From an uncultured Verrucomicrobiota bacterium (GTDB taxonomy: Bacteria; Verrucomicrobiota; Kiritimatiellia; Kiritimatiellales; Tichowtungiaceae), in NCBI GenBank assembly GCA_903831085.1, contig CAIKWE010000017.1, positions 1-48,833 of the forward strand: 48,833 bases of DNA, written 5' to 3'. The notes under the pieces were generated by a model that searched no databases, was not told where the DNA came from, and saw only the letters and a program-made list of their open reading frames with translations. Positions within the stretch are counted from its first letter, which is position 1; the number at the start of each line of letters is the position of its first letter. The position numbers were made by a program, and so were the translations under genes. Of the stretch, positions 1 through 48,833 are shown piece after piece.

Positions 1-363
1 CTCGTCGCCGAACACGGCGGCAAGGTGCCGGACAGTTTCCAATGTTTGGAAAAACTGCCGGGTGTCGGCCATAAAACCGCATCGGTGATCATGGCTCAGG
101 CGTTCGGCGTTCCGGCCTTTCCGGTCGATACGCATATTCACCGCCTCGCCCAGCGCTGGAAGCTGACCAGCGGCAAGAGCGTTGAGCAGACCGAAGCCGA
201 CCTGAAAAAACTCTTTCCGCCGGAACGGTGGAACAAGCTGCACATCCAACTGATTCTCTACGGACGCGAACACTGCACCGCCCGAGGGTGTGGCGGCACA
301 AAGTGCGATATCTGCCGCGCGCTGTTTCCTGATCGCAAAAGAACGGTTACCGTCAAAAAATAA
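1..363 (+). CDS. nth: Endonuclease III (Nth), 3' part; 5' end outside window
   Basis: DNA N-glycosylase/AP lyase for oxidised pyrimidines. The frame is open from base 1, so the start lies upstream; 120 residues are visible. The helix-hairpin-helix LPGVGHKTA carries the catalytic Lys (visible residue 25), and PVDTHIHR carries the catalytic Asp 18 residues later, the same spacing as K120/D138 in E. coli. The C-terminal iron-sulfur loop has four Cys spaced C-x4-C-x4-C-x2-C instead of the usual C-x6-C-x2-C-x5-C, so cluster binding is likely but the ligand set is unusual. Just before the hairpin, the dispersed palindrome at 37-51 encodes FQCLE where other Nth proteins have a variable stretch. Convergent with prfC, with 2 bp between the stop codons. 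Confidence 0.93.
   Translation, partial: LVAEHGGKVPDSFQCLEKLPGVGHKTASVIMAQAFGVPAFPVDTHIHRLAQRWKLTSGKSVEQTEADLKKLFPPERWNKLHIQLILYGREHCTARGCGGTKCDICRALFPDRKRTVTVKK
37..51. repeat. Iterated palindrome TTCCAR-N3-YTGGAA, copy 1
   Basis: Perfect copy, central N3 TGT. It lies inside nth and is read in frame 1 as F-Q-C-L-E. The sequence TTCCAATGTTTGGAA is identical to the copy at 45493 inside ribH. Confidence 0.9.
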
Positions 364-365
364 GA

Positions 366-1979
366 CTATTTGCCCGACGAGCGTTTAATGGCGGCGGGAA
401 GAGCGTGCAGACAGACGTCCGGATTGCGCTCACAGAAAAATTTCACAATCCATTCGGAATCAAACAGCATCACTTTACGGTTGGATGCGTCCAGCAGAAG
501 CCTACAACTGGGCGGAAGCATGGATTCGGTCACCACCGAGGCCGGTCCGGCGGATTCGTCCACCCAGCGGATGATCTTATACGGAGCCGGTTCGAGCCGG
601 GCGGTCGCACCGTATTCGTTTTCCAGCCGGTATTTGAAAACCTCAAATTGCAATACGCCGACCGCGCCCAGCAGCGGCGCATTCTGCGCCTGATCCGCGT
701 AGTGAAACGACTGCAACGCGCCTTCCTGCAGCAGATGCTTCACACCGGCTTGAAAACGTTTGTATTGCGCGGGAACCGGGTTATAGAGCATCGCAAAACA
801 CTCCGGAGCAAACTGCGGCATTTCGTGGTACACAATCGCCGGGTCTTCCGTCAGCGTGTCGCCGATGCCGAATCCGGCGTGTCCGACCAGCCCGATCACA
901 TCGCCGGGATACGCCGTATCCACCGTTTCGCGCTCCCGGGCAAAAACCCGGTGGGAGCTGGAAAGCCGCACCAGTTCGCCGGTGCGCGAATGGGTTACGC
1001 GCATATCGCGGGTGAAACAGCCGGAACAGATGCGCAGAAAAGCGATCTGGTCGCGGTGCTTCGGATCCATGTTCGACTGTATCTTGAAAATGAAGCCGGA
1101 GAATTTCGGATTTTCCGGATGAATTTTTTCAGCGCCGGAAAAGCGCGGCTGCGGCGCGGGCGCATAATCAACAATCGCGTCCAGCATCAGCTGAACCCCG
1201 AAATTATTGATCGCGCTGCCGAAAAATACCGGACTGAGATCGCCGGCCTGCACCTCTTTCAGATCAAAGAGTTCGCCGGCGGTATCCAGCATCTCCAGCT
1301 CGTTAATCAGCTCTTGATAAACTTCCGCCGGCATCCGATCGCGCACCTGTGAATCGGTCACGGAATGCAGCGCCACCGGTGCGCGAAAAGCGCCGTGCGC
1401 GGTACGTTCAAAGAAGTGCGCCTGCTTGGTCTGCCGGTCATACACACCTTGGAAATCGGGGCCGTTGCCGAGCGGCCAGTTCATCGCGCAGACCCGCAGT
1501 TGGAGTGTCTGCTCCAGTTCGTCGATCAGCGACAGCGCATTGCGCGACGGACGATCGAGCTTGTTCATGAAGGTAAAAATCGGAATGCCGCGCATCCGGC
1601 AGATTTCAAACAGCTTGCGCGTCTGGCTTTCAATCCCCTTGGCCGCGTCGATCACCATCACCACCGAATCCACCGCCATCAGCACACGATAGGTGTCTTC
1701 GGAAAAGTCACGGTGACCCGGCGTATCCAGCAGATTGACGCAGCACCCGCGGTAGTCAAACTGAAGCACCGTTGAGGTGACGGAAATGCCGCGCTGTTTT
1801 TCCAGCTCCATCCAGTCGGATGTCGTAGCGCGCTGGTTTTTGCGCGCCGTCACCGAACCGGCCAGCTGGAGCGCGCCGCCGTAAAGCAGCAGCTTTTCCG
1901 TCAGCGTCGTCTTACCGGCGTCCGGATGCGAAATAATCGCAATCGTGCGCCGTTTGGCAATTTCCTGTTCAAAACTCAT
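366..1979 (-). CDS. prfC: Peptide chain release factor 3
   Basis: GTPase that recycles RF1/RF2 from the ribosome after termination; cytoplasmic. 537 aa, close to the usual 525-535. The P-loop SHPDAGKTT is at residues 17-25, DTPGH is the G3 motif and NKLD is G4. The region ATTSDWMELEKQRGIS with the switch-I-like Thr is typical of RF3 and separates it from EF-G. Domains II and III follow to the C-terminus. Monocistronic on the minus strand, diverging from the arsenic operon. The 135 bp between the two ATGs holds a REP-like hairpin and the arsR promoter. Confidence 0.96.
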   Translation of the reverse strand: MSFEQEIAKRRTIAIISHPDAGKTTLTEKLLLYGGALQLAGSVTARKNQRATTSDWMELEKQRGISVTSTVLQFDYRGCCVNLLDTPGHRDFSEDTYRVLMAVDSVVMVIDAAKGIESQTRKLFEICRMRGIPIFTFMNKLDRPSRNALSLIDELEQTLQLRVCAMNWPLGNGPDFQGVYDRQTKQAHFFERTAHGAFRAPVALHSVTDSQVRDRMPAEVYQELINELEMLDTAGELFDLKEVQAGDLSPVFFGSAINNFGVQLMLDAIVDYAPAPQPRFSGAEKIHPENPKFSGFIFKIQSNMDPKHRDQIAFLRICSGCFTRDMRVTHSRTGELVRLSSSHRVFARERETVDTAYPGDVIGLVGHAGFGIGDTLTEDPAIVYHEMPQFAPECFAMLYNPVPAQYKRFQAGVKHLLQEGALQSFHYADQAQNAPLLGAVGVLQFEVFKYRLENEYGATARLEPAPYKIIRWVDESAGPASVVTESMLPPSCRLLLDASNRKVMLFDSEWIVKFFCERNPDVCLHALPAAIKRSSGK

Positions 1980-2010
1980 AGCCGTTATCCGGGATAAAAA
2001 GAGCGGAGAC

Positions 2011-2031
2011 TGTAGGCGGCGACCCGCCGCC
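2011..2031 (-). repeat. REP-like hairpin with CTACA tail, single
   Basis: On the plus strand TGTA precedes a 7-bp stem GGCGGCG, loop ACC and CGCCGCC. Read on the minus strand it is stem-loop-stem-TACA, the same layout as the hairpins near 10750, 41600 and 47160. It lies between prfC and the arsR promoter. Confidence 0.6.
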
Positions 2032-2077
2032 AGCGCAATCTGATTCTGTCAGTTAAAGCGGTAGAACAACGAATAGT

Positions 2078-2107
2078 TTGACATTTAGCCAAACGGCTAA
2101 GTATAAA
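2078..2107 (+). promoter_or_regulatory. arsR operon promoter with overlapping operator
   Basis: TTGACA (2078-2083), an 18-nt spacer and TATAAA (2102-2107). The spacer is almost filled by a perfect inverted repeat TTAGCC-AAAC-GGCTAA (2085-2100), positioned so that a bound ArsR dimer would block RNA polymerase. This is the usual autoregulatory arrangement of ArsR-family repressors. The predicted transcription start (about 2113-2115) coincides with the arsR ATG at 2115, so the first message may be leaderless. Confidence 0.75.
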
Positions 2108-2114
2108 GGGCGGC

Positions 2115-2441
2115 ATGAATAAACCGCTGAATGTCCTAAAAGCCCTTTCCGACCGCAACCGCCTGCGGGTTGTCGCGGCGCTGATGCATCAGGAAGAACT
2201 GTGCGCCTGTCACATCATCGAACTTCTGGAAGTGACCGGTGCCACGGCGTCGCGCCATATGGGACTGCTGATCCGCTCCGGTTTGGTGCAAAGCCGCAAG
2301 GCCGGGCGCTGGGTTCATTACCGACTGACCGCCGACTTCCCTATCCCGCTTTTCCAATGGTTGGAAACCGAATTGCAAACCGATCCCGGCATCAAAGCTG
2401 ACCGAAAAGCCCTAATCAAAATCACCGCCTGCAAACATTGA
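2115..2441 (+). CDS. arsR: ArsR-family metalloregulator
   Basis: Small winged-helix repressor (108 aa), expected to release DNA on binding As(III)/Sb(III). ELCACH at residues 28-33 gives C30-x-C32, equivalent to the ELCVC metal site of classical ArsR. The recognition helix follows (ATASRHMGLLIRSGLV), then a wing (GRWVHYRL). First gene of the arsenic operon and probable autoregulator through the inverted repeat at 2085-2100. The ATG sits 7 nt after the -10 box; AAGGG lies 4 nt upstream as the only Shine-Dalgarno-like sequence. Near the C-terminus the iterated palindrome (2352-2366) encodes FQWLE. Confidence 0.92.
   Translation: MNKPLNVLKALSDRNRLRVVAALMHQEELCACHIIELLEVTGATASRHMGLLIRSGLVQSRKAGRWVHYRLTADFPIPLFQWLETELQTDPGIKADRKALIKITACKH
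2352..2366. repeat. Iterated palindrome, copy 2
   Basis: Perfect copy TTCCAATGGTTGGAA inside arsR, read as F-Q-W-L-E. Apart from strand orientation it is the same sequence as the copy at 43812 in ribD. Confidence 0.9.
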
Positions 2442-3475
2442 AAGCGATGAATATGAACTCATCCATCTGGCGTAAATATCTGGCTTGGAGTGTCGCAGGG
2501 CTCGCGATCTGGTGGCTGGTGTATCGCAGTCTCGCGTCCGTCGCGGCGTGGTTCGCCTATTCACTGCTCGGAATGGCGCACGGCTCGCATCTGGCTTCCG
2601 CCGTGGAGTTTTTCATTTACGAAGCACCGAAGGTTTTGATGCTGCTCGTTCTGGTCGTATTCGGCGTCGGCATCGTGCGCTCGTTTTTCACGCCGGAACG
2701 GACGCGACGGATTCTTTCCGGTAAGCGCGAGTTTACCGGTAATGTGCTGGCCGCTCTGCTGGGAATTGTCACACCGTTTTGTTCCTGCTCGGCGGTGCCG
2801 CTGTTTATCGGCTTTGTAACCACCGGTGTGCCGCTGGGCGTGACGCTTTCTTTTCTGATTTCGGCGCCAATGGTGAATGAGATAGCGCTGGTGCTTTTAT
2901 TCGGCTTGTTCGGCTGGCAGGTCGCGGCGATCTATCTGGTAACCGGCGTGGTCATCGCCATTGCCGCCGGCTGGGTCATCGGGCGGCTGCGGTTGGAGAA
3001 ACACGTCGAAGACTGGGTTTACCAGACCCAAGCCGGAAGCGGTGTTACAGACGAAGAACTGGATTGGCCCGCGCGCATCCGGCTCGGCCTCGATGCGGTG
3101 AAAGACATTGTGGGCCGCGTATGGATTTATGTGCTGATCGGTATCGGCATTGGCGCGGGCATTCACGGTTATGTGCCGCAAAATTTCATGGCATCCATCA
3201 TGGGCAAAACCTGGTGGTCGGTGCCGCTCGCCGTACTCATCGGCGTGCCGATGTATTCCAATGCCGCCGGAATTATTCCGATTGTGCAGGCTTTGCTTGG
3301 CAAGGGTGCCGCGCTGGGAACCGTGCTGGCCTTTATGATGGCGGTGATCGGCCTTTCCCTGCCGGAGGCGATCATTCTCCGCAAAGTTTTGAAGCCAAGA
3401 CTGCTGGCGGTTTTCTTTGCGGTGGTGGCCGCAGGAATCATGCTCGTCGGTTATTTATTTAATCTCATCATGTAA
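2438..3475 (+). CDS. Membrane permease, ArsP/DUF318 (PF03773) family
   Basis: Polytopic inner-membrane protein of about 345 aa with two similar halves, each carrying a conserved loop. The first half has TPFCSCSAVPLF followed by SAPMVNE, the signature of the PF03773 permease family, which includes ArsP exporters of trivalent organoarsenicals. The second half has VPMYSNAAGIIP. The longest frame starts at a TTG (2438) whose last two bases overlap the arsR stop; the ATG at 2447 is an equally plausible start and neither has a good ribosome site. Its place directly after arsR and before small thioredoxins is a recurrent arsenic-operon arrangement. The exact substrate cannot be read from sequence. 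Confidence 0.85.
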   Translation: MKAMNMNSSIWRKYLAWSVAGLAIWWLVYRSLASVAAWFAYSLLGMAHGSHLASAVEFFIYEAPKVLMLLVLVVFGVGIVRSFFTPERTRRILSGKREFTGNVLAALLGIVTPFCSCSAVPLFIGFVTTGVPLGVTLSFLISAPMVNEIALVLLFGLFGWQVAAIYLVTGVVIAIAAGWVIGRLRLEKHVEDWVYQTQAGSGVTDEELDWPARIRLGLDAVKDIVGRVWIYVLIGIGIGAGIHGYVPQNFMASIMGKTWWSVPLAVLIGVPMYSNAAGIIPIVQALLGKGAALGTVLAFMMAVIGLSLPEAIILRKVLKPRLLAVFFAVVAAGIMLVGYLFNLIM

Positions 3476-3491
3476 GCGAAGGAGATCAACC

Positions 3492-3722
3492 ATGAAGATT
3501 CAGATTCTGGGAACAGGCTGCCCGAAGTGTAAAAAACTCACGCAGCACGCCGAAGAAGCGGTGAAAGCGCTCGGCCTTAACGCGGAGATCGAGAAGGTCA
3601 CGCAGATCAGTGACATTATGAAATTCGGAGTGATGATGACTCCGGCACTGGCGGTGGATGGCACGGTGAAGTCTGTTGGTAAATTGCTTTCGGTTGAGGA
3701 AATCAAGGGACTTTTGAAATGA
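3492..3722 (+). CDS. Small redox-active thioredoxin-like protein (CxxC)
   Basis: 76 aa, single thioredoxin-fold domain of the 'redox-active disulfide protein 2' (TIGR00412-like) type. GTGCPKCKK puts the active-site pair at C10 and C13, and MMTPALAVDG supplies the cis-Pro loop. Start chosen at 3492 because AAGGAGATCAACC lies immediately upstream. It follows the permease by 16 bp and overlaps the next gene by ATGA. It is likely to pass electrons between cytoplasmic thioredoxin, the permease or CcdA-like protein, and ArsC; that role is inferred from context. Confidence 0.88.
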   Translation: MKIQILGTGCPKCKKLTQHAEEAVKALGLNAEIEKVTQISDIMKFGVMMTPALAVDGTVKSVGKLLSVEEIKGLLK

Positions 3723-4165
3723 ATAACTGGCAGAAACTGTTAATCGTTGTCGCCCTGATCGGCGCGGTGGCGTTCGTAGTGGAGCATAAAAAACGGCAGG
3801 GTTTTATCTGCGCAGGCGGCGTTTGCACGTTGCAAGATGTGAAGCCAGTTGCGCAACCGGCCGTCGCAGAAGCTCCGGTACAAAAGCCCCTGCCCCGCTT
3901 GCTTGACCTCGGCGCAGGCAAATGCGTTCCCTGCAAAATGATGGCGCCAATTCTCGACGAACTGAAAATAACCTACGCCGGAAAGCTGGAGGTGGTGTTC
4001 ATTGATGTTTGGGAAAATAAACAGGCCGGCGAGCAGTACGGCATCCGCATGATTCCCACACAGATTTTTTATGATGCCGAAGGCAAGGAACTCTTCCGGC
4101 ACGAAGGTTTCTTCGCCAAGGAAGACATTCTCGCCAAGTGGAAAGAGCTTGGAGTGAATCTGTGA
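3719..4165 (+). CDS. Membrane-anchored thioredoxin-fold protein
   Basis: 148 aa. Residues 7-21 form one hydrophobic N-terminal anchor, followed by a C31-x4-C36 pair, a Pro/Ala-rich linker (43-59) and a thioredoxin domain with GKCVPCKMM (C69, C72) and the cis-Pro loop RMIPTQIFYD. The domain should face the periplasm. Overlaps the preceding gene by 4 bp and the following CcdA-like gene by 4 bp, so the three are translationally coupled. Probable partner of the CcdA-like reductant transporter. The extra C-x4-C pair before the linker is unusual and could be a second redox centre. Confidence 0.85.
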   Translation: MNNWQKLLIVVALIGAVAFVVEHKKRQGFICAGGVCTLQDVKPVAQPAVAEAPVQKPLPRLLDLGAGKCVPCKMMAPILDELKITYAGKLEVVFIDVWENKQAGEQYGIRMIPTQIFYDAEGKELFRHEGFFAKEDILAKWKELGVNL

Positions 4166-4860
4166 ACGAACTGTTTACCCAGCTGACCCGCGCCGTGGAA
4201 GGCGCGCCGCTGATCGCTCTGAGTGCCGCGCTGATCTGGGGCATTCTGAGTATTCTGCTCAGCCCGTGCCACCTTGCATCCATTCCGCTGATTATCGGCT
4301 TTATTGACGAACAGGGCCGCATTTCCACCAGACGCGCCTTTTGGATTTCCCTGCTGTTTGCCACCGGCATTCTGATCACTATTGCTGCCATCGGCGGGCT
4401 GACCGCCGCCGCCGGACGGATCATGGGAGACCTCGGGCCGTATGCGAATTATTTCATCGCGCTCATTTTCTTCATGGTCGGCCTGCATCTACTGGGCGTA
4501 ATTCCAATGCCTGGAAGCGGCCCCGGTCAGGTCAGAATGAAACAGCGCGGCGCGCTGGCGGCCTTTGTCCTCGGACTGCTCTTCGGCATTGCACTTGGCC
4601 CCTGCACGTTCGCTTTTATGGCACCGCTACTCGGCATTGTCTTCAAAACCGGCGCCGGACATCCGGTTTACGCCGGAAGCCTGCTTTTCCTTTATGGCAT
4701 CGGCCATTGCGCTGTGATTGTGCTGGCAGGAACCTTCACCGAAGTCGTCCAGCACTATCTGAACTGGAACGAAAAATCCAAAGGCTCACTCATCCTCAAA
4801 AAAATCTGCGGCCTGCTGGTGCTGATGGGCGGCCTCTATCTGATTTACACAACCGTTTAA
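4162..4860 (+). CDS. CcdA/DsbD-like transmembrane thiol-disulfide transporter
   Basis: About 232 aa and six hydrophobic segments. The two halves carry the paired cysteine motifs of the CcdA family: SPCHLASIP (C36) and GPCTFAFMAP (about residue 148). Such proteins move reducing equivalents from cytoplasmic thioredoxin across the membrane. Start set at GTG 4162, which overlaps the upstream stop as GTGA and has GGAG 8 nt upstream; the longer in-frame extension to 4138 would overlap the thioredoxin gene. It carries the iterated palindrome at 4502, read as IPMPG. With the two thioredoxins it forms a redox relay inside an arsenic operon. Confidence 0.87.
   Translation: MNELFTQLTRAVEGAPLIALSAALIWGILSILLSPCHLASIPLIIGFIDEQGRISTRRAFWISLLFATGILITIAAIGGLTAAAGRIMGDLGPYANYFIALIFFMVGLHLLGVIPMPGSGPGQVRMKQRGALAAFVLGLLFGIALGPCTFAFMAPLLGIVFKTGAGHPVYAGSLLFLYGIGHCAVIVLAGTFTEVVQHYLNWNEKSKGSLILKKICGLLVLMGGLYLIYTTV
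4502..4516. repeat. Iterated palindrome, copy 3
   Basis: Perfect copy TTCCAATGCCTGGAA in the CcdA-like gene, read in frame 2 as I-P-M-P-G. Confidence 0.88.
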
Positions 4861-4872
4861 AAGGAGCTGATC

Positions 4873-5304
4873 ATGAAAAAACTGAAAATCCTATTCTTAT
4901 GCACCGGCAATTCCTGCCGGAGTCAAATGGCTGAAGGCTGGGCGCGGGCGCTCAAAAGCGACGTGATCGAGGCGTACTCAGCGGGCATCGAAACACACGG
5001 ACTCAATCCGAACGCCGTCAAAGTAATGGCCGAGGCGGGCGTGGATATCTCGCATCATGAGTCAAAAAACGTCGCCGACCTACTCCACATTCCATTTGAT
5101 TATGTCATCACCGTCTGCGGCCACGCCAACGAGCACTGTCCGCTCTTTTCTGGTAAGGCAAAAGTCGTCCATATCGGATTCGACGATCCACCGAAGCTCG
5201 CCGCACAGATGACAGGCGAAGAGGAAAAACTGAACTGCTACCGCCGCGTGCGCGATGAAATCAAAGCCTTTATTGAAACTCTGCCGGAAGGACTGAAGAA
5301 ATGA
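4873..5304 (+). CDS. arsC: Thioredoxin-coupled arsenate reductase
   Basis: Reduces As(V) to As(III) in the cytoplasm. 143 aa of the low-molecular-weight tyrosine-phosphatase fold. The phosphate loop LCTGNSCRS gives nucleophile C10. The redox pair falls at C82 and C89 (VCGHANEHC), the same numbering as the S. aureus pI258 enzyme, so this is the thioredoxin-dependent type, matching the thioredoxin genes upstream. Strong ribosome site AAAAGGAGCTGATC. Overlaps acr3 by ATGA. Confidence 0.96.
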
Positions 5305-6374
5305 GTGAAAGTATTACTAAGCGACTGTCGTTTCTGGATCGGTTTCTGACGCTTTGGATTTTTTTGGCGATGGGCATCGGGGTTCTGCTCGGCTATTTTG
5401 TTCCAGCCTTTGGAAACTGGATTGGCTCCCTGCGCCCAGCGGGAACGCAAACCAGCATACCGATTGCCGTCGGCCTCGTTCTGATGATGTTTCCTCCGCT
5501 GGCGAAGGTGAAGTATGAGGAACTGGGCGATGTATTCCGCGACCGCAAGATCCTCGGACTGAGTCTGCTTCAGAACTGGGTGGTCGGGCCGATTCTTATG
5601 ACGGCGCTGGCCGTTGTGTTTCTGCACGACCGGCCGGAATTTATGATCGGGCTCATTATGATCGGACTGGCGCGGTGCATCGCGATGGTGATCGTGTGGA
5701 ACGATCTGGCAAAAGGCGACACGGAATATTGCGCCGGACTAGTGGCGTTCAATTCAATTTTTCAGGTGTTCTTCTACAGTCTCTATGCCTGGCTGTTCGT
5801 CACGAAACTTCCGCCTTTGCTCGGACTTTCCGGCGCTGTGGTGAATGTGACGATCCGGCAAATTGCGGTAAGCGTGTTTATTTATCTGGGTATTCCGTTC
5901 ATCGCCGGAATGCTCACCCGATTTTTCCTGATAAAGGCGAAGGGCAAAGAATGGTACCACACGCAATTTATCCCGAAGATCTCGCCGATCACACTGATCG
6001 CCCTGCTCTTCACCATCGTGGTGATGTTTTCCATGCAGGGACAAAAAATAATCGCCCGGCCCGGCGATGTGGTTTTGATCGCCGTGCCGCTGCTGATTTA
6101 TTTCGTGGTGATGTTCCTGTTGAGTTTCTGGATGAGCGCCAAAGCGGGCGCCAACTACGCCAAGTCGGCAACCCTTTCCTTCACTGCGGCCAGCAATAAC
6201 TTTGAGCTGGCGATTGCCGTCGCGGTGGGTGTGTTCGGAATCAACCACGGCGCGGCGTTCGCCGCTGTGATCGGGCCGTTGGTGGAAGTGCCGGTGTTGA
6301 TCGGACTGGTGAACGTGGCGCTGTATTTCCGAAAAAAGTATTTCGACAAACAACCCGTTCTGCCTGCCGCTTGA
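5301..6374 (+). CDS. acr3: Arsenite efflux transporter, ACR3 family
   Basis: 357 aa, about ten membrane segments. The conserved ACR3 block [16 protein letters not shown] carries the Cys needed for arsenite transport in this family; [20 protein letters not shown] near the C-terminus is also diagnostic. Exports As(III) made by ArsC. Last gene of the operon. The stop lies 5 bp from the convergent stop of the lptG-like gene and no terminator hairpin is visible. The iterated palindrome at 5401 encodes VPAFG. Confidence 0.95.
5401..5415. repeat. Iterated palindrome, copy 4
   Basis: Perfect copy TTCCAGCCTTTGGAA in acr3, read in frame 2 as V-P-A-F-G. Confidence 0.88.
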
Positions 6375-6379
6375 GCCGG

Positions 6380-7504
6380 TCAACTAGAGCGACGGATCAG
6401 CCAGATGCCAAGGAACTGGGCGGCGATCAGCGGAATCCATAGAATCAGATTCGGATGGAGCGCCGGATAGTCTGCCAGCGATTTGGCAACCACGATAAAA
6501 AGGTAATAGGCAAAAACAATCACCAAGCTGAGTATCATGCCGGTGGCGGTCTCTTTGCGGTGCGATTTGACGCCGAGTGGAATGCCGATCAGCATGAAAC
6601 TGAAACAGCCGATGGCGGTGGAAATACGCCGATTGGCCTCCACGATCAATTGTGTTTTTTCAATCAGCAGGTCTTTTTGCGAAAACATCGGGAAGTCGCG
6701 CTCTACGTTACGAATACGATCAACCAGCTGTCCCATCCGCATTTGACCGCGCTTCATCACGGTTGGTTTGCCTTTAAGCGCTTTTTCAAAATCAAGTTTG
6801 ATCGGATAATACTCGGCGTTGACGTAGGTGGTTTTGGAAACGTCGTGAGGGTCTTTGGCGTCAGGTATTTCAATGCGCACGTCGTAAAGCTTCACCGTCA
6901 GAAGCCGGTTGGTGTTGTCGGCCGCAATATCACCATTTTTGGCGCGCACACTGCGCTTGATTCCGCCCGCTTTGTCCAGCTCATAGGCGACCACATCTTT
7001 CACAACGGTGCCGTTCTTTCGTCCGACATAAATCATCAAGCCGGGAAAGTCGCGGATAAAGCGTCCTTCTTCGAGCAAGGTGATCGGTTCTTCCACTCCC
7101 GCTGTGCGCAACAGTTCCCGGCTGGCATATTTGGCGGCAGGCGACACCTCACAGTTGATGTAAACGCAGATGGCGCTGAACAGAATTGAAAGCAGAATCA
7201 GCGGAGCCGTCAGCCGCCAGAGACTGATCCCGCAGCTTTTCATTGCGCTGATTTCGCTGTCCATCGAAAGCCGTCCAAAAAGAAGCAGTGCGGCAAACAA
7301 CGTGCTGATCGGCATCGAGAACGAAAGGATATACGGGATATTCAGGAAGAAAAATTTCACGATCAGCACCGAAGAAATTCCGCGCGCCATCAGATCGACC
7401 GCTTTCACCAGCGCACCGACGGTCATTACAAAGGTAATGAGCCCGAGCGCGGTCAGAAAGATCACTAGATAATCCAGAACGATGTAGCGGTTGAGTGTTC
7501 GCAT
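6380..7504 (-). CDS. lptG: LptF/LptG-family permease (YjgP/YjgQ)
   Basis: Membrane component of the ABC system that extracts lipopolysaccharide from the inner membrane and hands it to the LptC/A/D bridge. About 374 aa. The N-terminal pair of membrane helices (RYIVLDYLVIFLTALGLITF) is followed by SFSMPISTLFAALLLFGRLS and a third helix. A periplasmic beta-jellyroll region covers about 125-260, and a C-terminal cluster of three helices contains IGIPLGVKSHRKE. Start chosen at ATG 7504, 5 bp after the folD stop; a longer frame to 7543 would overlap folD. Whether it is LptF or LptG cannot be settled from the sequence. Confidence 0.85.
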   Translation of the reverse strand: MRTLNRYIVLDYLVIFLTALGLITFVMTVGALVKAVDLMARGISSVLIVKFFFLNIPYILSFSMPISTLFAALLLFGRLSMDSEISAMKSCGISLWRLTAPLILLSILFSAICVYINCEVSPAAKYASRELLRTAGVEEPITLLEEGRFIRDFPGLMIYVGRKNGTVVKDVVAYELDKAGGIKRSVRAKNGDIAADNTNRLLTVKLYDVRIEIPDAKDPHDVSKTTYVNAEYYPIKLDFEKALKGKPTVMKRGQMRMGQLVDRIRNVERDFPMFSQKDLLIEKTQLIVEANRRISTAIGCFSFMLIGIPLGVKSHRKETATGMILSLVIVFAYYLFIVVAKSLADYPALHPNLILWIPLIAAQFLGIWLIRRSS

Positions 7505-7508
7505 GATT

Positions 7509-8396
7509 TTACTTTGCCCCGTGGCGGCGGATTGCCGATTCAACGGTGTTAGCCAGCAGCATGGTAATTGTCATCGGCCCGACTCCTCCCGGCACCGGAG
7601 TAATGGCGGAAGCTTTTTCGGCCACTGCCTCAAAATCCACATCGCCCTTCAGCCGGAACCCGGCCTTGGCGGTTACATCCGTTACGCGGTTGACGCCGAC
7701 ATCAATCACCACCGCGCCGGGCTTGACCATATCTGCGGTAACGGTGTTTGGGCGGCCAACGGCGGCGACGATGATGTCCGCCTGCAAGGTCAGCTCGGCC
7801 ATATTTTTCGTGCGGGTGTGGCACATCGTCACCGTCGCGTTGCCCAGCTCGCTCTTCTGGCTGAGCAGATTGACCAGGGGGCGGCCCACAATATTGCTGC
7901 GGCCGATCACCACCACATGCGCGCCGTCCATTTTGATACCGGAGCGCTTTAGAATCTGCAAGACACCGTGCGGCGTACAGGGAAGGAATGCCGGCAGGCC
8001 GAGCATCATACGGCCCACGTTGAGCGGATGGAATCCGTCTACATCCTTATCCGGATTAATCGCCTCAATGACCGACTGCTCCATCGAAGAGTCCGGCAAC
8101 GGAAGCTGGACAAGAATCCCGTCAATTTTATCGTCGGCATTGAATGCTTTGACCACATCCAGAATTTCCTTATGCGAAGCGGTGGCGGGTAGCTTGATTT
8201 CGCGGGAATAGAGACCGGTTTCCTCGCAGGCCTTCTCCTTGGCTGTCACATAGGAGCGCGAAGCGGGATCTTCGCCCACCAGCAGAACGCCGAGACCGGG
8301 CACAATCCCCTGCTTCTTCAGTTCAGCCACACGGGCTTTCAGTTCAGCGCGGATATCCTGCGCAATTGCCTTACCATCTAAAATCTTTGCGACCAT
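7509..8396 (-). CDS. folD: Methylenetetrahydrofolate dehydrogenase/cyclohydrolase
   Basis: Bifunctional one-carbon enzyme converting 5,10-methylene-THF to 10-formyl-THF. 295 aa, usual length. SRSYVTAKEKACEE carries the catalytic Tyr/Lys pair. IDGILVQLPLP, PCTPHGV, VVIGRSNIVGRPL (dinucleotide loop) and the C-terminal PVPGGVGPMTI are all intact. Strong ribosome site AAAAGGAGAC upstream of the ATG. Upstream neighbour of the lptG-like gene, probably co-transcribed. Confidence 0.97.
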   Translation of the reverse strand: MVAKILDGKAIAQDIRAELKARVAELKKQGIVPGLGVLLVGEDPASRSYVTAKEKACEETGLYSREIKLPATASHKEILDVVKAFNADDKIDGILVQLPLPDSSMEQSVIEAINPDKDVDGFHPLNVGRMMLGLPAFLPCTPHGVLQILKRSGIKMDGAHVVVIGRSNIVGRPLVNLLSQKSELGNATVTMCHTRTKNMAELTLQADIIVAAVGRPNTVTADMVKPGAVVIDVGVNRVTDVTAKAGFRLKGDVDFEAVAEKASAITPVPGGVGPMTITMLLANTVESAIRRHGAK

Positions 8397-8458
8397 TCGG
8401 TCTCCTTTTGGGATTAACTGATGACGGGTTTTAACCTAATGTCCCGACGGTATCAACT

Positions 8459-8755
8459 ATGGACTGGATTCGTGAAACATCTAAAGGCGTGCTTCTGCCC
8501 GTCCGGGCGGTGCCGCGCGCCTCGAAAAACGAGATACAAGGCATCCACGGCGACGCCTTGAAAGTCCGTTTACAGGCACCGCCGGTCGAAGGCAAAGCCA
8601 ATCAGGCGCTCATCCGGTTCCTCAGCGATGCTCTGGATATTCCCCGTTCACAACTCTCCATCGCCGCCGGTGAAACCGGACGCAATAAGGCCGTCCTCAT
8701 CACCGGTATCACAAAAGCGGAACTGGTCAGCCTGCTGAAGCATAAAATGAGTTGA
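8459..8755 (+). CDS. yggU: UPF0235/DUF167 (YggU) family protein
   Basis: Small conserved protein of unknown function, 98 aa. The family signature is clear: RAVPRASKNEI, LKVRLQAPPVEGKANQALIRFL and AGETGRNKAVLI. No Shine-Dalgarno sequence is visible before the ATG. Its last 29 bp overlap the 3' end of the convergent LOG-family gene. Confidence 0.9.
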   Translation: MDWIRETSKGVLLPVRAVPRASKNEIQGIHGDALKVRLQAPPVEGKANQALIRFLSDALDIPRSQLSIAAGETGRNKAVLITGITKAELVSLLKHKMS

Positions 8756-9461
8756 TGGCTTTCCAGGCTTCTTCGGCGGTGTCGCAGAAGGTGATCAGGT
8801 TCAAATCATTCGGGCCGATCAGGCCGCATTCGGCCATGTAATTCCAGTCCACGATCCGTTTCCAATATTCGGAACCAACCAATACAACCGGCATTGGCTC
8901 GACCTTTCCGGTCTGGATCAGGGTGAGTGCTTCGAACAGTTCATCGAACGTTCCGAAGCCGCCGGGGAAAATACAGACCGCCTTGGCGCGCAGCATGAAG
9001 TGCATCTTCCGCATGCTGAAATAATGAAACTGAAAGCAAAGCTCTTCGGTGACATATGGGTTAGGTTTCTGTTCGTGCGGCAGGGTGATGTTGAGTGAAA
9101 TGGACTTACAACCCACGTCGTGTGCGCCGCGGTTGCCCGCCTCCATAACTCCGCCACCGCCACCGGTGATGATAACATATTCGCATTCATGGCTGGTCTG
9201 GCAGGTCGTGCTGACCATCCGCGCCAGTTTGCGCGCCTCTTCATAAAACGGGGTCAGTTCGGCCAGCTTACGGTTTTTACACGCGGCCGAATTTTCAGGC
9301 GCTGGAATCCGTGCACTGCCGAAGAGCACGATGGTGGATTTGATCTTCTCTTTTTGCATCATCACTTCGGGATGAAGATATTCGAGCTGGAGCCGCACCG
9401 GGCGGCAATGTTCGCTGTTTAAAAACGGGACATTCTCATAGGCCATCGGCGGATTTTTCAT
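8727..9461 (-). CDS. LOG-family Rossmann protein (TIGR00730; nucleoside-5'-monophosphate phosphoribohydrolase-like)
   Basis: About 244 aa. Carries the family motif PGGFGTFDELFEALT, and the phosphate-binding region YVIITGGGGGVMEAGNRGA. Family members hydrolyse nucleotide 5'-monophosphates such as AMP or cytokinin nucleotides; the physiological role in bacteria is often unclear. Start placed at ATG 9461 (MKNPPMAYEN) because TAGGAGA lies 6 nt upstream. The ribosome site sits against an imperfect inverted repeat (9474-9561). A degenerate copy of the iterated palindrome lies at 8860-8874. Confidence 0.85.
   Translation of the reverse strand: MKNPPMAYENVPFLNSEHCRPVRLQLEYLHPEVMMQKEKIKSTIVLFGSARIPAPENSAACKNRKLAELTPFYEEARKLARMVSTTCQTSHECEYVIITGGGGGVMEAGNRGAHDVGCKSISLNITLPHEQKPNPYVTEELCFQFHYFSMRKMHFMLRAKAVCIFPGGFGTFDELFEALTLIQTGKVEPMPVVLVGSEYWKRIVDWNYMAECGLIGPNDLNLITFCDTAEEAWKAINSFYASAG
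8860..8874. repeat. Iterated palindrome, one mismatch
   Basis: TTCCAATATTCGGAA inside the LOG-family gene; the same variant recurs exactly at 29651-29665. The only mismatch is T to C in the right half. On the coding (minus) strand it is read in the third frame (S-E-Y-W), unlike the perfect copies. Confidence 0.65.
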
Positions 9462-9473
9462 TTTCAATCTCCT

Positions 9474-9561
9474 AACCGCGAATGGACACGAATGCACACC
9501 AATTGGACAGGTCCAGCGGAACCCTCTTTATATTCGCGTTGATTAGCGTTCATTAGCGGTT
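9474..9561. repeat. Imperfect long inverted repeat with roughly 10-nt periodic subunits
   Basis: Left arm 9474-9504 and right arm 9531-9561 are 31 nt each and inverted; 22 of 31 positions match by eye. Each arm is built of three variants of a unit like CGAATGGACA. The arms start with AACCGC and enclose 26 nt. It fills the gap between the divergent LOG and glycosyltransferase genes. Possibly a dispersed MITE-like element. Confidence 0.6.
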
Positions 9562-9585
9562 TGTTATGCTGTAGAAATACCAAAA

Positions 9586-10692
9586 ATGAAAACGGTTGCC
9601 TACTACATTACCGCCCATGGCTACGGACACGGCGCACGCTCCTGCGACGTTCTGCGCGCCCTGCACCGGCTCTATCCGGAACAGCCGGTGATTGTGACGA
9701 CCGACCTGCCGCGCGACTTCTTGAACAGCCGCCTCGCAGGTTGCGATAATCTGACATTCCGAAACGGCGCATTCGATGTCGGCCTCGTCCAGAAGGATTC
9801 TCTGCAAAGCGATCTTTTCCAAACCTTGGAAAAACTGGAAGCGCTCTATGCCCGTGAGGAGGAATTGATCGAACAGGAGCAGCGATTTATCGCCGCAAAT
9901 GATATCGCGGTTGTCGCCGCTGATATTCCCGCCATTCCGCTGGCCGCCGCACAGCGCGCGGACATTCCGAATATCGCCATCGGTAATTTTTCATGGGACT
10001 GGATTTATGAAGCCTATGTTCCGCAGAATCCCCGCTGGGCGTTTTTCGTCGAAAAGTTCCGCACCGTTTATGCGAAGACGGACCTGCTGTTGCGCCTGCC
10101 GTTCGCACCGCCCATGGAACAGTTCCCGAACCGGACAGACATCCCCCTGCTCGCTTCACCGGGCATCTCCCGCCGCAATGAAATGGCACATATATCGTAT
10201 TACGATATATGCCCCGATCCAAAGAAACTGTGGGTTCTACTTTCGTTCACATCGCTCGATTTAAACTTCCAGGCCTTGGAAAATATCCGTGCACTGTGTG
10301 ACCGGTACGAGTTTTTCTGTGTTGAACCGCTTCAATTCGAAAACTCCTGCATCCATTCAATAAGCCGCAACGCAGTTGCTTTTGCCGACATTCTGGCATC
10401 GTGCGACGTTGTCGTCAGCAAGCCGGGCTTCGGGCTGGTCTCGGAGTGCATTGTGAACCATAAGCCGTTGATCTTTGCCGACCGCGGCGATTTTGCTGAA
10501 TATCCTTATCTCGTCGAAGGGATTGATAAATATCTGCGAAACGTCCACGTTCCGTCCGAACAGCTCTATGCCGGAGATCTTTTCCAGGCATTGGAAAAAA
10601 TTAAATCCGCGCCGGAACCTGCCAGTCATCTGGCCTCGGGCGGCGCGGAAATGATCGCGCGGGAACTTTTGAATCACGCCAGATACGCATGA
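9586..10692 (+). CDS. GT-B glycosyltransferase-like protein (arabinokinase ARA1 N-domain type)
   Basis: 368 aa. The N-terminus VAYYITAHGYGHGARS is the glycine-rich HGxGHxxR loop of MurG/GT28-like enzymes. NFSWDWIYEAYV and the late SKPGFGLVSECIVNHKP resemble the N-terminal domain of plant L-arabinokinase and related bacterial proteins, whose donor and acceptor are not established. No signal peptide, so cytoplasmic. No Shine-Dalgarno sequence is visible before the ATG. Three perfect copies of the iterated palindrome (9817, 10267, 10582) each encode FQxLE, and a 23-bp perfect palindrome lies at 10189-10211. The 3' end is duplicated at 13248-13340. Function is inferred from fold only. Confidence 0.75.
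   Translation: MKTVAYYITAHGYGHGARSCDVLRALHRLYPEQPVIVTTDLPRDFLNSRLAGCDNLTFRNGAFDVGLVQKDSLQSDLFQTLEKLEALYAREEELIEQEQRFIAANDIAVVAADIPAIPLAAAQRADIPNIAIGNFSWDWIYEAYVPQNPRWAFFVEKFRTVYAKTDLLLRLPFAPPMEQFPNRTDIPLLASPGISRRNEMAHISYYDICPDPKKLWVLLSFTSLDLNFQALENIRALCDRYEFFCVEPLQFENSCIHSISRNAVAFADILASCDVVVSKPGFGLVSECIVNHKPLIFADRGDFAEYPYLVEGIDKYLRNVHVPSEQLYAGDLFQALEKIKSAPEPASHLASGGAEMIARELLNHARYA
9817..9831. repeat. Iterated palindrome, copy 5
   Basis: Perfect copy TTCCAAACCTTGGAA in the glycosyltransferase gene, read as F-Q-T-L-E. Confidence 0.9.
10189..10211. repeat. 23-bp perfect palindrome in glycosyltransferase gene
   Basis: Eleven-base arms CATATATCGTA and TACGATATATG flank a single T. The sequence is AT-rich against a GC-rich gene and encodes HISYYDIC. 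It is unrelated to the iterated palindrome family. Confidence 0.8.
10267..10281. repeat. Iterated palindrome, copy 6
   Basis: Perfect copy TTCCAGGCCTTGGAA, read as F-Q-A-L-E in the glycosyltransferase gene. This copy is fully self-complementary except for the central base. Confidence 0.9.
10582..10596. repeat. Iterated palindrome, copy 7
   Basis: Perfect copy TTCCAGGCATTGGAA, read as F-Q-A-L-E close to the glycosyltransferase C-terminus, just upstream of the segment duplicated at 13248. Confidence 0.9.
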
Positions 10693-10744
10693 TGCCCGGC
10701 ACAAGGCGCGGCCACCGTCCGCACCCACAGTAAGAAAGATTTTC

Positions 10745-10768
10745 TGTAGCCGCGCACGGTGGGCGCGG
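10745..10768 (-). repeat. REP-like hairpin with CTACA tail, single, one stem mismatch
   Basis: TGTAG followed by stem 10750-10757, loop GGT and stem 10761-10768, an 8-3-8 hairpin with one mismatched pair. The minus-strand reading ends in GCTACA. It lies in the 145 bp between the glycosyltransferase and the convergent secreted-protein gene. Confidence 0.55.
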
Positions 10769-10837
10769 TAACAAAAACCGAAGATCGTGCGAATGGGTGT
10801 CACACCTTTGGAGCGCGGCGATAAAGGCACAACCAGA

Positions 10838-13162
10838 TCATTCACTCATACGAACATCAATCTTGTAGAAGCATTTGCTGGCGGCGCTACGGACGCTATC
10901 CGTGATCGCTCCACCGGTATAATTGGTTTGCAGGGTTTGGAAACCATTCATCAGATTGGTTGACCAGTAAACATTATAAACCCGACCGGAAACCGCGTTC
11001 CATTGGATGAGGTTCCGCGAGTGATTTGTAATGCCAAAACGGGCCGATGAATTAGTCGGATTCAAGCCCGCGACATAGGCTTGGATCACGGTGTTGACGC
11101 GATTAGAGCAAACCGCATTCGGATTAACTCCCGTGCCGCCAAAATGCTGAAGCTCCCACCAGTCCGGCAGGCCGTTGCCGTCACCGTCATCTGTGCCTGT
11201 GCCCAAGACGCTGATCGTGTTGGTGCCGCTTGTCTTATCCGAGTTCACCGTCACCGTCCCGCTGTAGTTCGTTACAGCCACCGGCGCGAACGTCACCGTT
11301 ACATTCGTCGCCTTCCCCGCCGCGACCGTGCCGCTCCACGCCCCGCTGAAACAGGTTGGATACGTGATGTTCGTTACCGTCAGCGTTGTGTTGCCGCTGT
11401 TGGTAATGGTCAGCGTCGCGGTCGAGGGTTGCCCCGTCACCACACTTCCAAAACTCAGATTGCCGCTCAGACCGATGATCTTTGTCGGAACAGCAACCTG
11501 ATACAGGAAAGGCACCTCAATATCCGAAGAATTTTCCCAGCCGTCCAGCAGCCGGAAATGCAGGCAGTAGTTGGTGCCAGACTGAAGTTCCGGTCCATTG
11601 TAAGTCAGGGGGCTTGATGCCAATTCACCTGAGTCCCATATGTATCTGTGTGGGCCTTCGCTTGGCACAATGTTTAACTGAACCCTGCTCCAAAAACCGC
11701 CGTCGCTCCAGGAAAAAACAGGATGGGCATTCGTGATCGTGCTTCCGGCGGCGGGCGAGAGATTGGTGGCAAAATTTTCCACATATCCGGTGATGCGCAA
11801 AGTCTGCGTTACTATGTTGCTGGTTGTTTCATGGATGGTTAACGTGTACTCCGCTCCGATCGCCGGGCGATTTATATACCCAAATTGGGGAAAGAGATTG
11901 CTTGTGGACGCGCCCACGCTCCAAGAAACCCAGGATGGCAATTCATATTCGCTGCCTGACTTATAATTCAGACTGATGGTGTTGGTAAGACCGGGGCCGA
12001 AAACTTCCACGGAACTGATGTTGTTAGAGGGATCTTCCACCCTGGATACTAGCGTGTAGCTACCCGCGCTGTGGCTTGTGAAGAACATGACCGGATATTT
12101 ACTTTGGTCGCCGTACAGGAGCCATGTATCACCTTCTTTGCGAAATGTCTGCAACTCGATTTCACCGGTACCCCAGTGGATGACGGCAGTTGCCAACCCC
12201 GCTCCGGCGGGTAAGGGTGCGTCCATCGTATAGGACATAGGTTGCCAGTCCGGACTTAGCATGTCCGCAATCAGAGACATTTTGGTGTCGCCATCATTAA
12301 GGTACGCGTCGGAAATGCGCGCGGCGAAAAGTTCCGAATTTTGGGCGTTGTATGCTTCAATCGCGGCGGCGAAACCATTCCGGATGGCCAGTTCATCTTC
12401 CGGCGAGATACCCGTTTCCGGCAAGAGCCCCGTGTCGGTCACCGTGAAGTTGTCGGCGTACACGTCCGTTCCTGAATAGCTCATGCCGGTGAATGGTTCG
12501 CTGTCTGATGAGGAACCTAATGAACCGCCCACTGCAAAACGAAAAGTCGAACTCTCAGTCATTCCCCAACCACTGGGGACAGCATTCGAACCCAACGGAG
12601 TCCCGTTGTAATAGGAGGACAGCACCTTGGTCGTAGCATCAAATCTAATACTCACTCTTCCCTGCAGATTTGTAGTGTCAACCCAATCCTCATTACCCAC
12701 CTCGGTTCCATTCATCTGCATCGAACTATAATAACCGCGATAAGAACCTTGTGAGTCCGAGCCGAGGTCGAGATTCACCGTAAAGTTATTTTCATATACC
12801 ACTCGATCAGGGGGAACAACGGCGAGAAACATCTCGATTTCGTCGTTTTGTTGCAGCGACAAAGCGCCCACATGCACATCCGCCGAAACCTCCCAATTCG
12901 AGGTATAACTCCCGTAACTGTAAATCCAGGGTCTTACGATCCCTGCGCGAATGTCCACTGATGGGCTGTTGCCGCCAAACTGCAAATGTCCATTCGCTTC
13001 CAGCAAAGTAGCTGACGAACCGAAAGAATCATCAGAGCCCCATTTGGCCGTGTCTTTGGCATTATCGTTGAAGTCATCGCCAACGGTACCCGCCAGAACC
13101 GGCGTGAAAGCCAGCAGAACAAAACCCGCAACTACCGCGCCAAACAGTTTTACTGATTTCAT
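10838..13162 (-). CDS. Large secreted surface protein with LamG-like, choice-of-anchor D and GLPDWWEL-type C-terminal regions
   Basis: About 774 aa. The start at 13162 gives a signal peptide (KSVKLFGAVVAGFVLLAF, cleavage near PVLAG) and has AAGGAAGG upstream. The N-terminal 30-250 region is beta-rich and resembles LamG/concanavalin folds. Residues about 560-655 (LSFGSVVTGQPSTATLTITN) match the ASPM-SPD-2-hydin/choice-of-anchor D repeat. The C-terminal 110 residues contain DGDGNGLPDWWELQHFGG, then VSGRVYNVYWSTNL, a module common on Verrucomicrobia-type exported proteins and possibly a sorting signal. No catalytic residues recognised. Flanked by the glycosyltransferase and the remnant of a second copy of it. 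Confidence 0.75.
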   Translation of the reverse strand: MKSVKLFGAVVAGFVLLAFTPVLAGTVGDDFNDNAKDTAKWGSDDSFGSSATLLEANGHLQFGGNSPSVDIRAGIVRPWIYSYGSYTSNWEVSADVHVGALSLQQNDEIEMFLAVVPPDRVVYENNFTVNLDLGSDSQGSYRGYYSSMQMNGTEVGNEDWVDTTNLQGRVSIRFDATTKVLSSYYNGTPLGSNAVPSGWGMTESSTFRFAVGGSLGSSSDSEPFTGMSYSGTDVYADNFTVTDTGLLPETGISPEDELAIRNGFAAAIEAYNAQNSELFAARISDAYLNDGDTKMSLIADMLSPDWQPMSYTMDAPLPAGAGLATAVIHWGTGEIELQTFRKEGDTWLLYGDQSKYPVMFFTSHSAGSYTLVSRVEDPSNNISSVEVFGPGLTNTISLNYKSGSEYELPSWVSWSVGASTSNLFPQFGYINRPAIGAEYTLTIHETTSNIVTQTLRITGYVENFATNLSPAAGSTITNAHPVFSWSDGGFWSRVQLNIVPSEGPHRYIWDSGELASSPLTYNGPELQSGTNYCLHFRLLDGWENSSDIEVPFLYQVAVPTKIIGLSGNLSFGSVVTGQPSTATLTITNSGNTTLTVTNITYPTCFSGAWSGTVAAGKATNVTVTFAPVAVTNYSGTVTVNSDKTSGTNTISVLGTGTDDGDGNGLPDWWELQHFGGTGVNPNAVCSNRVNTVIQAYVAGLNPTNSSARFGITNHSRNLIQWNAVSGRVYNVYWSTNLMNGFQTLQTNYTGGAITDSVRSAASKCFYKIDVRMSE
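10928..10942. repeat. Iterated palindrome, one mismatch
   Basis: TTGCAGGGTTTGGAA in the C-terminal part of the secreted-protein gene. On the coding strand it reads F-Q-T-L-Q, the same frame as the FQxLE copies with the final codon changed. Confidence 0.55.
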
Positions 13163-13247
13163 ATTAACCTTCCTTTTCAGACTGTCAGGGAAATCTGTAC
13201 GGGACGTCGGCATATTTCCCCCGCCTATTCTGGAATGTCAACCAATT

Positions 13248-13340
13248 AAGCCATTCTCTGCACCGGAACCTGTCGACCATCTGGCCTCAGGCGGCGCAGA
13301 AATGATCGCGCACAAGCTTATTCACTGCGCCGGATGCTGA
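13248..13340 (+). pseudogene. 3' remnant of a second ARA1-like glycosyltransferase gene
   Basis: The open frame ending at TGA 13338-13340 reads APEPVDHLASGGAEMIAHKL and continues to a stop. The C-terminus of the glycosyltransferase at 9586-10692 reads APEPASHLASGGAEMIAREL. At DNA level about 52 of 65 bases match by eye (from 13256). Similarity stops near 13248 and no upstream part of the gene is present; the promoter side of the secreted-protein gene begins there instead. Its last bases overlap the 3' end of the phosphoesterase gene. Best read as the broken end of a former paralogue or duplication. Confidence 0.75.
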
Positions 13341-13827
13341 AGAAGGTGAGGACGTCTTCGACGAGATCGAGGACAGCGCAGGATGGATGCATTCCCCGTC
13401 CGGCGGCCCCGGGATTCACCATGCGCGTCCGGGAATGTTTTTTGTCGTGGCAGACGTGGGTGTGCCCAAACAAAACGTAATCGTAATTCTGGGATTCGAC
13501 AGCTTCCGTAAGCCGGGTTTCGTCGTCGCTGTGAAGCACGGCGATTTTCCGTCCGGCCAGATCAAGCTCGCCGAAGCGGCCAAGCAGGTTGATGCCGATT
13601 CCACCGGGATAAGATTTAAGATCGGTATGGCAGTCGGTGTTACCGAGCACGACGTAAAGGGGAATGTCGATTTCTTGGAAAAGCGCGGACATTTCGGTGA
13701 GAACCATTTCAGAACCGACATCACCGCAATGGATAACCGCCTCGATGCCGCGAAAGATGAATTCGCGGGCGGCGGCCAAAGCCAGATCCACCTGACCGTG
13801 CGTGTCGGATATGATGCCGATTTTCAC
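13318..13827 (-). CDS. Metallophosphoesterase, YfcE/MJ0936 phosphodiesterase family
   Basis: 169 aa from GTG 13827. The dimetal phosphoesterase motifs occur in order: GIISDTHG, IHCGDVGSE, VLGNTDCH (GN-x-D/H), AVLHSDDE and FGHTHVC. The family hydrolyses phosphodiesters; the natural substrate is unknown. The GTG start is preferred over ATG 13857 because the motif core begins three residues later, as in the family; a purine-rich stretch GAGAGGAC lies 6 nt upstream. It diverges from argC, and its 3' end overlaps the glycosyltransferase remnant. Confidence 0.88.
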   Translation of the reverse strand: MKIGIISDTHGQVDLALAAAREFIFRGIEAVIHCGDVGSEMVLTEMSALFQEIDIPLYVVLGNTDCHTDLKSYPGGIGINLLGRFGELDLAGRKIAVLHSDDETRLTEAVESQNYDYVLFGHTHVCHDKKHSRTRMVNPGAAGRGMHPSCAVLDLVEDVLTFFSIRRSE

Positions 13828-13850
13828 CTGCGTCCTCTCTCTTTTAGTTC

Positions 13851-13878
13851 TTGGCACTGAAACCGCAGGGTCTATATT
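13851..13878 (+). promoter_or_regulatory. Candidate argC promoter
   Basis: TTGGCA (13851-13856), 16-nt spacer, TATATT (13873-13878). The predicted start is near 13885, about 30 nt before the argC ATG. Confidence 0.45.
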
Positions 13879-13915
13879 AGCGGGATTATCGATTAAGGCG
13901 AGCGGAGATTTTAAA

Positions 13916-14968
13916 ATGAAGAACGTAAAAATTGTTGGAGCCGGCGGTTACGGCGGCGTAGGAATCACGGAATTGATCCTGCAACATCCGGAATTTAAGA
14001 TCGGCTGTCTGGTGGCCGCGACCGAAACCGGCATGAAAATGAGCGATCTTTATCCTCATCTGAAAGGGTTTTGCGACGAGTTGATCCGGACACCGGACGA
14101 CCCGAAAGCGCAGGAAGCCTATGATGCGGTTTTCTTCTCCACGCCCGACGGCGTCGGCATGCAGACTGCCGCGAATGAGCTGGCCAAAGGCGCTCATGTG
14201 GTGGATTACAGCGGCGACTTCCGGTTTACGACACCGGAAAAATACAGCGCTTACGCCAATTTTATCGGCAAAAATCCCGTCCATGCCGCGCCGGAGCTTC
14301 TGCCACAGACCGTGTACGGCCTCTCTGAACTCCATCCGTTCGGCAAAAAACAGAAACTGGCCGGCAACCCTGGTTGTTTCGCCGTAAGCTGTATCCTCGG
14401 TCTTGCTCCGGCGGCGGCCGAAAAGCTGATCGATCCGAAAAGCATTATTTGCGACTGCAAAACCGGTGTGTCCGGAGCGGGCAAAAAGCCGGCGGCGACG
14501 TTTCACTATCCCGCGCGGTATGAGCAGATCAACGCCTATAAACTGGCCGGACACCAGCACATGGTGGAGATCGAGCAGGAACTGAGTTCTCTAGCTGGCG
14601 TAAAAATTCAGATCACCATTACCGCGCAGGTTCTGCCGCTCTGCCGGGGCATTCTTTCCTGCCTCTACGCCAATCTGAATGAAACGATGAGCGCCAAACA
14701 GCTGATGGAGGCTTACAAGGCGTTCTATGCCGATAAGCCGTTCGTGCGGATTTTCGATAACAAAGCCAACATCGGCACCGCGCAGGTCAGTGGAACCAAC
14801 TTCTGCAATCTGATTGTGGATGTGGACGAGCGGAACAACCGGCTGCGGGTGATCTCGCACATCGATAATTTGATGAAGGGTCAGGCCGGTAACGCGTTGC
14901 AGAACATGAATCTCATGTTCGGCTTCGATCCGATGCTCGGATTGAACTTCCCCGGACACTGTCCGTAA
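13916..14968 (+). CDS. argC: N-acetyl-gamma-glutamyl-phosphate reductase
   Basis: Third step of arginine synthesis, NADPH-dependent reduction of the acyl phosphate. 350 aa. The dinucleotide loop GAGGYGGVG is at the N-terminus, the catalytic Cys is C154 in GNPGCFAVS, and the substrate-binding HFPAR-like segment reads FHYPARYEQINAYKLAGHQH. GCGGAGA lies upstream of ATG 13916; an in-frame ATG at 13802 would run into the divergent gene. No other arg genes are nearby. The small downstream DUF454 gene follows by 10 bp. Confidence 0.95.
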   Translation: MKNVKIVGAGGYGGVGITELILQHPEFKIGCLVAATETGMKMSDLYPHLKGFCDELIRTPDDPKAQEAYDAVFFSTPDGVGMQTAANELAKGAHVVDYSGDFRFTTPEKYSAYANFIGKNPVHAAPELLPQTVYGLSELHPFGKKQKLAGNPGCFAVSCILGLAPAAAEKLIDPKSIICDCKTGVSGAGKKPAATFHYPARYEQINAYKLAGHQHMVEIEQELSSLAGVKIQITITAQVLPLCRGILSCLYANLNETMSAKQLMEAYKAFYADKPFVRIFDNKANIGTAQVSGTNFCNLIVDVDERNNRLRVISHIDNLMKGQAGNALQNMNLMFGFDPMLGLNFPGHCP

Positions 14969-14978
14969 CCGGCCCGGC

Positions 14979-15257
14979 ATGATCAAAACCTTCCATCGCG
15001 GTTTCTGGCTTTTGGCGGGTCTCTTCTTTTTTGTGCTCGGAATCATCGGTCTTCTGCTTCCGGTGGTTCCTCAACTGCCGTTTTTTCTGGCATCAATTCT
15101 CTGCTTTATGCGCTGCTCAAAGCGGTTCAGCGGCTGGATGGAAAAGAAGCCGTGGTTTATCCAGCTTCGTACCCGTTTCCATAACCTGCGCCATCTGCGG
15201 GATTTTAAGCCAAAGCCGACCCGGCTCCGCGGCCCGCCGGACAGCTCAAACAGATAA
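14979..15257 (+). CDS. DUF454 (YbaN-like) small membrane protein
   Basis: 92 aa, two hydrophobic segments separated by PVVPQLPFFLAS. The family pattern (G-x-LG-x-IG-x-x-LP-x-x-P-x-x-PF, then CF-x-R-x-S and a W) is present as LGIIGLLLPVVPQLPFF, CFMRCSKRFSGWM. Function unknown. Starts 10 bp after argC, probably by read-through. Confidence 0.8.
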   Translation: MIKTFHRGFWLLAGLFFFVLGIIGLLLPVVPQLPFFLASILCFMRCSKRFSGWMEKKPWFIQLRTRFHNLRHLRDFKPKPTRLRGPPDSSNR

Positions 15258-15275
15258 TGCAGTCGCATAACCTCC

Positions 15276-15304
15276 TTGCTCAGAATGGCGGGGCATCGTA
15301 TAAG
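15276..15304 (+). promoter_or_regulatory. Candidate promoter of the exeA/gspB-like pair
   Basis: TTGCTC (15276-15281), 17-nt spacer, TATAAG (15299-15304). A small hairpin GGCAG-TTTT-CTGCC (15307-15320) follows inside the 5' leader. Confidence 0.5.
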
Positions 15305-15331
15305 TAGGCAGTTTTCTGCCGTTTAAAAACC

Positions 15332-16165
15332 ATGTACCTCGATTTTTTCCAGCTCAATGAGTTTCCGTTCAACGTGACGCCAGACCCGCGTTTCCTTTTC
15401 TTTTCCGAACGCCACCGTGAAGCTTTTGACTCACTGCTTTACGGCGTTGAGCACCGTAAAGGGTTCATTATCCTCACCGGCGAAGTCGGTTGCGGAAAAA
15501 CCACGATCTGCCGTTCGGTTCTGAATAACCTGCCCGGCACCACGCATTCGGCATTCATTCTCAACCCCTCTCTCACCGCCACCCAGCTCGTTCGATCTAT
15601 CCTGCTTGATCTCAGACTGGAGGCAAAGGGTCAGGATAAACTGGTGCATATCGCCCAGCTCAACCGCTTCCTGCTCCAATGTCTGGAAAAAAGCGAAAAT
15701 GTAGCTATTATTATAGATGAATCGCAAAATCTCGATCCGGCTCTTATGGAACAGGTGCGCATGCTCTCCAATCTGGAAACCGATCAGCATAAACTCATGC
15801 AGATCATTCTTTCCGGCCAGCCGGAACTCAAGGAACGCCTCCGGCAGACCGATCTGCGCCAGCTCCGCCAGCGCGTTATGGTTCACTGCGATCTGGAACC
15901 GCTCAGTGTGGTCGAAACCGCCCTTTATATTCAACACCGCCTGAAAGTCGCCGGAGCGTCCGACCCCGGCAGTATATTTCAAAGCGCCGCTATCCAGCGC
16001 ATTCATGATCGCGCCGCCGGAATTCCCCGCCAGATCAACACGATTTGCGACCGCGCGCTTCTCGCCGCTTATATCCGCCGCGATCGGCAGGTGTCTCCGC
16101 AGGATGTAGTAACCGCACTGGCAGAACTTTCAACATTAATTGAAACTCAGGGAGATCCACAATGA
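15332..16165 (+). CDS. ExeA/GspA-like AAA ATPase
   Basis: 277 aa. N-terminus MYLDFFQLNEFPFNVTPDPRF is the hallmark of the ExeA/MshM ATPase group. Walker A GEVGCGKTT is at residues 50-58, Walker B IIIDESQNL near 130, and a sensor region near SGQPEL. Unlike full-length ExeA it has no C-terminal membrane helix or peptidoglycan-binding domain. With the next gene, which it overlaps by 4 bp, it resembles the GspA/GspB assembly factors of type II secretion or type IV pilus systems. A one-mismatch iterated palindrome (15674-15688) encodes LQCLEK. Confidence 0.88.
   Translation: MYLDFFQLNEFPFNVTPDPRFLFFSERHREAFDSLLYGVEHRKGFIILTGEVGCGKTTICRSVLNNLPGTTHSAFILNPSLTATQLVRSILLDLRLEAKGQDKLVHIAQLNRFLLQCLEKSENVAIIIDESQNLDPALMEQVRMLSNLETDQHKLMQIILSGQPELKERLRQTDLRQLRQRVMVHCDLEPLSVVETALYIQHRLKVAGASDPGSIFQSAAIQRIHDRAAGIPRQINTICDRALLAAYIRRDRQVSPQDVVTALAELSTLIETQGDPQ
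15674..15688. repeat. Iterated palindrome, one mismatch
   Basis: CTCCAATGTCTGGAA in the ExeA-like gene, read as L-Q-C-L-E, the same frame as the FQxLE copies. Confidence 0.55.
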
Positions 16166-16755
16166 GTCTGATTCAAGACGCACTGAAACGGCAAGCCGAA
16201 GAAACCGCTGGCGCTCGTCTGCCTGGGCAGCCGATTCAACCGATCGAACCGCCACCGCCGCAGCAACAGAAGCCGCCGGAAAAGAAAAAAACCAAGGCGT
16301 TTCCGATTGTGCCGTTCATTCTGTTCCTGATGGTGTTTCTTTTAGCACTGCTCGGCCTGGGCTTCTATTTAATCAAACCGAATCTGAAAACCGTTCCAAA
16401 GGTTACTCACAAATCTGTACCGGCCGAACCCGTCGCACTTCCCGCCGCTCCCGAACCGGTCAAAGTTCTGGCGGCACCCGTTCAGGCGATCGAGGCGATT
16501 GTTGAGCCGGTCGCGCCACTCGTCACCGAGCAAGAGGTTGCTGCCGAGCCGGCGCCGATAATCAAAAAGACATGGCCCGAACTGAAACTGACCGGCATTG
16601 CTCAGGGCGGCGACAGACAGCGCGTTGCGATTCTCAACGGGAAAATGCTCTCCGCAGGGCGGAGACTCGGCGAAGTAGCTGTCATCCAGGTGCGGGACAG
16701 CAACGTCATCGTGGAATACCGGGGCGAACGCCGCACCCTGTACATTGGCGAATAG
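16162..16755 (+). CDS. GspB-like general secretion pathway protein
   Basis: 197 aa, bitopic. The cytoplasmic N-terminus SLIQDALKRQAEE is typical of GspB/MshK-like partners of ExeA. A Pro/Gln-rich segment follows, one membrane helix (about 50-72), an Ala/Pro/Glu-rich periplasmic linker, and a C-terminal small beta domain (LKLTGIAQGG, RVAILNGKML, VIVEYRGERRTLYI) like the GspB/PilP-type domain. Ribosome site GGGAGATCC; overlaps the ATPase gene by ATGA. Confidence 0.82.
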   Translation: MSLIQDALKRQAEETAGARLPGQPIQPIEPPPPQQQKPPEKKKTKAFPIVPFILFLMVFLLALLGLGFYLIKPNLKTVPKVTHKSVPAEPVALPAAPEPVKVLAAPVQAIEAIVEPVAPLVTEQEVAAEPAPIIKKTWPELKLTGIAQGGDRQRVAILNGKMLSAGRRLGEVAVIQVRDSNVIVEYRGERRTLYIGE

Positions 16756-16757
16756 TC

Positions 16758-16772
16758 TTACAATGTTTGGAA
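16758..16772. repeat. Iterated palindrome, one mismatch, intergenic
   Basis: TTACAATGTTTGGAA in the 18-bp gap between the convergent gspB-like and ACT-like genes. Confidence 0.5.
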
Positions 16773-16773
16773 A

Positions 16774-17034
16774 CTACGCGTGATCAAAAACCATTGACTG
16801 CACTTCAACGCCGTCAATGGCGGTGAGTTTCTTCTTGAGCGAGGCGACCTTGGCGGCATCGTCCACCAGTTCGAGAATGATCAACCCGCTGGGCGAGCAG
16901 ACGCTTTTATCAGCCTCGTGCAGACCCAGACGCGTACGGATCTGGCAACCGAACTCGGTAAACACTTTTTGGACTTCGCCAGCGTGCTTCACCCGTTCTG
17001 TAATATGAACTCCGACCACAATATGCTTATCCAT
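16774..17034 (-). CDS. Small ACT-like/TM1266-like protein
   Basis: 86 aa, one beta-alpha-beta-beta-alpha-beta domain with no DNA-binding or catalytic segment. Its pattern (VVGVHITERVKHAGEVQKVF... RTRLGLHEAD... LIILELVDD... LKKKLTAIDGVEVQSMVF) parallels the TM1266-family protein at 35409, so it may be a paralogue of the putative iron-only-hydrogenase regulator. Monocistronic, convergent with the gspB-like gene. Ligand and partner are unknown. Confidence 0.6.
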   Translation of the reverse strand: MDKHIVVGVHITERVKHAGEVQKVFTEFGCQIRTRLGLHEADKSVCSPSGLIILELVDDAAKVASLKKKLTAIDGVEVQSMVFDHA

Positions 17035-17097
17035 GAATTACTTCCTTCCTGCCGGGATGCTTTCTACACCTTCCACAAGCTGGGTTCGAACTTTCGG

Positions 17098-20000
17098 TTA
17101 GAAGAGAGAAAACGGTGCGCCCATATTTATTGATCTGGGGGGAGGCACAAGAGCCTGAAATTCAACCGACTGTTTGAACGCGCCGAACCGGTTGTCGTTC
17201 CGCAACATGGTGCGCGCGCTTTCACCGCCTGTCGAAACGGCCTTCTGCAACGAAGCGATAGTCTCGGCGGGCTTGTTCAGCATTAATTGCATCAGTCCAA
17301 GATCAATCCATGCCTTAAAATTATTGGGGTCGCGTCTCACAAAATGCTTCAAAGCTTCTATCGCCAAATCAGGGCGCCGGGCACCGCTGCATATCTGTGC
17401 AATCTGCGGATAAGCTTCCGTTGGAACGTTTGTATTATTAAGCACAGATGCGGCGAGTGTTGCGAATTGTTCCGGCATATTCATGCGTTGATAAATCGAC
17501 AACAGCTCCACCACAGTGTTCAGGTCGGCGCCCTTTTGAACCATCTGTTCCAGCTCGGTCCGCCGGATGTCGGCGTTTGCAGCCTCCTTGATTCCGTTCA
17601 GAAACGGAACAACGCTGTTATTATACGGATCAACAAGCAGGTAGTCTTCCATAAGCTTACGGGCTTCGTCGAAGCGGTGCTGCTGCATATACAAATCCGC
17701 CAGCCGAAAACAGCCTTCCGGGCTTTCCGGGCATAAATCCAGCGACTGGCGAAATGCGTATTCCGCTTCGGCGGCCATACCGCGTGACAAATACAGTCCG
17801 GCAAGAGCCGACCTCATTTTAGAAAACGACTTCTTGGCGTCGTTGTTCCGGCGATAATCTTCGCGGGCAAGAAATTCCCTGCTCAACGTGTCCCAATAGG
17901 CTTTGTCCTTGGCGACGATCCCCTTCCACAGCTCAGGATTCTCCTGCGGCGACGGAAGCGGATTTTTTTCCAGTTTCATGATGACACCGAAGGGCCTCAG
18001 GTAGGGGTACATCCAGGGGATAACATAACTTTCTTCGATGTAGAACGCGTGCTTGTCCTTGTTTTTTTCGAATATCCACTGTGCAAGGAGGCCGTTGATC
18101 GTCATCACGCCCCCCACCCCCTGCACGGTGACCTTGCCGTTTTCAATTTTCAAATCGGCACCGGCATCGACACGCCCCGACTGGACGTCTGAGACATATT
18201 TCTGGAAAGAACGGTTGCTGTCTTCCAGGCTCGGAATATGGATCGGATCAACAGGATAGGTATGATCACGCCCAAGCATCCGCTGGAAGGGCGAATTGTT
18301 CGTGGGCCGCGAAAAATCATAGTGATCACGGATGTAGTTCATGTATGTGTTATCGGCCAGCGCATTCTGAGTGATGATATACACATCCGAACGGTCGAAG
18401 CTCTTGTCGTGGAACCGGTCTTTCGGCTTCACGCGGCTTTCGCAGAAGATCATGTAGGTTGGCACGAAACGTCCGGGGTCGGTTCCTCCGTACAGCACCG
18501 CGTTGGTTTCCATCGGCTCGTACCCGCCGCCGGGGCAAAACATGCGGTAGCCGAACTGGTAGCCGAAATCGTAGGTGCCGAGCGCGCACAGGTTCCAGTT
18601 GCGTGCATAGGGGATTGCCGGAAGGGCCAGCAGAGCAAGGCATCCGATACGCACCAGTAAGGGTGGCAGTTTCTTCCACCGCACGAGAAACAGTCCGATC
18701 GTAATCGCCAAACCATAGCCGATCAGCATCGCGAAGAAACCGTGCGCTGGCGCAAAGAATTTGATCGTGATCTCTTGTTCCTGTCTGTCCAGTTTTGGAT
18801 TAATGATGGTCAGCAAGCCAAAGCTGGTAACGAAAAACGCGGCCCATACGAAAATCAGCCAGGATCGGCCGCGCGGCTTGAACTGTTTCCAGTACCGGAT
18901 AATGACCCATGCGGATACCAGTCCGAATAGGCAAAGGACGAGGGAATATTGTCCAATCAGTGCCTTGACGAACACTTCAATTTTCAGAAGAAACTCGCGA
19001 CTGAACAACGAGGCGGTGTGAATTTTCTCGTACTGCCCACGGGTAATATGGTGAAGGAACCCCTCCTTTGTTGCGGTATAGCCCCAGTTCATCGGCGGAT
19101 TCGTTGCGGCAGAAATGGGCATATAGAGATAGAAGGCGCATCCGGAAAGAAACAGCGCCGTGTACAGCGAGACCAGCCGCGGTTTAAGCCATCCGCTGAA
19201 TTTCCCCACAACCAGCAGCAGTATTCCGATTCCGCAAGCTATCAACGCTTTCAGCCCATCGGGCTGATTGGACATACTGTCGTTCGCGCCAGTCTTTAGC
19301 CAGGCAAACACCATGAAGGAGGCTGCCAGACAGAACATCGAAGCGGCAGTCAATTCCCAGAATGTGGACAGACAGTCCATAAGAACCCGGAACGGAACCG
19401 GACGGTTTTTCTGTTTCAACGTGCGGCGCAAAAAGAAGTAGCGGTCCAGTCCTTCCGCCAGTGTGCCGATCACCAGCGCGCCGGCCATCACGGCCACGGT
19501 CTGGTGATTGGTCATACTCAGCCCGAAAATCAACAGTGTGGCGTATAGGAATCCGCGCCGTTTAGGCTGGATCATCCACGCAAAAAAAGTACAGGCGATC
19601 AAAACAAACGAGAACACATTGAGTACACGCATCTCAGAGACACAAGCCCAGAGCCAGACACCCCGGTTGAACCCGAACAGCAACGACACACTGACGCCAA
19701 CGCACAAAGCGACCCAGTGCAGCAGCTTTTCATCGACGGCCTCTGTCCATGGCAGAGAGTGCAACAGGATGCGGATGCTGCGCGTCATCATCAGCGTCAT
19801 CACTCCGACCACCAGTCCGCCTGTGACGCACGACATGGTTCCAATGCGCCACGCTGGATTGCCAAACGGCACGATCACGTGGCTCCAAATGTAACCCATA
19901 CAAGCCCACAGCGGATATCCCGGTGGATGCGGCACGCCGAGATTAAAGGCCCCCGTGACCAGCTCGCCCGAGTCCTGCAGCGTCACTTCCGGTGCCAAAT

Positions 20001-20184
20001 GATGGAGAAATGTCAACGTGGTCAGAACAAACGTCGCAACGGCGGCTACCCAGTCTTCCGGCCTGAAAAAATGGGTCAGATCGGGAGTGTCCTCGACATC
20101 CAGCGACATCATCTTTTCGTTTTTAACCGAAGGCAGAGGCTTCGCCTCATCGACCGGTTTTTTCTTCTGTTTTTTTTGCGCCAT
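17098..20184 (-). CDS. DUF2723 membrane protein with TPR C-terminus
   Basis: About 1028 aa. The first half is polytopic and carries the DUF2723 signature LQDSGELVTGAFNLGVPHPPGYPLW, shared with PMT/ArnT-like GT-C glycosyltransferases; the acidic Asp/Glu in DSGE is the likely catalytic site of this fold. The C-terminal third contains tetratricopeptide-like repeats (AGLYLSRGMAAEAEYAFRQS, FRLADLYMQQHRFDEARKLM, LGLMQLMLNKPAETIASLQK). Start at ATG 20184 (MAQKKQKKK) with TAGGA 7 nt upstream. A possible role is surface glycan or protein O-glycosylation; this is inference. Confidence 0.82.
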   Translation of the reverse strand: MAQKKQKKKPVDEAKPLPSVKNEKMMSLDVEDTPDLTHFFRPEDWVAAVATFVLTTLTFLHHLAPEVTLQDSGELVTGAFNLGVPHPPGYPLWACMGYIWSHVIVPFGNPAWRIGTMSCVTGGLVVGVMTLMMTRSIRILLHSLPWTEAVDEKLLHWVALCVGVSVSLLFGFNRGVWLWACVSEMRVLNVFSFVLIACTFFAWMIQPKRRGFLYATLLIFGLSMTNHQTVAVMAGALVIGTLAEGLDRYFFLRRTLKQKNRPVPFRVLMDCLSTFWELTAASMFCLAASFMVFAWLKTGANDSMSNQPDGLKALIACGIGILLLVVGKFSGWLKPRLVSLYTALFLSGCAFYLYMPISAATNPPMNWGYTATKEGFLHHITRGQYEKIHTASLFSREFLLKIEVFVKALIGQYSLVLCLFGLVSAWVIIRYWKQFKPRGRSWLIFVWAAFFVTSFGLLTIINPKLDRQEQEITIKFFAPAHGFFAMLIGYGLAITIGLFLVRWKKLPPLLVRIGCLALLALPAIPYARNWNLCALGTYDFGYQFGYRMFCPGGGYEPMETNAVLYGGTDPGRFVPTYMIFCESRVKPKDRFHDKSFDRSDVYIITQNALADNTYMNYIRDHYDFSRPTNNSPFQRMLGRDHTYPVDPIHIPSLEDSNRSFQKYVSDVQSGRVDAGADLKIENGKVTVQGVGGVMTINGLLAQWIFEKNKDKHAFYIEESYVIPWMYPYLRPFGVIMKLEKNPLPSPQENPELWKGIVAKDKAYWDTLSREFLAREDYRRNNDAKKSFSKMRSALAGLYLSRGMAAEAEYAFRQSLDLCPESPEGCFRLADLYMQQHRFDEARKLMEDYLLVDPYNNSVVPFLNGIKEAANADIRRTELEQMVQKGADLNTVVELLSIYQRMNMPEQFATLAASVLNNTNVPTEAYPQIAQICSGARRPDLAIEALKHFVRRDPNNFKAWIDLGLMQLMLNKPAETIASLQKAVSTGGESARTMLRNDNRFGAFKQSVEFQALVPPPRSINMGAPFSLF

Positions 20185-20357
20185 AAATAATCCTATGCGT
20201 TGAGCAGTTGGTAAAAGAGCTGGGCATTGTAGCAGTAGCCACAGGGAACTCATCAATAAACTTGTGCAAACTGTGCATCCATCTGACTTCGGGATAGGAA
20301 CAACAGCGATTCTTGCGTGGTTTTAAACACCATATTCACCGATTAGCCAGAAAAGGA

Positions 20358-22478
20358 CTATTTGGAATTCAGATTCAGTGTCACCGTGCTGCCAGCCATG
20401 CCTCCCTGCGGAAGATCAATGGTGAGCTTCTTGTTTACGGCAGTTCCCTTCTGGGCGCCTGATACGGTCAGGTTGATTTGATTCAGTTTCTGAGCCGGAT
20501 CAGCAACGGACAGCGTCAGTTCATCATCTTTCGTATCCAGCATCAGAATACAGGGAACATCGGTAACGATCTCCCATTCACCAAACTTAAGTTTTCCTTC
20601 CTTCCAAAAAACAGCCGAAATGGCGCCATCAGCCAAGTCAACGATTGCCTGAAGCGATGGCCCGTTGGTAACGGTCATCCACCCCGGCGACTGAAGACGG
20701 GAGGAAACTCCTTCATCAGTCGGGGCTGGAAACACTGCGTACTCGTAGGTGCCAGTCATGCCTGCCTGGTGCGCGAGGTGCATACGCACCACGGTGCCGC
20801 TGCCGACATCTTTTGTACCGGTGGTTTTTAGATCGGTCCATTGTCTGCTGACCTGTTCGACCGACAGGTGCATATCCTGTCCCGGCGCAAACAGGTAGCC
20901 GATCCCGTCGTGCCATACGGCCTTCACCGCGCCCTGCACCGCGTTGCTGACGGACATTCGATCCGGATTCCATACCGAAAGTTCGCCGCGCATAAACATC
21001 TGGTTAACACCTGTAAATGTTGCCCCGCCCCCGCCGTCGCGAATGTCGGCACCCAAGGCAATCATACCCCAGGGACGAAAGAACCAGGCCTTTTTCGCGG
21101 TCACCGGTTCTCGTTTAAAATCCATCGCGATGGCGGCCGTGTATCCTTTGGACACACCGCCGACAAACGTGTTGCTGCCGTTCCAGTAATCTTCTTTTGA
21201 TTTCGGTTTTACCGGATCCGGAATATCGCGGCCGGTGACACCCGGCAGTCGCCGCCAATCCAGCAGAACCTGCAAGTTCTCCTGCTCATCGCCCCGCACA
21301 CGGAACCAGGTCACCCCGTCGCAAAGATGCAGGCCAAGTTTGTTCTCATCGTTCACCGTGGTTTCCACACGCTTAACCCGCGCGCTCGACATCTTGAGCG
21401 AGGCGAACCATTCCGGAGTGCGCTGAATAAGGTACTCGCTTCGCCAGAAAAAGCGGGCACCCTGCGGACCGGCGGCTGTATTTTTTGTGATGAACCGCTG
21501 ATACACGGCGGCGAACTCGTTACTGTGCGCAGGATCGACAACGGAAAAATCACGTGCGTGGTTGGCGAGTCCGCGCGCCTTGTCAAAGGCGCGGCCCGGG
21601 CCGTCCATCTGCCGGCCGCAGGCCGAGATGTCATACCATTGACCCCACAACGGCCACTGCGCGTGTTCGAGGAGATAGCCGCGGAGGAGCGCAACCTTCT
21701 CGTCGGAATAGGCCCATCTTGTGCCTTGCAGACCGCGCACCTGCTTGAGCTGAGTTCCAAGCCAGTTGTTGCCGTAATTCCCAGTCTGCAGCATCGGCCC
21801 GTGCTGGTGGAATGACCAGTCGGGTTGCAGACCTTCCGCGGTCGTGACGCAAACCTCTTCGCTGAGCGCATTGACGGCCAGTTTCACAAGCTCGTCATCC
21901 CTGGTCATAATTCCAAGCATGAGGTTATTGTTGGCGATCCATGTCCGGTTGGCGCCGGTCCGCTCCTCCTGAGTCTTGCCTGCCTCGCGCATCGAAGCGT
22001 ACGCGGTATTACGAAGTTCTTCAGGAAGTTCGTTGGCGCACAAAACAAGGGTCGGCCCCAGAATGCCGGGAATGCCGATGGTCTGATGCCACCAGTTATC
22101 ACTTTCCGGTTTAACCGTGAACCAGTACTTCAAACCCTTCGTCAGCGCCTCAGCCATTGTCTTCCCGCGCCCGCTTGTCCACCCGGCGCGTGCGCCTTCC
22201 TGCGCAAAAAGATTCATCCGATCCATATGCTTGCTGGGATCGAAGCCGGTCCGGGTGCGGTCGGCATAGTTTATATCCTTCCAGGAGCCGTCCTCCTGCA
22301 TTCCTTTAAGAAAGGAATCGGCTGCTGTGTCGCCCGACGGCCCAGCGAGCACATCTGCCCGCATATTCGCCAGCACCCGCTCGACATCGGTAACAGCGGC
22401 GCACAGCGTCCCAGTAGTGATAAACAGTACGAGGGTCAGAATGACGGAAAACAGAACCCGGGAAGTTTTTTTAATCAT
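20358..22478 (-). CDS. Secreted polysaccharide lyase, family 8 type
   Basis: 706 aa. Signal peptide at residues 1-28 (VLFSVILTLVLFITTGTLCAA). The alpha/alpha-toroid domain contains DWSFHQHGPMLQTGNYG, which supplies the catalytic His and Tyr of PL8 enzymes (hyaluronate, chondroitin AC and xanthan lyases), and later GRQMDGPGR with the Arg. A beta-sandwich super-domain follows and a short C-terminal beta domain ends the protein. It should cleave uronic-acid-containing polysaccharides outside the cytoplasm by beta-elimination. The exact substrate cannot be assigned. No sulfatase, SusCD or transporter genes accompany it here. Confidence 0.85.
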   Translation of the reverse strand: MIKKTSRVLFSVILTLVLFITTGTLCAAVTDVERVLANMRADVLAGPSGDTAADSFLKGMQEDGSWKDINYADRTRTGFDPSKHMDRMNLFAQEGARAGWTSGRGKTMAEALTKGLKYWFTVKPESDNWWHQTIGIPGILGPTLVLCANELPEELRNTAYASMREAGKTQEERTGANRTWIANNNLMLGIMTRDDELVKLAVNALSEEVCVTTAEGLQPDWSFHQHGPMLQTGNYGNNWLGTQLKQVRGLQGTRWAYSDEKVALLRGYLLEHAQWPLWGQWYDISACGRQMDGPGRAFDKARGLANHARDFSVVDPAHSNEFAAVYQRFITKNTAAGPQGARFFWRSEYLIQRTPEWFASLKMSSARVKRVETTVNDENKLGLHLCDGVTWFRVRGDEQENLQVLLDWRRLPGVTGRDIPDPVKPKSKEDYWNGSNTFVGGVSKGYTAAIAMDFKREPVTAKKAWFFRPWGMIALGADIRDGGGGATFTGVNQMFMRGELSVWNPDRMSVSNAVQGAVKAVWHDGIGYLFAPGQDMHLSVEQVSRQWTDLKTTGTKDVGSGTVVRMHLAHQAGMTGTYEYAVFPAPTDEGVSSRLQSPGWMTVTNGPSLQAIVDLADGAISAVFWKEGKLKFGEWEIVTDVPCILMLDTKDDELTLSVADPAQKLNQINLTVSGAQKGTAVNKKLTIDLPQGGMAGSTVTLNLNSK

Positions 22479-22511
22479 GAGTATATCCTCTTGCAGAGGG
22501 ATCGCTGCGTT

Positions 22512-22526
22512 TTCAAAACATTGGAA
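22512..22526. repeat. Iterated palindrome, one mismatch, intergenic
   Basis: TTCAAAACATTGGAA upstream of the PL8 gene; 32 bp from the copy at 22544. Confidence 0.5.
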
Positions 22527-22543
22527 GTGGTTCTACCTGATTC

Positions 22544-22558
22544 TTCCGATGTTTGGAA
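22544..22558. repeat. Iterated palindrome, one mismatch, intergenic
   Basis: TTCCGATGTTTGGAA, next to the terminator at 22562-22588. Confidence 0.55.
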
Positions 22559-22561
22559 AAC

Positions 22562-22588
22562 AAAAAGCCCCGCTCAGATGAGCGGGGC
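22562..22588 (-). terminator. Intrinsic terminator of the lipoprotein gene
   Basis: Stem GCCCCGCTC/GAGCGGGGC with a 4-nt loop, followed on the minus strand by a run of five T. Located 21 bp after the lipoprotein stop codon. Confidence 0.85.
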
Positions 22589-22608
22589 GGCTGAGAAACA
22601 ACAGCCTT

Positions 22609-23007
22609 TTATTTCACAGCGTTGCCCGAGACCTCGACGCTCTCGATGCTAAAAAGAAACGGTATCGGAATCATCGGCATACTGCTGACGTGCGAGGTTA
22701 AATCGAGCGTCTTTGTTCCGCCCTGCGCTTTGCTTTCGCGCGTGACTACATCGACCATATTGTCAACCTTCACTGTATCTTTGCCGATGCCGATTTTGCC
22801 CACAGAACCTGCTTCCGTTTGACCGGCAATCAGCGGAATCCAAAGAAGGTAATATCCGCTGTTCTTTGCATTGATATGAGCCACAGGAGAACCTGCCGCG
22901 TCAATTTTCTGCCCGTTGAGGTTCCTCGCAGTCTGAACGCTTGCGCATCCGGAAAGGAGCGCTATTGAAACACCCGCCGCCAGCATACTAATCATCCATT
23001 TTTTCAT
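22609..23007 (-). CDS. Small lipoprotein of unknown function
   Basis: 132 aa from ATG 23007, preceded by AGGAGGGAATACCGA. The N-terminus MKKWMISMLAAGVSIALLSGC is a type II signal peptide with lipobox LLSGC. The mature part is short, contains GYYLLWIPLIAGQ and a C-terminal hydrophobic stretch SSMPMIPIPFLFSIESVEVSG, and has no recognised domain. Monocistronic, ended by the terminator at 22562. Membrane location is well supported; the role is not known. Confidence 0.8.
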   Translation of the reverse strand: MKKWMISMLAAGVSIALLSGCASVQTARNLNGQKIDAAGSPVAHINAKNSGYYLLWIPLIAGQTEAGSVGKIGIGKDTVKVDNMVDVVTRESKAQGGTKTLDLTSHVSSMPMIPIPFLFSIESVEVSGNAVK

Positions 23008-23203
23008 TCGGTATTCCCTCCTGTTTTTGCAGCTTCCTCTAAGACCAGCTTCCGGCACCGCTGCACCTGAGCCAAAAGTTCCCCGCAAACTTTGCAGGAA
23101 ATATCCCCGCGGGGACACGGGCAGAGTAAACCACGACCAGCCTTAGTTCAATTTCCAAAGCCTGTAAAAAGCACAAATATTTTCACAGAGTCTGTACAAT
23201 GAA

Positions 23204-23226
23204 AACCCCGCTCGACGAGCGGGGTT
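23204..23226 (-). terminator. Intrinsic terminator of hydrogenase operon 1
   Basis: Perfect inverted repeat with 11-bp arms AACCCCGCTCG/CGAGCGGGGTT around one base, with a short T run on the minus strand, 8 bp after the hydA stop codon. Its stem core (CCCCGCTC) is shared with the terminator at 22562. Confidence 0.85.
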
Positions 23227-23233
23227 GCGCGGG

Positions 23234-25006
23234 CTAAAGCGCCGGTTTACTTTTGTACTTCGTGTGCAACAGGTGATGCGATTTTTCGCCGAGCGGCGCG
23301 CCGAGGAACTCTTTGTATAGCTGCTGGACAGCTTCGTTCTTGTGCGACTTGCGCAAAGCCTTACCTTCATCTTCAGCATAGATGGCGGCGATGCGCTTCA
23401 CGCGCACCGAGTCATCGGTCAGCCGAGGTTGACCACCGCCGCCGATGCAACCGCCGGGACAGGTCATGACTTCAACAAAGTGATAGCTCTTTTCGCCGAG
23501 TTTAATGCTTTCGAGCAGACGGCGGACGTTGGCCAGTCCGTGGACAACCGCCAGCTTCACTTCCACACCTTCAAGGAATGACCATGCTGGAACAGTGCCC
23601 GTGATGACAACGGAGGCTTCTTTAATACCTTCGAGTCCGGCGACCGGTTTGACGTGCAGATTTTCCATCGGCAGTGTGCGGCCGGTGACAATTTCATACG
23701 CCGTGCGCAGAGCCGCTTCCATGACGCCGCCGGTGTTGGCAAAAATATCCGCCGCACCGGAACCGAGTCCGAGCGGCGCATCCATTTTTCCGTCTTCAAG
23801 CGACATAAAGTCGATCCCGGCTTCTTTGATCATACGGCCCAGTTCACGCGTGGTGAGAACATAGTCCACATCGCGCACGCCGCTGTCATTCATCTCTTCA
23901 CGCTGGCATTCAAACTTTTTGGCCGTGCAGGGCATGATGGAAACGACAATCATATCCTCGGGTTTCACACCGATCTTCTGCGCGTAGTAGGTCTTGGCAA
24001 CTGCTCCGAACATCTGCTGCGGAGATTTGCAGGTGGAGAGGTTCGGCAGGAATTCGGGATAATAATATTCCGCGAAGTTGATCCAGCCGGGTGAACAGCT
24101 GGTGAACATCGGCAGCGGAACTTTTTCGCCGTCCACCAGTGCTTTTTTCAGGCGGGTCAAAAGCTCGGTGCCCTCTTCCATGATAGTGAGGTCGGCGGTG
24201 AAGTTGGTGTCGAACACACCGTTGAAACCAAGTGTGCGCAATGCGGAGGTCATTTTTCCAGTAACCCGTGTACCGGGCTCGCAACCAAAACATTCGCCAA
24301 GTGCGGCGCGAATAGCGGGCGCGGTCTGCACCACAACAGTTTTCGTCGGATCTTCAAGTGCTTTCCAAACCGCTTCCACATGACTCTTTTCGGAGATAGC
24401 GCCGACGGGACAAACGGCGGCGCACTGCCCACACTGCACACAGGCCACGCCGTCAAGATCGAGCGTGAAGGCCGGGCCGATAACCGTGTCGAATCCGCGT
24501 CCCTGTGGATGGAGCGCACCGACGCCCTGCACTTGCGAGCAGACGGTGACACAACGGCGGCATTTAATACACTTGGAGTTGTCGCGCACTAGGGCGGGCG
24601 TGCTGTCGTCGATACGGGCTTTGGCTTTTTCGCCTTCATAGGCGATTTCACGAATCCCCAGCTCAGAGGCCAGTTCCTGCAGTTCGCAGTCCTGATTACG
24701 GTCGCAAATCTGGCAGTTGCCGTCGTGCTCCGAAAGAAGCAGTTCGACCACCTGGCGGCGCGCGGCGCGGACACGGGGACTGTTGGTTTTAATGTCCATG
24801 CCGTTCGCTGCCGGCGTCGAGCAGGCGGCCATCAGCGTGCGTGCGCCAGCCACTTCAACCAGACAGACGCGGCAGGCACCGACCGGCTCGCGCTTTTCGA
24901 GAAAGCAAAGCGTCGGAATGCGGATTCCAACGCGCCGCGCGGCTTCCAGGATGGTTGCGCCGTCGGGGGATTCGATGGCTTTCCCATTGATCGTGAGTTT
25001 ATACAT
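23234..25006 (-). CDS. hydA: [FeFe]-hydrogenase catalytic subunit HydA (operon 1)
   Basis: 590 aa from ATG 25006 (GAGGAGAAC upstream). Order: plant-type 2Fe-2S domain (IPTLCFLEKREPVGACRVC), His-Cys 4Fe-4S region near 95-125, two 4Fe-4S motifs (CIKCRRC, CVQCGQC), then the H-cluster domain. H-cluster motifs are TSCSPGW (about residue 302), MPCTAKKFE (about 358) and EVMTCPGGCIGGGGQP (about 517). The first motif has Ser where many hydrogenases have the proton-relay Cys of TSCCP. The domain set matches trimeric electron-bifurcating HydABC enzymes. Cytoplasmic. Overlaps the upstream hydB-like fusion gene by 8 bp. Confidence 0.94.
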   Translation of the reverse strand: MYKLTINGKAIESPDGATILEAARRVGIRIPTLCFLEKREPVGACRVCLVEVAGARTLMAACSTPAANGMDIKTNSPRVRAARRQVVELLLSEHDGNCQICDRNQDCELQELASELGIREIAYEGEKAKARIDDSTPALVRDNSKCIKCRRCVTVCSQVQGVGALHPQGRGFDTVIGPAFTLDLDGVACVQCGQCAAVCPVGAISEKSHVEAVWKALEDPTKTVVVQTAPAIRAALGECFGCEPGTRVTGKMTSALRTLGFNGVFDTNFTADLTIMEEGTELLTRLKKALVDGEKVPLPMFTSCSPGWINFAEYYYPEFLPNLSTCKSPQQMFGAVAKTYYAQKIGVKPEDMIVVSIMPCTAKKFECQREEMNDSGVRDVDYVLTTRELGRMIKEAGIDFMSLEDGKMDAPLGLGSGAADIFANTGGVMEAALRTAYEIVTGRTLPMENLHVKPVAGLEGIKEASVVITGTVPAWSFLEGVEVKLAVVHGLANVRRLLESIKLGEKSYHFVEVMTCPGGCIGGGGQPRLTDDSVRVKRIAAIYAEDEGKALRKSHKNEAVQQLYKEFLGAPLGEKSHHLLHTKYKSKPAL

Positions 25007-28000
25007 TGGTGTTCTCCTCATCACATACGGTGCATTTTCCGTAGTCGCAGCGCAGACAGCGGCGGGCCTGACGAACCGCTTCGGCTTCGTTCCACGACTG
25101 CTCCACTTCATCAAAGTTACTGCGCCGTTTATCGACCGGCATCATCCGCAGTTTTTCCCGCGGATACGGCACCGGCTCAGAATCAGGATCGTAGTCTGTT
25201 GTATTTTTCTGTTCAGCGCGCCAGAAGGCATGCTTTTCACCACTCAAAAGTTGATCAATACCAACCGCTGCGCGCTCTCCGTCGCCGATGGCATGCACCA
25301 CCGACATTGGACCGGTGACAGAGTCTCCGCCGGCAAATACTCCTTCGAGCGAAGTTTTTCCAGTCACTGGATCGGCTTTGATCCAACCGCGTTCGTCAAG
25401 CGCCAGCGCACCGCCGAAGACGGAACCATCTAGTGTCTGGCCGACCGCCATAATGACCTGATCCGCGGCGACGATGAAACTTTCGTCCTGATCCGCCTCG
25501 GGCCGTCTGCGCCCCGAACGGTCAAACTCACCCAGACGCATGTGAAGACATTTCACGCCGGTCACCTTGCCTTTGGCGGCTACGATTTGTTCCGGTGCCG
25601 TCAGCGATTCGATTTTCACGCCCTCCTGCAGAGCTTCTTCAATCTCTTCAGCATAAGCGGGCATTTCTTCGCGTGTGCGGCGGTAAAGCACCGTCACCGA
25701 ATCCGCACCGAGGCGGATGGCGGTACGCGCGGCATCAATGGCGGCGTTGCCGCCGCCGATCACGACCACTTTTTTGCCAACCGGCACCGAACCGCGGATG
25801 TTGTATTCGCGCAGGAAAGCCATTGCATCCGCTACGCCCTTGGCATCGCAGCCGGGCAGATCCACGCGAATACCGTCCGGCGCGCCGATAGCGACAAAGA
25901 TTGCTTCGTATCCTTCGTCTTTCAGACTTTGGACGGTTAAATCTTTTCCGAGCGCCTGGCCGGTTTTAATTTTGACGCCCATGTTTTCGACCAGACGAAT
26001 TTCGCGGGCGAGTGTTTCTCGCGGCAGGCGGTAGGCCGGAATGGCCTGCACCAGCATACCGCCGGGGCGGGCTTCTTTTTCGAAAACGACCGGTTTGTAG
26101 CCGAGACGTGCGAGGAAAAAGGCGCACGATATCCCGGCGGGGCCGCCGCCGATGATCGCGATTTTCTTTTTCGCGTTTTCAGCGTTCGCGCGACTTTCCG
26201 GAACCTGCATCTCTTTTTCCTGATCCACCATGAAGCGTTTAACGCCACGGATGGAGACGGAGTTGTCGAGCGAGGAACGGCGGCATTTGTCTTCGCAGGT
26301 GTGGAAACAAACTCGCGCACAGACGCTGGCGAACGGATTGCGACTGCGGTGCAACTTGAGCGCTTCGTCGTAGCGTTTTTCACCGACCAGCGACACGAAG
26401 CCCGGAATATCCACACCGGCCGGACAGGCGCTCTGGCACGGCGCACGCACCAGCGAAGCGCAGACGCCCGCGCGGCAGTGGCGGTCGCGGATATGCTCAA
26501 CGTATTCTTCGCGGAAGTGGCGGATGGTCGAGAGCACCGGATTGGGCGCGGTCTGTCCCAGTCCGCAGAGCGAACCCTGTTTGATGAATTCGCCGAGTTC
26601 AATCAGACGGTCGATGTCTTCCATGCGCCCCTGCCCGTCGCAAATGCGGGTGAGAATTTCGAGCATGCGCTTGGTGCCAACGCGGCACGGTACGCATTTG
26701 CCGCAGGATTCTTCCTGCACAAATTCGATAAAGAAGCGGGCGACGTCCACCATACAGGCGTCGTCATCCATGACGATCAGTCCGCCCGATCCCATGATGG
26801 CGCCAAGTTCGCTGAGCGATTCGTAGTCGAGCGGAACATTCAAATGCTGACGCGGAATACAGCCGCCGGACGGACCGCCGAGCTGAGCGGCTTTGAACGG
26901 CTTGTTATTCACAATGCCGCCGCCGATGTCATAAATCAGTTCGCCAAGCGGCGTACCGACCGGCACTTCGACCAGTCCGGTGTTGCGCACCGCGCCGGCC
27001 AGCGCGAAAACTTTGGTGCCTTTGCTTCTCTCGGTGCCAAATGAGGCGTACCACGCTGCGCCCTTGCTGATGATAGCCGGTACGTTGGCAAAAGTTTCGA
27101 CGTTATTCAAAACCGTGGGCTTGCCCCACAGCCCCTTCTGCGCCGGAAAAGGCGGACGAGGGCGCGGCTCGCCGCGTTTACCTTCGATGGAAGCCATCAG
27201 CGCGGTTTCTTCGCCGCAAACGAAAGCGCCGGAGCCCATGCGGATTTCCAGATTAAAGGTGAAGCCTGAACCGAGAATGTTGTTTCCGAGCAGGCCATGA
27301 GCGTTAGCATCGTCAATCGCCTTTTGCAGGCGGGCAACGGCCAGCGGATATTCGGCGCGCACATAAACGTAGCCCTGCGATGCGCCGATGGCGTAAGCGC
27401 CGATGATCATCCCTTCGATCAGACTATGAGGATCGCCTTCCAAAACGCTGCGATCCATGTAAGCGCCGGGATCGCCTTCGTCGGCGTTGCACAGCATGTA
27501 GCGTTGATCGGCGGAAGTTTGGCGGGTGAAATTCCATTTCATCCAGGTCGGGAAGCCCGCGCCGCCGCGGCCGCGCAGTCCGGAACCTTTCATCTCGTTA
27601 ATCACATCGTCGGCGGTCATGCCGTCGAGGACTTTGCCGAGAGCCTGATAGACACCGACCTTGAGCGCCTCGTCGATGCTTTCGGGATCAATCCGTCCGC
27701 AGTTGCGTAGGACAATTTTGGTCTGCTTCTTGAAGAAATCGATGTCGTCAATACAGGCGACCGCTTTCCCGCCTTTGGCGTCGCGGGCGACCAGCCGGTC
27801 GATCACTTTTCCGCCGACAGCGTGCGTTTTTATGATTTCGGCGACATCTTCGGGTTTGACGCGCTGATAGAAAGTCATGTCGTCAACCATCAGCATGACC
27901 GGCCCTTCGACGCAAAGTCCCATGCAACCGACCGCAGTCACATTGACTTTGCCGGCCAGCTTTTTCTTGAGCACTTCGTCGCGCAGCGCGGTGATGACTT

Positions 28001-28136
28001 TGTCGGAACCGGAGGCGAGACAGCCGCCGCCGGCACAAACCAGAATCTGCTTCACGCCTTTGGGCGCAGTGTGCTCCTGCGGAATTTTGAGCAGTTCCTT
28101 TACAGAGGAAATTGCTTTTTTGGCAGAGGCGATCAT
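24999..28136 (-). CDS. HydB/NuoF fused to a GltD/NfnB-like FAD oxidoreductase
   Basis: 1045 aa. Residues 1-105 form a thioredoxin-like 2Fe-2S domain (CAGGGC, CMGLC). About 105-560 is the NuoF/HydB flavoprotein with GRGGAGFPTWMKW, CNADEGDPGAYMDRS, the NAD/FMN sites and the N3-type cluster motif SCGKCVPCR. Here ordinary HydB continues into two ferredoxin-type clusters; instead this protein continues into a glutamate-synthase-small-subunit/NfnB-like domain. That part has N-terminal cysteine clusters (APCQSACPAG, CARVCFHTCEDKC), an FAD loop IAIIGGGPAGISCAFFLA near 660 and a second dinucleotide loop VVVIGGGNAAIDAARTA near 790. The fusion predicts a hydrogenase with two pyridine-nucleotide sites. 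Ribosome site AAGGAGG. Confidence 0.92.
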   Translation of the reverse strand: MIASAKKAISSVKELLKIPQEHTAPKGVKQILVCAGGGCLASGSDKVITALRDEVLKKKLAGKVNVTAVGCMGLCVEGPVMLMVDDMTFYQRVKPEDVAEIIKTHAVGGKVIDRLVARDAKGGKAVACIDDIDFFKKQTKIVLRNCGRIDPESIDEALKVGVYQALGKVLDGMTADDVINEMKGSGLRGRGGAGFPTWMKWNFTRQTSADQRYMLCNADEGDPGAYMDRSVLEGDPHSLIEGMIIGAYAIGASQGYVYVRAEYPLAVARLQKAIDDANAHGLLGNNILGSGFTFNLEIRMGSGAFVCGEETALMASIEGKRGEPRPRPPFPAQKGLWGKPTVLNNVETFANVPAIISKGAAWYASFGTERSKGTKVFALAGAVRNTGLVEVPVGTPLGELIYDIGGGIVNNKPFKAAQLGGPSGGCIPRQHLNVPLDYESLSELGAIMGSGGLIVMDDDACMVDVARFFIEFVQEESCGKCVPCRVGTKRMLEILTRICDGQGRMEDIDRLIELGEFIKQGSLCGLGQTAPNPVLSTIRHFREEYVEHIRDRHCRAGVCASLVRAPCQSACPAGVDIPGFVSLVGEKRYDEALKLHRSRNPFASVCARVCFHTCEDKCRRSSLDNSVSIRGVKRFMVDQEKEMQVPESRANAENAKKKIAIIGGGPAGISCAFFLARLGYKPVVFEKEARPGGMLVQAIPAYRLPRETLAREIRLVENMGVKIKTGQALGKDLTVQSLKDEGYEAIFVAIGAPDGIRVDLPGCDAKGVADAMAFLREYNIRGSVPVGKKVVVIGGGNAAIDAARTAIRLGADSVTVLYRRTREEMPAYAEEIEEALQEGVKIESLTAPEQIVAAKGKVTGVKCLHMRLGEFDRSGRRRPEADQDESFIVAADQVIMAVGQTLDGSVFGGALALDERGWIKADPVTGKTSLEGVFAGGDSVTGPMSVVHAIGDGERAAVGIDQLLSGEKHAFWRAEQKNTTDYDPDSEPVPYPREKLRMMPVDKRRSNFDEVEQSWNEAEAVRQARRCLRCDYGKCTVCDEENTNV

Positions 28137-28660
28137 TGGGTGCCTCCTTTCTCAGCGGAGGCGTAGGCCTTGAGCAATTCGCCGACTTTCGATGGTTTCA
28201 CCCGCTGGTGAACGTCGTCGTTGACCATAATGACAGGTGCGAGACCGCAGGCACCGAAGCAGCGGCCGACATCGAGCGAAAAGAGCCGATCTTCAGTGGT
28301 TTCGCCGACGTCAATACCGAGCTGTTTTTTAAGCGCGGAGAGAACCTCTTTGCCGCCGCGCACATAGCAGGCGGTGCCGAGACAAGCGCGTACGACGTAC
28401 TTGCCGCGCGGCACGGTGGAGAAAAAAGAATAAAAGCTGACCACGCCCGCCACTTCGCTATAGGGTTTGTCGAAAGCGGCGCTGATTTTTTTCAGCACGC
28501 CCTCTGAGAGGTATCCGAACCGACCTTGAGCAATCTGCAACGCAGGAATCAATCCGCCCGGCTTATCAACATACTCCTCGATCAGTTCATCGAGCTGCGA
28601 AAGCATTTCCTGCTCGGTGAGCCCTTCTGAACAGACACAACAGGTCGCGTTCTCCGCCAT
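28133..28660 (-). CDS. hydC: HydC/NuoE-like 2Fe-2S subunit (operon 1)
   Basis: 175 aa from ATG 28660, with ACGGAGG upstream. Thioredoxin-like NuoE fold with the 2Fe-2S ligands CLGTACYV and CFGACGLAP, four Cys in the usual C-x4-C...C-x3-C spacing. Takes part in electron transfer between NuoF/HydB and the rest of the complex. First gene of operon 1, overlapping the fused hydB gene by ATGA. The 149 bp upstream hold one Rex-like half-site TTGTGAA (28759-28765), but no full operator. Confidence 0.92.
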   Translation of the reverse strand: MAENATCCVCSEGLTEQEMLSQLDELIEEYVDKPGGLIPALQIAQGRFGYLSEGVLKKISAAFDKPYSEVAGVVSFYSFFSTVPRGKYVVRACLGTACYVRGGKEVLSALKKQLGIDVGETTEDRLFSLDVGRCFGACGLAPVIMVNDDVHQRVKPSKVGELLKAYASAEKGGTQ

Positions 28661-28809
28661 CAGACACCTCCGTTTTGCAAAATGGGTACCAAAGTGAGCG
28701 GGCAGTATACACCGGAAAGGCACACGACTAAAGTCGAAACCTGTCAAACCAGAGAGATTTGTGAAACTGAAGGGTTGGAGCGGACGGAGTTTCGTATAGA
28801 CTGCCTTTT

Positions 28810-29649
28810 ATGAAAACGATCGGAGCCCATGTCAGCGCAGGAGGCGGAGTGGAAAACGCGCCGCTGAATGCCAAAACGATCGGTGCAAATGCTTTTGCGC
28901 TGTTTACCAAAAATCAGAAACAATGGGCTGCCGCCCCGCTTTCCAAAGAAAGTATACGGGCCTTTGAACAAAACTGTTCCGGAACATTTTCTGCCGCGCA
29001 GATTCTGCCGCACGACAGCTACCTCATTAACCTCGGCCACCCCGAAACCGAAGGGCTGGAAAAATCGCGCGCCGCGTTTATTGACGAAATGCGGCGTTGC
29101 GAACAGCTCGGCCTCGACCGGCTGAATTTTCATCCGGGAAGCCACCTGAATAAATGTTCGGAAAAGGAATGTGTCGCGCTCATCGCCGAATCCATCAACC
29201 TCGCCCTTTCCAAAACCAAAGGTGTCATCGCCGTGATTGAAAACACCGCTGGACAAGGCACCAACATGGGTTACCGCTTCGAACAGCTTGCTGAAATAAT
29301 TGCGCAGGTGAAAGATAAGAACCGCGTCGGCGTCTGCATTGACACCTGCCACACTTTCGCCGCGGGCTATGACCTGCGCACAGAGAAGGCATTCAGCACG
29401 ACATTCGAAGAGTTCGGAAAAGTGGTCGGCTTCCAATACTTGAAAGGAATGCACATCAATGATTCCAAAAAGGATCTCGGCACAAAAGTGGACCGCCACG
29501 AATGTCTCGGTAAGGGTTTCATCGGCATGGATTGTTTTAAATTCCTGATGGCGGATGAACGGTTTAATGGCATTCCGCTGATTCTGGAAACACCCGATCC
29601 GTCCATCTGGGCCGATGAAATCAAACTGCTGAGCAGTTTCGAAAAATAA
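28810..29649 (+). CDS. nfo: Endonuclease IV (AP endonuclease)
   Basis: 279 aa, usual length. Zinc TIM-barrel enzyme cleaving 5' of abasic sites. [13 protein letters not shown] opens the protein; metal ligands appear in [59 protein letters not shown] and LILETP. No Shine-Dalgarno sequence; a TATAGA box lies 9 nt before the ATG, so a very short leader is possible. Diverges from hydrogenase operon 1. FQYLK is encoded at a one-mismatch palindrome (29431-29445). Confidence 0.96.
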
Positions 29650-29650
29650 T

Positions 29651-29665
29651 TTCCAATATTCGGAA
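29651..29665. repeat. Iterated palindrome, one mismatch, intergenic
   Basis: TTCCAATATTCGGAA, identical to 8860-8874. It fills the 19-bp gap between the convergent nfo and PHP genes. Confidence 0.65.
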
Positions 29666-29668
29666 ACT

Positions 29669-30370
29669 TTATTCCGTGATCAGACGGCGCAAAGCGGCAC
29701 GTAATGCCGGAACGGTGAAGGCTTCGGTTTCGATTTCCGTGAAGCGTCGGCCGATGTGATCCGGATGATGAGAATCAGAAAAGCGGACGACCGGCCAGCG
29801 GCGCGCGATTTCAGGATCAATCGTCCCTACTACCTCGACGGCATCGTACGGCAGATCCGGCAGAAATCCGAAATATCCGATCGCGCCGCTCATGGGGCGG
29901 TCTATATGCGACGGAATACAAAGCGCTCCGGCCCTGAGCGCCATTGGAACCAGATCAGAAAAAGAAATATCCGTGCCGATATTTAGGTGTTTTTCAGCAA
30001 AGTGGGTCACTTCACCGTCAACGGTGACAATCGGCTGAGGACCGAAGCGTTCCATGTCGTTGGGCTGATCCGGCAGATGGCTGTAAATCATCCGTCCGAA
30101 ATCGAGTGCGCGGTTCAAATCGTCAAAAAGACAGAGAACATGGATTTGTTCGGCAGTGGACGCTTCCAGTCCGTAAAGGCAGGCCATACCGGCCTCTGCG
30201 CAGGCCTGCTGAAATGCGGGCAGATTTTCGACACAGCTGTGGTCGGTGAGCGCGATGCAGTCGATCCCGGCGGCTTTAGCCCGCGCAACAATCATTCGCG
30301 GCAACATTTCGGGCGAGGCGCACGGCGAGAGGCAGGAGTGAATGTGGAAATCAATGCGCGACTTTTTCAT
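29669..30370 (-). CDS. PHP-domain metal-dependent phosphoesterase
   Basis: 233 aa. The PHP motifs FHIHSCLSP, ALTDHS, GLEAS and SDSHHPDHIG supply the multinuclear metal site. The family includes DNA polymerase-associated and trpH-like nucleotidases (3',5'-bisphosphate or small-molecule phosphatases). The gene overlaps the rex stop by ATGA and is thus co-transcribed with the redox regulator, which is a recurrent pairing in anaerobes. Substrate not established. Confidence 0.85.
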   Translation of the reverse strand: MKKSRIDFHIHSCLSPCASPEMLPRMIVARAKAAGIDCIALTDHSCVENLPAFQQACAEAGMACLYGLEASTAEQIHVLCLFDDLNRALDFGRMIYSHLPDQPNDMERFGPQPIVTVDGEVTHFAEKHLNIGTDISFSDLVPMALRAGALCIPSHIDRPMSGAIGYFGFLPDLPYDAVEVVGTIDPEIARRWPVVRFSDSHHPDHIGRRFTEIETEAFTVPALRAALRRLITE

Positions 30371-31014
30371 TTGGGTTCGCGGGCGGAAGATTCCGAACTT
30401 TCAGAGGAATGGATCTGGTAGAAAATGTTCTCGATCTCCTGCTCGACGTTAATGTTCTGAACGATGAGAGTTTCAGAACTGCGCAGAGAAAGCGGAGCGA
30501 AGTTAATGATGCCTTTGATGCTGGTCTTTTTGAGGGAATCAATAATGGATTGCGCCGAGGATTCGGGCACCGTCAGCACCGCCACCTGAATACCTTTTTC
30601 AGCAATAAAATCTTTGATCTTACTGATGTGAAAAACCGGAATGGGCGCGGTTTCGTCCAGAATGGCCGGATCGCTGTCGAATCCGGCAGCCACACGAATT
30701 CCAACCCTTGGAAAACCATTATAGTTCATGAGCGCACGACCCATTTTTCCACAGCCGATGATAATGATTTTCTGTTTACGGTCTTTGCCGAGGACGATGT
30801 TAAGCCGGCTGATGAGTTCTTCAATCTGATAACCACCGCGTTTGTTCCCGGTGAGTCCGAATATGGAGAAGTCCTTGCGCACCAGTGAAGGCGAAACACC
30901 GACCGCATCAGCCATGTTGTCGGAAAAGACCCGAACAAAGCCGAGCTCTTTCATTTTCTGCATGACGTCACGGTATTTGAGAAGACGGTCAATAACGGCA
31001 GGTTGGGTTTTCAT
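30367..31014 (-). CDS. rex: Redox-sensing transcriptional repressor Rex
   Basis: 215 aa. N-terminal winged helix (RLLKYRDVMQKMKELG, VSPSLVRKDFSIFG) and C-terminal Rossmann domain with IIGCGKMGRAL. Rex dimers bind DNA when NADH is low and release at high NADH/NAD+, controlling fermentation and hydrogenase genes in many anaerobes. Divergent from hydrogenase operon 2; the shared 164-bp region is AT-rich and has only half-sites (TTGTTAT 31027-31033, TATAACAA 31111-31118). AAGGACAG precedes the ATG. Contains a perfect iterated palindrome (30699) encoding FPRVG. Confidence 0.94.
   Translation of the reverse strand: MKTQPAVIDRLLKYRDVMQKMKELGFVRVFSDNMADAVGVSPSLVRKDFSIFGLTGNKRGGYQIEELISRLNIVLGKDRKQKIIIIGCGKMGRALMNYNGFPRVGIRVAAGFDSDPAILDETAPIPVFHISKIKDFIAEKGIQVAVLTVPESSAQSIIDSLKKTSIKGIINFAPLSLRSSETLIVQNINVEQEIENIFYQIHSSESSESSAREPK
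30699..30713. repeat. Iterated palindrome, copy 8
   Basis: Perfect copy TTCCAACCCTTGGAA inside rex; frame 2 on the coding (minus) strand, F-P-R-V-G. Confidence 0.88.
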
Positions 31015-31178
31015 AAACTGTCCTTTTTGTTATCTTAGTGACGTATTCGTACATTAACTGCGCTTTTAACGTCAATATTATTATCGATATTCAATTTAAA
31101 ATAACTTTTCTATAACAATTTTAGTTGTACCATTTCTTGAAGTGAGTACGATTCTGCGCTTAATTTTTGGAGAAACCC

Positions 31179-31652
31179 ATGTCAAAGAACAAACTGCCGG
31201 ACGAACTGCTCCGCTTTATTGATGAGTGGAAAGATAAACGGGGTAACCTGATTATGGTGCTGCACCAAGTGCAGGAGCACTTCGGCTACATCCCGCGTGA
31301 AGTCGCCTTCGAGGTGGCCGATCTGCTGAATGTGCCGGTCGCTAAAATCTACGGAGTGATCACCTTCTATCATCTTTTCAAACTCACGAAACCCGGCCGC
31401 AACCGGATCGCGGTTTGCATGGGCACAGCCTGCTACCTCAAAGGCGGCGAAGATATTATTCTCGAACTGGAACGCCTTCTAGGTGTCGGCATCAACACGG
31501 TGACGCCGGACGGCGAGTTTTCCATGGAAGCGGTCCGCTGCATCGGCTGCTGCGGTCTGGCTCCCGTCATGACAATTAACGGCGAAGTGTACGGCAACGT
31601 AAAAAAAGCCGAACTGACGAAAATTCTGAAAAAAGTCAAAGGTGGTAAATAA
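31179..31652 (+). CDS. hydC: HydC/NuoE-like 2Fe-2S subunit (operon 2)
   Basis: 157 aa. NuoE fold with CMGTACYLKGG and CIGCCGLAP as 2Fe-2S ligands. Start set at ATG 31179, behind TTTTTGGAGAAACCC; the same leader is repeated almost exactly before hydA at 33505. First gene of hydrogenase operon 2, divergent from rex. Two base pairs separate it from hydB. Confidence 0.93.
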   Translation: MSKNKLPDELLRFIDEWKDKRGNLIMVLHQVQEHFGYIPREVAFEVADLLNVPVAKIYGVITFYHLFKLTKPGRNRIAVCMGTACYLKGGEDIILELERLLGVGINTVTPDGEFSMEAVRCIGCCGLAPVMTINGEVYGNVKKAELTKILKKVKGGK

Positions 31653-31654
31653 CC

Positions 31655-33490
31655 ATGAAATTTACACGCGACACATTGAAAACGCACCGCGACAGCCTCC
31701 GCGTCGTTAAAGCGCGCACAACGGTTCTCGTCGGAATGGGAACCTGCGGGATCGCCGCCGGCGCCAAAGCCGCCTTCCAGACATTGGAAAAAGCGATCGC
31801 GGATAAAGGACTCCAAGACGTTGTGCTCAAACGAACAGGATGTCTCGGCCTCTGTTTCGCCGAGCCGACGGTGGAAGTGAAAAACGCGAACGGCACTTCG
31901 ACGGTTTACGGCAATGTGGACGCCGCATTTGCTGAACGCATCGTCACGGAACATCTGGCCACCGGCACACCGCTTACAGAAAATGTTTATGAGCAGCCTG
32001 CCGCCGACCTCTTCGACGAAGACGCCGCGCCGCTCAAGCAGATGCGCATCGCTTTACGTAACTGCGCGATCATCAACCCGGAGATGATTGACGAATACAT
32101 CGCCCGTGACGGTTACGCCGCGCTCGAGAAAGCTCTTTTTGAAATGACACCCGATGAAGTCGTCAAGGAAGTAACCGATTCCGGTCTGCGCGGCCGCGGC
32201 GGCGCCGGCTTCCCGACCGGACGAAAATGGATGTTCACAAAAAACACGCCTGCCGATCAGAAATATATCGTCTGTAACGCTGACGAAGGCGACCCCGGTG
32301 CCTACATGGATCGCTCGGTTCTTGAAGGCGACCCCCACTCCGTTCTCGAAGCCATGGCGGTCGCCGGCTACACGGTGGGCGCGAATCAAGGTTTCATTTA
32401 TATCCGCGCGGAATATCCGCTGGCGATCGACCGCCTGAATCTGGCAATAAAGCAGGCTAAGGAATGCGGCCTGCTCGGCGAAAAAATTCTCGGCACGGAT
32501 TTCTCTTTCGACATCGAATTGCGCCTCGGTGCCGGCGCGTTTGTCTGCGGTGAAGAAACGGCCTTGCTCGCATCCATTGAAGGAAACCGCGGCATGCCGG
32601 TTCCGCGTCCGCCCTTCCCCGCCGTCAAAGGCCTGTGGGGCAAACCGACCGTGATTAATAACGTCGAAACCTACGCCACGATTCCGATGATTCTCCTCAA
32701 AGGTAGCAAATGGTTCAACAGCATCGGCACCGCAACATCCAAAGGCACCAAGGTGTTCGCCGTCACCGGAAAAATTAAGAACTCCGGTCTGATCGAAGTT
32801 CCAATGGGTATCACGCTGCGCGAAATCATCTACAACATCTGCGGCGGCATCGCCAGCGGCAAGAAATTCAAGGCCGCGCAGACCGGCGGTCCGTCCGGCG
32901 GTTGTATCACCGCCGCGTTCCTGGACACCCCGATTGATTACGAAAGCCTTCAGTCCATTGGCTCCATGATGGGATCCGGCGGGATGATCATCATGGACGA
33001 AGACGACTGCATGGTCGATGTCACCAAATTCTACCTTGAATTCACGGTGGATGAATCGTGCGGCAAATGCGCCCCCTGCCGGATCGGCGGGCGCACCTGC
33101 TACAATATTCTCGACCGAATCAGCAAAGGTAAAGGTCAACCGGACGATCTTCAGAAACTGAAGGACATCGGCCATGCCATGCGCAAAGCCTCGCTCTGCG
33201 GACTCGGCCAGACCGCGCCGAACCCGTTCATGTCGACCATGAAATATTTTGAAGAGGAATACCGCGCGCATATCGAAGACAAAAAGTGTCCGGCGGGTAA
33301 ATGCAAGGACCTGCTCACTTACACCATTGATGAAGCGAAGTGCGTCGGTTGCACCGCCTGTGCGCGGCGCTGCCCGGTCTCCTGTATCAGCGGTCAGGTT
33401 AAGAAACTGCACGTCATTGATCAGTCGAAATGCATCAAGTGCGGCCAGTGCTATGAGGCCTGCAAATTTGATGCCGTCAAAAAAGGATAA
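31655..33490 (+). CDS. hydB: HydB/NuoF-like NADH-oxidising subunit (operon 2)
   Basis: 611 aa with the full usual HydB layout. An N-terminal thioredoxin-like 2Fe-2S domain (GTCGIAAGAK, TGCLGLCFAEP) is followed by the NuoF core (GRGGAGFPTGRKW, CNADEGDPGAYMDRS, SCGKCAPCR) and two C-terminal 4Fe-4S ferredoxin motifs (CVGCTACARRC, CIKCGQCYEAC). This contrasts with the operon 1 protein, where the ferredoxin tail is replaced by a flavoprotein. Residues near 40 contain FQTLEK from a perfect iterated palindrome at 31775. Expected to exchange electrons among NADH, ferredoxin and HydA. Confidence 0.95.
   Translation: MKFTRDTLKTHRDSLRVVKARTTVLVGMGTCGIAAGAKAAFQTLEKAIADKGLQDVVLKRTGCLGLCFAEPTVEVKNANGTSTVYGNVDAAFAERIVTEHLATGTPLTENVYEQPAADLFDEDAAPLKQMRIALRNCAIINPEMIDEYIARDGYAALEKALFEMTPDEVVKEVTDSGLRGRGGAGFPTGRKWMFTKNTPADQKYIVCNADEGDPGAYMDRSVLEGDPHSVLEAMAVAGYTVGANQGFIYIRAEYPLAIDRLNLAIKQAKECGLLGEKILGTDFSFDIELRLGAGAFVCGEETALLASIEGNRGMPVPRPPFPAVKGLWGKPTVINNVETYATIPMILLKGSKWFNSIGTATSKGTKVFAVTGKIKNSGLIEVPMGITLREIIYNICGGIASGKKFKAAQTGGPSGGCITAAFLDTPIDYESLQSIGSMMGSGGMIIMDEDDCMVDVTKFYLEFTVDESCGKCAPCRIGGRTCYNILDRISKGKGQPDDLQKLKDIGHAMRKASLCGLGQTAPNPFMSTMKYFEEEYRAHIEDKKCPAGKCKDLLTYTIDEAKCVGCTACARRCPVSCISGQVKKLHVIDQSKCIKCGQCYEACKFDAVKKG
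31775..31789. repeat. Iterated palindrome, copy 9
   Basis: Perfect copy TTCCAGACATTGGAA in hydB of operon 2, read as F-Q-T-L-E. The same 15-mer occurs at 45524 in ribH. Confidence 0.9.
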
Positions 33491-33504
33491 TTTTGGAGAA
33501 GCCC

Positions 33505-35253
33505 ATGAATATGATCGAACTCGAAATCAACGGGATCCCGGTATCAGTTAAACCGGGAACCTCTTTGATCAACGCGGCCAAACTGGTCGGCGTTAAGATC
33601 CCGACGCTCTGCTATCACAGCGATCTGGAACCCTGGGCGGCCTGCGGGATTTGCGTCGTTAAAGTGGAAGGTTCGCCCAAAATGCTTCGCGCCTGCGCCA
33701 CGGCGGCGGGCCCCGGTATGAAAGTGACCACTCACGATCCGGAAATCGTCAATGTGCGCCGCACGGTGCTTGAACTGATTCTTTCCACTCATCCTAACGA
33801 CTGCCTCCAGTGCAGCCGTAATCGCAATTGTGAATTGCAAACGCTGGCTGAAGAGTTTGGTATCCGTGAAGTGCCCTTCGAGAAACGGTTGCGCGACCTG
33901 CCGGTTGATAATTCGACCACCTCTATCGTACTTAATCCCGAAAAATGTATCGCCTGCGGGCGTTGTGCCAAAGTCTGCCAGAACATGCAGGGCGTCTGGG
34001 CTCTTGAGTTCATCGGCCGCGGCGAAAAAACCCGTATTGCTCCAGCGGCAGACGTCACGCTGGATGAAAGTCCCTGCATCAAGTGCGGTCAGTGCACAGC
34101 GCACTGCCCGGTCGGTGCCATTTATGAAAAAGATCAGACCCGCGAGGTCTGGAACGCCATCGAGGAAAACAAGAAGCACTGCGTTGTGCAAATCGCTCCG
34201 GCCGTGCGGGTTGCCATCGGCGAAGCCTTCGGCTACGAACCCGGCGAGGTGCTCACCGGCCAACTTTACGCCGCATTGCGCCGTCTCGGCTTCAATGCCG
34301 TCTTCGACACCAATTTCACCGCCGACCTCACCATTATGGAAGAAGGCGCTGAGTTTGTGCGCCGTATGACCGAAGGCGGCGTCCTGCCGCAGATCACCTC
34401 GTGTTGCCCAGCATGGACCGACTACATGGAAAAATTCTCGCCCGATTTCATTCCAAACTTCTCGACGGCCAAGTCACCGCAACAGATGCTCGGCGCGATG
34501 GCGAAAACCTATTACGCTCAAAAAGCAGGCGTCGATCCGAAAAACATGTATGTCGTTTCTGTCATGCCCTGCACCGCCAAAAAGTTTGAAGTTTCGCGCT
34601 GCGAAACCATGACATCGTCCGGTTTTCAGGATGTGGATGTCTCCATTACCACCCGTGAACTGGCACGCATGATCAAACAGGCAGGCATTGACTTCAGAAA
34701 CCTGCCAAATGAGGAACCCGACAGTCTGCTCGCCGAATACTCCGGCGCAGGCACCATCTTCGGTGTCACCGGCGGTGTAATGGAAGCTGCTTTGCGCAGC
34801 GCCTACTTCCTGATCACCAAGGAAGATCTCAAGGACGTTCACTTCATGGATGTCCGTGGAATGAAAGGTGTTAAGGCTGCTGAGGTGGATATTAAAGGCA
34901 CCAAAATCCGCGTGGCCGTTGCCCACCAAATGGGCAACGTTGAAATGCTTTTGAATCAGATCCGCGAAGCCAAGGCGAAGGGCGAAGAGACCCCCTTCCA
35001 CTTCATAGAAGTCATGGCCTGCCGCGGCGGTTGTATTGGCGGCGGCGGTCAGCCTCACGGCGCCACCGACGCGATCCGTGCCAAACGGACTGCCGGGATC
35101 TATACGGACGACGAAAAATCGGTCCGGCGTTGCTCCCACCACAACCCGATGATCAAAAAAATATATGAAGATTTCTTAGGTAAACCGTTGGGCCACAAGG
35201 CTCACGAGCTTTTACACACGGGATATCAGGAACGAAAAGTGTACAAAAAGTAA
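33505..35253 (+). CDS. hydA: [FeFe]-hydrogenase catalytic subunit HydA (operon 2)
   Basis: 582 aa. 2Fe-2S domain (IPTLCYHSDLEPWAACGIC), His-Cys cluster region, 4Fe-4S pairs (CIACGRC, CIKCGQC) and H-cluster motifs TSCCPAW (about residue 300), MPCTAKKFE (about 355) and EVMACRGGCIGGGGQP (about 505). The proton-relay Cys of TSCCP is present, unlike operon 1. Start at ATG 33505 behind TTTTGGAGAAGCCC; ATG 33511 is an alternative. Catalyses H2 formation with electrons from NADH and ferredoxin in a HydABC complex. The operon continues after a 155-nt leader and terminator. Confidence 0.95.
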   Translation: MNMIELEINGIPVSVKPGTSLINAAKLVGVKIPTLCYHSDLEPWAACGICVVKVEGSPKMLRACATAAGPGMKVTTHDPEIVNVRRTVLELILSTHPNDCLQCSRNRNCELQTLAEEFGIREVPFEKRLRDLPVDNSTTSIVLNPEKCIACGRCAKVCQNMQGVWALEFIGRGEKTRIAPAADVTLDESPCIKCGQCTAHCPVGAIYEKDQTREVWNAIEENKKHCVVQIAPAVRVAIGEAFGYEPGEVLTGQLYAALRRLGFNAVFDTNFTADLTIMEEGAEFVRRMTEGGVLPQITSCCPAWTDYMEKFSPDFIPNFSTAKSPQQMLGAMAKTYYAQKAGVDPKNMYVVSVMPCTAKKFEVSRCETMTSSGFQDVDVSITTRELARMIKQAGIDFRNLPNEEPDSLLAEYSGAGTIFGVTGGVMEAALRSAYFLITKEDLKDVHFMDVRGMKGVKAAEVDIKGTKIRVAVAHQMGNVEMLLNQIREAKAKGEETPFHFIEVMACRGGCIGGGGQPHGATDAIRAKRTAGIYTDDEKSVRRCSHHNPMIKKIYEDFLGKPLGHKAHELLHTGYQERKVYKK

Positions 35254-35408
35254 AACTTGGTGTACCTTCTTGGGGTTTTCTGCGGCGAGGGGTTTAACCC
35301 TGACCCAAGGCAAATGGACAATTTAGGAAAACGGTTTGCGTAGCTGCCAGCCGTCTCCATGCTCCGCCGCAGAAATGCGGCGGAGCACTTTTTTTTGGAG
35401 GAATAGTT
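35254..35408 (+). promoter_or_regulatory. Structured leader before the TM1266-like gene
   Basis: 155 nt between hydA and the small regulator. It contains a palindrome GGGTTTAACCC, G/C-rich segments able to pair, and ends in a strong terminator (35360-35396) whose T run abuts the ribosome site GGAGG of the next gene. No known riboswitch class was matched. It may attenuate transcription of the maturation genes relative to the structural genes. Confidence 0.5.
35360..35396 (+). terminator. Strong intrinsic terminator/attenuator between hydA and maturation genes
   Basis: 11-bp stem TGCTCCGCCGC/GCGGCGGAGCA, loop AGAAAT, then a C and eight T. The RBS of the downstream gene begins immediately after the T run. 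Confidence 0.88.
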
Positions 35409-35660
35409 ATGCAAAAGAGACTCGGATTCGTCGGAATCATCATTGAAGACCGCGAGAGCAACGCGATGGCTGTCAATGAACTGCTCGGGCATTACGGAGA
35501 AATGATCGTCGCCCGCATGGGCGTCCCTTACGAAAAACGATCCTGCTCCGCCATCACGCTGATCGTCGATGCCACCACCGACGAACTCGGTGTTCTCACC
35601 GGCAAACTCGGCGCTCTGTACGGCGTCTCCGTCAAATCCATGCTGAGCAAAACCAAATGA
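35409..35660 (+). CDS. TM1266-family putative iron-only hydrogenase regulator
   Basis: 83 aa ACT-like single domain. VGIIIEDRESNAMAVNELLGHYGEMIVARMGVPY, LTGKLGALYGVSVKSML is the typical TM1266 pattern; such genes sit in [FeFe]-hydrogenase operons across anaerobes. It lacks a DNA-binding domain, so the 'regulator' name is provisional. Ribosome site GGAGG directly after the attenuator. Overlaps the aspartase gene by ATGA. Confidence 0.88.
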   Translation: MQKRLGFVGIIIEDRESNAMAVNELLGHYGEMIVARMGVPYEKRSCSAITLIVDATTDELGVLTGKLGALYGVSVKSMLSKTK

Positions 35661-36985
35661 AACCCCGCACCGAAATTGACTTTCTTGGTGAGAGGGAACT
35701 CCCCGCCGATGCGTTGTGGGGTATTCACACCGCTCGCGCCATAGAGAATTTTCCAATCCCTGGAAGTTCTGTGAACCCGCGACTGCTTCGCGCCTACGCT
35801 CAAGTCAAAAAAGCCTGCGCTCTCGCCAACAAAGAACTCGGATTTCTCTCCGATGCGAAAGCGGCAGCAGTTTTATCAGCATGTGACGAGTTTCAGGTTT
35901 CAGGTTTCAAGTTTCCTCTTTCTTCCCTTCAGGGCGGTGCCGGAACTTCCACCAACATGATGGTCAACGAAGTAATCGGGAATCTCGCCAAAGCGCACCC
36001 GATCGAACAGGTTAATCTGCACCAGTCCACCAATGACACCTATCCGACCGCGCTGAAGGTCGCCGCGATCGTTGGAGTCCGTGAACTGAGCGAAGCCATC
36101 GCAGAACTTCAGGGTGCCTTTCAAAAACAGGAAAAACGCTTTTCAAGCATTCCGATCCTTGGAAAAACAGAACTCGTTGATGCCGTACCTCTTACACTTG
36201 GCTCACAGTTCGCCTCCTTCGCCGAAGCCTTCGCCCGCGACCGCTGGCGTACTTTCAAGTGCGAAGAGCGTCTGCGCACCGTCAATCTCGGCGGAACCGC
36301 CATCGGCACCGGCCTTGCCGCACCGCGCAGTTATATTTTTCTTGTCGTCGAAAAACTGCGCGAGGTGACCGGTCTCGGTCTCAGCCGCGCCGAAAATATG
36401 GTGGAGGCCACCGCTAACGCCGATTGTTTCGTCGAAGTCTCCGGTATTCTGAATGCCGCAGCCGTTAATCTAATCAAAGTCAGCGACGACCTGCGCCGTC
36501 TTGCGATGCTCGGCGAAATCAAACTTCCAGCCGTGCAAGCCGGATCATCCATCATGCCCGGAAAAGTTAATCCGGTTATTCTGGAGTCGGTCATGCAGAT
36601 CGGCATCAAAGTGAAAGCGAACAACAACATTATCTCCGACTGTGCCTCGCGCGGTTCGCTCCAAATCTGCGAGTTCATGCCTCTATTAGCCGACGCCCTG
36701 CTCGAATCGATCGATCTGCTGATCGCCGCCGCGCAGATGCTGGCTAAACACGCCGTAGGAATTGATGCGGATCAAGGCAGATGTCTGGAGCGTCTGTATG
36801 CTTCTCCCGAAATTATCACCGCGTTTGTTCCAATGCTTGGATACGACCGTTGCTCTGAGCTGATCAAACAGTTCGAACAGCACGGTAAAGGAAACATCCG
36901 CGAGTTTTTGGAAAAAGAACTGGGTAAAGAGGCGGTTGAAAAAACGCTCTCCCCTCAGAATTTGATGTCGCTGGGATATAAATGA
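35657..36985 (+). CDS. aspA: Aspartate ammonia-lyase in the hydrogenase maturation cluster
   Basis: 442 aa fumarase/aspartase superfamily. GGAGTSTNMMVNEV, STNDTYPTALK and the signature SSIMPGKVNPV (about residue 297) identify the family; the clustering favours aspartase, which releases ammonia and fumarate from aspartate. It often accompanies hydEFG genes, and ammonia is relevant to assembly of the azadithiolate bridge of the H-cluster; the role here is inference. The loop DEFQVSGFKFPLSS is encoded by a tandem 7-mer (35890-35917). One perfect (35751) and two one-mismatch iterated palindromes (36150, 36828) are present. Confidence 0.87.
   Translation: MKPRTEIDFLGERELPADALWGIHTARAIENFPIPGSSVNPRLLRAYAQVKKACALANKELGFLSDAKAAAVLSACDEFQVSGFKFPLSSLQGGAGTSTNMMVNEVIGNLAKAHPIEQVNLHQSTNDTYPTALKVAAIVGVRELSEAIAELQGAFQKQEKRFSSIPILGKTELVDAVPLTLGSQFASFAEAFARDRWRTFKCEERLRTVNLGGTAIGTGLAAPRSYIFLVVEKLREVTGLGLSRAENMVEATANADCFVEVSGILNAAAVNLIKVSDDLRRLAMLGEIKLPAVQAGSSIMPGKVNPVILESVMQIGIKVKANNNIISDCASRGSLQICEFMPLLADALLESIDLLIAAAQMLAKHAVGIDADQGRCLERLYASPEIITAFVPMLGYDRCSELIKQFEQHGKGNIREFLEKELGKEAVEKTLSPQNLMSLGYK
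35751..35765. repeat. Iterated palindrome, copy 10
   Basis: Perfect copy TTCCAATCCCTGGAA in aspA; frame 2, F-P-I-P-G. Confidence 0.88.
35890..35917 (+). repeat. Tandem 7-mer repeat in aspA
   Basis: Four consecutive heptamers GTTTCAG, GTTTCAG, GTTTCAA, GTTTCCT. The period is not a multiple of three, so the encoded loop (QVSGFKFP) is not itself repetitive. Confidence 0.75.
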
Positions 36986-38199
36986 AAACCGCGCCGAAAA
37001 GTTTGAGACTGCATATTGCCCTGTTCGGCCGCACGAACACGGGCAAGTCGAGCTTTCTGAATCTGATCGCCGGCCAGGATGTCTCAATTGTCTCTGAACA
37101 GCCCGGCACGACGACCGATGTCGTCGAAAAAACGATGGAACTGTTACCCATTGGACCGGTGGTATTTATAGACACAGCCGGACTCGACGACAGCACCGTG
37201 CTGGGCGAGAAACGCATCGAAAAAACAGAAAAAGTTTTTGACCGCGCCGATGTCATTCTGTTGATCTGCGAAGGCGACACCTTTGGAAAATTTGAAAAAG
37301 CGGTGGAAGTCCGCGCCGCTGAAAAAAATGTGCCGGTCATTCGTGTGGCCAATAAAGTTGATTTGCATCCCGCAGGGGCGACATGCATGTCGCCCGTTCG
37401 TTGCAATTCGCTGGATGTCTTGTCTCGCGAAAATGTGCTGCGGCAATTGAAAAGTGAATTAATCAAAGTCTGCCCCGAAGAGTTTATTCAGCCGCCGCCG
37501 CTGGTCGGCGATCTGGTGAAACCGGGCGGCATCGCTGTGCTGATCGTACCGATCGATCTGCAGGCGCCGAAAGGCCGCCTGATTCTGCCGCAGGTTTCAA
37601 CCATCCGCGATGCGCTTGATAACGATGCCGCCGCGCTGGTTGTCAAAGAGCGCGAATACACGCACATACTCAATCAGCTGAAAACGCCGCCGGATCTCGT
37701 CGTCTGCGACTCACAAGTGGTTTTGAAGATGATCGGCGATACGCCAAAAGAAATTCCCTGCACCACATTTTCGATTCTCTTCGCGCGGCTGAAAGGCGAC
37801 CTGTCGAATTTCGCCGCTGGCGCGGCAATGATTGACCGCCTGAAAGACGGCGACAAGGTGCTGATCGCCGAGTCGTGCTCTCATCATGCCACCGAAGACG
37901 ATATCGGCCGCGTTAAAATTCCGCGCTGGCTCCGGCAGTATTGCGGATGCGAACTGCAGATCGACATTTATGTCGGGCGCGACTTCCCCGAAAACCTCAG
38001 TGAATACAGCCTCGTCGTGCAGTGCGGCGGTTGTATGCATAACCGGCGGGAAATTCTGTCGCGGATTGAAAAATGCGAGGCGGCCGGCGTGCCGATCACC
38101 AACTACGGACTTTGTATTTCGCAAACACAGGGCGTGCTCAAACGGGTGCTGGCACCCTTCCCCGCCGCGCTGGATGCTTTTGAAAGGAATCTGAAATGA
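36982..38199 (+). CDS. hydF: [FeFe]-hydrogenase maturation GTPase HydF
   Basis: 405 aa scaffold that receives the diiron precursor from HydE/HydG and passes it to HydA. P-loop GRTNTGKSS at residues 16-24, DTAG as G3, NKVD as G4. The C-terminal cluster ligands appear as SCSHHATEDD and VQCGGCMHN, matching the HydF HxH...CxxC arrangement. Between NKVDL and the following helix a 20-bp perfect palindrome (37376-37395) encodes GATCMSP, an apparent in-frame insertion. Overlaps aspA and hydG by 4 bp each. Confidence 0.95.
   Translation: MKTAPKSLRLHIALFGRTNTGKSSFLNLIAGQDVSIVSEQPGTTTDVVEKTMELLPIGPVVFIDTAGLDDSTVLGEKRIEKTEKVFDRADVILLICEGDTFGKFEKAVEVRAAEKNVPVIRVANKVDLHPAGATCMSPVRCNSLDVLSRENVLRQLKSELIKVCPEEFIQPPPLVGDLVKPGGIAVLIVPIDLQAPKGRLILPQVSTIRDALDNDAAALVVKEREYTHILNQLKTPPDLVVCDSQVVLKMIGDTPKEIPCTTFSILFARLKGDLSNFAAGAAMIDRLKDGDKVLIAESCSHHATEDDIGRVKIPRWLRQYCGCELQIDIYVGRDFPENLSEYSLVVQCGGCMHNRREILSRIEKCEAAGVPITNYGLCISQTQGVLKRVLAPFPAALDAFERNLK
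37376..37395. repeat. 20-bp perfect palindrome inside hydF
   Basis: GGGCGACATG followed by its exact complement CATGTCGCCC. It resembles REP/MITE-like hairpins usually found between genes, but here lies in frame inside the GTPase domain. Confidence 0.75.
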
Positions 38200-39605
38200 A
38201 AATCGATACCGAAGGGCTGAAATCCTTCATTCCCGAAAATGAAATTTTCCAATGGCTGGAAAAGACGAAAAATCCAACTCCGGAACGCGTCCGCGAGGTG
38301 ATTCAGAAGTCGCTGAACAAAAACCGGCTCGACCCCGAAGAAATGGCGGTATTGATCAACGCCGAAGATCCGGCGCTGGTGAATGAAATTTTTGAAGGCG
38401 CCCGCGAACTGAAGCAGCGCATCTACGGTAACCGTATCGTGCTGTTCGCCCCGCTCTACATCGGTAACGAGTGCATCAACAACTGCCAATACTGCGGTTT
38501 CCGCTGTACCAACAAGGAGGTTTCACGCAAAACGCTGACTATGCCTGAGCTCGACCGCGAGATCGAAGCGCTGGTGAAGCGCGGCCATAAACGGCTGATT
38601 CTGGTTTACGGCGAACACCCGCAATACGACGCACAATTCATCCACGACACCGTGGTGGAAGTTTACAAACAGAAACACGGCAACGGTGAAATCCGCCGCG
38701 TCAACATCAACGCCGCGCCGCTCGATATTGAAGGCTTTAAACTGGTGAAATCCGCCGGCATTGGCACCTACCAGATTTTCCAGGAGACCTACCATCAGGA
38801 AACCTACAAAACGATGCACCCGTCCGGCCCTAAGAGCAGTTATCTCTGGCGACTCCACGGACTCGACCGCGCGCAGCAGGCCGGCATTGACGATGTCGGC
38901 ATCGGCGCGCTGATGGGACTCTTTGACTGGCGTTTCGAGACGATGGCATTGCTTTATCACACGATTCATCTGGAAGAAAAATTCCACGTCGGGCCGCATA
39001 CGATCAGCTTTCCGCGCATCGAACCGGCCATCGGCACGAAACTGTGCGACAAACCGCCCTATGAAGTCAGCGACTATGACTTTAAGCGGCTGGTCGCCAT
39101 TCTGCGCCTTGCCGTGCCGTACACCGGACTGATCCTCACCTGCCGCGAATCGGTCGAACTGCGCAACGAAATCATTCAGTTCGGCGTTTCGCAGATTGAT
39201 GCCGGTTCGAACATCGGTATCGGTGCCTACTCGCAGGAAGATGAGGAGTCCTACAAAAAAAGCCAGTTCGTGCTCAACGACGGCCGTTCGCTTGATCAGG
39301 TCATCCGCGAGCTGTGCGAAGCCGACTTTATTCCCAGCTTCTGCACCGGATGCTACCGCCTCGGCCGCACCGGCGAGCATTTCATGGAGTTCGCCATTCC
39401 CGGCTTCGTCAAACGGTTCTGCACGCCCAACGCTGTGCTGACCTTTCTCGAATACATGGAGGACTACTCGTCGCCGGAAACCCGCAAGGCGGGCATGAAA
39501 CAGATTGAGCGCGAACTGGAACGGATGCCCGACGGCGACCAGAAGGTGAAGCTGCTCGAACGGATTGAGCAGATAAAAGCTGGCGACAGAGACCTTTACT
39601 TCTAA
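38196..39605 (+). CDS. hydG: Radical SAM HydG, tyrosine lyase for H-cluster CO/CN
   Basis: 469 aa. Radical SAM cluster CINNCQYC (about residues 92-99) and the HydG-specific C-terminal cluster CTGC-x22-C (FCTGCYRLGRTGEHF... to RFCTPN). HydG splits tyrosine to make the CO and CN ligands of the diiron subcluster. N-terminal residues contain FQWLEK from a perfect iterated palindrome at 38247. Overlaps hydF by ATGA. Confidence 0.96.
   Translation: MKIDTEGLKSFIPENEIFQWLEKTKNPTPERVREVIQKSLNKNRLDPEEMAVLINAEDPALVNEIFEGARELKQRIYGNRIVLFAPLYIGNECINNCQYCGFRCTNKEVSRKTLTMPELDREIEALVKRGHKRLILVYGEHPQYDAQFIHDTVVEVYKQKHGNGEIRRVNINAAPLDIEGFKLVKSAGIGTYQIFQETYHQETYKTMHPSGPKSSYLWRLHGLDRAQQAGIDDVGIGALMGLFDWRFETMALLYHTIHLEEKFHVGPHTISFPRIEPAIGTKLCDKPPYEVSDYDFKRLVAILRLAVPYTGLILTCRESVELRNEIIQFGVSQIDAGSNIGIGAYSQEDEESYKKSQFVLNDGRSLDQVIRELCEADFIPSFCTGCYRLGRTGEHFMEFAIPGFVKRFCTPNAVLTFLEYMEDYSSPETRKAGMKQIERELERMPDGDQKVKLLERIEQIKAGDRDLYF
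38247..38261. repeat. Iterated palindrome, copy 11
   Basis: Perfect copy TTCCAATGGCTGGAA near the 5' end of hydG, read as F-Q-W-L-E. Confidence 0.9.
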
Positions 39606-39624
39606 TGAGTCCCATAGGACCTAT

Positions 39625-40719
39625 ATGACTTATCCGATTCTAGATAAAGTTGATGGTGATCAGGAACTGACGCCGGCAGAGATGAAGTCTCTGCTGGAGA
39701 TTTCTAATCCGGCGGAGTTACAGGCGTTGTACGACTGCGCCTACCGGGTGAAAGCCAAGTATGTCGGCAAGGTCGCCTATTTCCGCGGCATCATTGAGTG
39801 CAGCAATATCTGCATCAAGGACTGCTACTACTGCGGCATCCGCAAGGGCAACACGAACGTGAAGCGCTTCCAGATGGACGAAGAGGAAATGGTGCGCGAA
39901 GCGATCTGGGCGTTCGAAAACGAATACGGCTCGGTCGTGATTCAGTCCGGCGAGCGGCAGGATGCCGCCTATATCGAACTGATTGAGCGGGTGCTCCGTC
40001 GGATTAAAGCGGCCACGGACGGAAAACTCGGCGTTACGCTGTCGCTCGGCGAGCAGACGGAAGAAACCTACCGCCGCTGGCGCGAAGCGGGAGCGCACCG
40101 CTACCTGCTCCGCATTGAAACCACCAATCCGGCGCTGTACCGCCAACTCCATCCGGCGGATCACGATTTTGAAGCGCGCAAAAACTGCCTCGCCTTGCTC
40201 AGAAAGACCGGCTATCAGGTCGGCACCGGCGTGATGATGGGGCTTCCCGGCCAGACGATGGACGATCTGGTCGCCGACATCCTGTTCATGAAAAACCTCG
40301 ATATCGATATGGTCGGCATGGGGCCGTATATCCCGCACCACGACACGCCAATGGGAAAAGAAATTCCGCCGTACACCGGTGAACAGAAACAGGCCGCGCT
40401 GACGCTCGGACTAAAAATGATCGCCGTGACGCGCATTGTACTGAAGGACGTTAACATTGCCGCCGCCACCGCGCTCCAGGCCTTGGAACATGCCGGACGC
40501 GAAATGGGACTCAAATGCGGCGCGAATGTGATTATGCCCAATGTGACGGAGACCGAATACCGCCCGAACTATGTGCTCTACGACAACAAACCGTGCCTCG
40601 ACGAAAATTCATCCATGTGCCGCGGCTGCCTGACCCGCCGCATCCAGTCCATCGGCGAAACCATCGGCTTCAACCAGTGGGGCGACTCGAAGCATTTCGC
40701 CAAGCGAACAGCGGAATAA
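39625..40719 (+). CDS. hydE: Radical SAM HydE, H-cluster maturase
   Basis: 364 aa. Radical SAM motif CIKDCYYC (about residues 62-69), GGE-like region SGERQD, and the HydE pattern LRIETTNPALYRQLHP. HydE acts on the HydG product to build the dithiolate-bridged diiron unit. AGGA lies 10 nt before the ATG. Last maturation gene of the cluster; all three maturases are present and complete. A one-mismatch iterated palindrome (40474-40488) encodes LQALEH. Confidence 0.95.
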   Translation: MTYPILDKVDGDQELTPAEMKSLLEISNPAELQALYDCAYRVKAKYVGKVAYFRGIIECSNICIKDCYYCGIRKGNTNVKRFQMDEEEMVREAIWAFENEYGSVVIQSGERQDAAYIELIERVLRRIKAATDGKLGVTLSLGEQTEETYRRWREAGAHRYLLRIETTNPALYRQLHPADHDFEARKNCLALLRKTGYQVGTGVMMGLPGQTMDDLVADILFMKNLDIDMVGMGPYIPHHDTPMGKEIPPYTGEQKQAALTLGLKMIAVTRIVLKDVNIAAATALQALEHAGREMGLKCGANVIMPNVTETEYRPNYVLYDNKPCLDENSSMCRGCLTRRIQSIGETIGFNQWGDSKHFAKRTAE

Positions 40720-40741
40720 CCCACGAACAAAAGGAGCTATT

Positions 40742-41113
40742 ATGATCCCGGAAACACTGCAAGAAATCATGACAAAAGACGGCGTTGCTGCGATCGCAAC
40801 TCTCGGAGAAAATGGTCCGCATCTGGTCAATACATGGAACAGCTATATCCGGATTTCCGACGATGGCCGCCTATTGATTCCTGCAGGTTATATGCACAAA
40901 ACAGAAGCCAACATCGCCCACAACCCCAATGTGCTTATCACCATGAGCACCAGCAAAGTACAGGGACTGCACGGGCCAGGTGCAGGATTCCTGATCAAAG
41001 GAAAAGCGGAGTTCATCACATCCGGACCGGACTTTGATTTGCTAAAGAAAACATTCAGTTGGTTGCGCGCCACATTGGCCGTCACCATTGAATCGGCAGA
41101 TCAAACCTGGTGA
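40742..41113 (+). CDS. Pyridoxamine-phosphate-oxidase-like flavin-binding protein
   Basis: 123 aa of the PNPOx-like split-barrel fold (GVAAIATLGENGPHLVNTWNS, RLLIPAGYMHKTEANI, NVLITMSTSKVQG). Members bind FMN or haem; the small single-domain type is common in anaerobes and usually uncharacterised. AAAAGGAGC precedes the ATG. Follows hydE by 22 bp, so it may be the last gene of operon 2. Convergent with rnpB. Confidence 0.82.
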   Translation: MIPETLQEIMTKDGVAAIATLGENGPHLVNTWNSYIRISDDGRLLIPAGYMHKTEANIAHNPNVLITMSTSKVQGLHGPGAGFLIKGKAEFITSGPDFDLLKKTFSWLRATLAVTIESADQTW

Positions 41114-41136
41114 GGTCTGTCGGTTGTAATTAAAAA

Positions 41137-41484
41137 GCGCAGGCAGAGCGGTAAGCCGGATTCTGTTCTCCCGAAGGAGTCGACCATTTATCTAATGCGA
41201 TCAACCCGGAACTCAAGCGGAGCGGGCAGCTCCTTGTTCCCTATTTGATCTTGCTCCGGACGGGGTTTACCCTGCCTCCGCGGTTACCCTTGGAGCGGTG
41301 GGCTTTTACCCCACCATTTCACCCTTACCCCGACGAATCGAGGCGGTATAATTTCTGTGGCACTTTCCATCCCCGGCGATTTAGCACCGGAGTTTCCGCG
41401 TTAACCACGGAACGTCCTGCCCTGCGGAGTCCGGACTTTCCTCCCCTTGGCGAACCAAAGAGCGGCCGATACACTCTGCCTGCA
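41137..41484 (-). ncRNA. rnpB: RNase P RNA, bacterial type A
   Basis: Catalytic RNA of RNase P, which matures tRNA 5' ends. On the minus strand, the 5' P1 strand GCAGGCAGAG pairs with the 3' CTCTGCCTGC. Conserved core elements are clear: GAGGAAAGTCCGGACTCC (CR I), GGAAAGTGCCACAGAAA, GGGTGAAA, GGTAAACCCC and the 3' AGAACAGAATCCGGCTTA. Ends are placed from the P1 pairing and are good to a few bases. A TATCTT -10-like box lies at the expected distance before the 5' end. Sits between the zinc-ribbon gene and the PNPOx-like gene. Confidence 0.96.
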
Positions 41485-41571
41485 AAAAAGAAGATACGCT
41501 GTGCCGCGCTACGCGGCGAGCAGTTAAATTTTGATTTTCACAGAAGGTAACGAAGGACTGACTTGTCTTTC

Positions 41572-41626
41572 TGTGGGTGAGCCCGGTGGGCTCGCCATAT
41601 TCCGAGGCCATCGGCCTCGGCTACAG
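41572..41626. repeat. Head-to-head pair of REP-like hairpins (BIME-like)
   Basis: Left hairpin: stem 41577-41584, loop GGT, stem 41588-41595 (8-3-8 with one wobble), preceded by CTGTGG. Six bases later, right hairpin CCGAGGCC-ATC-GGCCTCGG (41602-41620) followed by CTACAG. It lies between the zinc-ribbon gene and rnpB. Confidence 0.7.
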
Positions 41627-41632
41627 AATATT

Positions 41633-42337
41633 TCAGCGAATGTTGATAAGCATGCGGCCGCAGAAGTTGCAGATGACCAGCTTGTCGGGGTTCAGCGCAT
41701 CGTTGGTGACCTGCGGCGGCAGTTTCATGTGGCAGCCGGAGCAGTGGTCTTTTTCGACCTGAACAACGGCGAAGTCGCCTTTGTTTTTGAACAGGCGTTC
41801 ATATTTTAAAAGCAGGGACGGATTGACGTTTGAGGTGATCCGTCCGCGGTCGGCAAGGAGCGCGTCGAGATCTTCCTGGACTTCGCTCAGGCGCTCTTCG
41901 AGCATCGCCTGTTCGTCGCTTACGCCGCCCTCTTCTTCTTTCAGTTCGGCTTCGCGCTCCGCGATGATTTTTTTAGCGGATTCAATATGTTCCATCAGGA
42001 CGATTTCGCGGTCTTCGAGCGCGGAAATATGTTTCTCAGCGGCGGCGATTTCCTGGAGGAACGCGCGATACTGGTCGTTCGTCTTGGCCTCCATCTGCTG
42101 CTGCTTGTACTTGATAATTTTTTCGTTGTGCGTTCCGGCTTCGATTTCGAGCTGTTTGAGGTCGGAGGTGACTTTTTTCAGCGCTTCGCGGGATTGATTG
42201 AGCTTGGTTTTGGCGCCTTCGAGCTGTTTTTCAATATCGGCTTTGCGGGCGGGGATGTCGCGGATTTCGCGCTGGAGTTTAGCGATTTTACGGTCTTTTT
42301 CCTGCAATACCAGAAGTGCCTCGAGCGGGTGCGCCAT
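41633..42337 (-). CDS. Coiled-coil protein with C4 zinc ribbon (PF02591 type)
   Basis: 234 aa. Residues about 5-165 are a heptad-rich coiled coil (KDRKIAKLQREIRD, KTKLNQSREALKKV). The C-terminus holds a zinc ribbon CSGCHMKLP...CNFCGRML with four Cys. This family is widespread and of unknown function; it is sometimes annotated as a nucleic-acid-binding zinc-ribbon protein. AGTTTTAG upstream is a weak ribosome site. Probably transcribed alone; 149 bp separate it from pyrE. Confidence 0.85.
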   Translation of the reverse strand: MAHPLEALLVLQEKDRKIAKLQREIRDIPARKADIEKQLEGAKTKLNQSREALKKVTSDLKQLEIEAGTHNEKIIKYKQQQMEAKTNDQYRAFLQEIAAAEKHISALEDREIVLMEHIESAKKIIAEREAELKEEEGGVSDEQAMLEERLSEVQEDLDALLADRGRITSNVNPSLLLKYERLFKNKGDFAVVQVEKDHCSGCHMKLPPQVTNDALNPDKLVICNFCGRMLINIR

Positions 42338-42446
42338 AACTAAAACTCCATTTAGCAGAACAAAAATGAGCGGGGAGAATAAGCCCTATCCTGAAACGTG
42401 ACAACAGAAAATTCAGGGAATAATCGGAACGGCAGAACGCGCCCGG

Positions 42447-42470
42447 CCCTTCGATGAACTCAGGACAGGC
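42447..42470. repeat. Fragment resembling a widespread dispersed repeat
   Basis: Contains CCCTTCGATGAAC then TCAGGACAGGC. Closely similar strings (CCTTCGACAAGCTCAGGACAGGC type) recur between genes in many unrelated bacterial genomes. Only one partial copy is seen, in the gap between pyrE and the zinc-ribbon gene. Confidence 0.4.
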
Positions 42471-42486
42471 GGTCGCGTTCCACCGG

Positions 42487-43062
42487 TCAACTTCCGGGAT
42501 GAACCAGCGGCAGTCCCTGCTTGCAAAGCGGACATTCGGCGGGCTCCCAGGTGACCGGTTCGATATCGAGCAGGCTGACGGTCGGGTAGTCAAATTTCGC
42601 CTTGCCGCCGCTGCGGTTGACCAGTACGCCGACGGCCTGCACGATGCCGCCGTTCTGTTTGACGATATCAATGGTCTCCTGCACTCGTCCGCCACGGGTG
42701 ATAACGTCTTCCGCCACCAGAAACCGCTCGCCCTTTTCAATTTTGAACCGGCGCATCTCCAGCATTTTGTCCGCGTTCTTTTCCGCGAAAATAAATCGGG
42801 TGCCGAGCGCGCGGGCGACTTCGTGTCCGACCGGAATCCCGCCGAGCGCCGGAGAAATCACGGTGTCGATTTCCAGCTTACCGAGAACGGCTTTCATCTT
42901 TTCGACCAGCGCGGTGCAAACCTGTTCGGCGATGCGGGGATACTGCAACAGCAGCGCGCATTGGAAAAAACGGTTGGAATGGAGGCCGGACCGGAGTTCA
43001 AAGTGGCCGTTGAGCAGTGCCTGGGTGTCTTCAAAGAGCTTGAGCAAATCGGTTTCTTTCAT
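42487..43062 (-). CDS. pyrE: Orotate phosphoribosyltransferase
   Basis: 191 aa. Converts orotate and PRPP to OMP in pyrimidine synthesis. The PRPP loop FLVAEDVITRGGRVQETI and the N-terminal GHFELRSGLHSNRFFQC are diagnostic. The C-terminal CPLCKQGLPLVHPGS belongs to the subgroup found in many anaerobes. Starts 7 bp after the ribE stop, so it is the last gene of the riboflavin operon and may follow FMN control. Confidence 0.95.
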   Translation of the reverse strand: MKETDLLKLFEDTQALLNGHFELRSGLHSNRFFQCALLLQYPRIAEQVCTALVEKMKAVLGKLEIDTVISPALGGIPVGHEVARALGTRFIFAEKNADKMLEMRRFKIEKGERFLVAEDVITRGGRVQETIDIVKQNGGIVQAVGVLVNRSGGKAKFDYPTVSLLDIEPVTWEPAECPLCKQGLPLVHPGS

Positions 43063-43069
43063 GATTTTC

Positions 43070-43708
43070 CTATTTTGGTTGAGCCGTTCCTAAACTGATT
43101 CGGTAATCCTGTCCGCCGCCAAACTCGAGAATGCGCTGCACGTGCTTCCCGAGAATATCGGCCTCTAAATTCACTTTGGTGCCGGGCTTAAACTCCGACA
43201 TATCGGTTTCCTCGATCGTATGAGGGATAATATGGACGACAAACGCATCGTCCTTCAACTCGGCAACCGTCAGAGAAATTCCGTCCAGCGCAATCGAGCC
43301 CTTGTACACCATCAGCATGAGCATGTCCCGTGAGCATTCGATTTCAAACTTCCAGTCGCGGTCAACACGGTCGATCCGCCGCACCCGTCCGGTGCCGTCC
43401 ACGTGGCCGGTCACAATATGTCCGCCGAGCGTGTCGCCCAGCGCCAGCGCACGCTCCAGATTCACCACCGAGCCCTGCCCTTTTTCGCCGAGGTTGGTTT
43501 TATTGAAGGTTTCCGTGAGCACATCGAAACAAAAATTTTCGCCTTCGATGGCCGCGACCGTCAGGCAGGCGCCGTTCACGGCGATACTGTCGCCCAGATG
43601 AACCGGCGCATCAAACGGACGATTCGGCTTCAGCGTGATACGGCCCGACGCGCCGTGCATCTTCACATCCACAATCGTTCCAAGTCTCTGAACAATCCCT
43701 GTAAACAT
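43070..43708 (-). CDS. ribE: Riboflavin synthase, alpha subunit
   Basis: 212 aa from ATG 43708 (AGGGAGAAATA upstream). Dismutates two lumazines to riboflavin. The start MFTGIVQRLG and the two homologous lumazine-binding repeats (SIAVNGACLTV... and SIALDGISLTV...) are intact, with GHVDGTGRV between them. Shares one base with the ribD stop (TAATG). Fourth riboflavin gene of the operon after ribBA, ribH and ribD. Confidence 0.96.
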   Translation of the reverse strand: MFTGIVQRLGTIVDVKMHGASGRITLKPNRPFDAPVHLGDSIAVNGACLTVAAIEGENFCFDVLTETFNKTNLGEKGQGSVVNLERALALGDTLGGHIVTGHVDGTGRVRRIDRVDRDWKFEIECSRDMLMLMVYKGSIALDGISLTVAELKDDAFVVHIIPHTIEETDMSEFKPGTKVNLEADILGKHVQRILEFGGGQDYRISLGTAQPK

Positions 43709-44727
43709 TATTTCTCCCTGACCGGTAAGGCCCGTATGAAAACATCTTTTCCGCATTTTTCCAAGGTCTGGAAATGCAAAAGCGGCATCTTGGCCAGCGG
43801 CCAGCCTTTTTTTCCAACCATTGGAACCCCGTCGCCGCCGATCAGCGACGGCGCAATAAACAGGGCAAACTCATCCACCAGACCGGCACGCACCAGCGAT
43901 CCGGCCAGCTCGCCGCCGCCTTCGCACAGCACATGCATCACGCCGAGCTTGCCGAGCTCGCGCAAAATTTTCTTTAGCGGACCGTTCATCACCAGCGTCC
44001 GCTCCGACGCTTCATCCGTCAGCACTTTAGCGTCCGCCTGAAGAGCTGAGCCGACCACTACCCGTAACGGCGCACGGCCTTTAGCCGGGCGCGGCAGAAG
44101 CGACGGATTATCGGCGCGCACGGTTCCTGCGCCGACCATGATCGCGTCAGCCGAACGGCGCAGTTCCTGCACTTTAGCCCGCGCCTGCGGACCGGTGATC
44201 CACTTTGATTTTCCGGAAGCATCGGCGATCCGGCCATCGAGGGTTGAGGCCAATTTGAGCGTCACATACGGCATGCCGGTGAGAATGCGTTTAGCAAACG
44301 GGGCAATCAGCGCCTCGGCTTCGGCGCGGCAAACGCCGATGATCACCTCGACACCGGCGCGGCGTAAAATCCAGATGCCCCGTCCGGCGTGAACTGGATT
44401 GGGGTCTTTTGCGCCAATCACCACTCGACGGATGCCGCGCGCCAGAATCAAATCCGTGCACGGCGAAGTGCGCCCAGTGGTTGAACAAGGCTCCAACGTT
44501 ACATACAGAGTTGCCGACTTTAGACTCCCTGCTCCATGCGCCCTGCTCCATGCCGCCAGACAATTGACTTCGGCGTGCGGGCCGCCAGCCTTTTTATGGA
44601 AGCCTTCGGCGATGATCTTCCCATTTTGAACCAGCACCGCGCCGACCGGCGGATTGGGCCGTGTCAGCCCTTCCCCGCGTTTTGCCAGCGCGAGCGCCCG
44701 TTGCATGAATGGTTCGTGAAGACTCAT
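43708..44727 (-). CDS. ribD: Bifunctional riboflavin deaminase/reductase
   Basis: 339 aa. N-terminal cytidine-deaminase-like zinc domain with HAEVN and PCSTTGRTSPC; C-terminal reductase domain (LKLASTLDGRIA, WITGPQAR, GAGTVRADNPSL). Two perfect iterated palindromes 53 bp apart near the 3' end encode VPMVG (43812) and FQTLE (43759). A 14-bp tandem duplication (44527-44554) enlarges the loop after HAEVNCLAA (about five residues longer than usual). Overlaps nusB by ATGA. Confidence 0.95.
   Translation of the reverse strand: MSLHEPFMQRALALAKRGEGLTRPNPPVGAVLVQNGKIIAEGFHKKAGGPHAEVNCLAAWSRAHGAGSLKSATLYVTLEPCSTTGRTSPCTDLILARGIRRVVIGAKDPNPVHAGRGIWILRRAGVEVIIGVCRAEAEALIAPFAKRILTGMPYVTLKLASTLDGRIADASGKSKWITGPQARAKVQELRRSADAIMVGAGTVRADNPSLLPRPAKGRAPLRVVVGSALQADAKVLTDEASERTLVMNGPLKKILRELGKLGVMHVLCEGGGELAGSLVRAGLVDEFALFIAPSLIGGDGVPMVGKKGWPLAKMPLLHFQTLEKCGKDVFIRALPVREK
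43759..43773. repeat. Iterated palindrome, copy 12
   Basis: Perfect copy TTCCAAGGTCTGGAA in ribD; on the coding strand F-Q-T-L-E. Lies 53 bp from copy 13. Confidence 0.9.
43812..43826. repeat. Iterated palindrome, copy 13
   Basis: Perfect copy TTCCAACCATTGGAA in ribD; on the coding strand frame 2, V-P-M-V-G. Confidence 0.9.
44527..44554. repeat. 14-bp tandem duplication in ribD
   Basis: CCCTGCTCCATGCG directly followed by CCCTGCTCCATGCC, 13 of 14 identical, inside the deaminase domain. Confidence 0.75.
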
Positions 44728-45170
44728 TGCGGAGTATTTGTGCGGGAAGGCCGGTCGAGTTCTTTCTGAATCCGGTCGAGCACACCGTTCACAAACCGGC
44801 CGGACTCTTTGCTGATATAGGCTTTGGCGATCTCGACCGCTTCATTGATGGAAACCACCGGCGGAATATCGCTGCGGAAAAGCATCTCGTAAACCGCCAC
44901 GCGCAGGATCGTACGGTCGAGCACGCCGAGACGGTCGACGTCCCAGTTCTGCGTGTACTTCGAAATCGTCCGGTCGACCTCGCGCCGTTTTTCGATCACG
45001 CCATGCACCACTTCGTTGACGTAGGTTGTGTCGCGTTCCGACGGTTTCTTCTCTTCGTCATTCCAGAAATCGGCCAAGGCTTGATCCAGATTGTCCGGAT
45101 TAAACTCCGTCTGAAACAGAAGCTGCACAGCCCATTCACGCGCCTGACGGCGCCCAGTCACTTTTGTCAT
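44724..45170 (-). CDS. nusB: Transcription antitermination factor NusB
   Basis: 148 aa all-helical protein that binds boxA RNA with S10 (NusE) in rRNA antitermination. KVTGRRQAREWAVQLLFQTEF and the C-terminal VSINEAVEIAKAYISKESGRFVNGVLD are the family blocks. Overlaps ribH and ribD by 4 bp each. The ribH-nusB linkage is common in bacteria. Confidence 0.95.
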   Translation of the reverse strand: MTKVTGRRQAREWAVQLLFQTEFNPDNLDQALADFWNDEEKKPSERDTTYVNEVVHGVIEKRREVDRTISKYTQNWDVDRLGVLDRTILRVAVYEMLFRSDIPPVVSINEAVEIAKAYISKESGRFVNGVLDRIQKELDRPSRTNTPQ

Positions 45171-45649
45171 TTAGAACCTTTTATCTTTCTCAAAACATTG
45201 GCGGTTTCAATGGCGGCCTCGGCGGCGTACCAGCCGCGACTCGTCCGGCTGCGGGTGCAGCGCGCCACCGCCTGCTCCCAGTTGCGCGTGCCGACAATTT
45301 CGTTGATGACCGGCACACCGTGTTCGCGGGCGATATCGAGTAGCGCGATGCCGGTCGACTCGCCGATCATCTGTGCGTGCGGCGTTTCGCCTTCCACCAC
45401 CACGCCCAGCGCGATCAGCGCGTCATATTCTTCGCTTTTCGCCAGTTCGTTGATCACTACCGGAATTTCGTATGCACCCGGCACATAAAAAATTCCAATG
45501 TTTGGAACTTTCGCGCCGTTTTCTTCCAGACATTGGAATGCATCGTCCGCCAGCTGTTGCGTCAGCTCCGCATTAAAGCGGCTGACCACGATCGCGAACT
45601 TCAGTCCGCTCGCATCCAGTTCTTTAGTCTGATTGAATCCTTTAGCCAT
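45167..45649 (-). CDS. ribH: 6,7-dimethyl-8-ribityllumazine synthase
   Basis: 160 aa. Condenses the RibBA and RibD products to the lumazine. AIVVSRFNAELT, VPGAYEIPVV, ALGVVVEGETPHAQM (catalytic His) and AAIETANVL are present. Two perfect iterated palindromes 31 bp apart encode FQCLE (45524) and VPNIG (45493) in helix 1 and the following strand. Follows ribBA by 8 bp. Confidence 0.95.
   Translation of the reverse strand: MAKGFNQTKELDASGLKFAIVVSRFNAELTQQLADDAFQCLEENGAKVPNIGIFYVPGAYEIPVVINELAKSEEYDALIALGVVVEGETPHAQMIGESTGIALLDIAREHGVPVINEIVGTRNWEQAVARCTRSRTSRGWYAAEAAIETANVLRKIKGSK
45493..45507. repeat. Iterated palindrome, copy 14
   Basis: Perfect copy TTCCAATGTTTGGAA in ribH; coding strand frame 2, V-P-N-I-G. 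Confidence 0.9.
45524..45538. repeat. Iterated palindrome, copy 15
   Basis: Perfect copy TTCCAGACATTGGAA in ribH; coding strand F-Q-C-L-E, 31 bp from copy 14. Confidence 0.9.
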
Positions 45650-45657
45650 GATAACTC

Positions 45658-46863
45658 TCAGAGCATGTGTTTCATCTTGTCGCGCTTGGTATTCATGTAG
45701 CGCACGTTGTGCGGTGTTGAAGGAAGCACAATAGACACCCGTTCGACAATCTCAATACCGTATTTATCCAGCCCGTCAATCTTGGCCGGGTTATTGGTCA
45801 GCAGGTGGATCTCCGTCATATTGAGGTCTTTCAGAATCTGCGCGCCGATGCCGTAGTCGCGCAGGTCGGCGGCGAAGCCGAGCTCCACATTGGCTTCGAC
45901 GGTATCCATTCCCTGATCCTGAAGTTCATAAGCGTGGATTTTTTTGGTCAGGCCGATGCCGCGCCCTTCCTGCCGCATGTAGATCACCGCGCCGTAGCCG
46001 TATTCGCTGATCATTTGCAAAGCATGCTGAAGCTGCTGACCGCAGTCGCACCGCTGGGAGCTGAAGACATCACCGGTCAGACACTCGCTGTGAACCCGCA
46101 CCAGCGGGTGCGGTTTTTCCGGCGTCGGCCCGCCGATAAACAGCGCCAGATGATCTTTGTCGTCCACGATCGAGCTGTAAATTCGGAGTGTGAAGTCGCC
46201 GTAGTCCGTCGGCATTTTGACCTGCCGTTCCATGTGGACCAGCTTTTCGTTGACGTAGCGGTATTTGGCAATTTCCGCGACCGAGGTCATCTTTAGTCTG
46301 TGTTTTCTGGCGAACGCGATCAGCTCCGGCAGGCGGGCCATCGAACCGTCGTCGTTGGTCACCTCGCAAATCACCCCGGCCGGCTGGAGCCCGGCCATAC
46401 GGGTCAGATCGATCGTCGCCTCGGTGTGCCCGGCGCGCTCCAGCACGCCGCCATCCATTGCGATCAGCGGAAAAATATGTCCGGGACAGACCAGATCTTC
46501 CGGACGGGTTTTCGGATCGACCAGCATGTGGACGGTATGCGCCCGTTCTGCGGTACTGATTCCGGTGGTGCTGTCGACGGCGTCAACGGAAACCGCGAAA
46601 GCCGTTTTGAACTTATCGCCTTCATGCGAAATGTTCATCCGCTTCAGGCCGAGGTGCGCCGCCCGTTCTGCGGTGACCGGCACACAGACCAGCCCGCGGG
46701 CATGAGTGATCATGAAATTAATCTGCTCCGGCGTGCAGGATTCCGCCGCGCAGATCACATCGCCTTCGTTCTCACGGTTTTCGTCATCCGTGATCAGCAC
46801 CATCTCGCCGCGCCGCATGGCATCCAGAACATCTTCTATTGAATCAAACATCTTCTCGCTCAT
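45658..46863 (-). CDS. ribBA: Bifunctional DHBP synthase / GTP cyclohydrolase II
   Basis: 401 aa. The N-terminal half (about 1-205) is 3,4-dihydroxy-2-butanone-4-phosphate synthase with DDENRENEGDV and RAGHTEATIDL. The C-terminal half is GTP cyclohydrolase II with zinc ligands SECLTGDVFSSQRCDCGQQ and the catalytic RQEGRGIGL. Opens riboflavin synthesis from both precursor branches. AAGGATGG lies upstream. First gene of the riboflavin operon, directly under an FMN riboswitch and terminator. Confidence 0.97.
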   Translation of the reverse strand: MSEKMFDSIEDVLDAMRRGEMVLITDDENRENEGDVICAAESCTPEQINFMITHARGLVCVPVTAERAAHLGLKRMNISHEGDKFKTAFAVSVDAVDSTTGISTAERAHTVHMLVDPKTRPEDLVCPGHIFPLIAMDGGVLERAGHTEATIDLTRMAGLQPAGVICEVTNDDGSMARLPELIAFARKHRLKMTSVAEIAKYRYVNEKLVHMERQVKMPTDYGDFTLRIYSSIVDDKDHLALFIGGPTPEKPHPLVRVHSECLTGDVFSSQRCDCGQQLQHALQMISEYGYGAVIYMRQEGRGIGLTKKIHAYELQDQGMDTVEANVELGFAADLRDYGIGAQILKDLNMTEIHLLTNNPAKIDGLDKYGIEIVERVSIVLPSTPHNVRYMNTKRDKMKHML

Positions 46864-46883
46864 ACCAAACCATCCTTACATGC

Positions 46884-46914
46884 AAAAACCCTGAAGACCC
46901 AAGGTCTTTCAGGG
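46884..46914 (-). terminator. Riboswitch-controlled intrinsic terminator
   Basis: On the minus strand CCCTGAAAGACC, loop TTG, GGTCTTCAGGG, then five T. It lies between the FMN aptamer and ribBA. Its 5' arm lies in a segment (46908-46917) perfectly complementary to the 5' end of the aptamer (47060-47069), which gives an alternative antiterminator. Confidence 0.85.
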
Positions 46915-46938
46915 CAGAAAGGTTTTTGCATTCTGTTT

Positions 46939-47072
46939 ATCTTCTTTCATCCAGACTCTACTGTCGGTTGCAGAATCACACTGCATCTGTCCCGATCACG
47001 CCGCTGTGCGGGTATCGGGACTCGCGGACTGTTTTTTACCGCCGGTCGGGAATTTCACCCTGCCCTGAAGAT
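46939..47072 (-). promoter_or_regulatory. FMN riboswitch (RFN element)
   Basis: On the minus strand: ATCTTCAGGGCAGGGTGAAA, TTCCCGACCGGCGGTA, a variable arm, then CAACCGACAGTA, GAGTCTGGATGAAAGAAGAT. P1 is ATCTTC with GAAGAT. All conserved RFN blocks are present. Binding FMN should favour the terminator at 46884-46914 and switch off the rib operon. Confidence 0.97.
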
Positions 47073-47079
47073 GGGATGG

Positions 47080-47107
47080 ATTATTGTCATTTAAAGAAGT
47101 CGTTCAA
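47080..47107 (-). promoter_or_regulatory. Riboflavin operon promoter
   Basis: On the minus strand TTGAAC (47107-47102), 16-nt spacer, AATAAT (47085-47080). The predicted start is close to 47072, the first base of the aptamer. Confidence 0.6.
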
Positions 47108-47138
47108 GCACATTCTGCCCGATGCGACGTCCGATCAT

Positions 47139-47195
47139 TGTAGCCGCGATCCATGATCGCGGATGAAATGTCCGAGGTCACGGACCTCGGCTACA
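47139..47195. repeat. Head-to-head pair of REP-like hairpins (BIME-like)
   Basis: TGTAG, then CCGCGATC-CAT-GATCGCGG (47144-47162), a 9-nt spacer, then CCGAGGTC-ACG-GACCTCGG (47172-47190) and CTACA. Both stems are perfect 8-3-8. Lies between the riboflavin promoter and the 3' end of the kinase gene. Confidence 0.8.
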
Positions 47196-47242
47196 AAAAT
47201 GGCTCTAAAGAAGTCTGCGTGCTGAAGGCGCGCAATATCCAA

Positions 47243-48833
47243 TCATCCCTTCTGCGGCAGCGGGATGGCTCCTTCAATGCGCGTTCCTTTGCCGGGCGAA
47301 CTTTCGATGCACAGTTTCCCGTCGAGCGCTTCGAGGCGCTCGCGCATACCGAGCAGACCGAAAGATTCCGGCTTGTCGGCCGCGCCGGGCTCCATGCCGC
47401 GTCCGTTGTCGGCGACCGAAAAGTGGATGATCTGTTCATCCGCGACCAGATTAACCTCGACCTGGGAAGCCTGAGCATGATCCGAGACGTTGGTGAGCGC
47501 CGCCTGCACGATACGGAACACGGCGGTTCTGATCTTATCCGTGAGAACCTCCTCATCGATATCAACGCAAAGAACACATTCCATACGATTGCGTCGTTTC
47601 CAGTCCTCCGTCAGGCCGTCAAGAGCTTCTTTCAAACCCAGATCGTCAAGCGCGCCGGGGCGGAGCTCGCGGCAGAGTGCATGGATATCCATAATTCCAT
47701 CGCTCAACAGTTTCTGCGCCCCATCAATTTTTTCTTTCAGCCGGACTTCAGCGGGGCATTCCGCCGCCACCGTCGCCAGATCAATTTTAATTGCCGTCAG
47801 AATCTGGCCAAGTTCGTCGTGCAATTCATCCGCGAAACGAGTGTGCTCCTCTTCGCGCACCGTCTCGAGATGCTGCGCCAATTGACGGATCCGTTCCTGA
47901 CTTGTCTTCAACTTCTCTTCCGCCTGCTTCCGTTCGGTGATGTCGCGGGCAATGGCGAAAACACAACCTTTGGCTGCATCCGGCTGGGATGTCCATTCCA
48001 GCCACACAACGCTGCCATCCTTCCGGATGTAACGATTCTCAAACATCAGCACCGTCTCTCCGCGTTCTAATTTCTCTGCGATGACCTGCCGGGTCTTTTC
48101 CTTGTCGTCAGGATGGATAAAATCCATGAACGGCTTTTCAAGCAGTTCCTCATTCGAGTATCCCAATGTTTTCAACCAGACCGGGTTGGTCTGGCGGAAG
48201 CGACCTTCGATATCGGCAATGGCAATCAGGTCAGCCGTCAGCTCAAAGAAACTCCTGAATTTTTCTTCGCTCTCCCGCAACTTCTCTTCCGCCTGCTTCC
48301 GTTCGGTGATGTCGCGTGTCACGCTCAGCAGGTTCGTGCAGCCGGTGTGAGGATCGCGCAACGGAACCGCGTGACTTTCCAGCCAACACCGTCCGCCTTT
48401 TAACCCGACAGACACAAACTCAAGCGTCCCGGATTCTCCTTGTGTGACTCGTCTGAGCAGTCCGCGGAAAGCGGCCTGATGTTCCGGAGCAACAAACTCA
48501 ATCAACGGGCGGCTTTGGGCCTGATCCAGTGATTCGGCCTCGATCATCTTCAGACCGGCAGGATTCATCTCCAGCAGGATACCCTCCGGAGAGACAAGCT
48601 TCACACACTCGGGCTCTGTTTCGACGATGGCTTGCAGGTGGGTCGAATAGTCGGCCAGATCCTGCTCCAATCGCTTACGGTTGGAAATATCGCTCAGTAC
48701 GACGCGTGCATACGGGATCGCCCCCCCGGCGCGCTCCGTACCGAGGGTGGCTTGCAGTCGGGCCCAGAACGGTTTTTCGCCGTCTTTTAAGAGTCTCAGT
48801 TCGCACTGTTGCGGCGCACCGGTCTCGAAAAGC
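47243..48833 (-). CDS. Multi-PAS sensor histidine kinase (HisKA_3/NarL type), 5' end outside window
   Basis: At least 530 residues are visible and the frame is still open at the window edge. A partial PAS/PAC (to DISNRKRLEQDL), a second PAS ending DITERKQAEEKL, and a third PAS (FELTADLIAIADIEG to DITERKQAEEKL) precede the dimerisation/phosphoacceptor domain with phospho-His in FADELHDELGQI. The ATPase domain (VADNGRGMEPG, GLLGMRERLEAL, SSPGKGTRIEG) ends the protein. No membrane segment is visible, so the sensed signal may be cytoplasmic. A 39-bp perfect direct repeat (47909-47947, 48278-48316) marks the two PAC ends. The partner regulator is not in the window. Confidence 0.92.
   Translation of the reverse strand, partial: LFETGAPQQCELRLLKDGEKPFWARLQATLGTERAGGAIPYARVVLSDISNRKRLEQDLADYSTHLQAIVETEPECVKLVSPEGILLEMNPAGLKMIEAESLDQAQSRPLIEFVAPEHQAAFRGLLRRVTQGESGTLEFVSVGLKGGRCWLESHAVPLRDPHTGCTNLLSVTRDITERKQAEEKLRESEEKFRSFFELTADLIAIADIEGRFRQTNPVWLKTLGYSNEELLEKPFMDFIHPDDKEKTRQVIAEKLERGETVLMFENRYIRKDGSVVWLEWTSQPDAAKGCVFAIARDITERKQAEEKLKTSQERIRQLAQHLETVREEEHTRFADELHDELGQILTAIKIDLATVAAECPAEVRLKEKIDGAQKLLSDGIMDIHALCRELRPGALDDLGLKEALDGLTEDWKRRNRMECVLCVDIDEEVLTDKIRTAVFRIVQAALTNVSDHAQASQVEVNLVADEQIIHFSVADNGRGMEPGAADKPESFGLLGMRERLEALDGKLCIESSPGKGTRIEGAIPLPQKG

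Follow-up and report, generated by a model that had tools for sequence, protein, structure and literature searches.

A phase-locked gapped palindrome iterated through genomes of Kiritimatiellia: candidate operators of a putative nucleoid-type protein

The window analysed here, i.e. the whole stretch of 48,833 nucleotides of contig CAIKWE010000017.1 from an uncultured Verrucomicrobiota bacterium, raises the question of what the gapped palindrome TTCCARNNNYTGGAA may be for, since it recurs there in many copies. A first-pass annotation had listed fifteen perfect copies and thirteen with one mismatch, regarded the motif as highly iterated and as something other than an ordinary regulon, and proposed a chromosome-organising protein site, an uptake signal or a methylation site as candidate roles.

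The motif and its distribution

All fifteen perfect copies were recovered at the positions given there; 100 dinucleotide shuffles of the window yield a mean of 0.02 exact sites, with a maximum of 1. When up to one mismatch is allowed in the ten half-site bases, 30 places are detected in the window versus 1.55 expected, and chance alone accounts for one or two of them. The thirteen one-mismatch copies are all included, together with two overlooked ones, at 9293..9307 (TTTCAGGCGCTGGAA, R and Y kept) and at 34996 (TTCCACTTCATAGAA, without R/Y). That every copy keeps purine and pyrimidine at the flanking positions had been stated for 28 copies: the preference is strong, but not absolute, being kept at 29 of the 30 window places (the exception is 34996), in 104 of 106 exact-half-site copies in a 342-kb sample of the own genome that includes the window, and in 285 of 299 within 1.22 Mb of a congener, G081, where 14 lack it.

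The own draft genome (2.14 Mb) contains 546 sites, i.e. 255 per Mb, versus 3 for a reversed control, and relatives reach 2106. Permuted half-sites give a mean of 0.34 copies (maximum 3), versus 106 true copies, over the same 342 kb. The motif is therefore neither at background level nor restricted to the window and, with sites genome-wide, does not represent an ordinary regulon. Among 387 genomes sampled across the phylum, high counts are confined to the own class, Kiritimatiellia, where the motif is found in many families and may be present in some and absent in other members of a single genus; one of 110 motif-holding stretches (L280) is titled Bacteroidales. A plot of density against origin and terminus, suggested as a check in the earlier annotation, revealed no significant gradient (Spearman -0.18, p 0.17), and thus no direct sign of chromosome-scale polarity.

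The refined motif is wTTTCCARnSnYTGGAAAw. Its spacer is strictly 5: TTCCA-Nk-TGGAA occurs 299 times in G081 at k=5, and no other k between 0 and 29 gives more than 10 copies. The motif has two-fold symmetry, and the choice between A and G is nearly independent in each half (AT in 176, AC or GT in 102 and GC in 7 of 285 G081 sites). The central base is G or C in 263 of these 285 sites, and in 584 of 586 sites from 142 further loci, which stem from other families or named contigs and were picked for holding sites or arrays.

Enrichment depends on the TT/AA flanks plus further outer T/A, which disfavours methylation of the CCA-N5-TGG core as the primary role. The same dependence speaks against the possibility that the sites are a HIP1-like mutational or repair product of a DNA methyltransferase recognising CCA-N5-TGG. 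HIP1 is likewise an iterated palindrome, which some relatives carry in abundance and others seldom, and HIPs are reported to accompany methyltransferases (PMC4390886); the resemblance pointed out in the first-pass annotation stands as far as iteration, genome-wide over-representation and patchy occurrence among relatives are concerned. It does not extend to form or density: HIP1 is an ungapped octamer, tied to methyltransferases, and HIPs reach about 1000-2000 per Mb, as compared to 255 per Mb here and, calculated from rounded sizes, a maximum of about 390 per Mb among the genomes sampled, while the helical phasing and peptide fossils reported below do not appear in the HIP passages considered (PMC4390886). 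Phasing, and the fact that sites stay in place in genes although their middle bases change, also count against such an origin, which is considered very improbable.

In a library of 5.39 million papers, neither exact site strings nor generic spellings of the motif give a match, and no description of it was recognised among the topic matches listed.

Sites within and between genes

Genes were predicted by a custom hexamer-based caller, and sites are reported without strand. All 15 exact window copies are located within predicted genes. The first, at 37..51 (TTCCAATGTTTGGAA), lies in a HhH-GPD repair-glycosylase gene in the frame FQxLE, and the aligned codon in G081 keeps the site with a changed middle. 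The copy at 2352..2366 (TTCCAATGGTTGGAA), in the same frame, is part of an ArsR-family gene and faces an alignment gap in G081; that at 4502..4516 (TTCCAATGCCTGGAA), in a DsbD_TM-family gene, is absent from the G081 counterpart, and 5401..5415 (TTCCAGCCTTTGGAA) falls in an SBF-family transporter gene. Three copies, 9817..9831 (TTCCAAACCTTGGAA), 10267..10281 (TTCCAGGCCTTGGAA) and 10582..10596 (TTCCAGGCATTGGAA), share the gene 9586-10692, which is without Pfam family at E 1e-5. Further ones are contained in a gene with Put_DNA-bind_N and CoA_binding domains (30699..30713, TTCCAACCCTTGGAA), in a gene with a Complex1_51K domain (31775..31789, TTCCAGACATTGGAA), in a Lyase_1 gene (35751..35765, TTCCAATCCCTGGAA), which also holds the one-mismatch sites 36150..36164 and 36828..36842, and in a radical-SAM/BATS gene (38247..38261, TTCCAATGGCTGGAA). 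The remaining four form pairs: 43759..43773 (TTCCAAGGTCTGGAA), in the 3'-terminal part of ribD, next to where the riboflavin synthase gene begins, is 53 bp from 43812..43826 (TTCCAACCATTGGAA), and 45493..45507 (TTCCAATGTTTGGAA) is 31 bp from 45524..45538 (TTCCAGACATTGGAA, frame FQxLE), both within ribH.

Other one-mismatch sites located in genes are 8860..8874 (gene 8727-9461), 10928..10942 (gene 10838-13162), 15674..15688 (an AAA ATPase gene), 25358..25372 (gene 24999-28136), 29431..29445 (AP_endonuc_2-family gene 28810-29649) and 40474..40488 (gene 39625-40719). Intergenic ones are 16758..16772, between a gene end at 16755 and the next gene start at 16774, 23153..23167 (region 23007-23234) and 29651..29665 (region 29649-29669). 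A one-mismatch pair spaced by 32 bp, 22512..22526 and 22544..22558, has its first member upstream of a polysaccharide lyase 8 gene.

In the larger samples, 63 sites are coding, 39 intergenic and 2 on a boundary (104 sites of the own 342 kb), and 181, 103 and 1, respectively, in G081 (285 sites): 61-64% of the sites are coding, with a density 5.5 (own) and 3.3 (G081) times higher in intergenic DNA. Convergent intergenic regions are no poorer in sites than divergent ones; in G081, where they make up 18.2% of the intergenic bases, 25 of the 99 intergenic sites that were classified fall in them, so the sites are not promoter-bound.

Coding copies leave a trace in the proteins. The peptide FQxLE occurs 34 times in the own genome versus 0.9 expected, and all 34 occurrences use the exact motif codons (7 expected); in G081 it occurs 104 times versus 3.2 expected, 90 with exact and 14 with inexact codons. 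The peptide and codon counts show that coding copies shape protein sequence, through selection acting at the DNA level inside genes.

A comparable placement is described for EspR of Mycobacterium tuberculosis, whose sites, hundreds in number and often in clusters, lie both within and between genes, and whose dimers multimerise and loop DNA (PMC3315491). The present sites resemble them in number, in clustering and in lying in coding and intergenic DNA beyond promoters; they differ in motif, and neither phasing nor codon-level selection features in the parts of the EspR description considered (PMC3315491).

Helical phasing of neighbouring sites

Nearest-neighbour distances between 16 and 300 bp lock to a period of 10.45 bp (R=0.74, n=216, Rayleigh p ~1e-51): neighbouring sites lie on the same face of the helix, whole turns apart, out to about 300 bp. 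This whole-turn spacing is a new observation of the present analysis. It holds within genes, pairs with both sites coding and 16-100 bp apart giving R=0.90 (n=77); permuted palindromes, used as phase control, provide just 10 neighbour pairs (R=0.34). The 772 distances in the 142 selected loci lock as well (R=0.89). The commonest spacing is 31-32 bp, with 21-22 bp and four and more turns also present.

Arrays spaced by 31-32 bp recur in other families, in loci chosen for sites or arrays. Being palindromes in intergenic arrays, the sites might be taken for mobile extragenic palindromes (REP/BIME, RAYT-borne) or for RNA hairpins or terminators. Yet spacers and middle bases differ among array members, which are not copies of one element, and the coding share reported above fits neither kind of sequence. 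The Y1 transposase is found in 24 of 26 genomes, motif-rich and motif-poor alike (11 matches in G029, 10 in motif-poor G267, none in motif-bearing G053). Summed over the own genome and G081, sense strands show A-C mismatches and G-U wobbles about equally often (55 vs 43), hence an RNA stem is not selected. Both explanations are hardly credible. Comparison of 6 kb around the largest array against Rfam revealed no match.

Short open frames of the type FFQSLE..FFPIIG..SNDWK are translated arrays, and should not be taken for genes.

The geometry has a counterpart in Lrp-type proteins. The 15-bp palindrome of Sulfolobus Ss-LrpB can be read, from its consensus, as TTGCA-N5-TGCAA (PMC4046817), and Lrp-type proteins are described as binding one dimer per site, in same-face clusters at two or three turns, with wrapping and non-promoter binding (PMC2995911, PMC4046817). 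The 5-N5-5 arrangement over 15 bp and the same-face clusters two or three turns apart are found here too; as compared to the Lrp operators described in these sources, the sites number hundreds to thousands instead of tens, have TTCCA half-sites and are also spaced by four or more turns.

The sites might also belong to a global regulator of transcription, of the Lrp or EspR kind, that controls many genes through intergenic arrays, with coding sites in a secondary role (titration or roadblock). The higher intergenic density, the recurrence of 31-32 bp arrays in the selected loci of other families, and the agreement with Lrp-type proteins in 5-N5-5 geometry and in spacings of two or three turns (PMC2995911, PMC4046817) favour it. 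Against it stand the richness of convergent regions, coding sites that are clearly selected in their own right, and the lack, in the loci examined, of a host gene family recurring beside arrays: among 42 loci, some of them duplicates, no family is present in three or more. The 265 open reading frames near arrays (some from duplicate loci) yield four groups with no host gene, namely one of translated arrays, two of apparently spurious frames and one phage gene. A regulator of this kind is rather unlikely, although it is the strongest of the alternatives.

Phasing, in-gene sites and convergent intergenic sites favour instead the chromosome-organising candidate of the first-pass annotation. The motif is proposed, with a probability of about 0.6, to represent the operators of a dimeric, cooperatively binding, putative nucleoid-type protein whose geometry would resemble that of Lrp or EspR. 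TTTCCARnSnYTGGAAA would be bound by a sequence-specific dimer at hundreds to thousands of chromosomal sites; dimers on the same face may contact each other over distances of two, three, four or even more full turns and so bind cooperatively, and once bound they would be expected to bend, wrap or bridge DNA. The protein would then act as a lineage-specific chromatin protein, not as a single-pathway regulator, and would nucleate most strongly on intergenic arrays spaced by about 31 bp.

Conservation, loss and the search for a binder

Between the own genome and G081, both motif-rich, 10 of 16 sites are kept in place, versus 4.4% of control words; in 8 of these 10 the middle bases have changed, in host proteins 64-82% identical. 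Conservation between the own genome and G029, a congener closer than G081, is based on 9 sites, and syntenic intergenic regions are few, 7 to 13 per genome pair. A site at the distance from ribH corresponding to 43759 is found, by distance and not by alignment, in 9 of 10 fetched congener loci, and the spacing to the 43812 counterpart is 53 in all five congeners with both sites. Within ribH, half-sites are kept in 2 of 29 fetched loci for 45493 and in 8 of 29 for 45524, three of the latter in another family (G159, G227, G247); the 45524 counterpart in G321 keeps the half-sites without R. In five motif-bearing genomes (G127, G151, G256, G090, G118) the ribH locus is without any site.

G029 looks as if the motif system had been lost. 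Its intergenic density is 0.068/kb, versus 1.148/kb in the own genome, and exact codons are present in 17 of 26 FQxLE peptides, i.e. codons drift while peptides survive. From G081 to G029, 3 of 19 sites are kept versus 4.2% of control words, hence erosion of coding sites in G029 is incomplete. Intergenic loss was measured in G029; for G003 and G130 it is deduced from whole-genome counts and the ribH locus. A locus tree, which gives G321 a very long branch, separates G130 from G029/G003 (support of 87 at the node that decides this, and of 54 to 100 at those nearby), which suggests two losses. Such erosion in G029 and, by genome count, in G003 and G130 means that the system is dispensable, unlike a core nucleoid protein, which counts against the nucleoid-type reading.

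Decay following loss is also what a DNA uptake or self-recognition sequence would undergo, where site-bearing DNA is preferred or spared as long as the system is in place. Genome-wide density, coding and intergenic placement, decay in G029 and presence or absence within genera agree with this role, and some phage-like contigs bear arrays, as if passing for self. Neither uptake nor self-recognition, however, would by itself predict the symmetry of a palindromic dimer site or phase-locking over about 300 bp, and the ComEC family, found in 26 of 26 genomes, motif-rich and motif-poor, does not discriminate. This role, too, among those first suggested, is improbable.

The putative binder was sought by comparing protein families with the occurrence of the motif, and was not found: none of five families (Lrp, AbrB-fold, LysR, HTH_3, HTH_8) matches it in presence. 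Lrp/AsnC (PF01037) is detected in 45 of 45 class genomes, motif-rich and motif-poor, and its putative recognition helix differs among the motif-rich G000, G032, G081 and G321, so that neither protein presence nor recognition helix follows the motif. Bacillus AbrB and Abh bind paired TGGNA half-sites genome-wide, in coding and noncoding DNA. The half-sites are similar here, but AbrB/MazE (PF04014), found in 25 of 45 genomes, is undetected in G081, G247 and G065, among others, these three having at least 893 sites each. LysR HTH_1 (PF00126), considered because LysR-type operators have the form T-N11-A, is present in 12 of 18 genomes, and in neither G000 (94.6% complete) nor G321. HTH_3 (PF01381), the Xre family to which EspR belongs, displays no pattern following the motif, as judged by places and scores of unaligned proteins, and Fis/NtrC HTH_8 (PF02954) is carried by frames of about 200 aa that are present in bearers as well as in G029 and G003. 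Within the syntenic blocks compared, a small part of the genomes, the genes lost from G029 include no DNA-binding candidate.

Taken as a whole, the data may describe a sequence-specific bacterial chromatin system, hitherto undescribed, whose phase-locked operators run along entire chromosomes in many families of a single class and are selected so strongly as to write FQxLE into unrelated proteins, and whose fossils, FQxLE peptides with drifting codons, persist in sister lineages that lost it; this broader reading is given slightly less than even odds. If true, it would provide a natural bacterial chromatin code readable from sequence, with site positions, spacing and loss all accessible from DNA alone, and a genome-scale case in which selection on DNA prevails over protein sequence. 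One protein would be predicted as the binder, and spacings of whole versus half turns would offer a ready assay for the cooperativity of the bound protein. A single genus would contain both bearers and a lineage that has seemingly lost the system.

Iteration of the motif in the window and among genomes

The gapped palindrome TTCCAR-N3-YTGGAA is present in the window as 15 exact copies of TTCCARNNNYTGGAA, against 0.02 expected from dinucleotide shuffles, and 30 places match it when one of its ten half-site bases is allowed to differ, against 1.55 expected. The coordinates of the exact copies reported by the first-pass annotation are all correct, and its 13 near-copies are all contained within the 30 places; two further one-mismatch places, at 9293 and 34996, had been overlooked. 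The claim that a purine and then a pyrimidine flank the three central bases in every copy holds for the 28 first listed, but is violated at 34996. As a whole, the observation of an iterated motif was borne out, more strongly than originally stated, and extends outside the window: across the 60 contigs of the draft genome (2.14 Mb) there are 546 sites, against 3 for the reversed control.

In a survey of 387 genomes of the phylum, high counts were found only in the window's own class, with 162 to 927 sites in congeners and up to 2106 in other genomes; genomes from other classes contain 0 to 16. Near-zero relatives exist even within one family or one genus, such as G242, with 3 sites, next to G256, with 110. 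Three-site arrays were detected in 47 of the 193 genomes of the class, and in none with the control. The array pattern is also found in at least 110 stretches of named GTDB contigs, and the titles among the matches listed are Kiritimatiellae, Kiritimatiellia, Kiritimatiellales, Kiritimatiellaeota, Lentisphaerae, Verrucomicrobia, Spartobacteria, PVC group or unnamed. The exception among the 110 listed is a contig of 5.5 kb whose title, Bacteroidales bacterium Tb.RUG.143, points to another phylum; it has five sites at 662-781, spaced by 22, 30, 31 and 22 bp, which may reflect misbinning or transfer. Two of the named contigs have long stretches in common, without a difference, with congeners of the window, 'Kiritimatiellaeota bacterium NIOZ-UU71' with G032 and 'Verrucomicrobia bacterium MAG23' with G449, so that the class is probably Kiritimatiellia as defined by GTDB. 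No description of the motif was found in the literature searched. Separately, the whole genome of G061, from another class, contains the reversed control AAGGTYNNNRACCTT 55 times and the motif 0 times; AAGGTYNNNRACCTT is perhaps another iterated palindrome.

Symmetry and helical phasing of the sites

Site anatomy was evaluated on 342 kb of the window's own genome (without N, window included) and on 1.22 Mb of the congener G081, taken as 61 stretches, each of 20 kb, spread over its genome, which is one contig of 3.88 Mb and has 893 sites. The aligned sites from both samples give the consensus wTTTCCARnSnYTGGAAAw, in which T and A adjoin the core in about 70% of sites, and the centre base is G or C in 97/104 own and 263/285 G081 sites. 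Enrichment is limited to a gap of 5 bases, and the choice of A or G is nearly independent between the halves. An RNA stem is disfavoured as the source of the symmetry: in the sense strands of genes, A-C combinations occur as often as G-T (13 vs 17 in the own genome, 42 vs 26 in G081), so that the symmetry belongs to the DNA.

Distances between sites peak at 21-22, 31-32, 41-42, 52-53, 62-63, 73-74 and 83-84 bp, and onward. For sites with at most one mismatch, the vector strength at the helical period of 10.45 bp is 0.84 at 16-100 bp (191 pairs), 0.65 at 100-200 bp (70 pairs) and 0.54 at 200-300 bp (49 pairs), weakening further out; it reaches 0.90 for the 77 pairs at 16-100 bp with both sites in genes. 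Restriction to nearest neighbours, which takes out most of the dependence within arrays, still gives 0.74 (n=216). The same rule applied to 29 permuted half-sites yields 914 sites, a thin control with just 10 neighbour pairs and a value of 0.34. A further 142 loci, drawn from other families or from named contigs because they hold sites or arrays, were cleared of known congeners and of repeated sites; their 772 distances have a vector strength of 0.89, with G or C at the centre of 584/586 sites. Cooperative dimers need sites arranged in this way, on the same side of the helix but with the number of intervening turns free to vary.

Genomic location, selection within genes and apparent loss

Predicted genes contain 63 of the own sites, with 39 intergenic and 2 on a boundary; the corresponding numbers for G081 are 181, 103 and 1. 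Per kb, the own genome has 0.209 sites in coding and 1.148 in intergenic DNA; the figures for G081 are 0.185 and 0.609. Convergent intergenic regions, which are expected to be promoter-free, hold 8/33 classified intergenic sites in 19.2% of intergenic bases (own) and 25/99 in 18.2% (G081). Coding sites are even along genes, by tenths; the first 100 bases past the start are site-poor in G081 (7 vs 22 expected). Density in G081 shows no trend with distance from the GC-skew origin (Spearman -0.18, p 0.17).

Among the array loci compared, none of the host gene families was seen repeatedly next to arrays. One G081 array, at L060:12102-12314, packs five sites, four of them exact, into 213 bp upstream of an ORF that by eye resembles mnmG/gidA, and lies close to the GC-skew minimum and to a DnaA-box-like word. 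An open-frame group over the arrays of seven loci (L200, L203, L209, L241, L258, L264, L266) is translated array DNA, one frame reading FFQSLE..FFPIIG..SNDWK; database 'hypothetical proteins' resembling these frames may exist.

In frame, the motif encodes the peptide FQxLE. Amino-acid frequencies predict 0.9 occurrences in the own sample, which has 34; all 34 use the exact motif codons, against 7 predicted by codon usage. In G081 there are 104 occurrences against 3.2 expected, 90 with exact codons against 18.5; six control peptides with the residues rearranged are found 0 to 4 times. Across 63 reciprocal best gene pairs (median identity 72%), 10/16 own coding sites have an exact copy at the aligned G081 codons, with the middle bases changed in 8 of those 10, while random 15-mers retain the ten outer bases in 4.4%. 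The ribH locus was detected in 29 of the 30 genomes searched. Window site 45524 has a counterpart there in 8 genomes, three from another family, and the pair at the ribD end keeps its 53-bp spacing in 5/5 congeners with both members. The locus lacks a site in six genomes with at most 11 sites, and likewise in five motif-bearing ones.

The congener G029 is nearer to the own genome than G081 is (median 87% protein identity, 28 pairs). It keeps 1/9 own coding sites, equal to the control rate of 11%, and 3/19 G081 ones, against a control of 4.2%; of the five G029 sites that lie in shared genes, G081 retains 4. Its intergenic density of 0.068/kb (4 sites, 400 kb) is 17-fold under that of the own genome (p ~1e-13), its coding density just 2.7-fold. 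FQxLE is still found 26 times against 1.0 expected, with exact codons in 17/26 (p = 0.0002 vs the own genome, 0.02 vs G081). The simplest reading of these sequences is that the DNA-binding system has gone and intergenic sites have eroded, the motif-imposed peptide persisting in proteins. The congeners G003 and G130 have similarly low whole-genome counts and a similar ribH-locus pattern; G130 stands apart from G029 and G003 in the locus tree, which suggests that the motif system was lost more than once.

Phage arrays and the putative binding protein

Among phage-like contigs, site pairs occur in 16 stretches, including 3, from 2 contigs, with three-site arrays. A prophage-like locus of G081 (L079) has nine sites, three of them exact, and seven are found on the IMG/VR contig L099; the arrays, at L079:1356-1683 and L099:2786-2977, both lie about 0.5 kb upstream of a terminase large subunit gene. 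Such arrays could capture or bait the host's putative binding protein. Three other IMG/VR viral contigs (L153, L154, L156) have in common a 154-aa protein, which motif arrays directly precede.

The geometry of the motif resembles that of Lrp-type proteins, whose sites are described as aligned on a single helix face at intervals of two or three turns, with wrapping of the DNA (PMC2995911, PMC4046817); its distribution, with many intragenic and clustered sites, resembles that described for EspR (PMC3315491). The Lrp-type family is present in 45/45 class genomes tested, motif-rich or motif-poor, and its putative recognition helix varies among motif-rich congeners, which makes the Lrp-type protein found here an unlikely binder. 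Nor does the motif go along with the AbrB-fold, LysR, HTH_3 or HTH_8 families. A small HTH_1 protein was found in the motif-bearing G256 and G074, but neither in their motif-poor congeners G242 and G267 nor in the own genome.

What the sequences themselves show is an element of 15-21 bp with two-fold symmetry and a gap of constant length, whose copies are phase-locked, selected at the DNA level, conserved in position and subject to erosion. Among the roles initially proposed, that of a chromosome-organising protein site is the favoured reading. A dimeric protein would bind the motif, dimers on one helix face would contact each other, and the DNA would be bent or bridged by them, giving the binder an architectural role that would be chromosome-wide.
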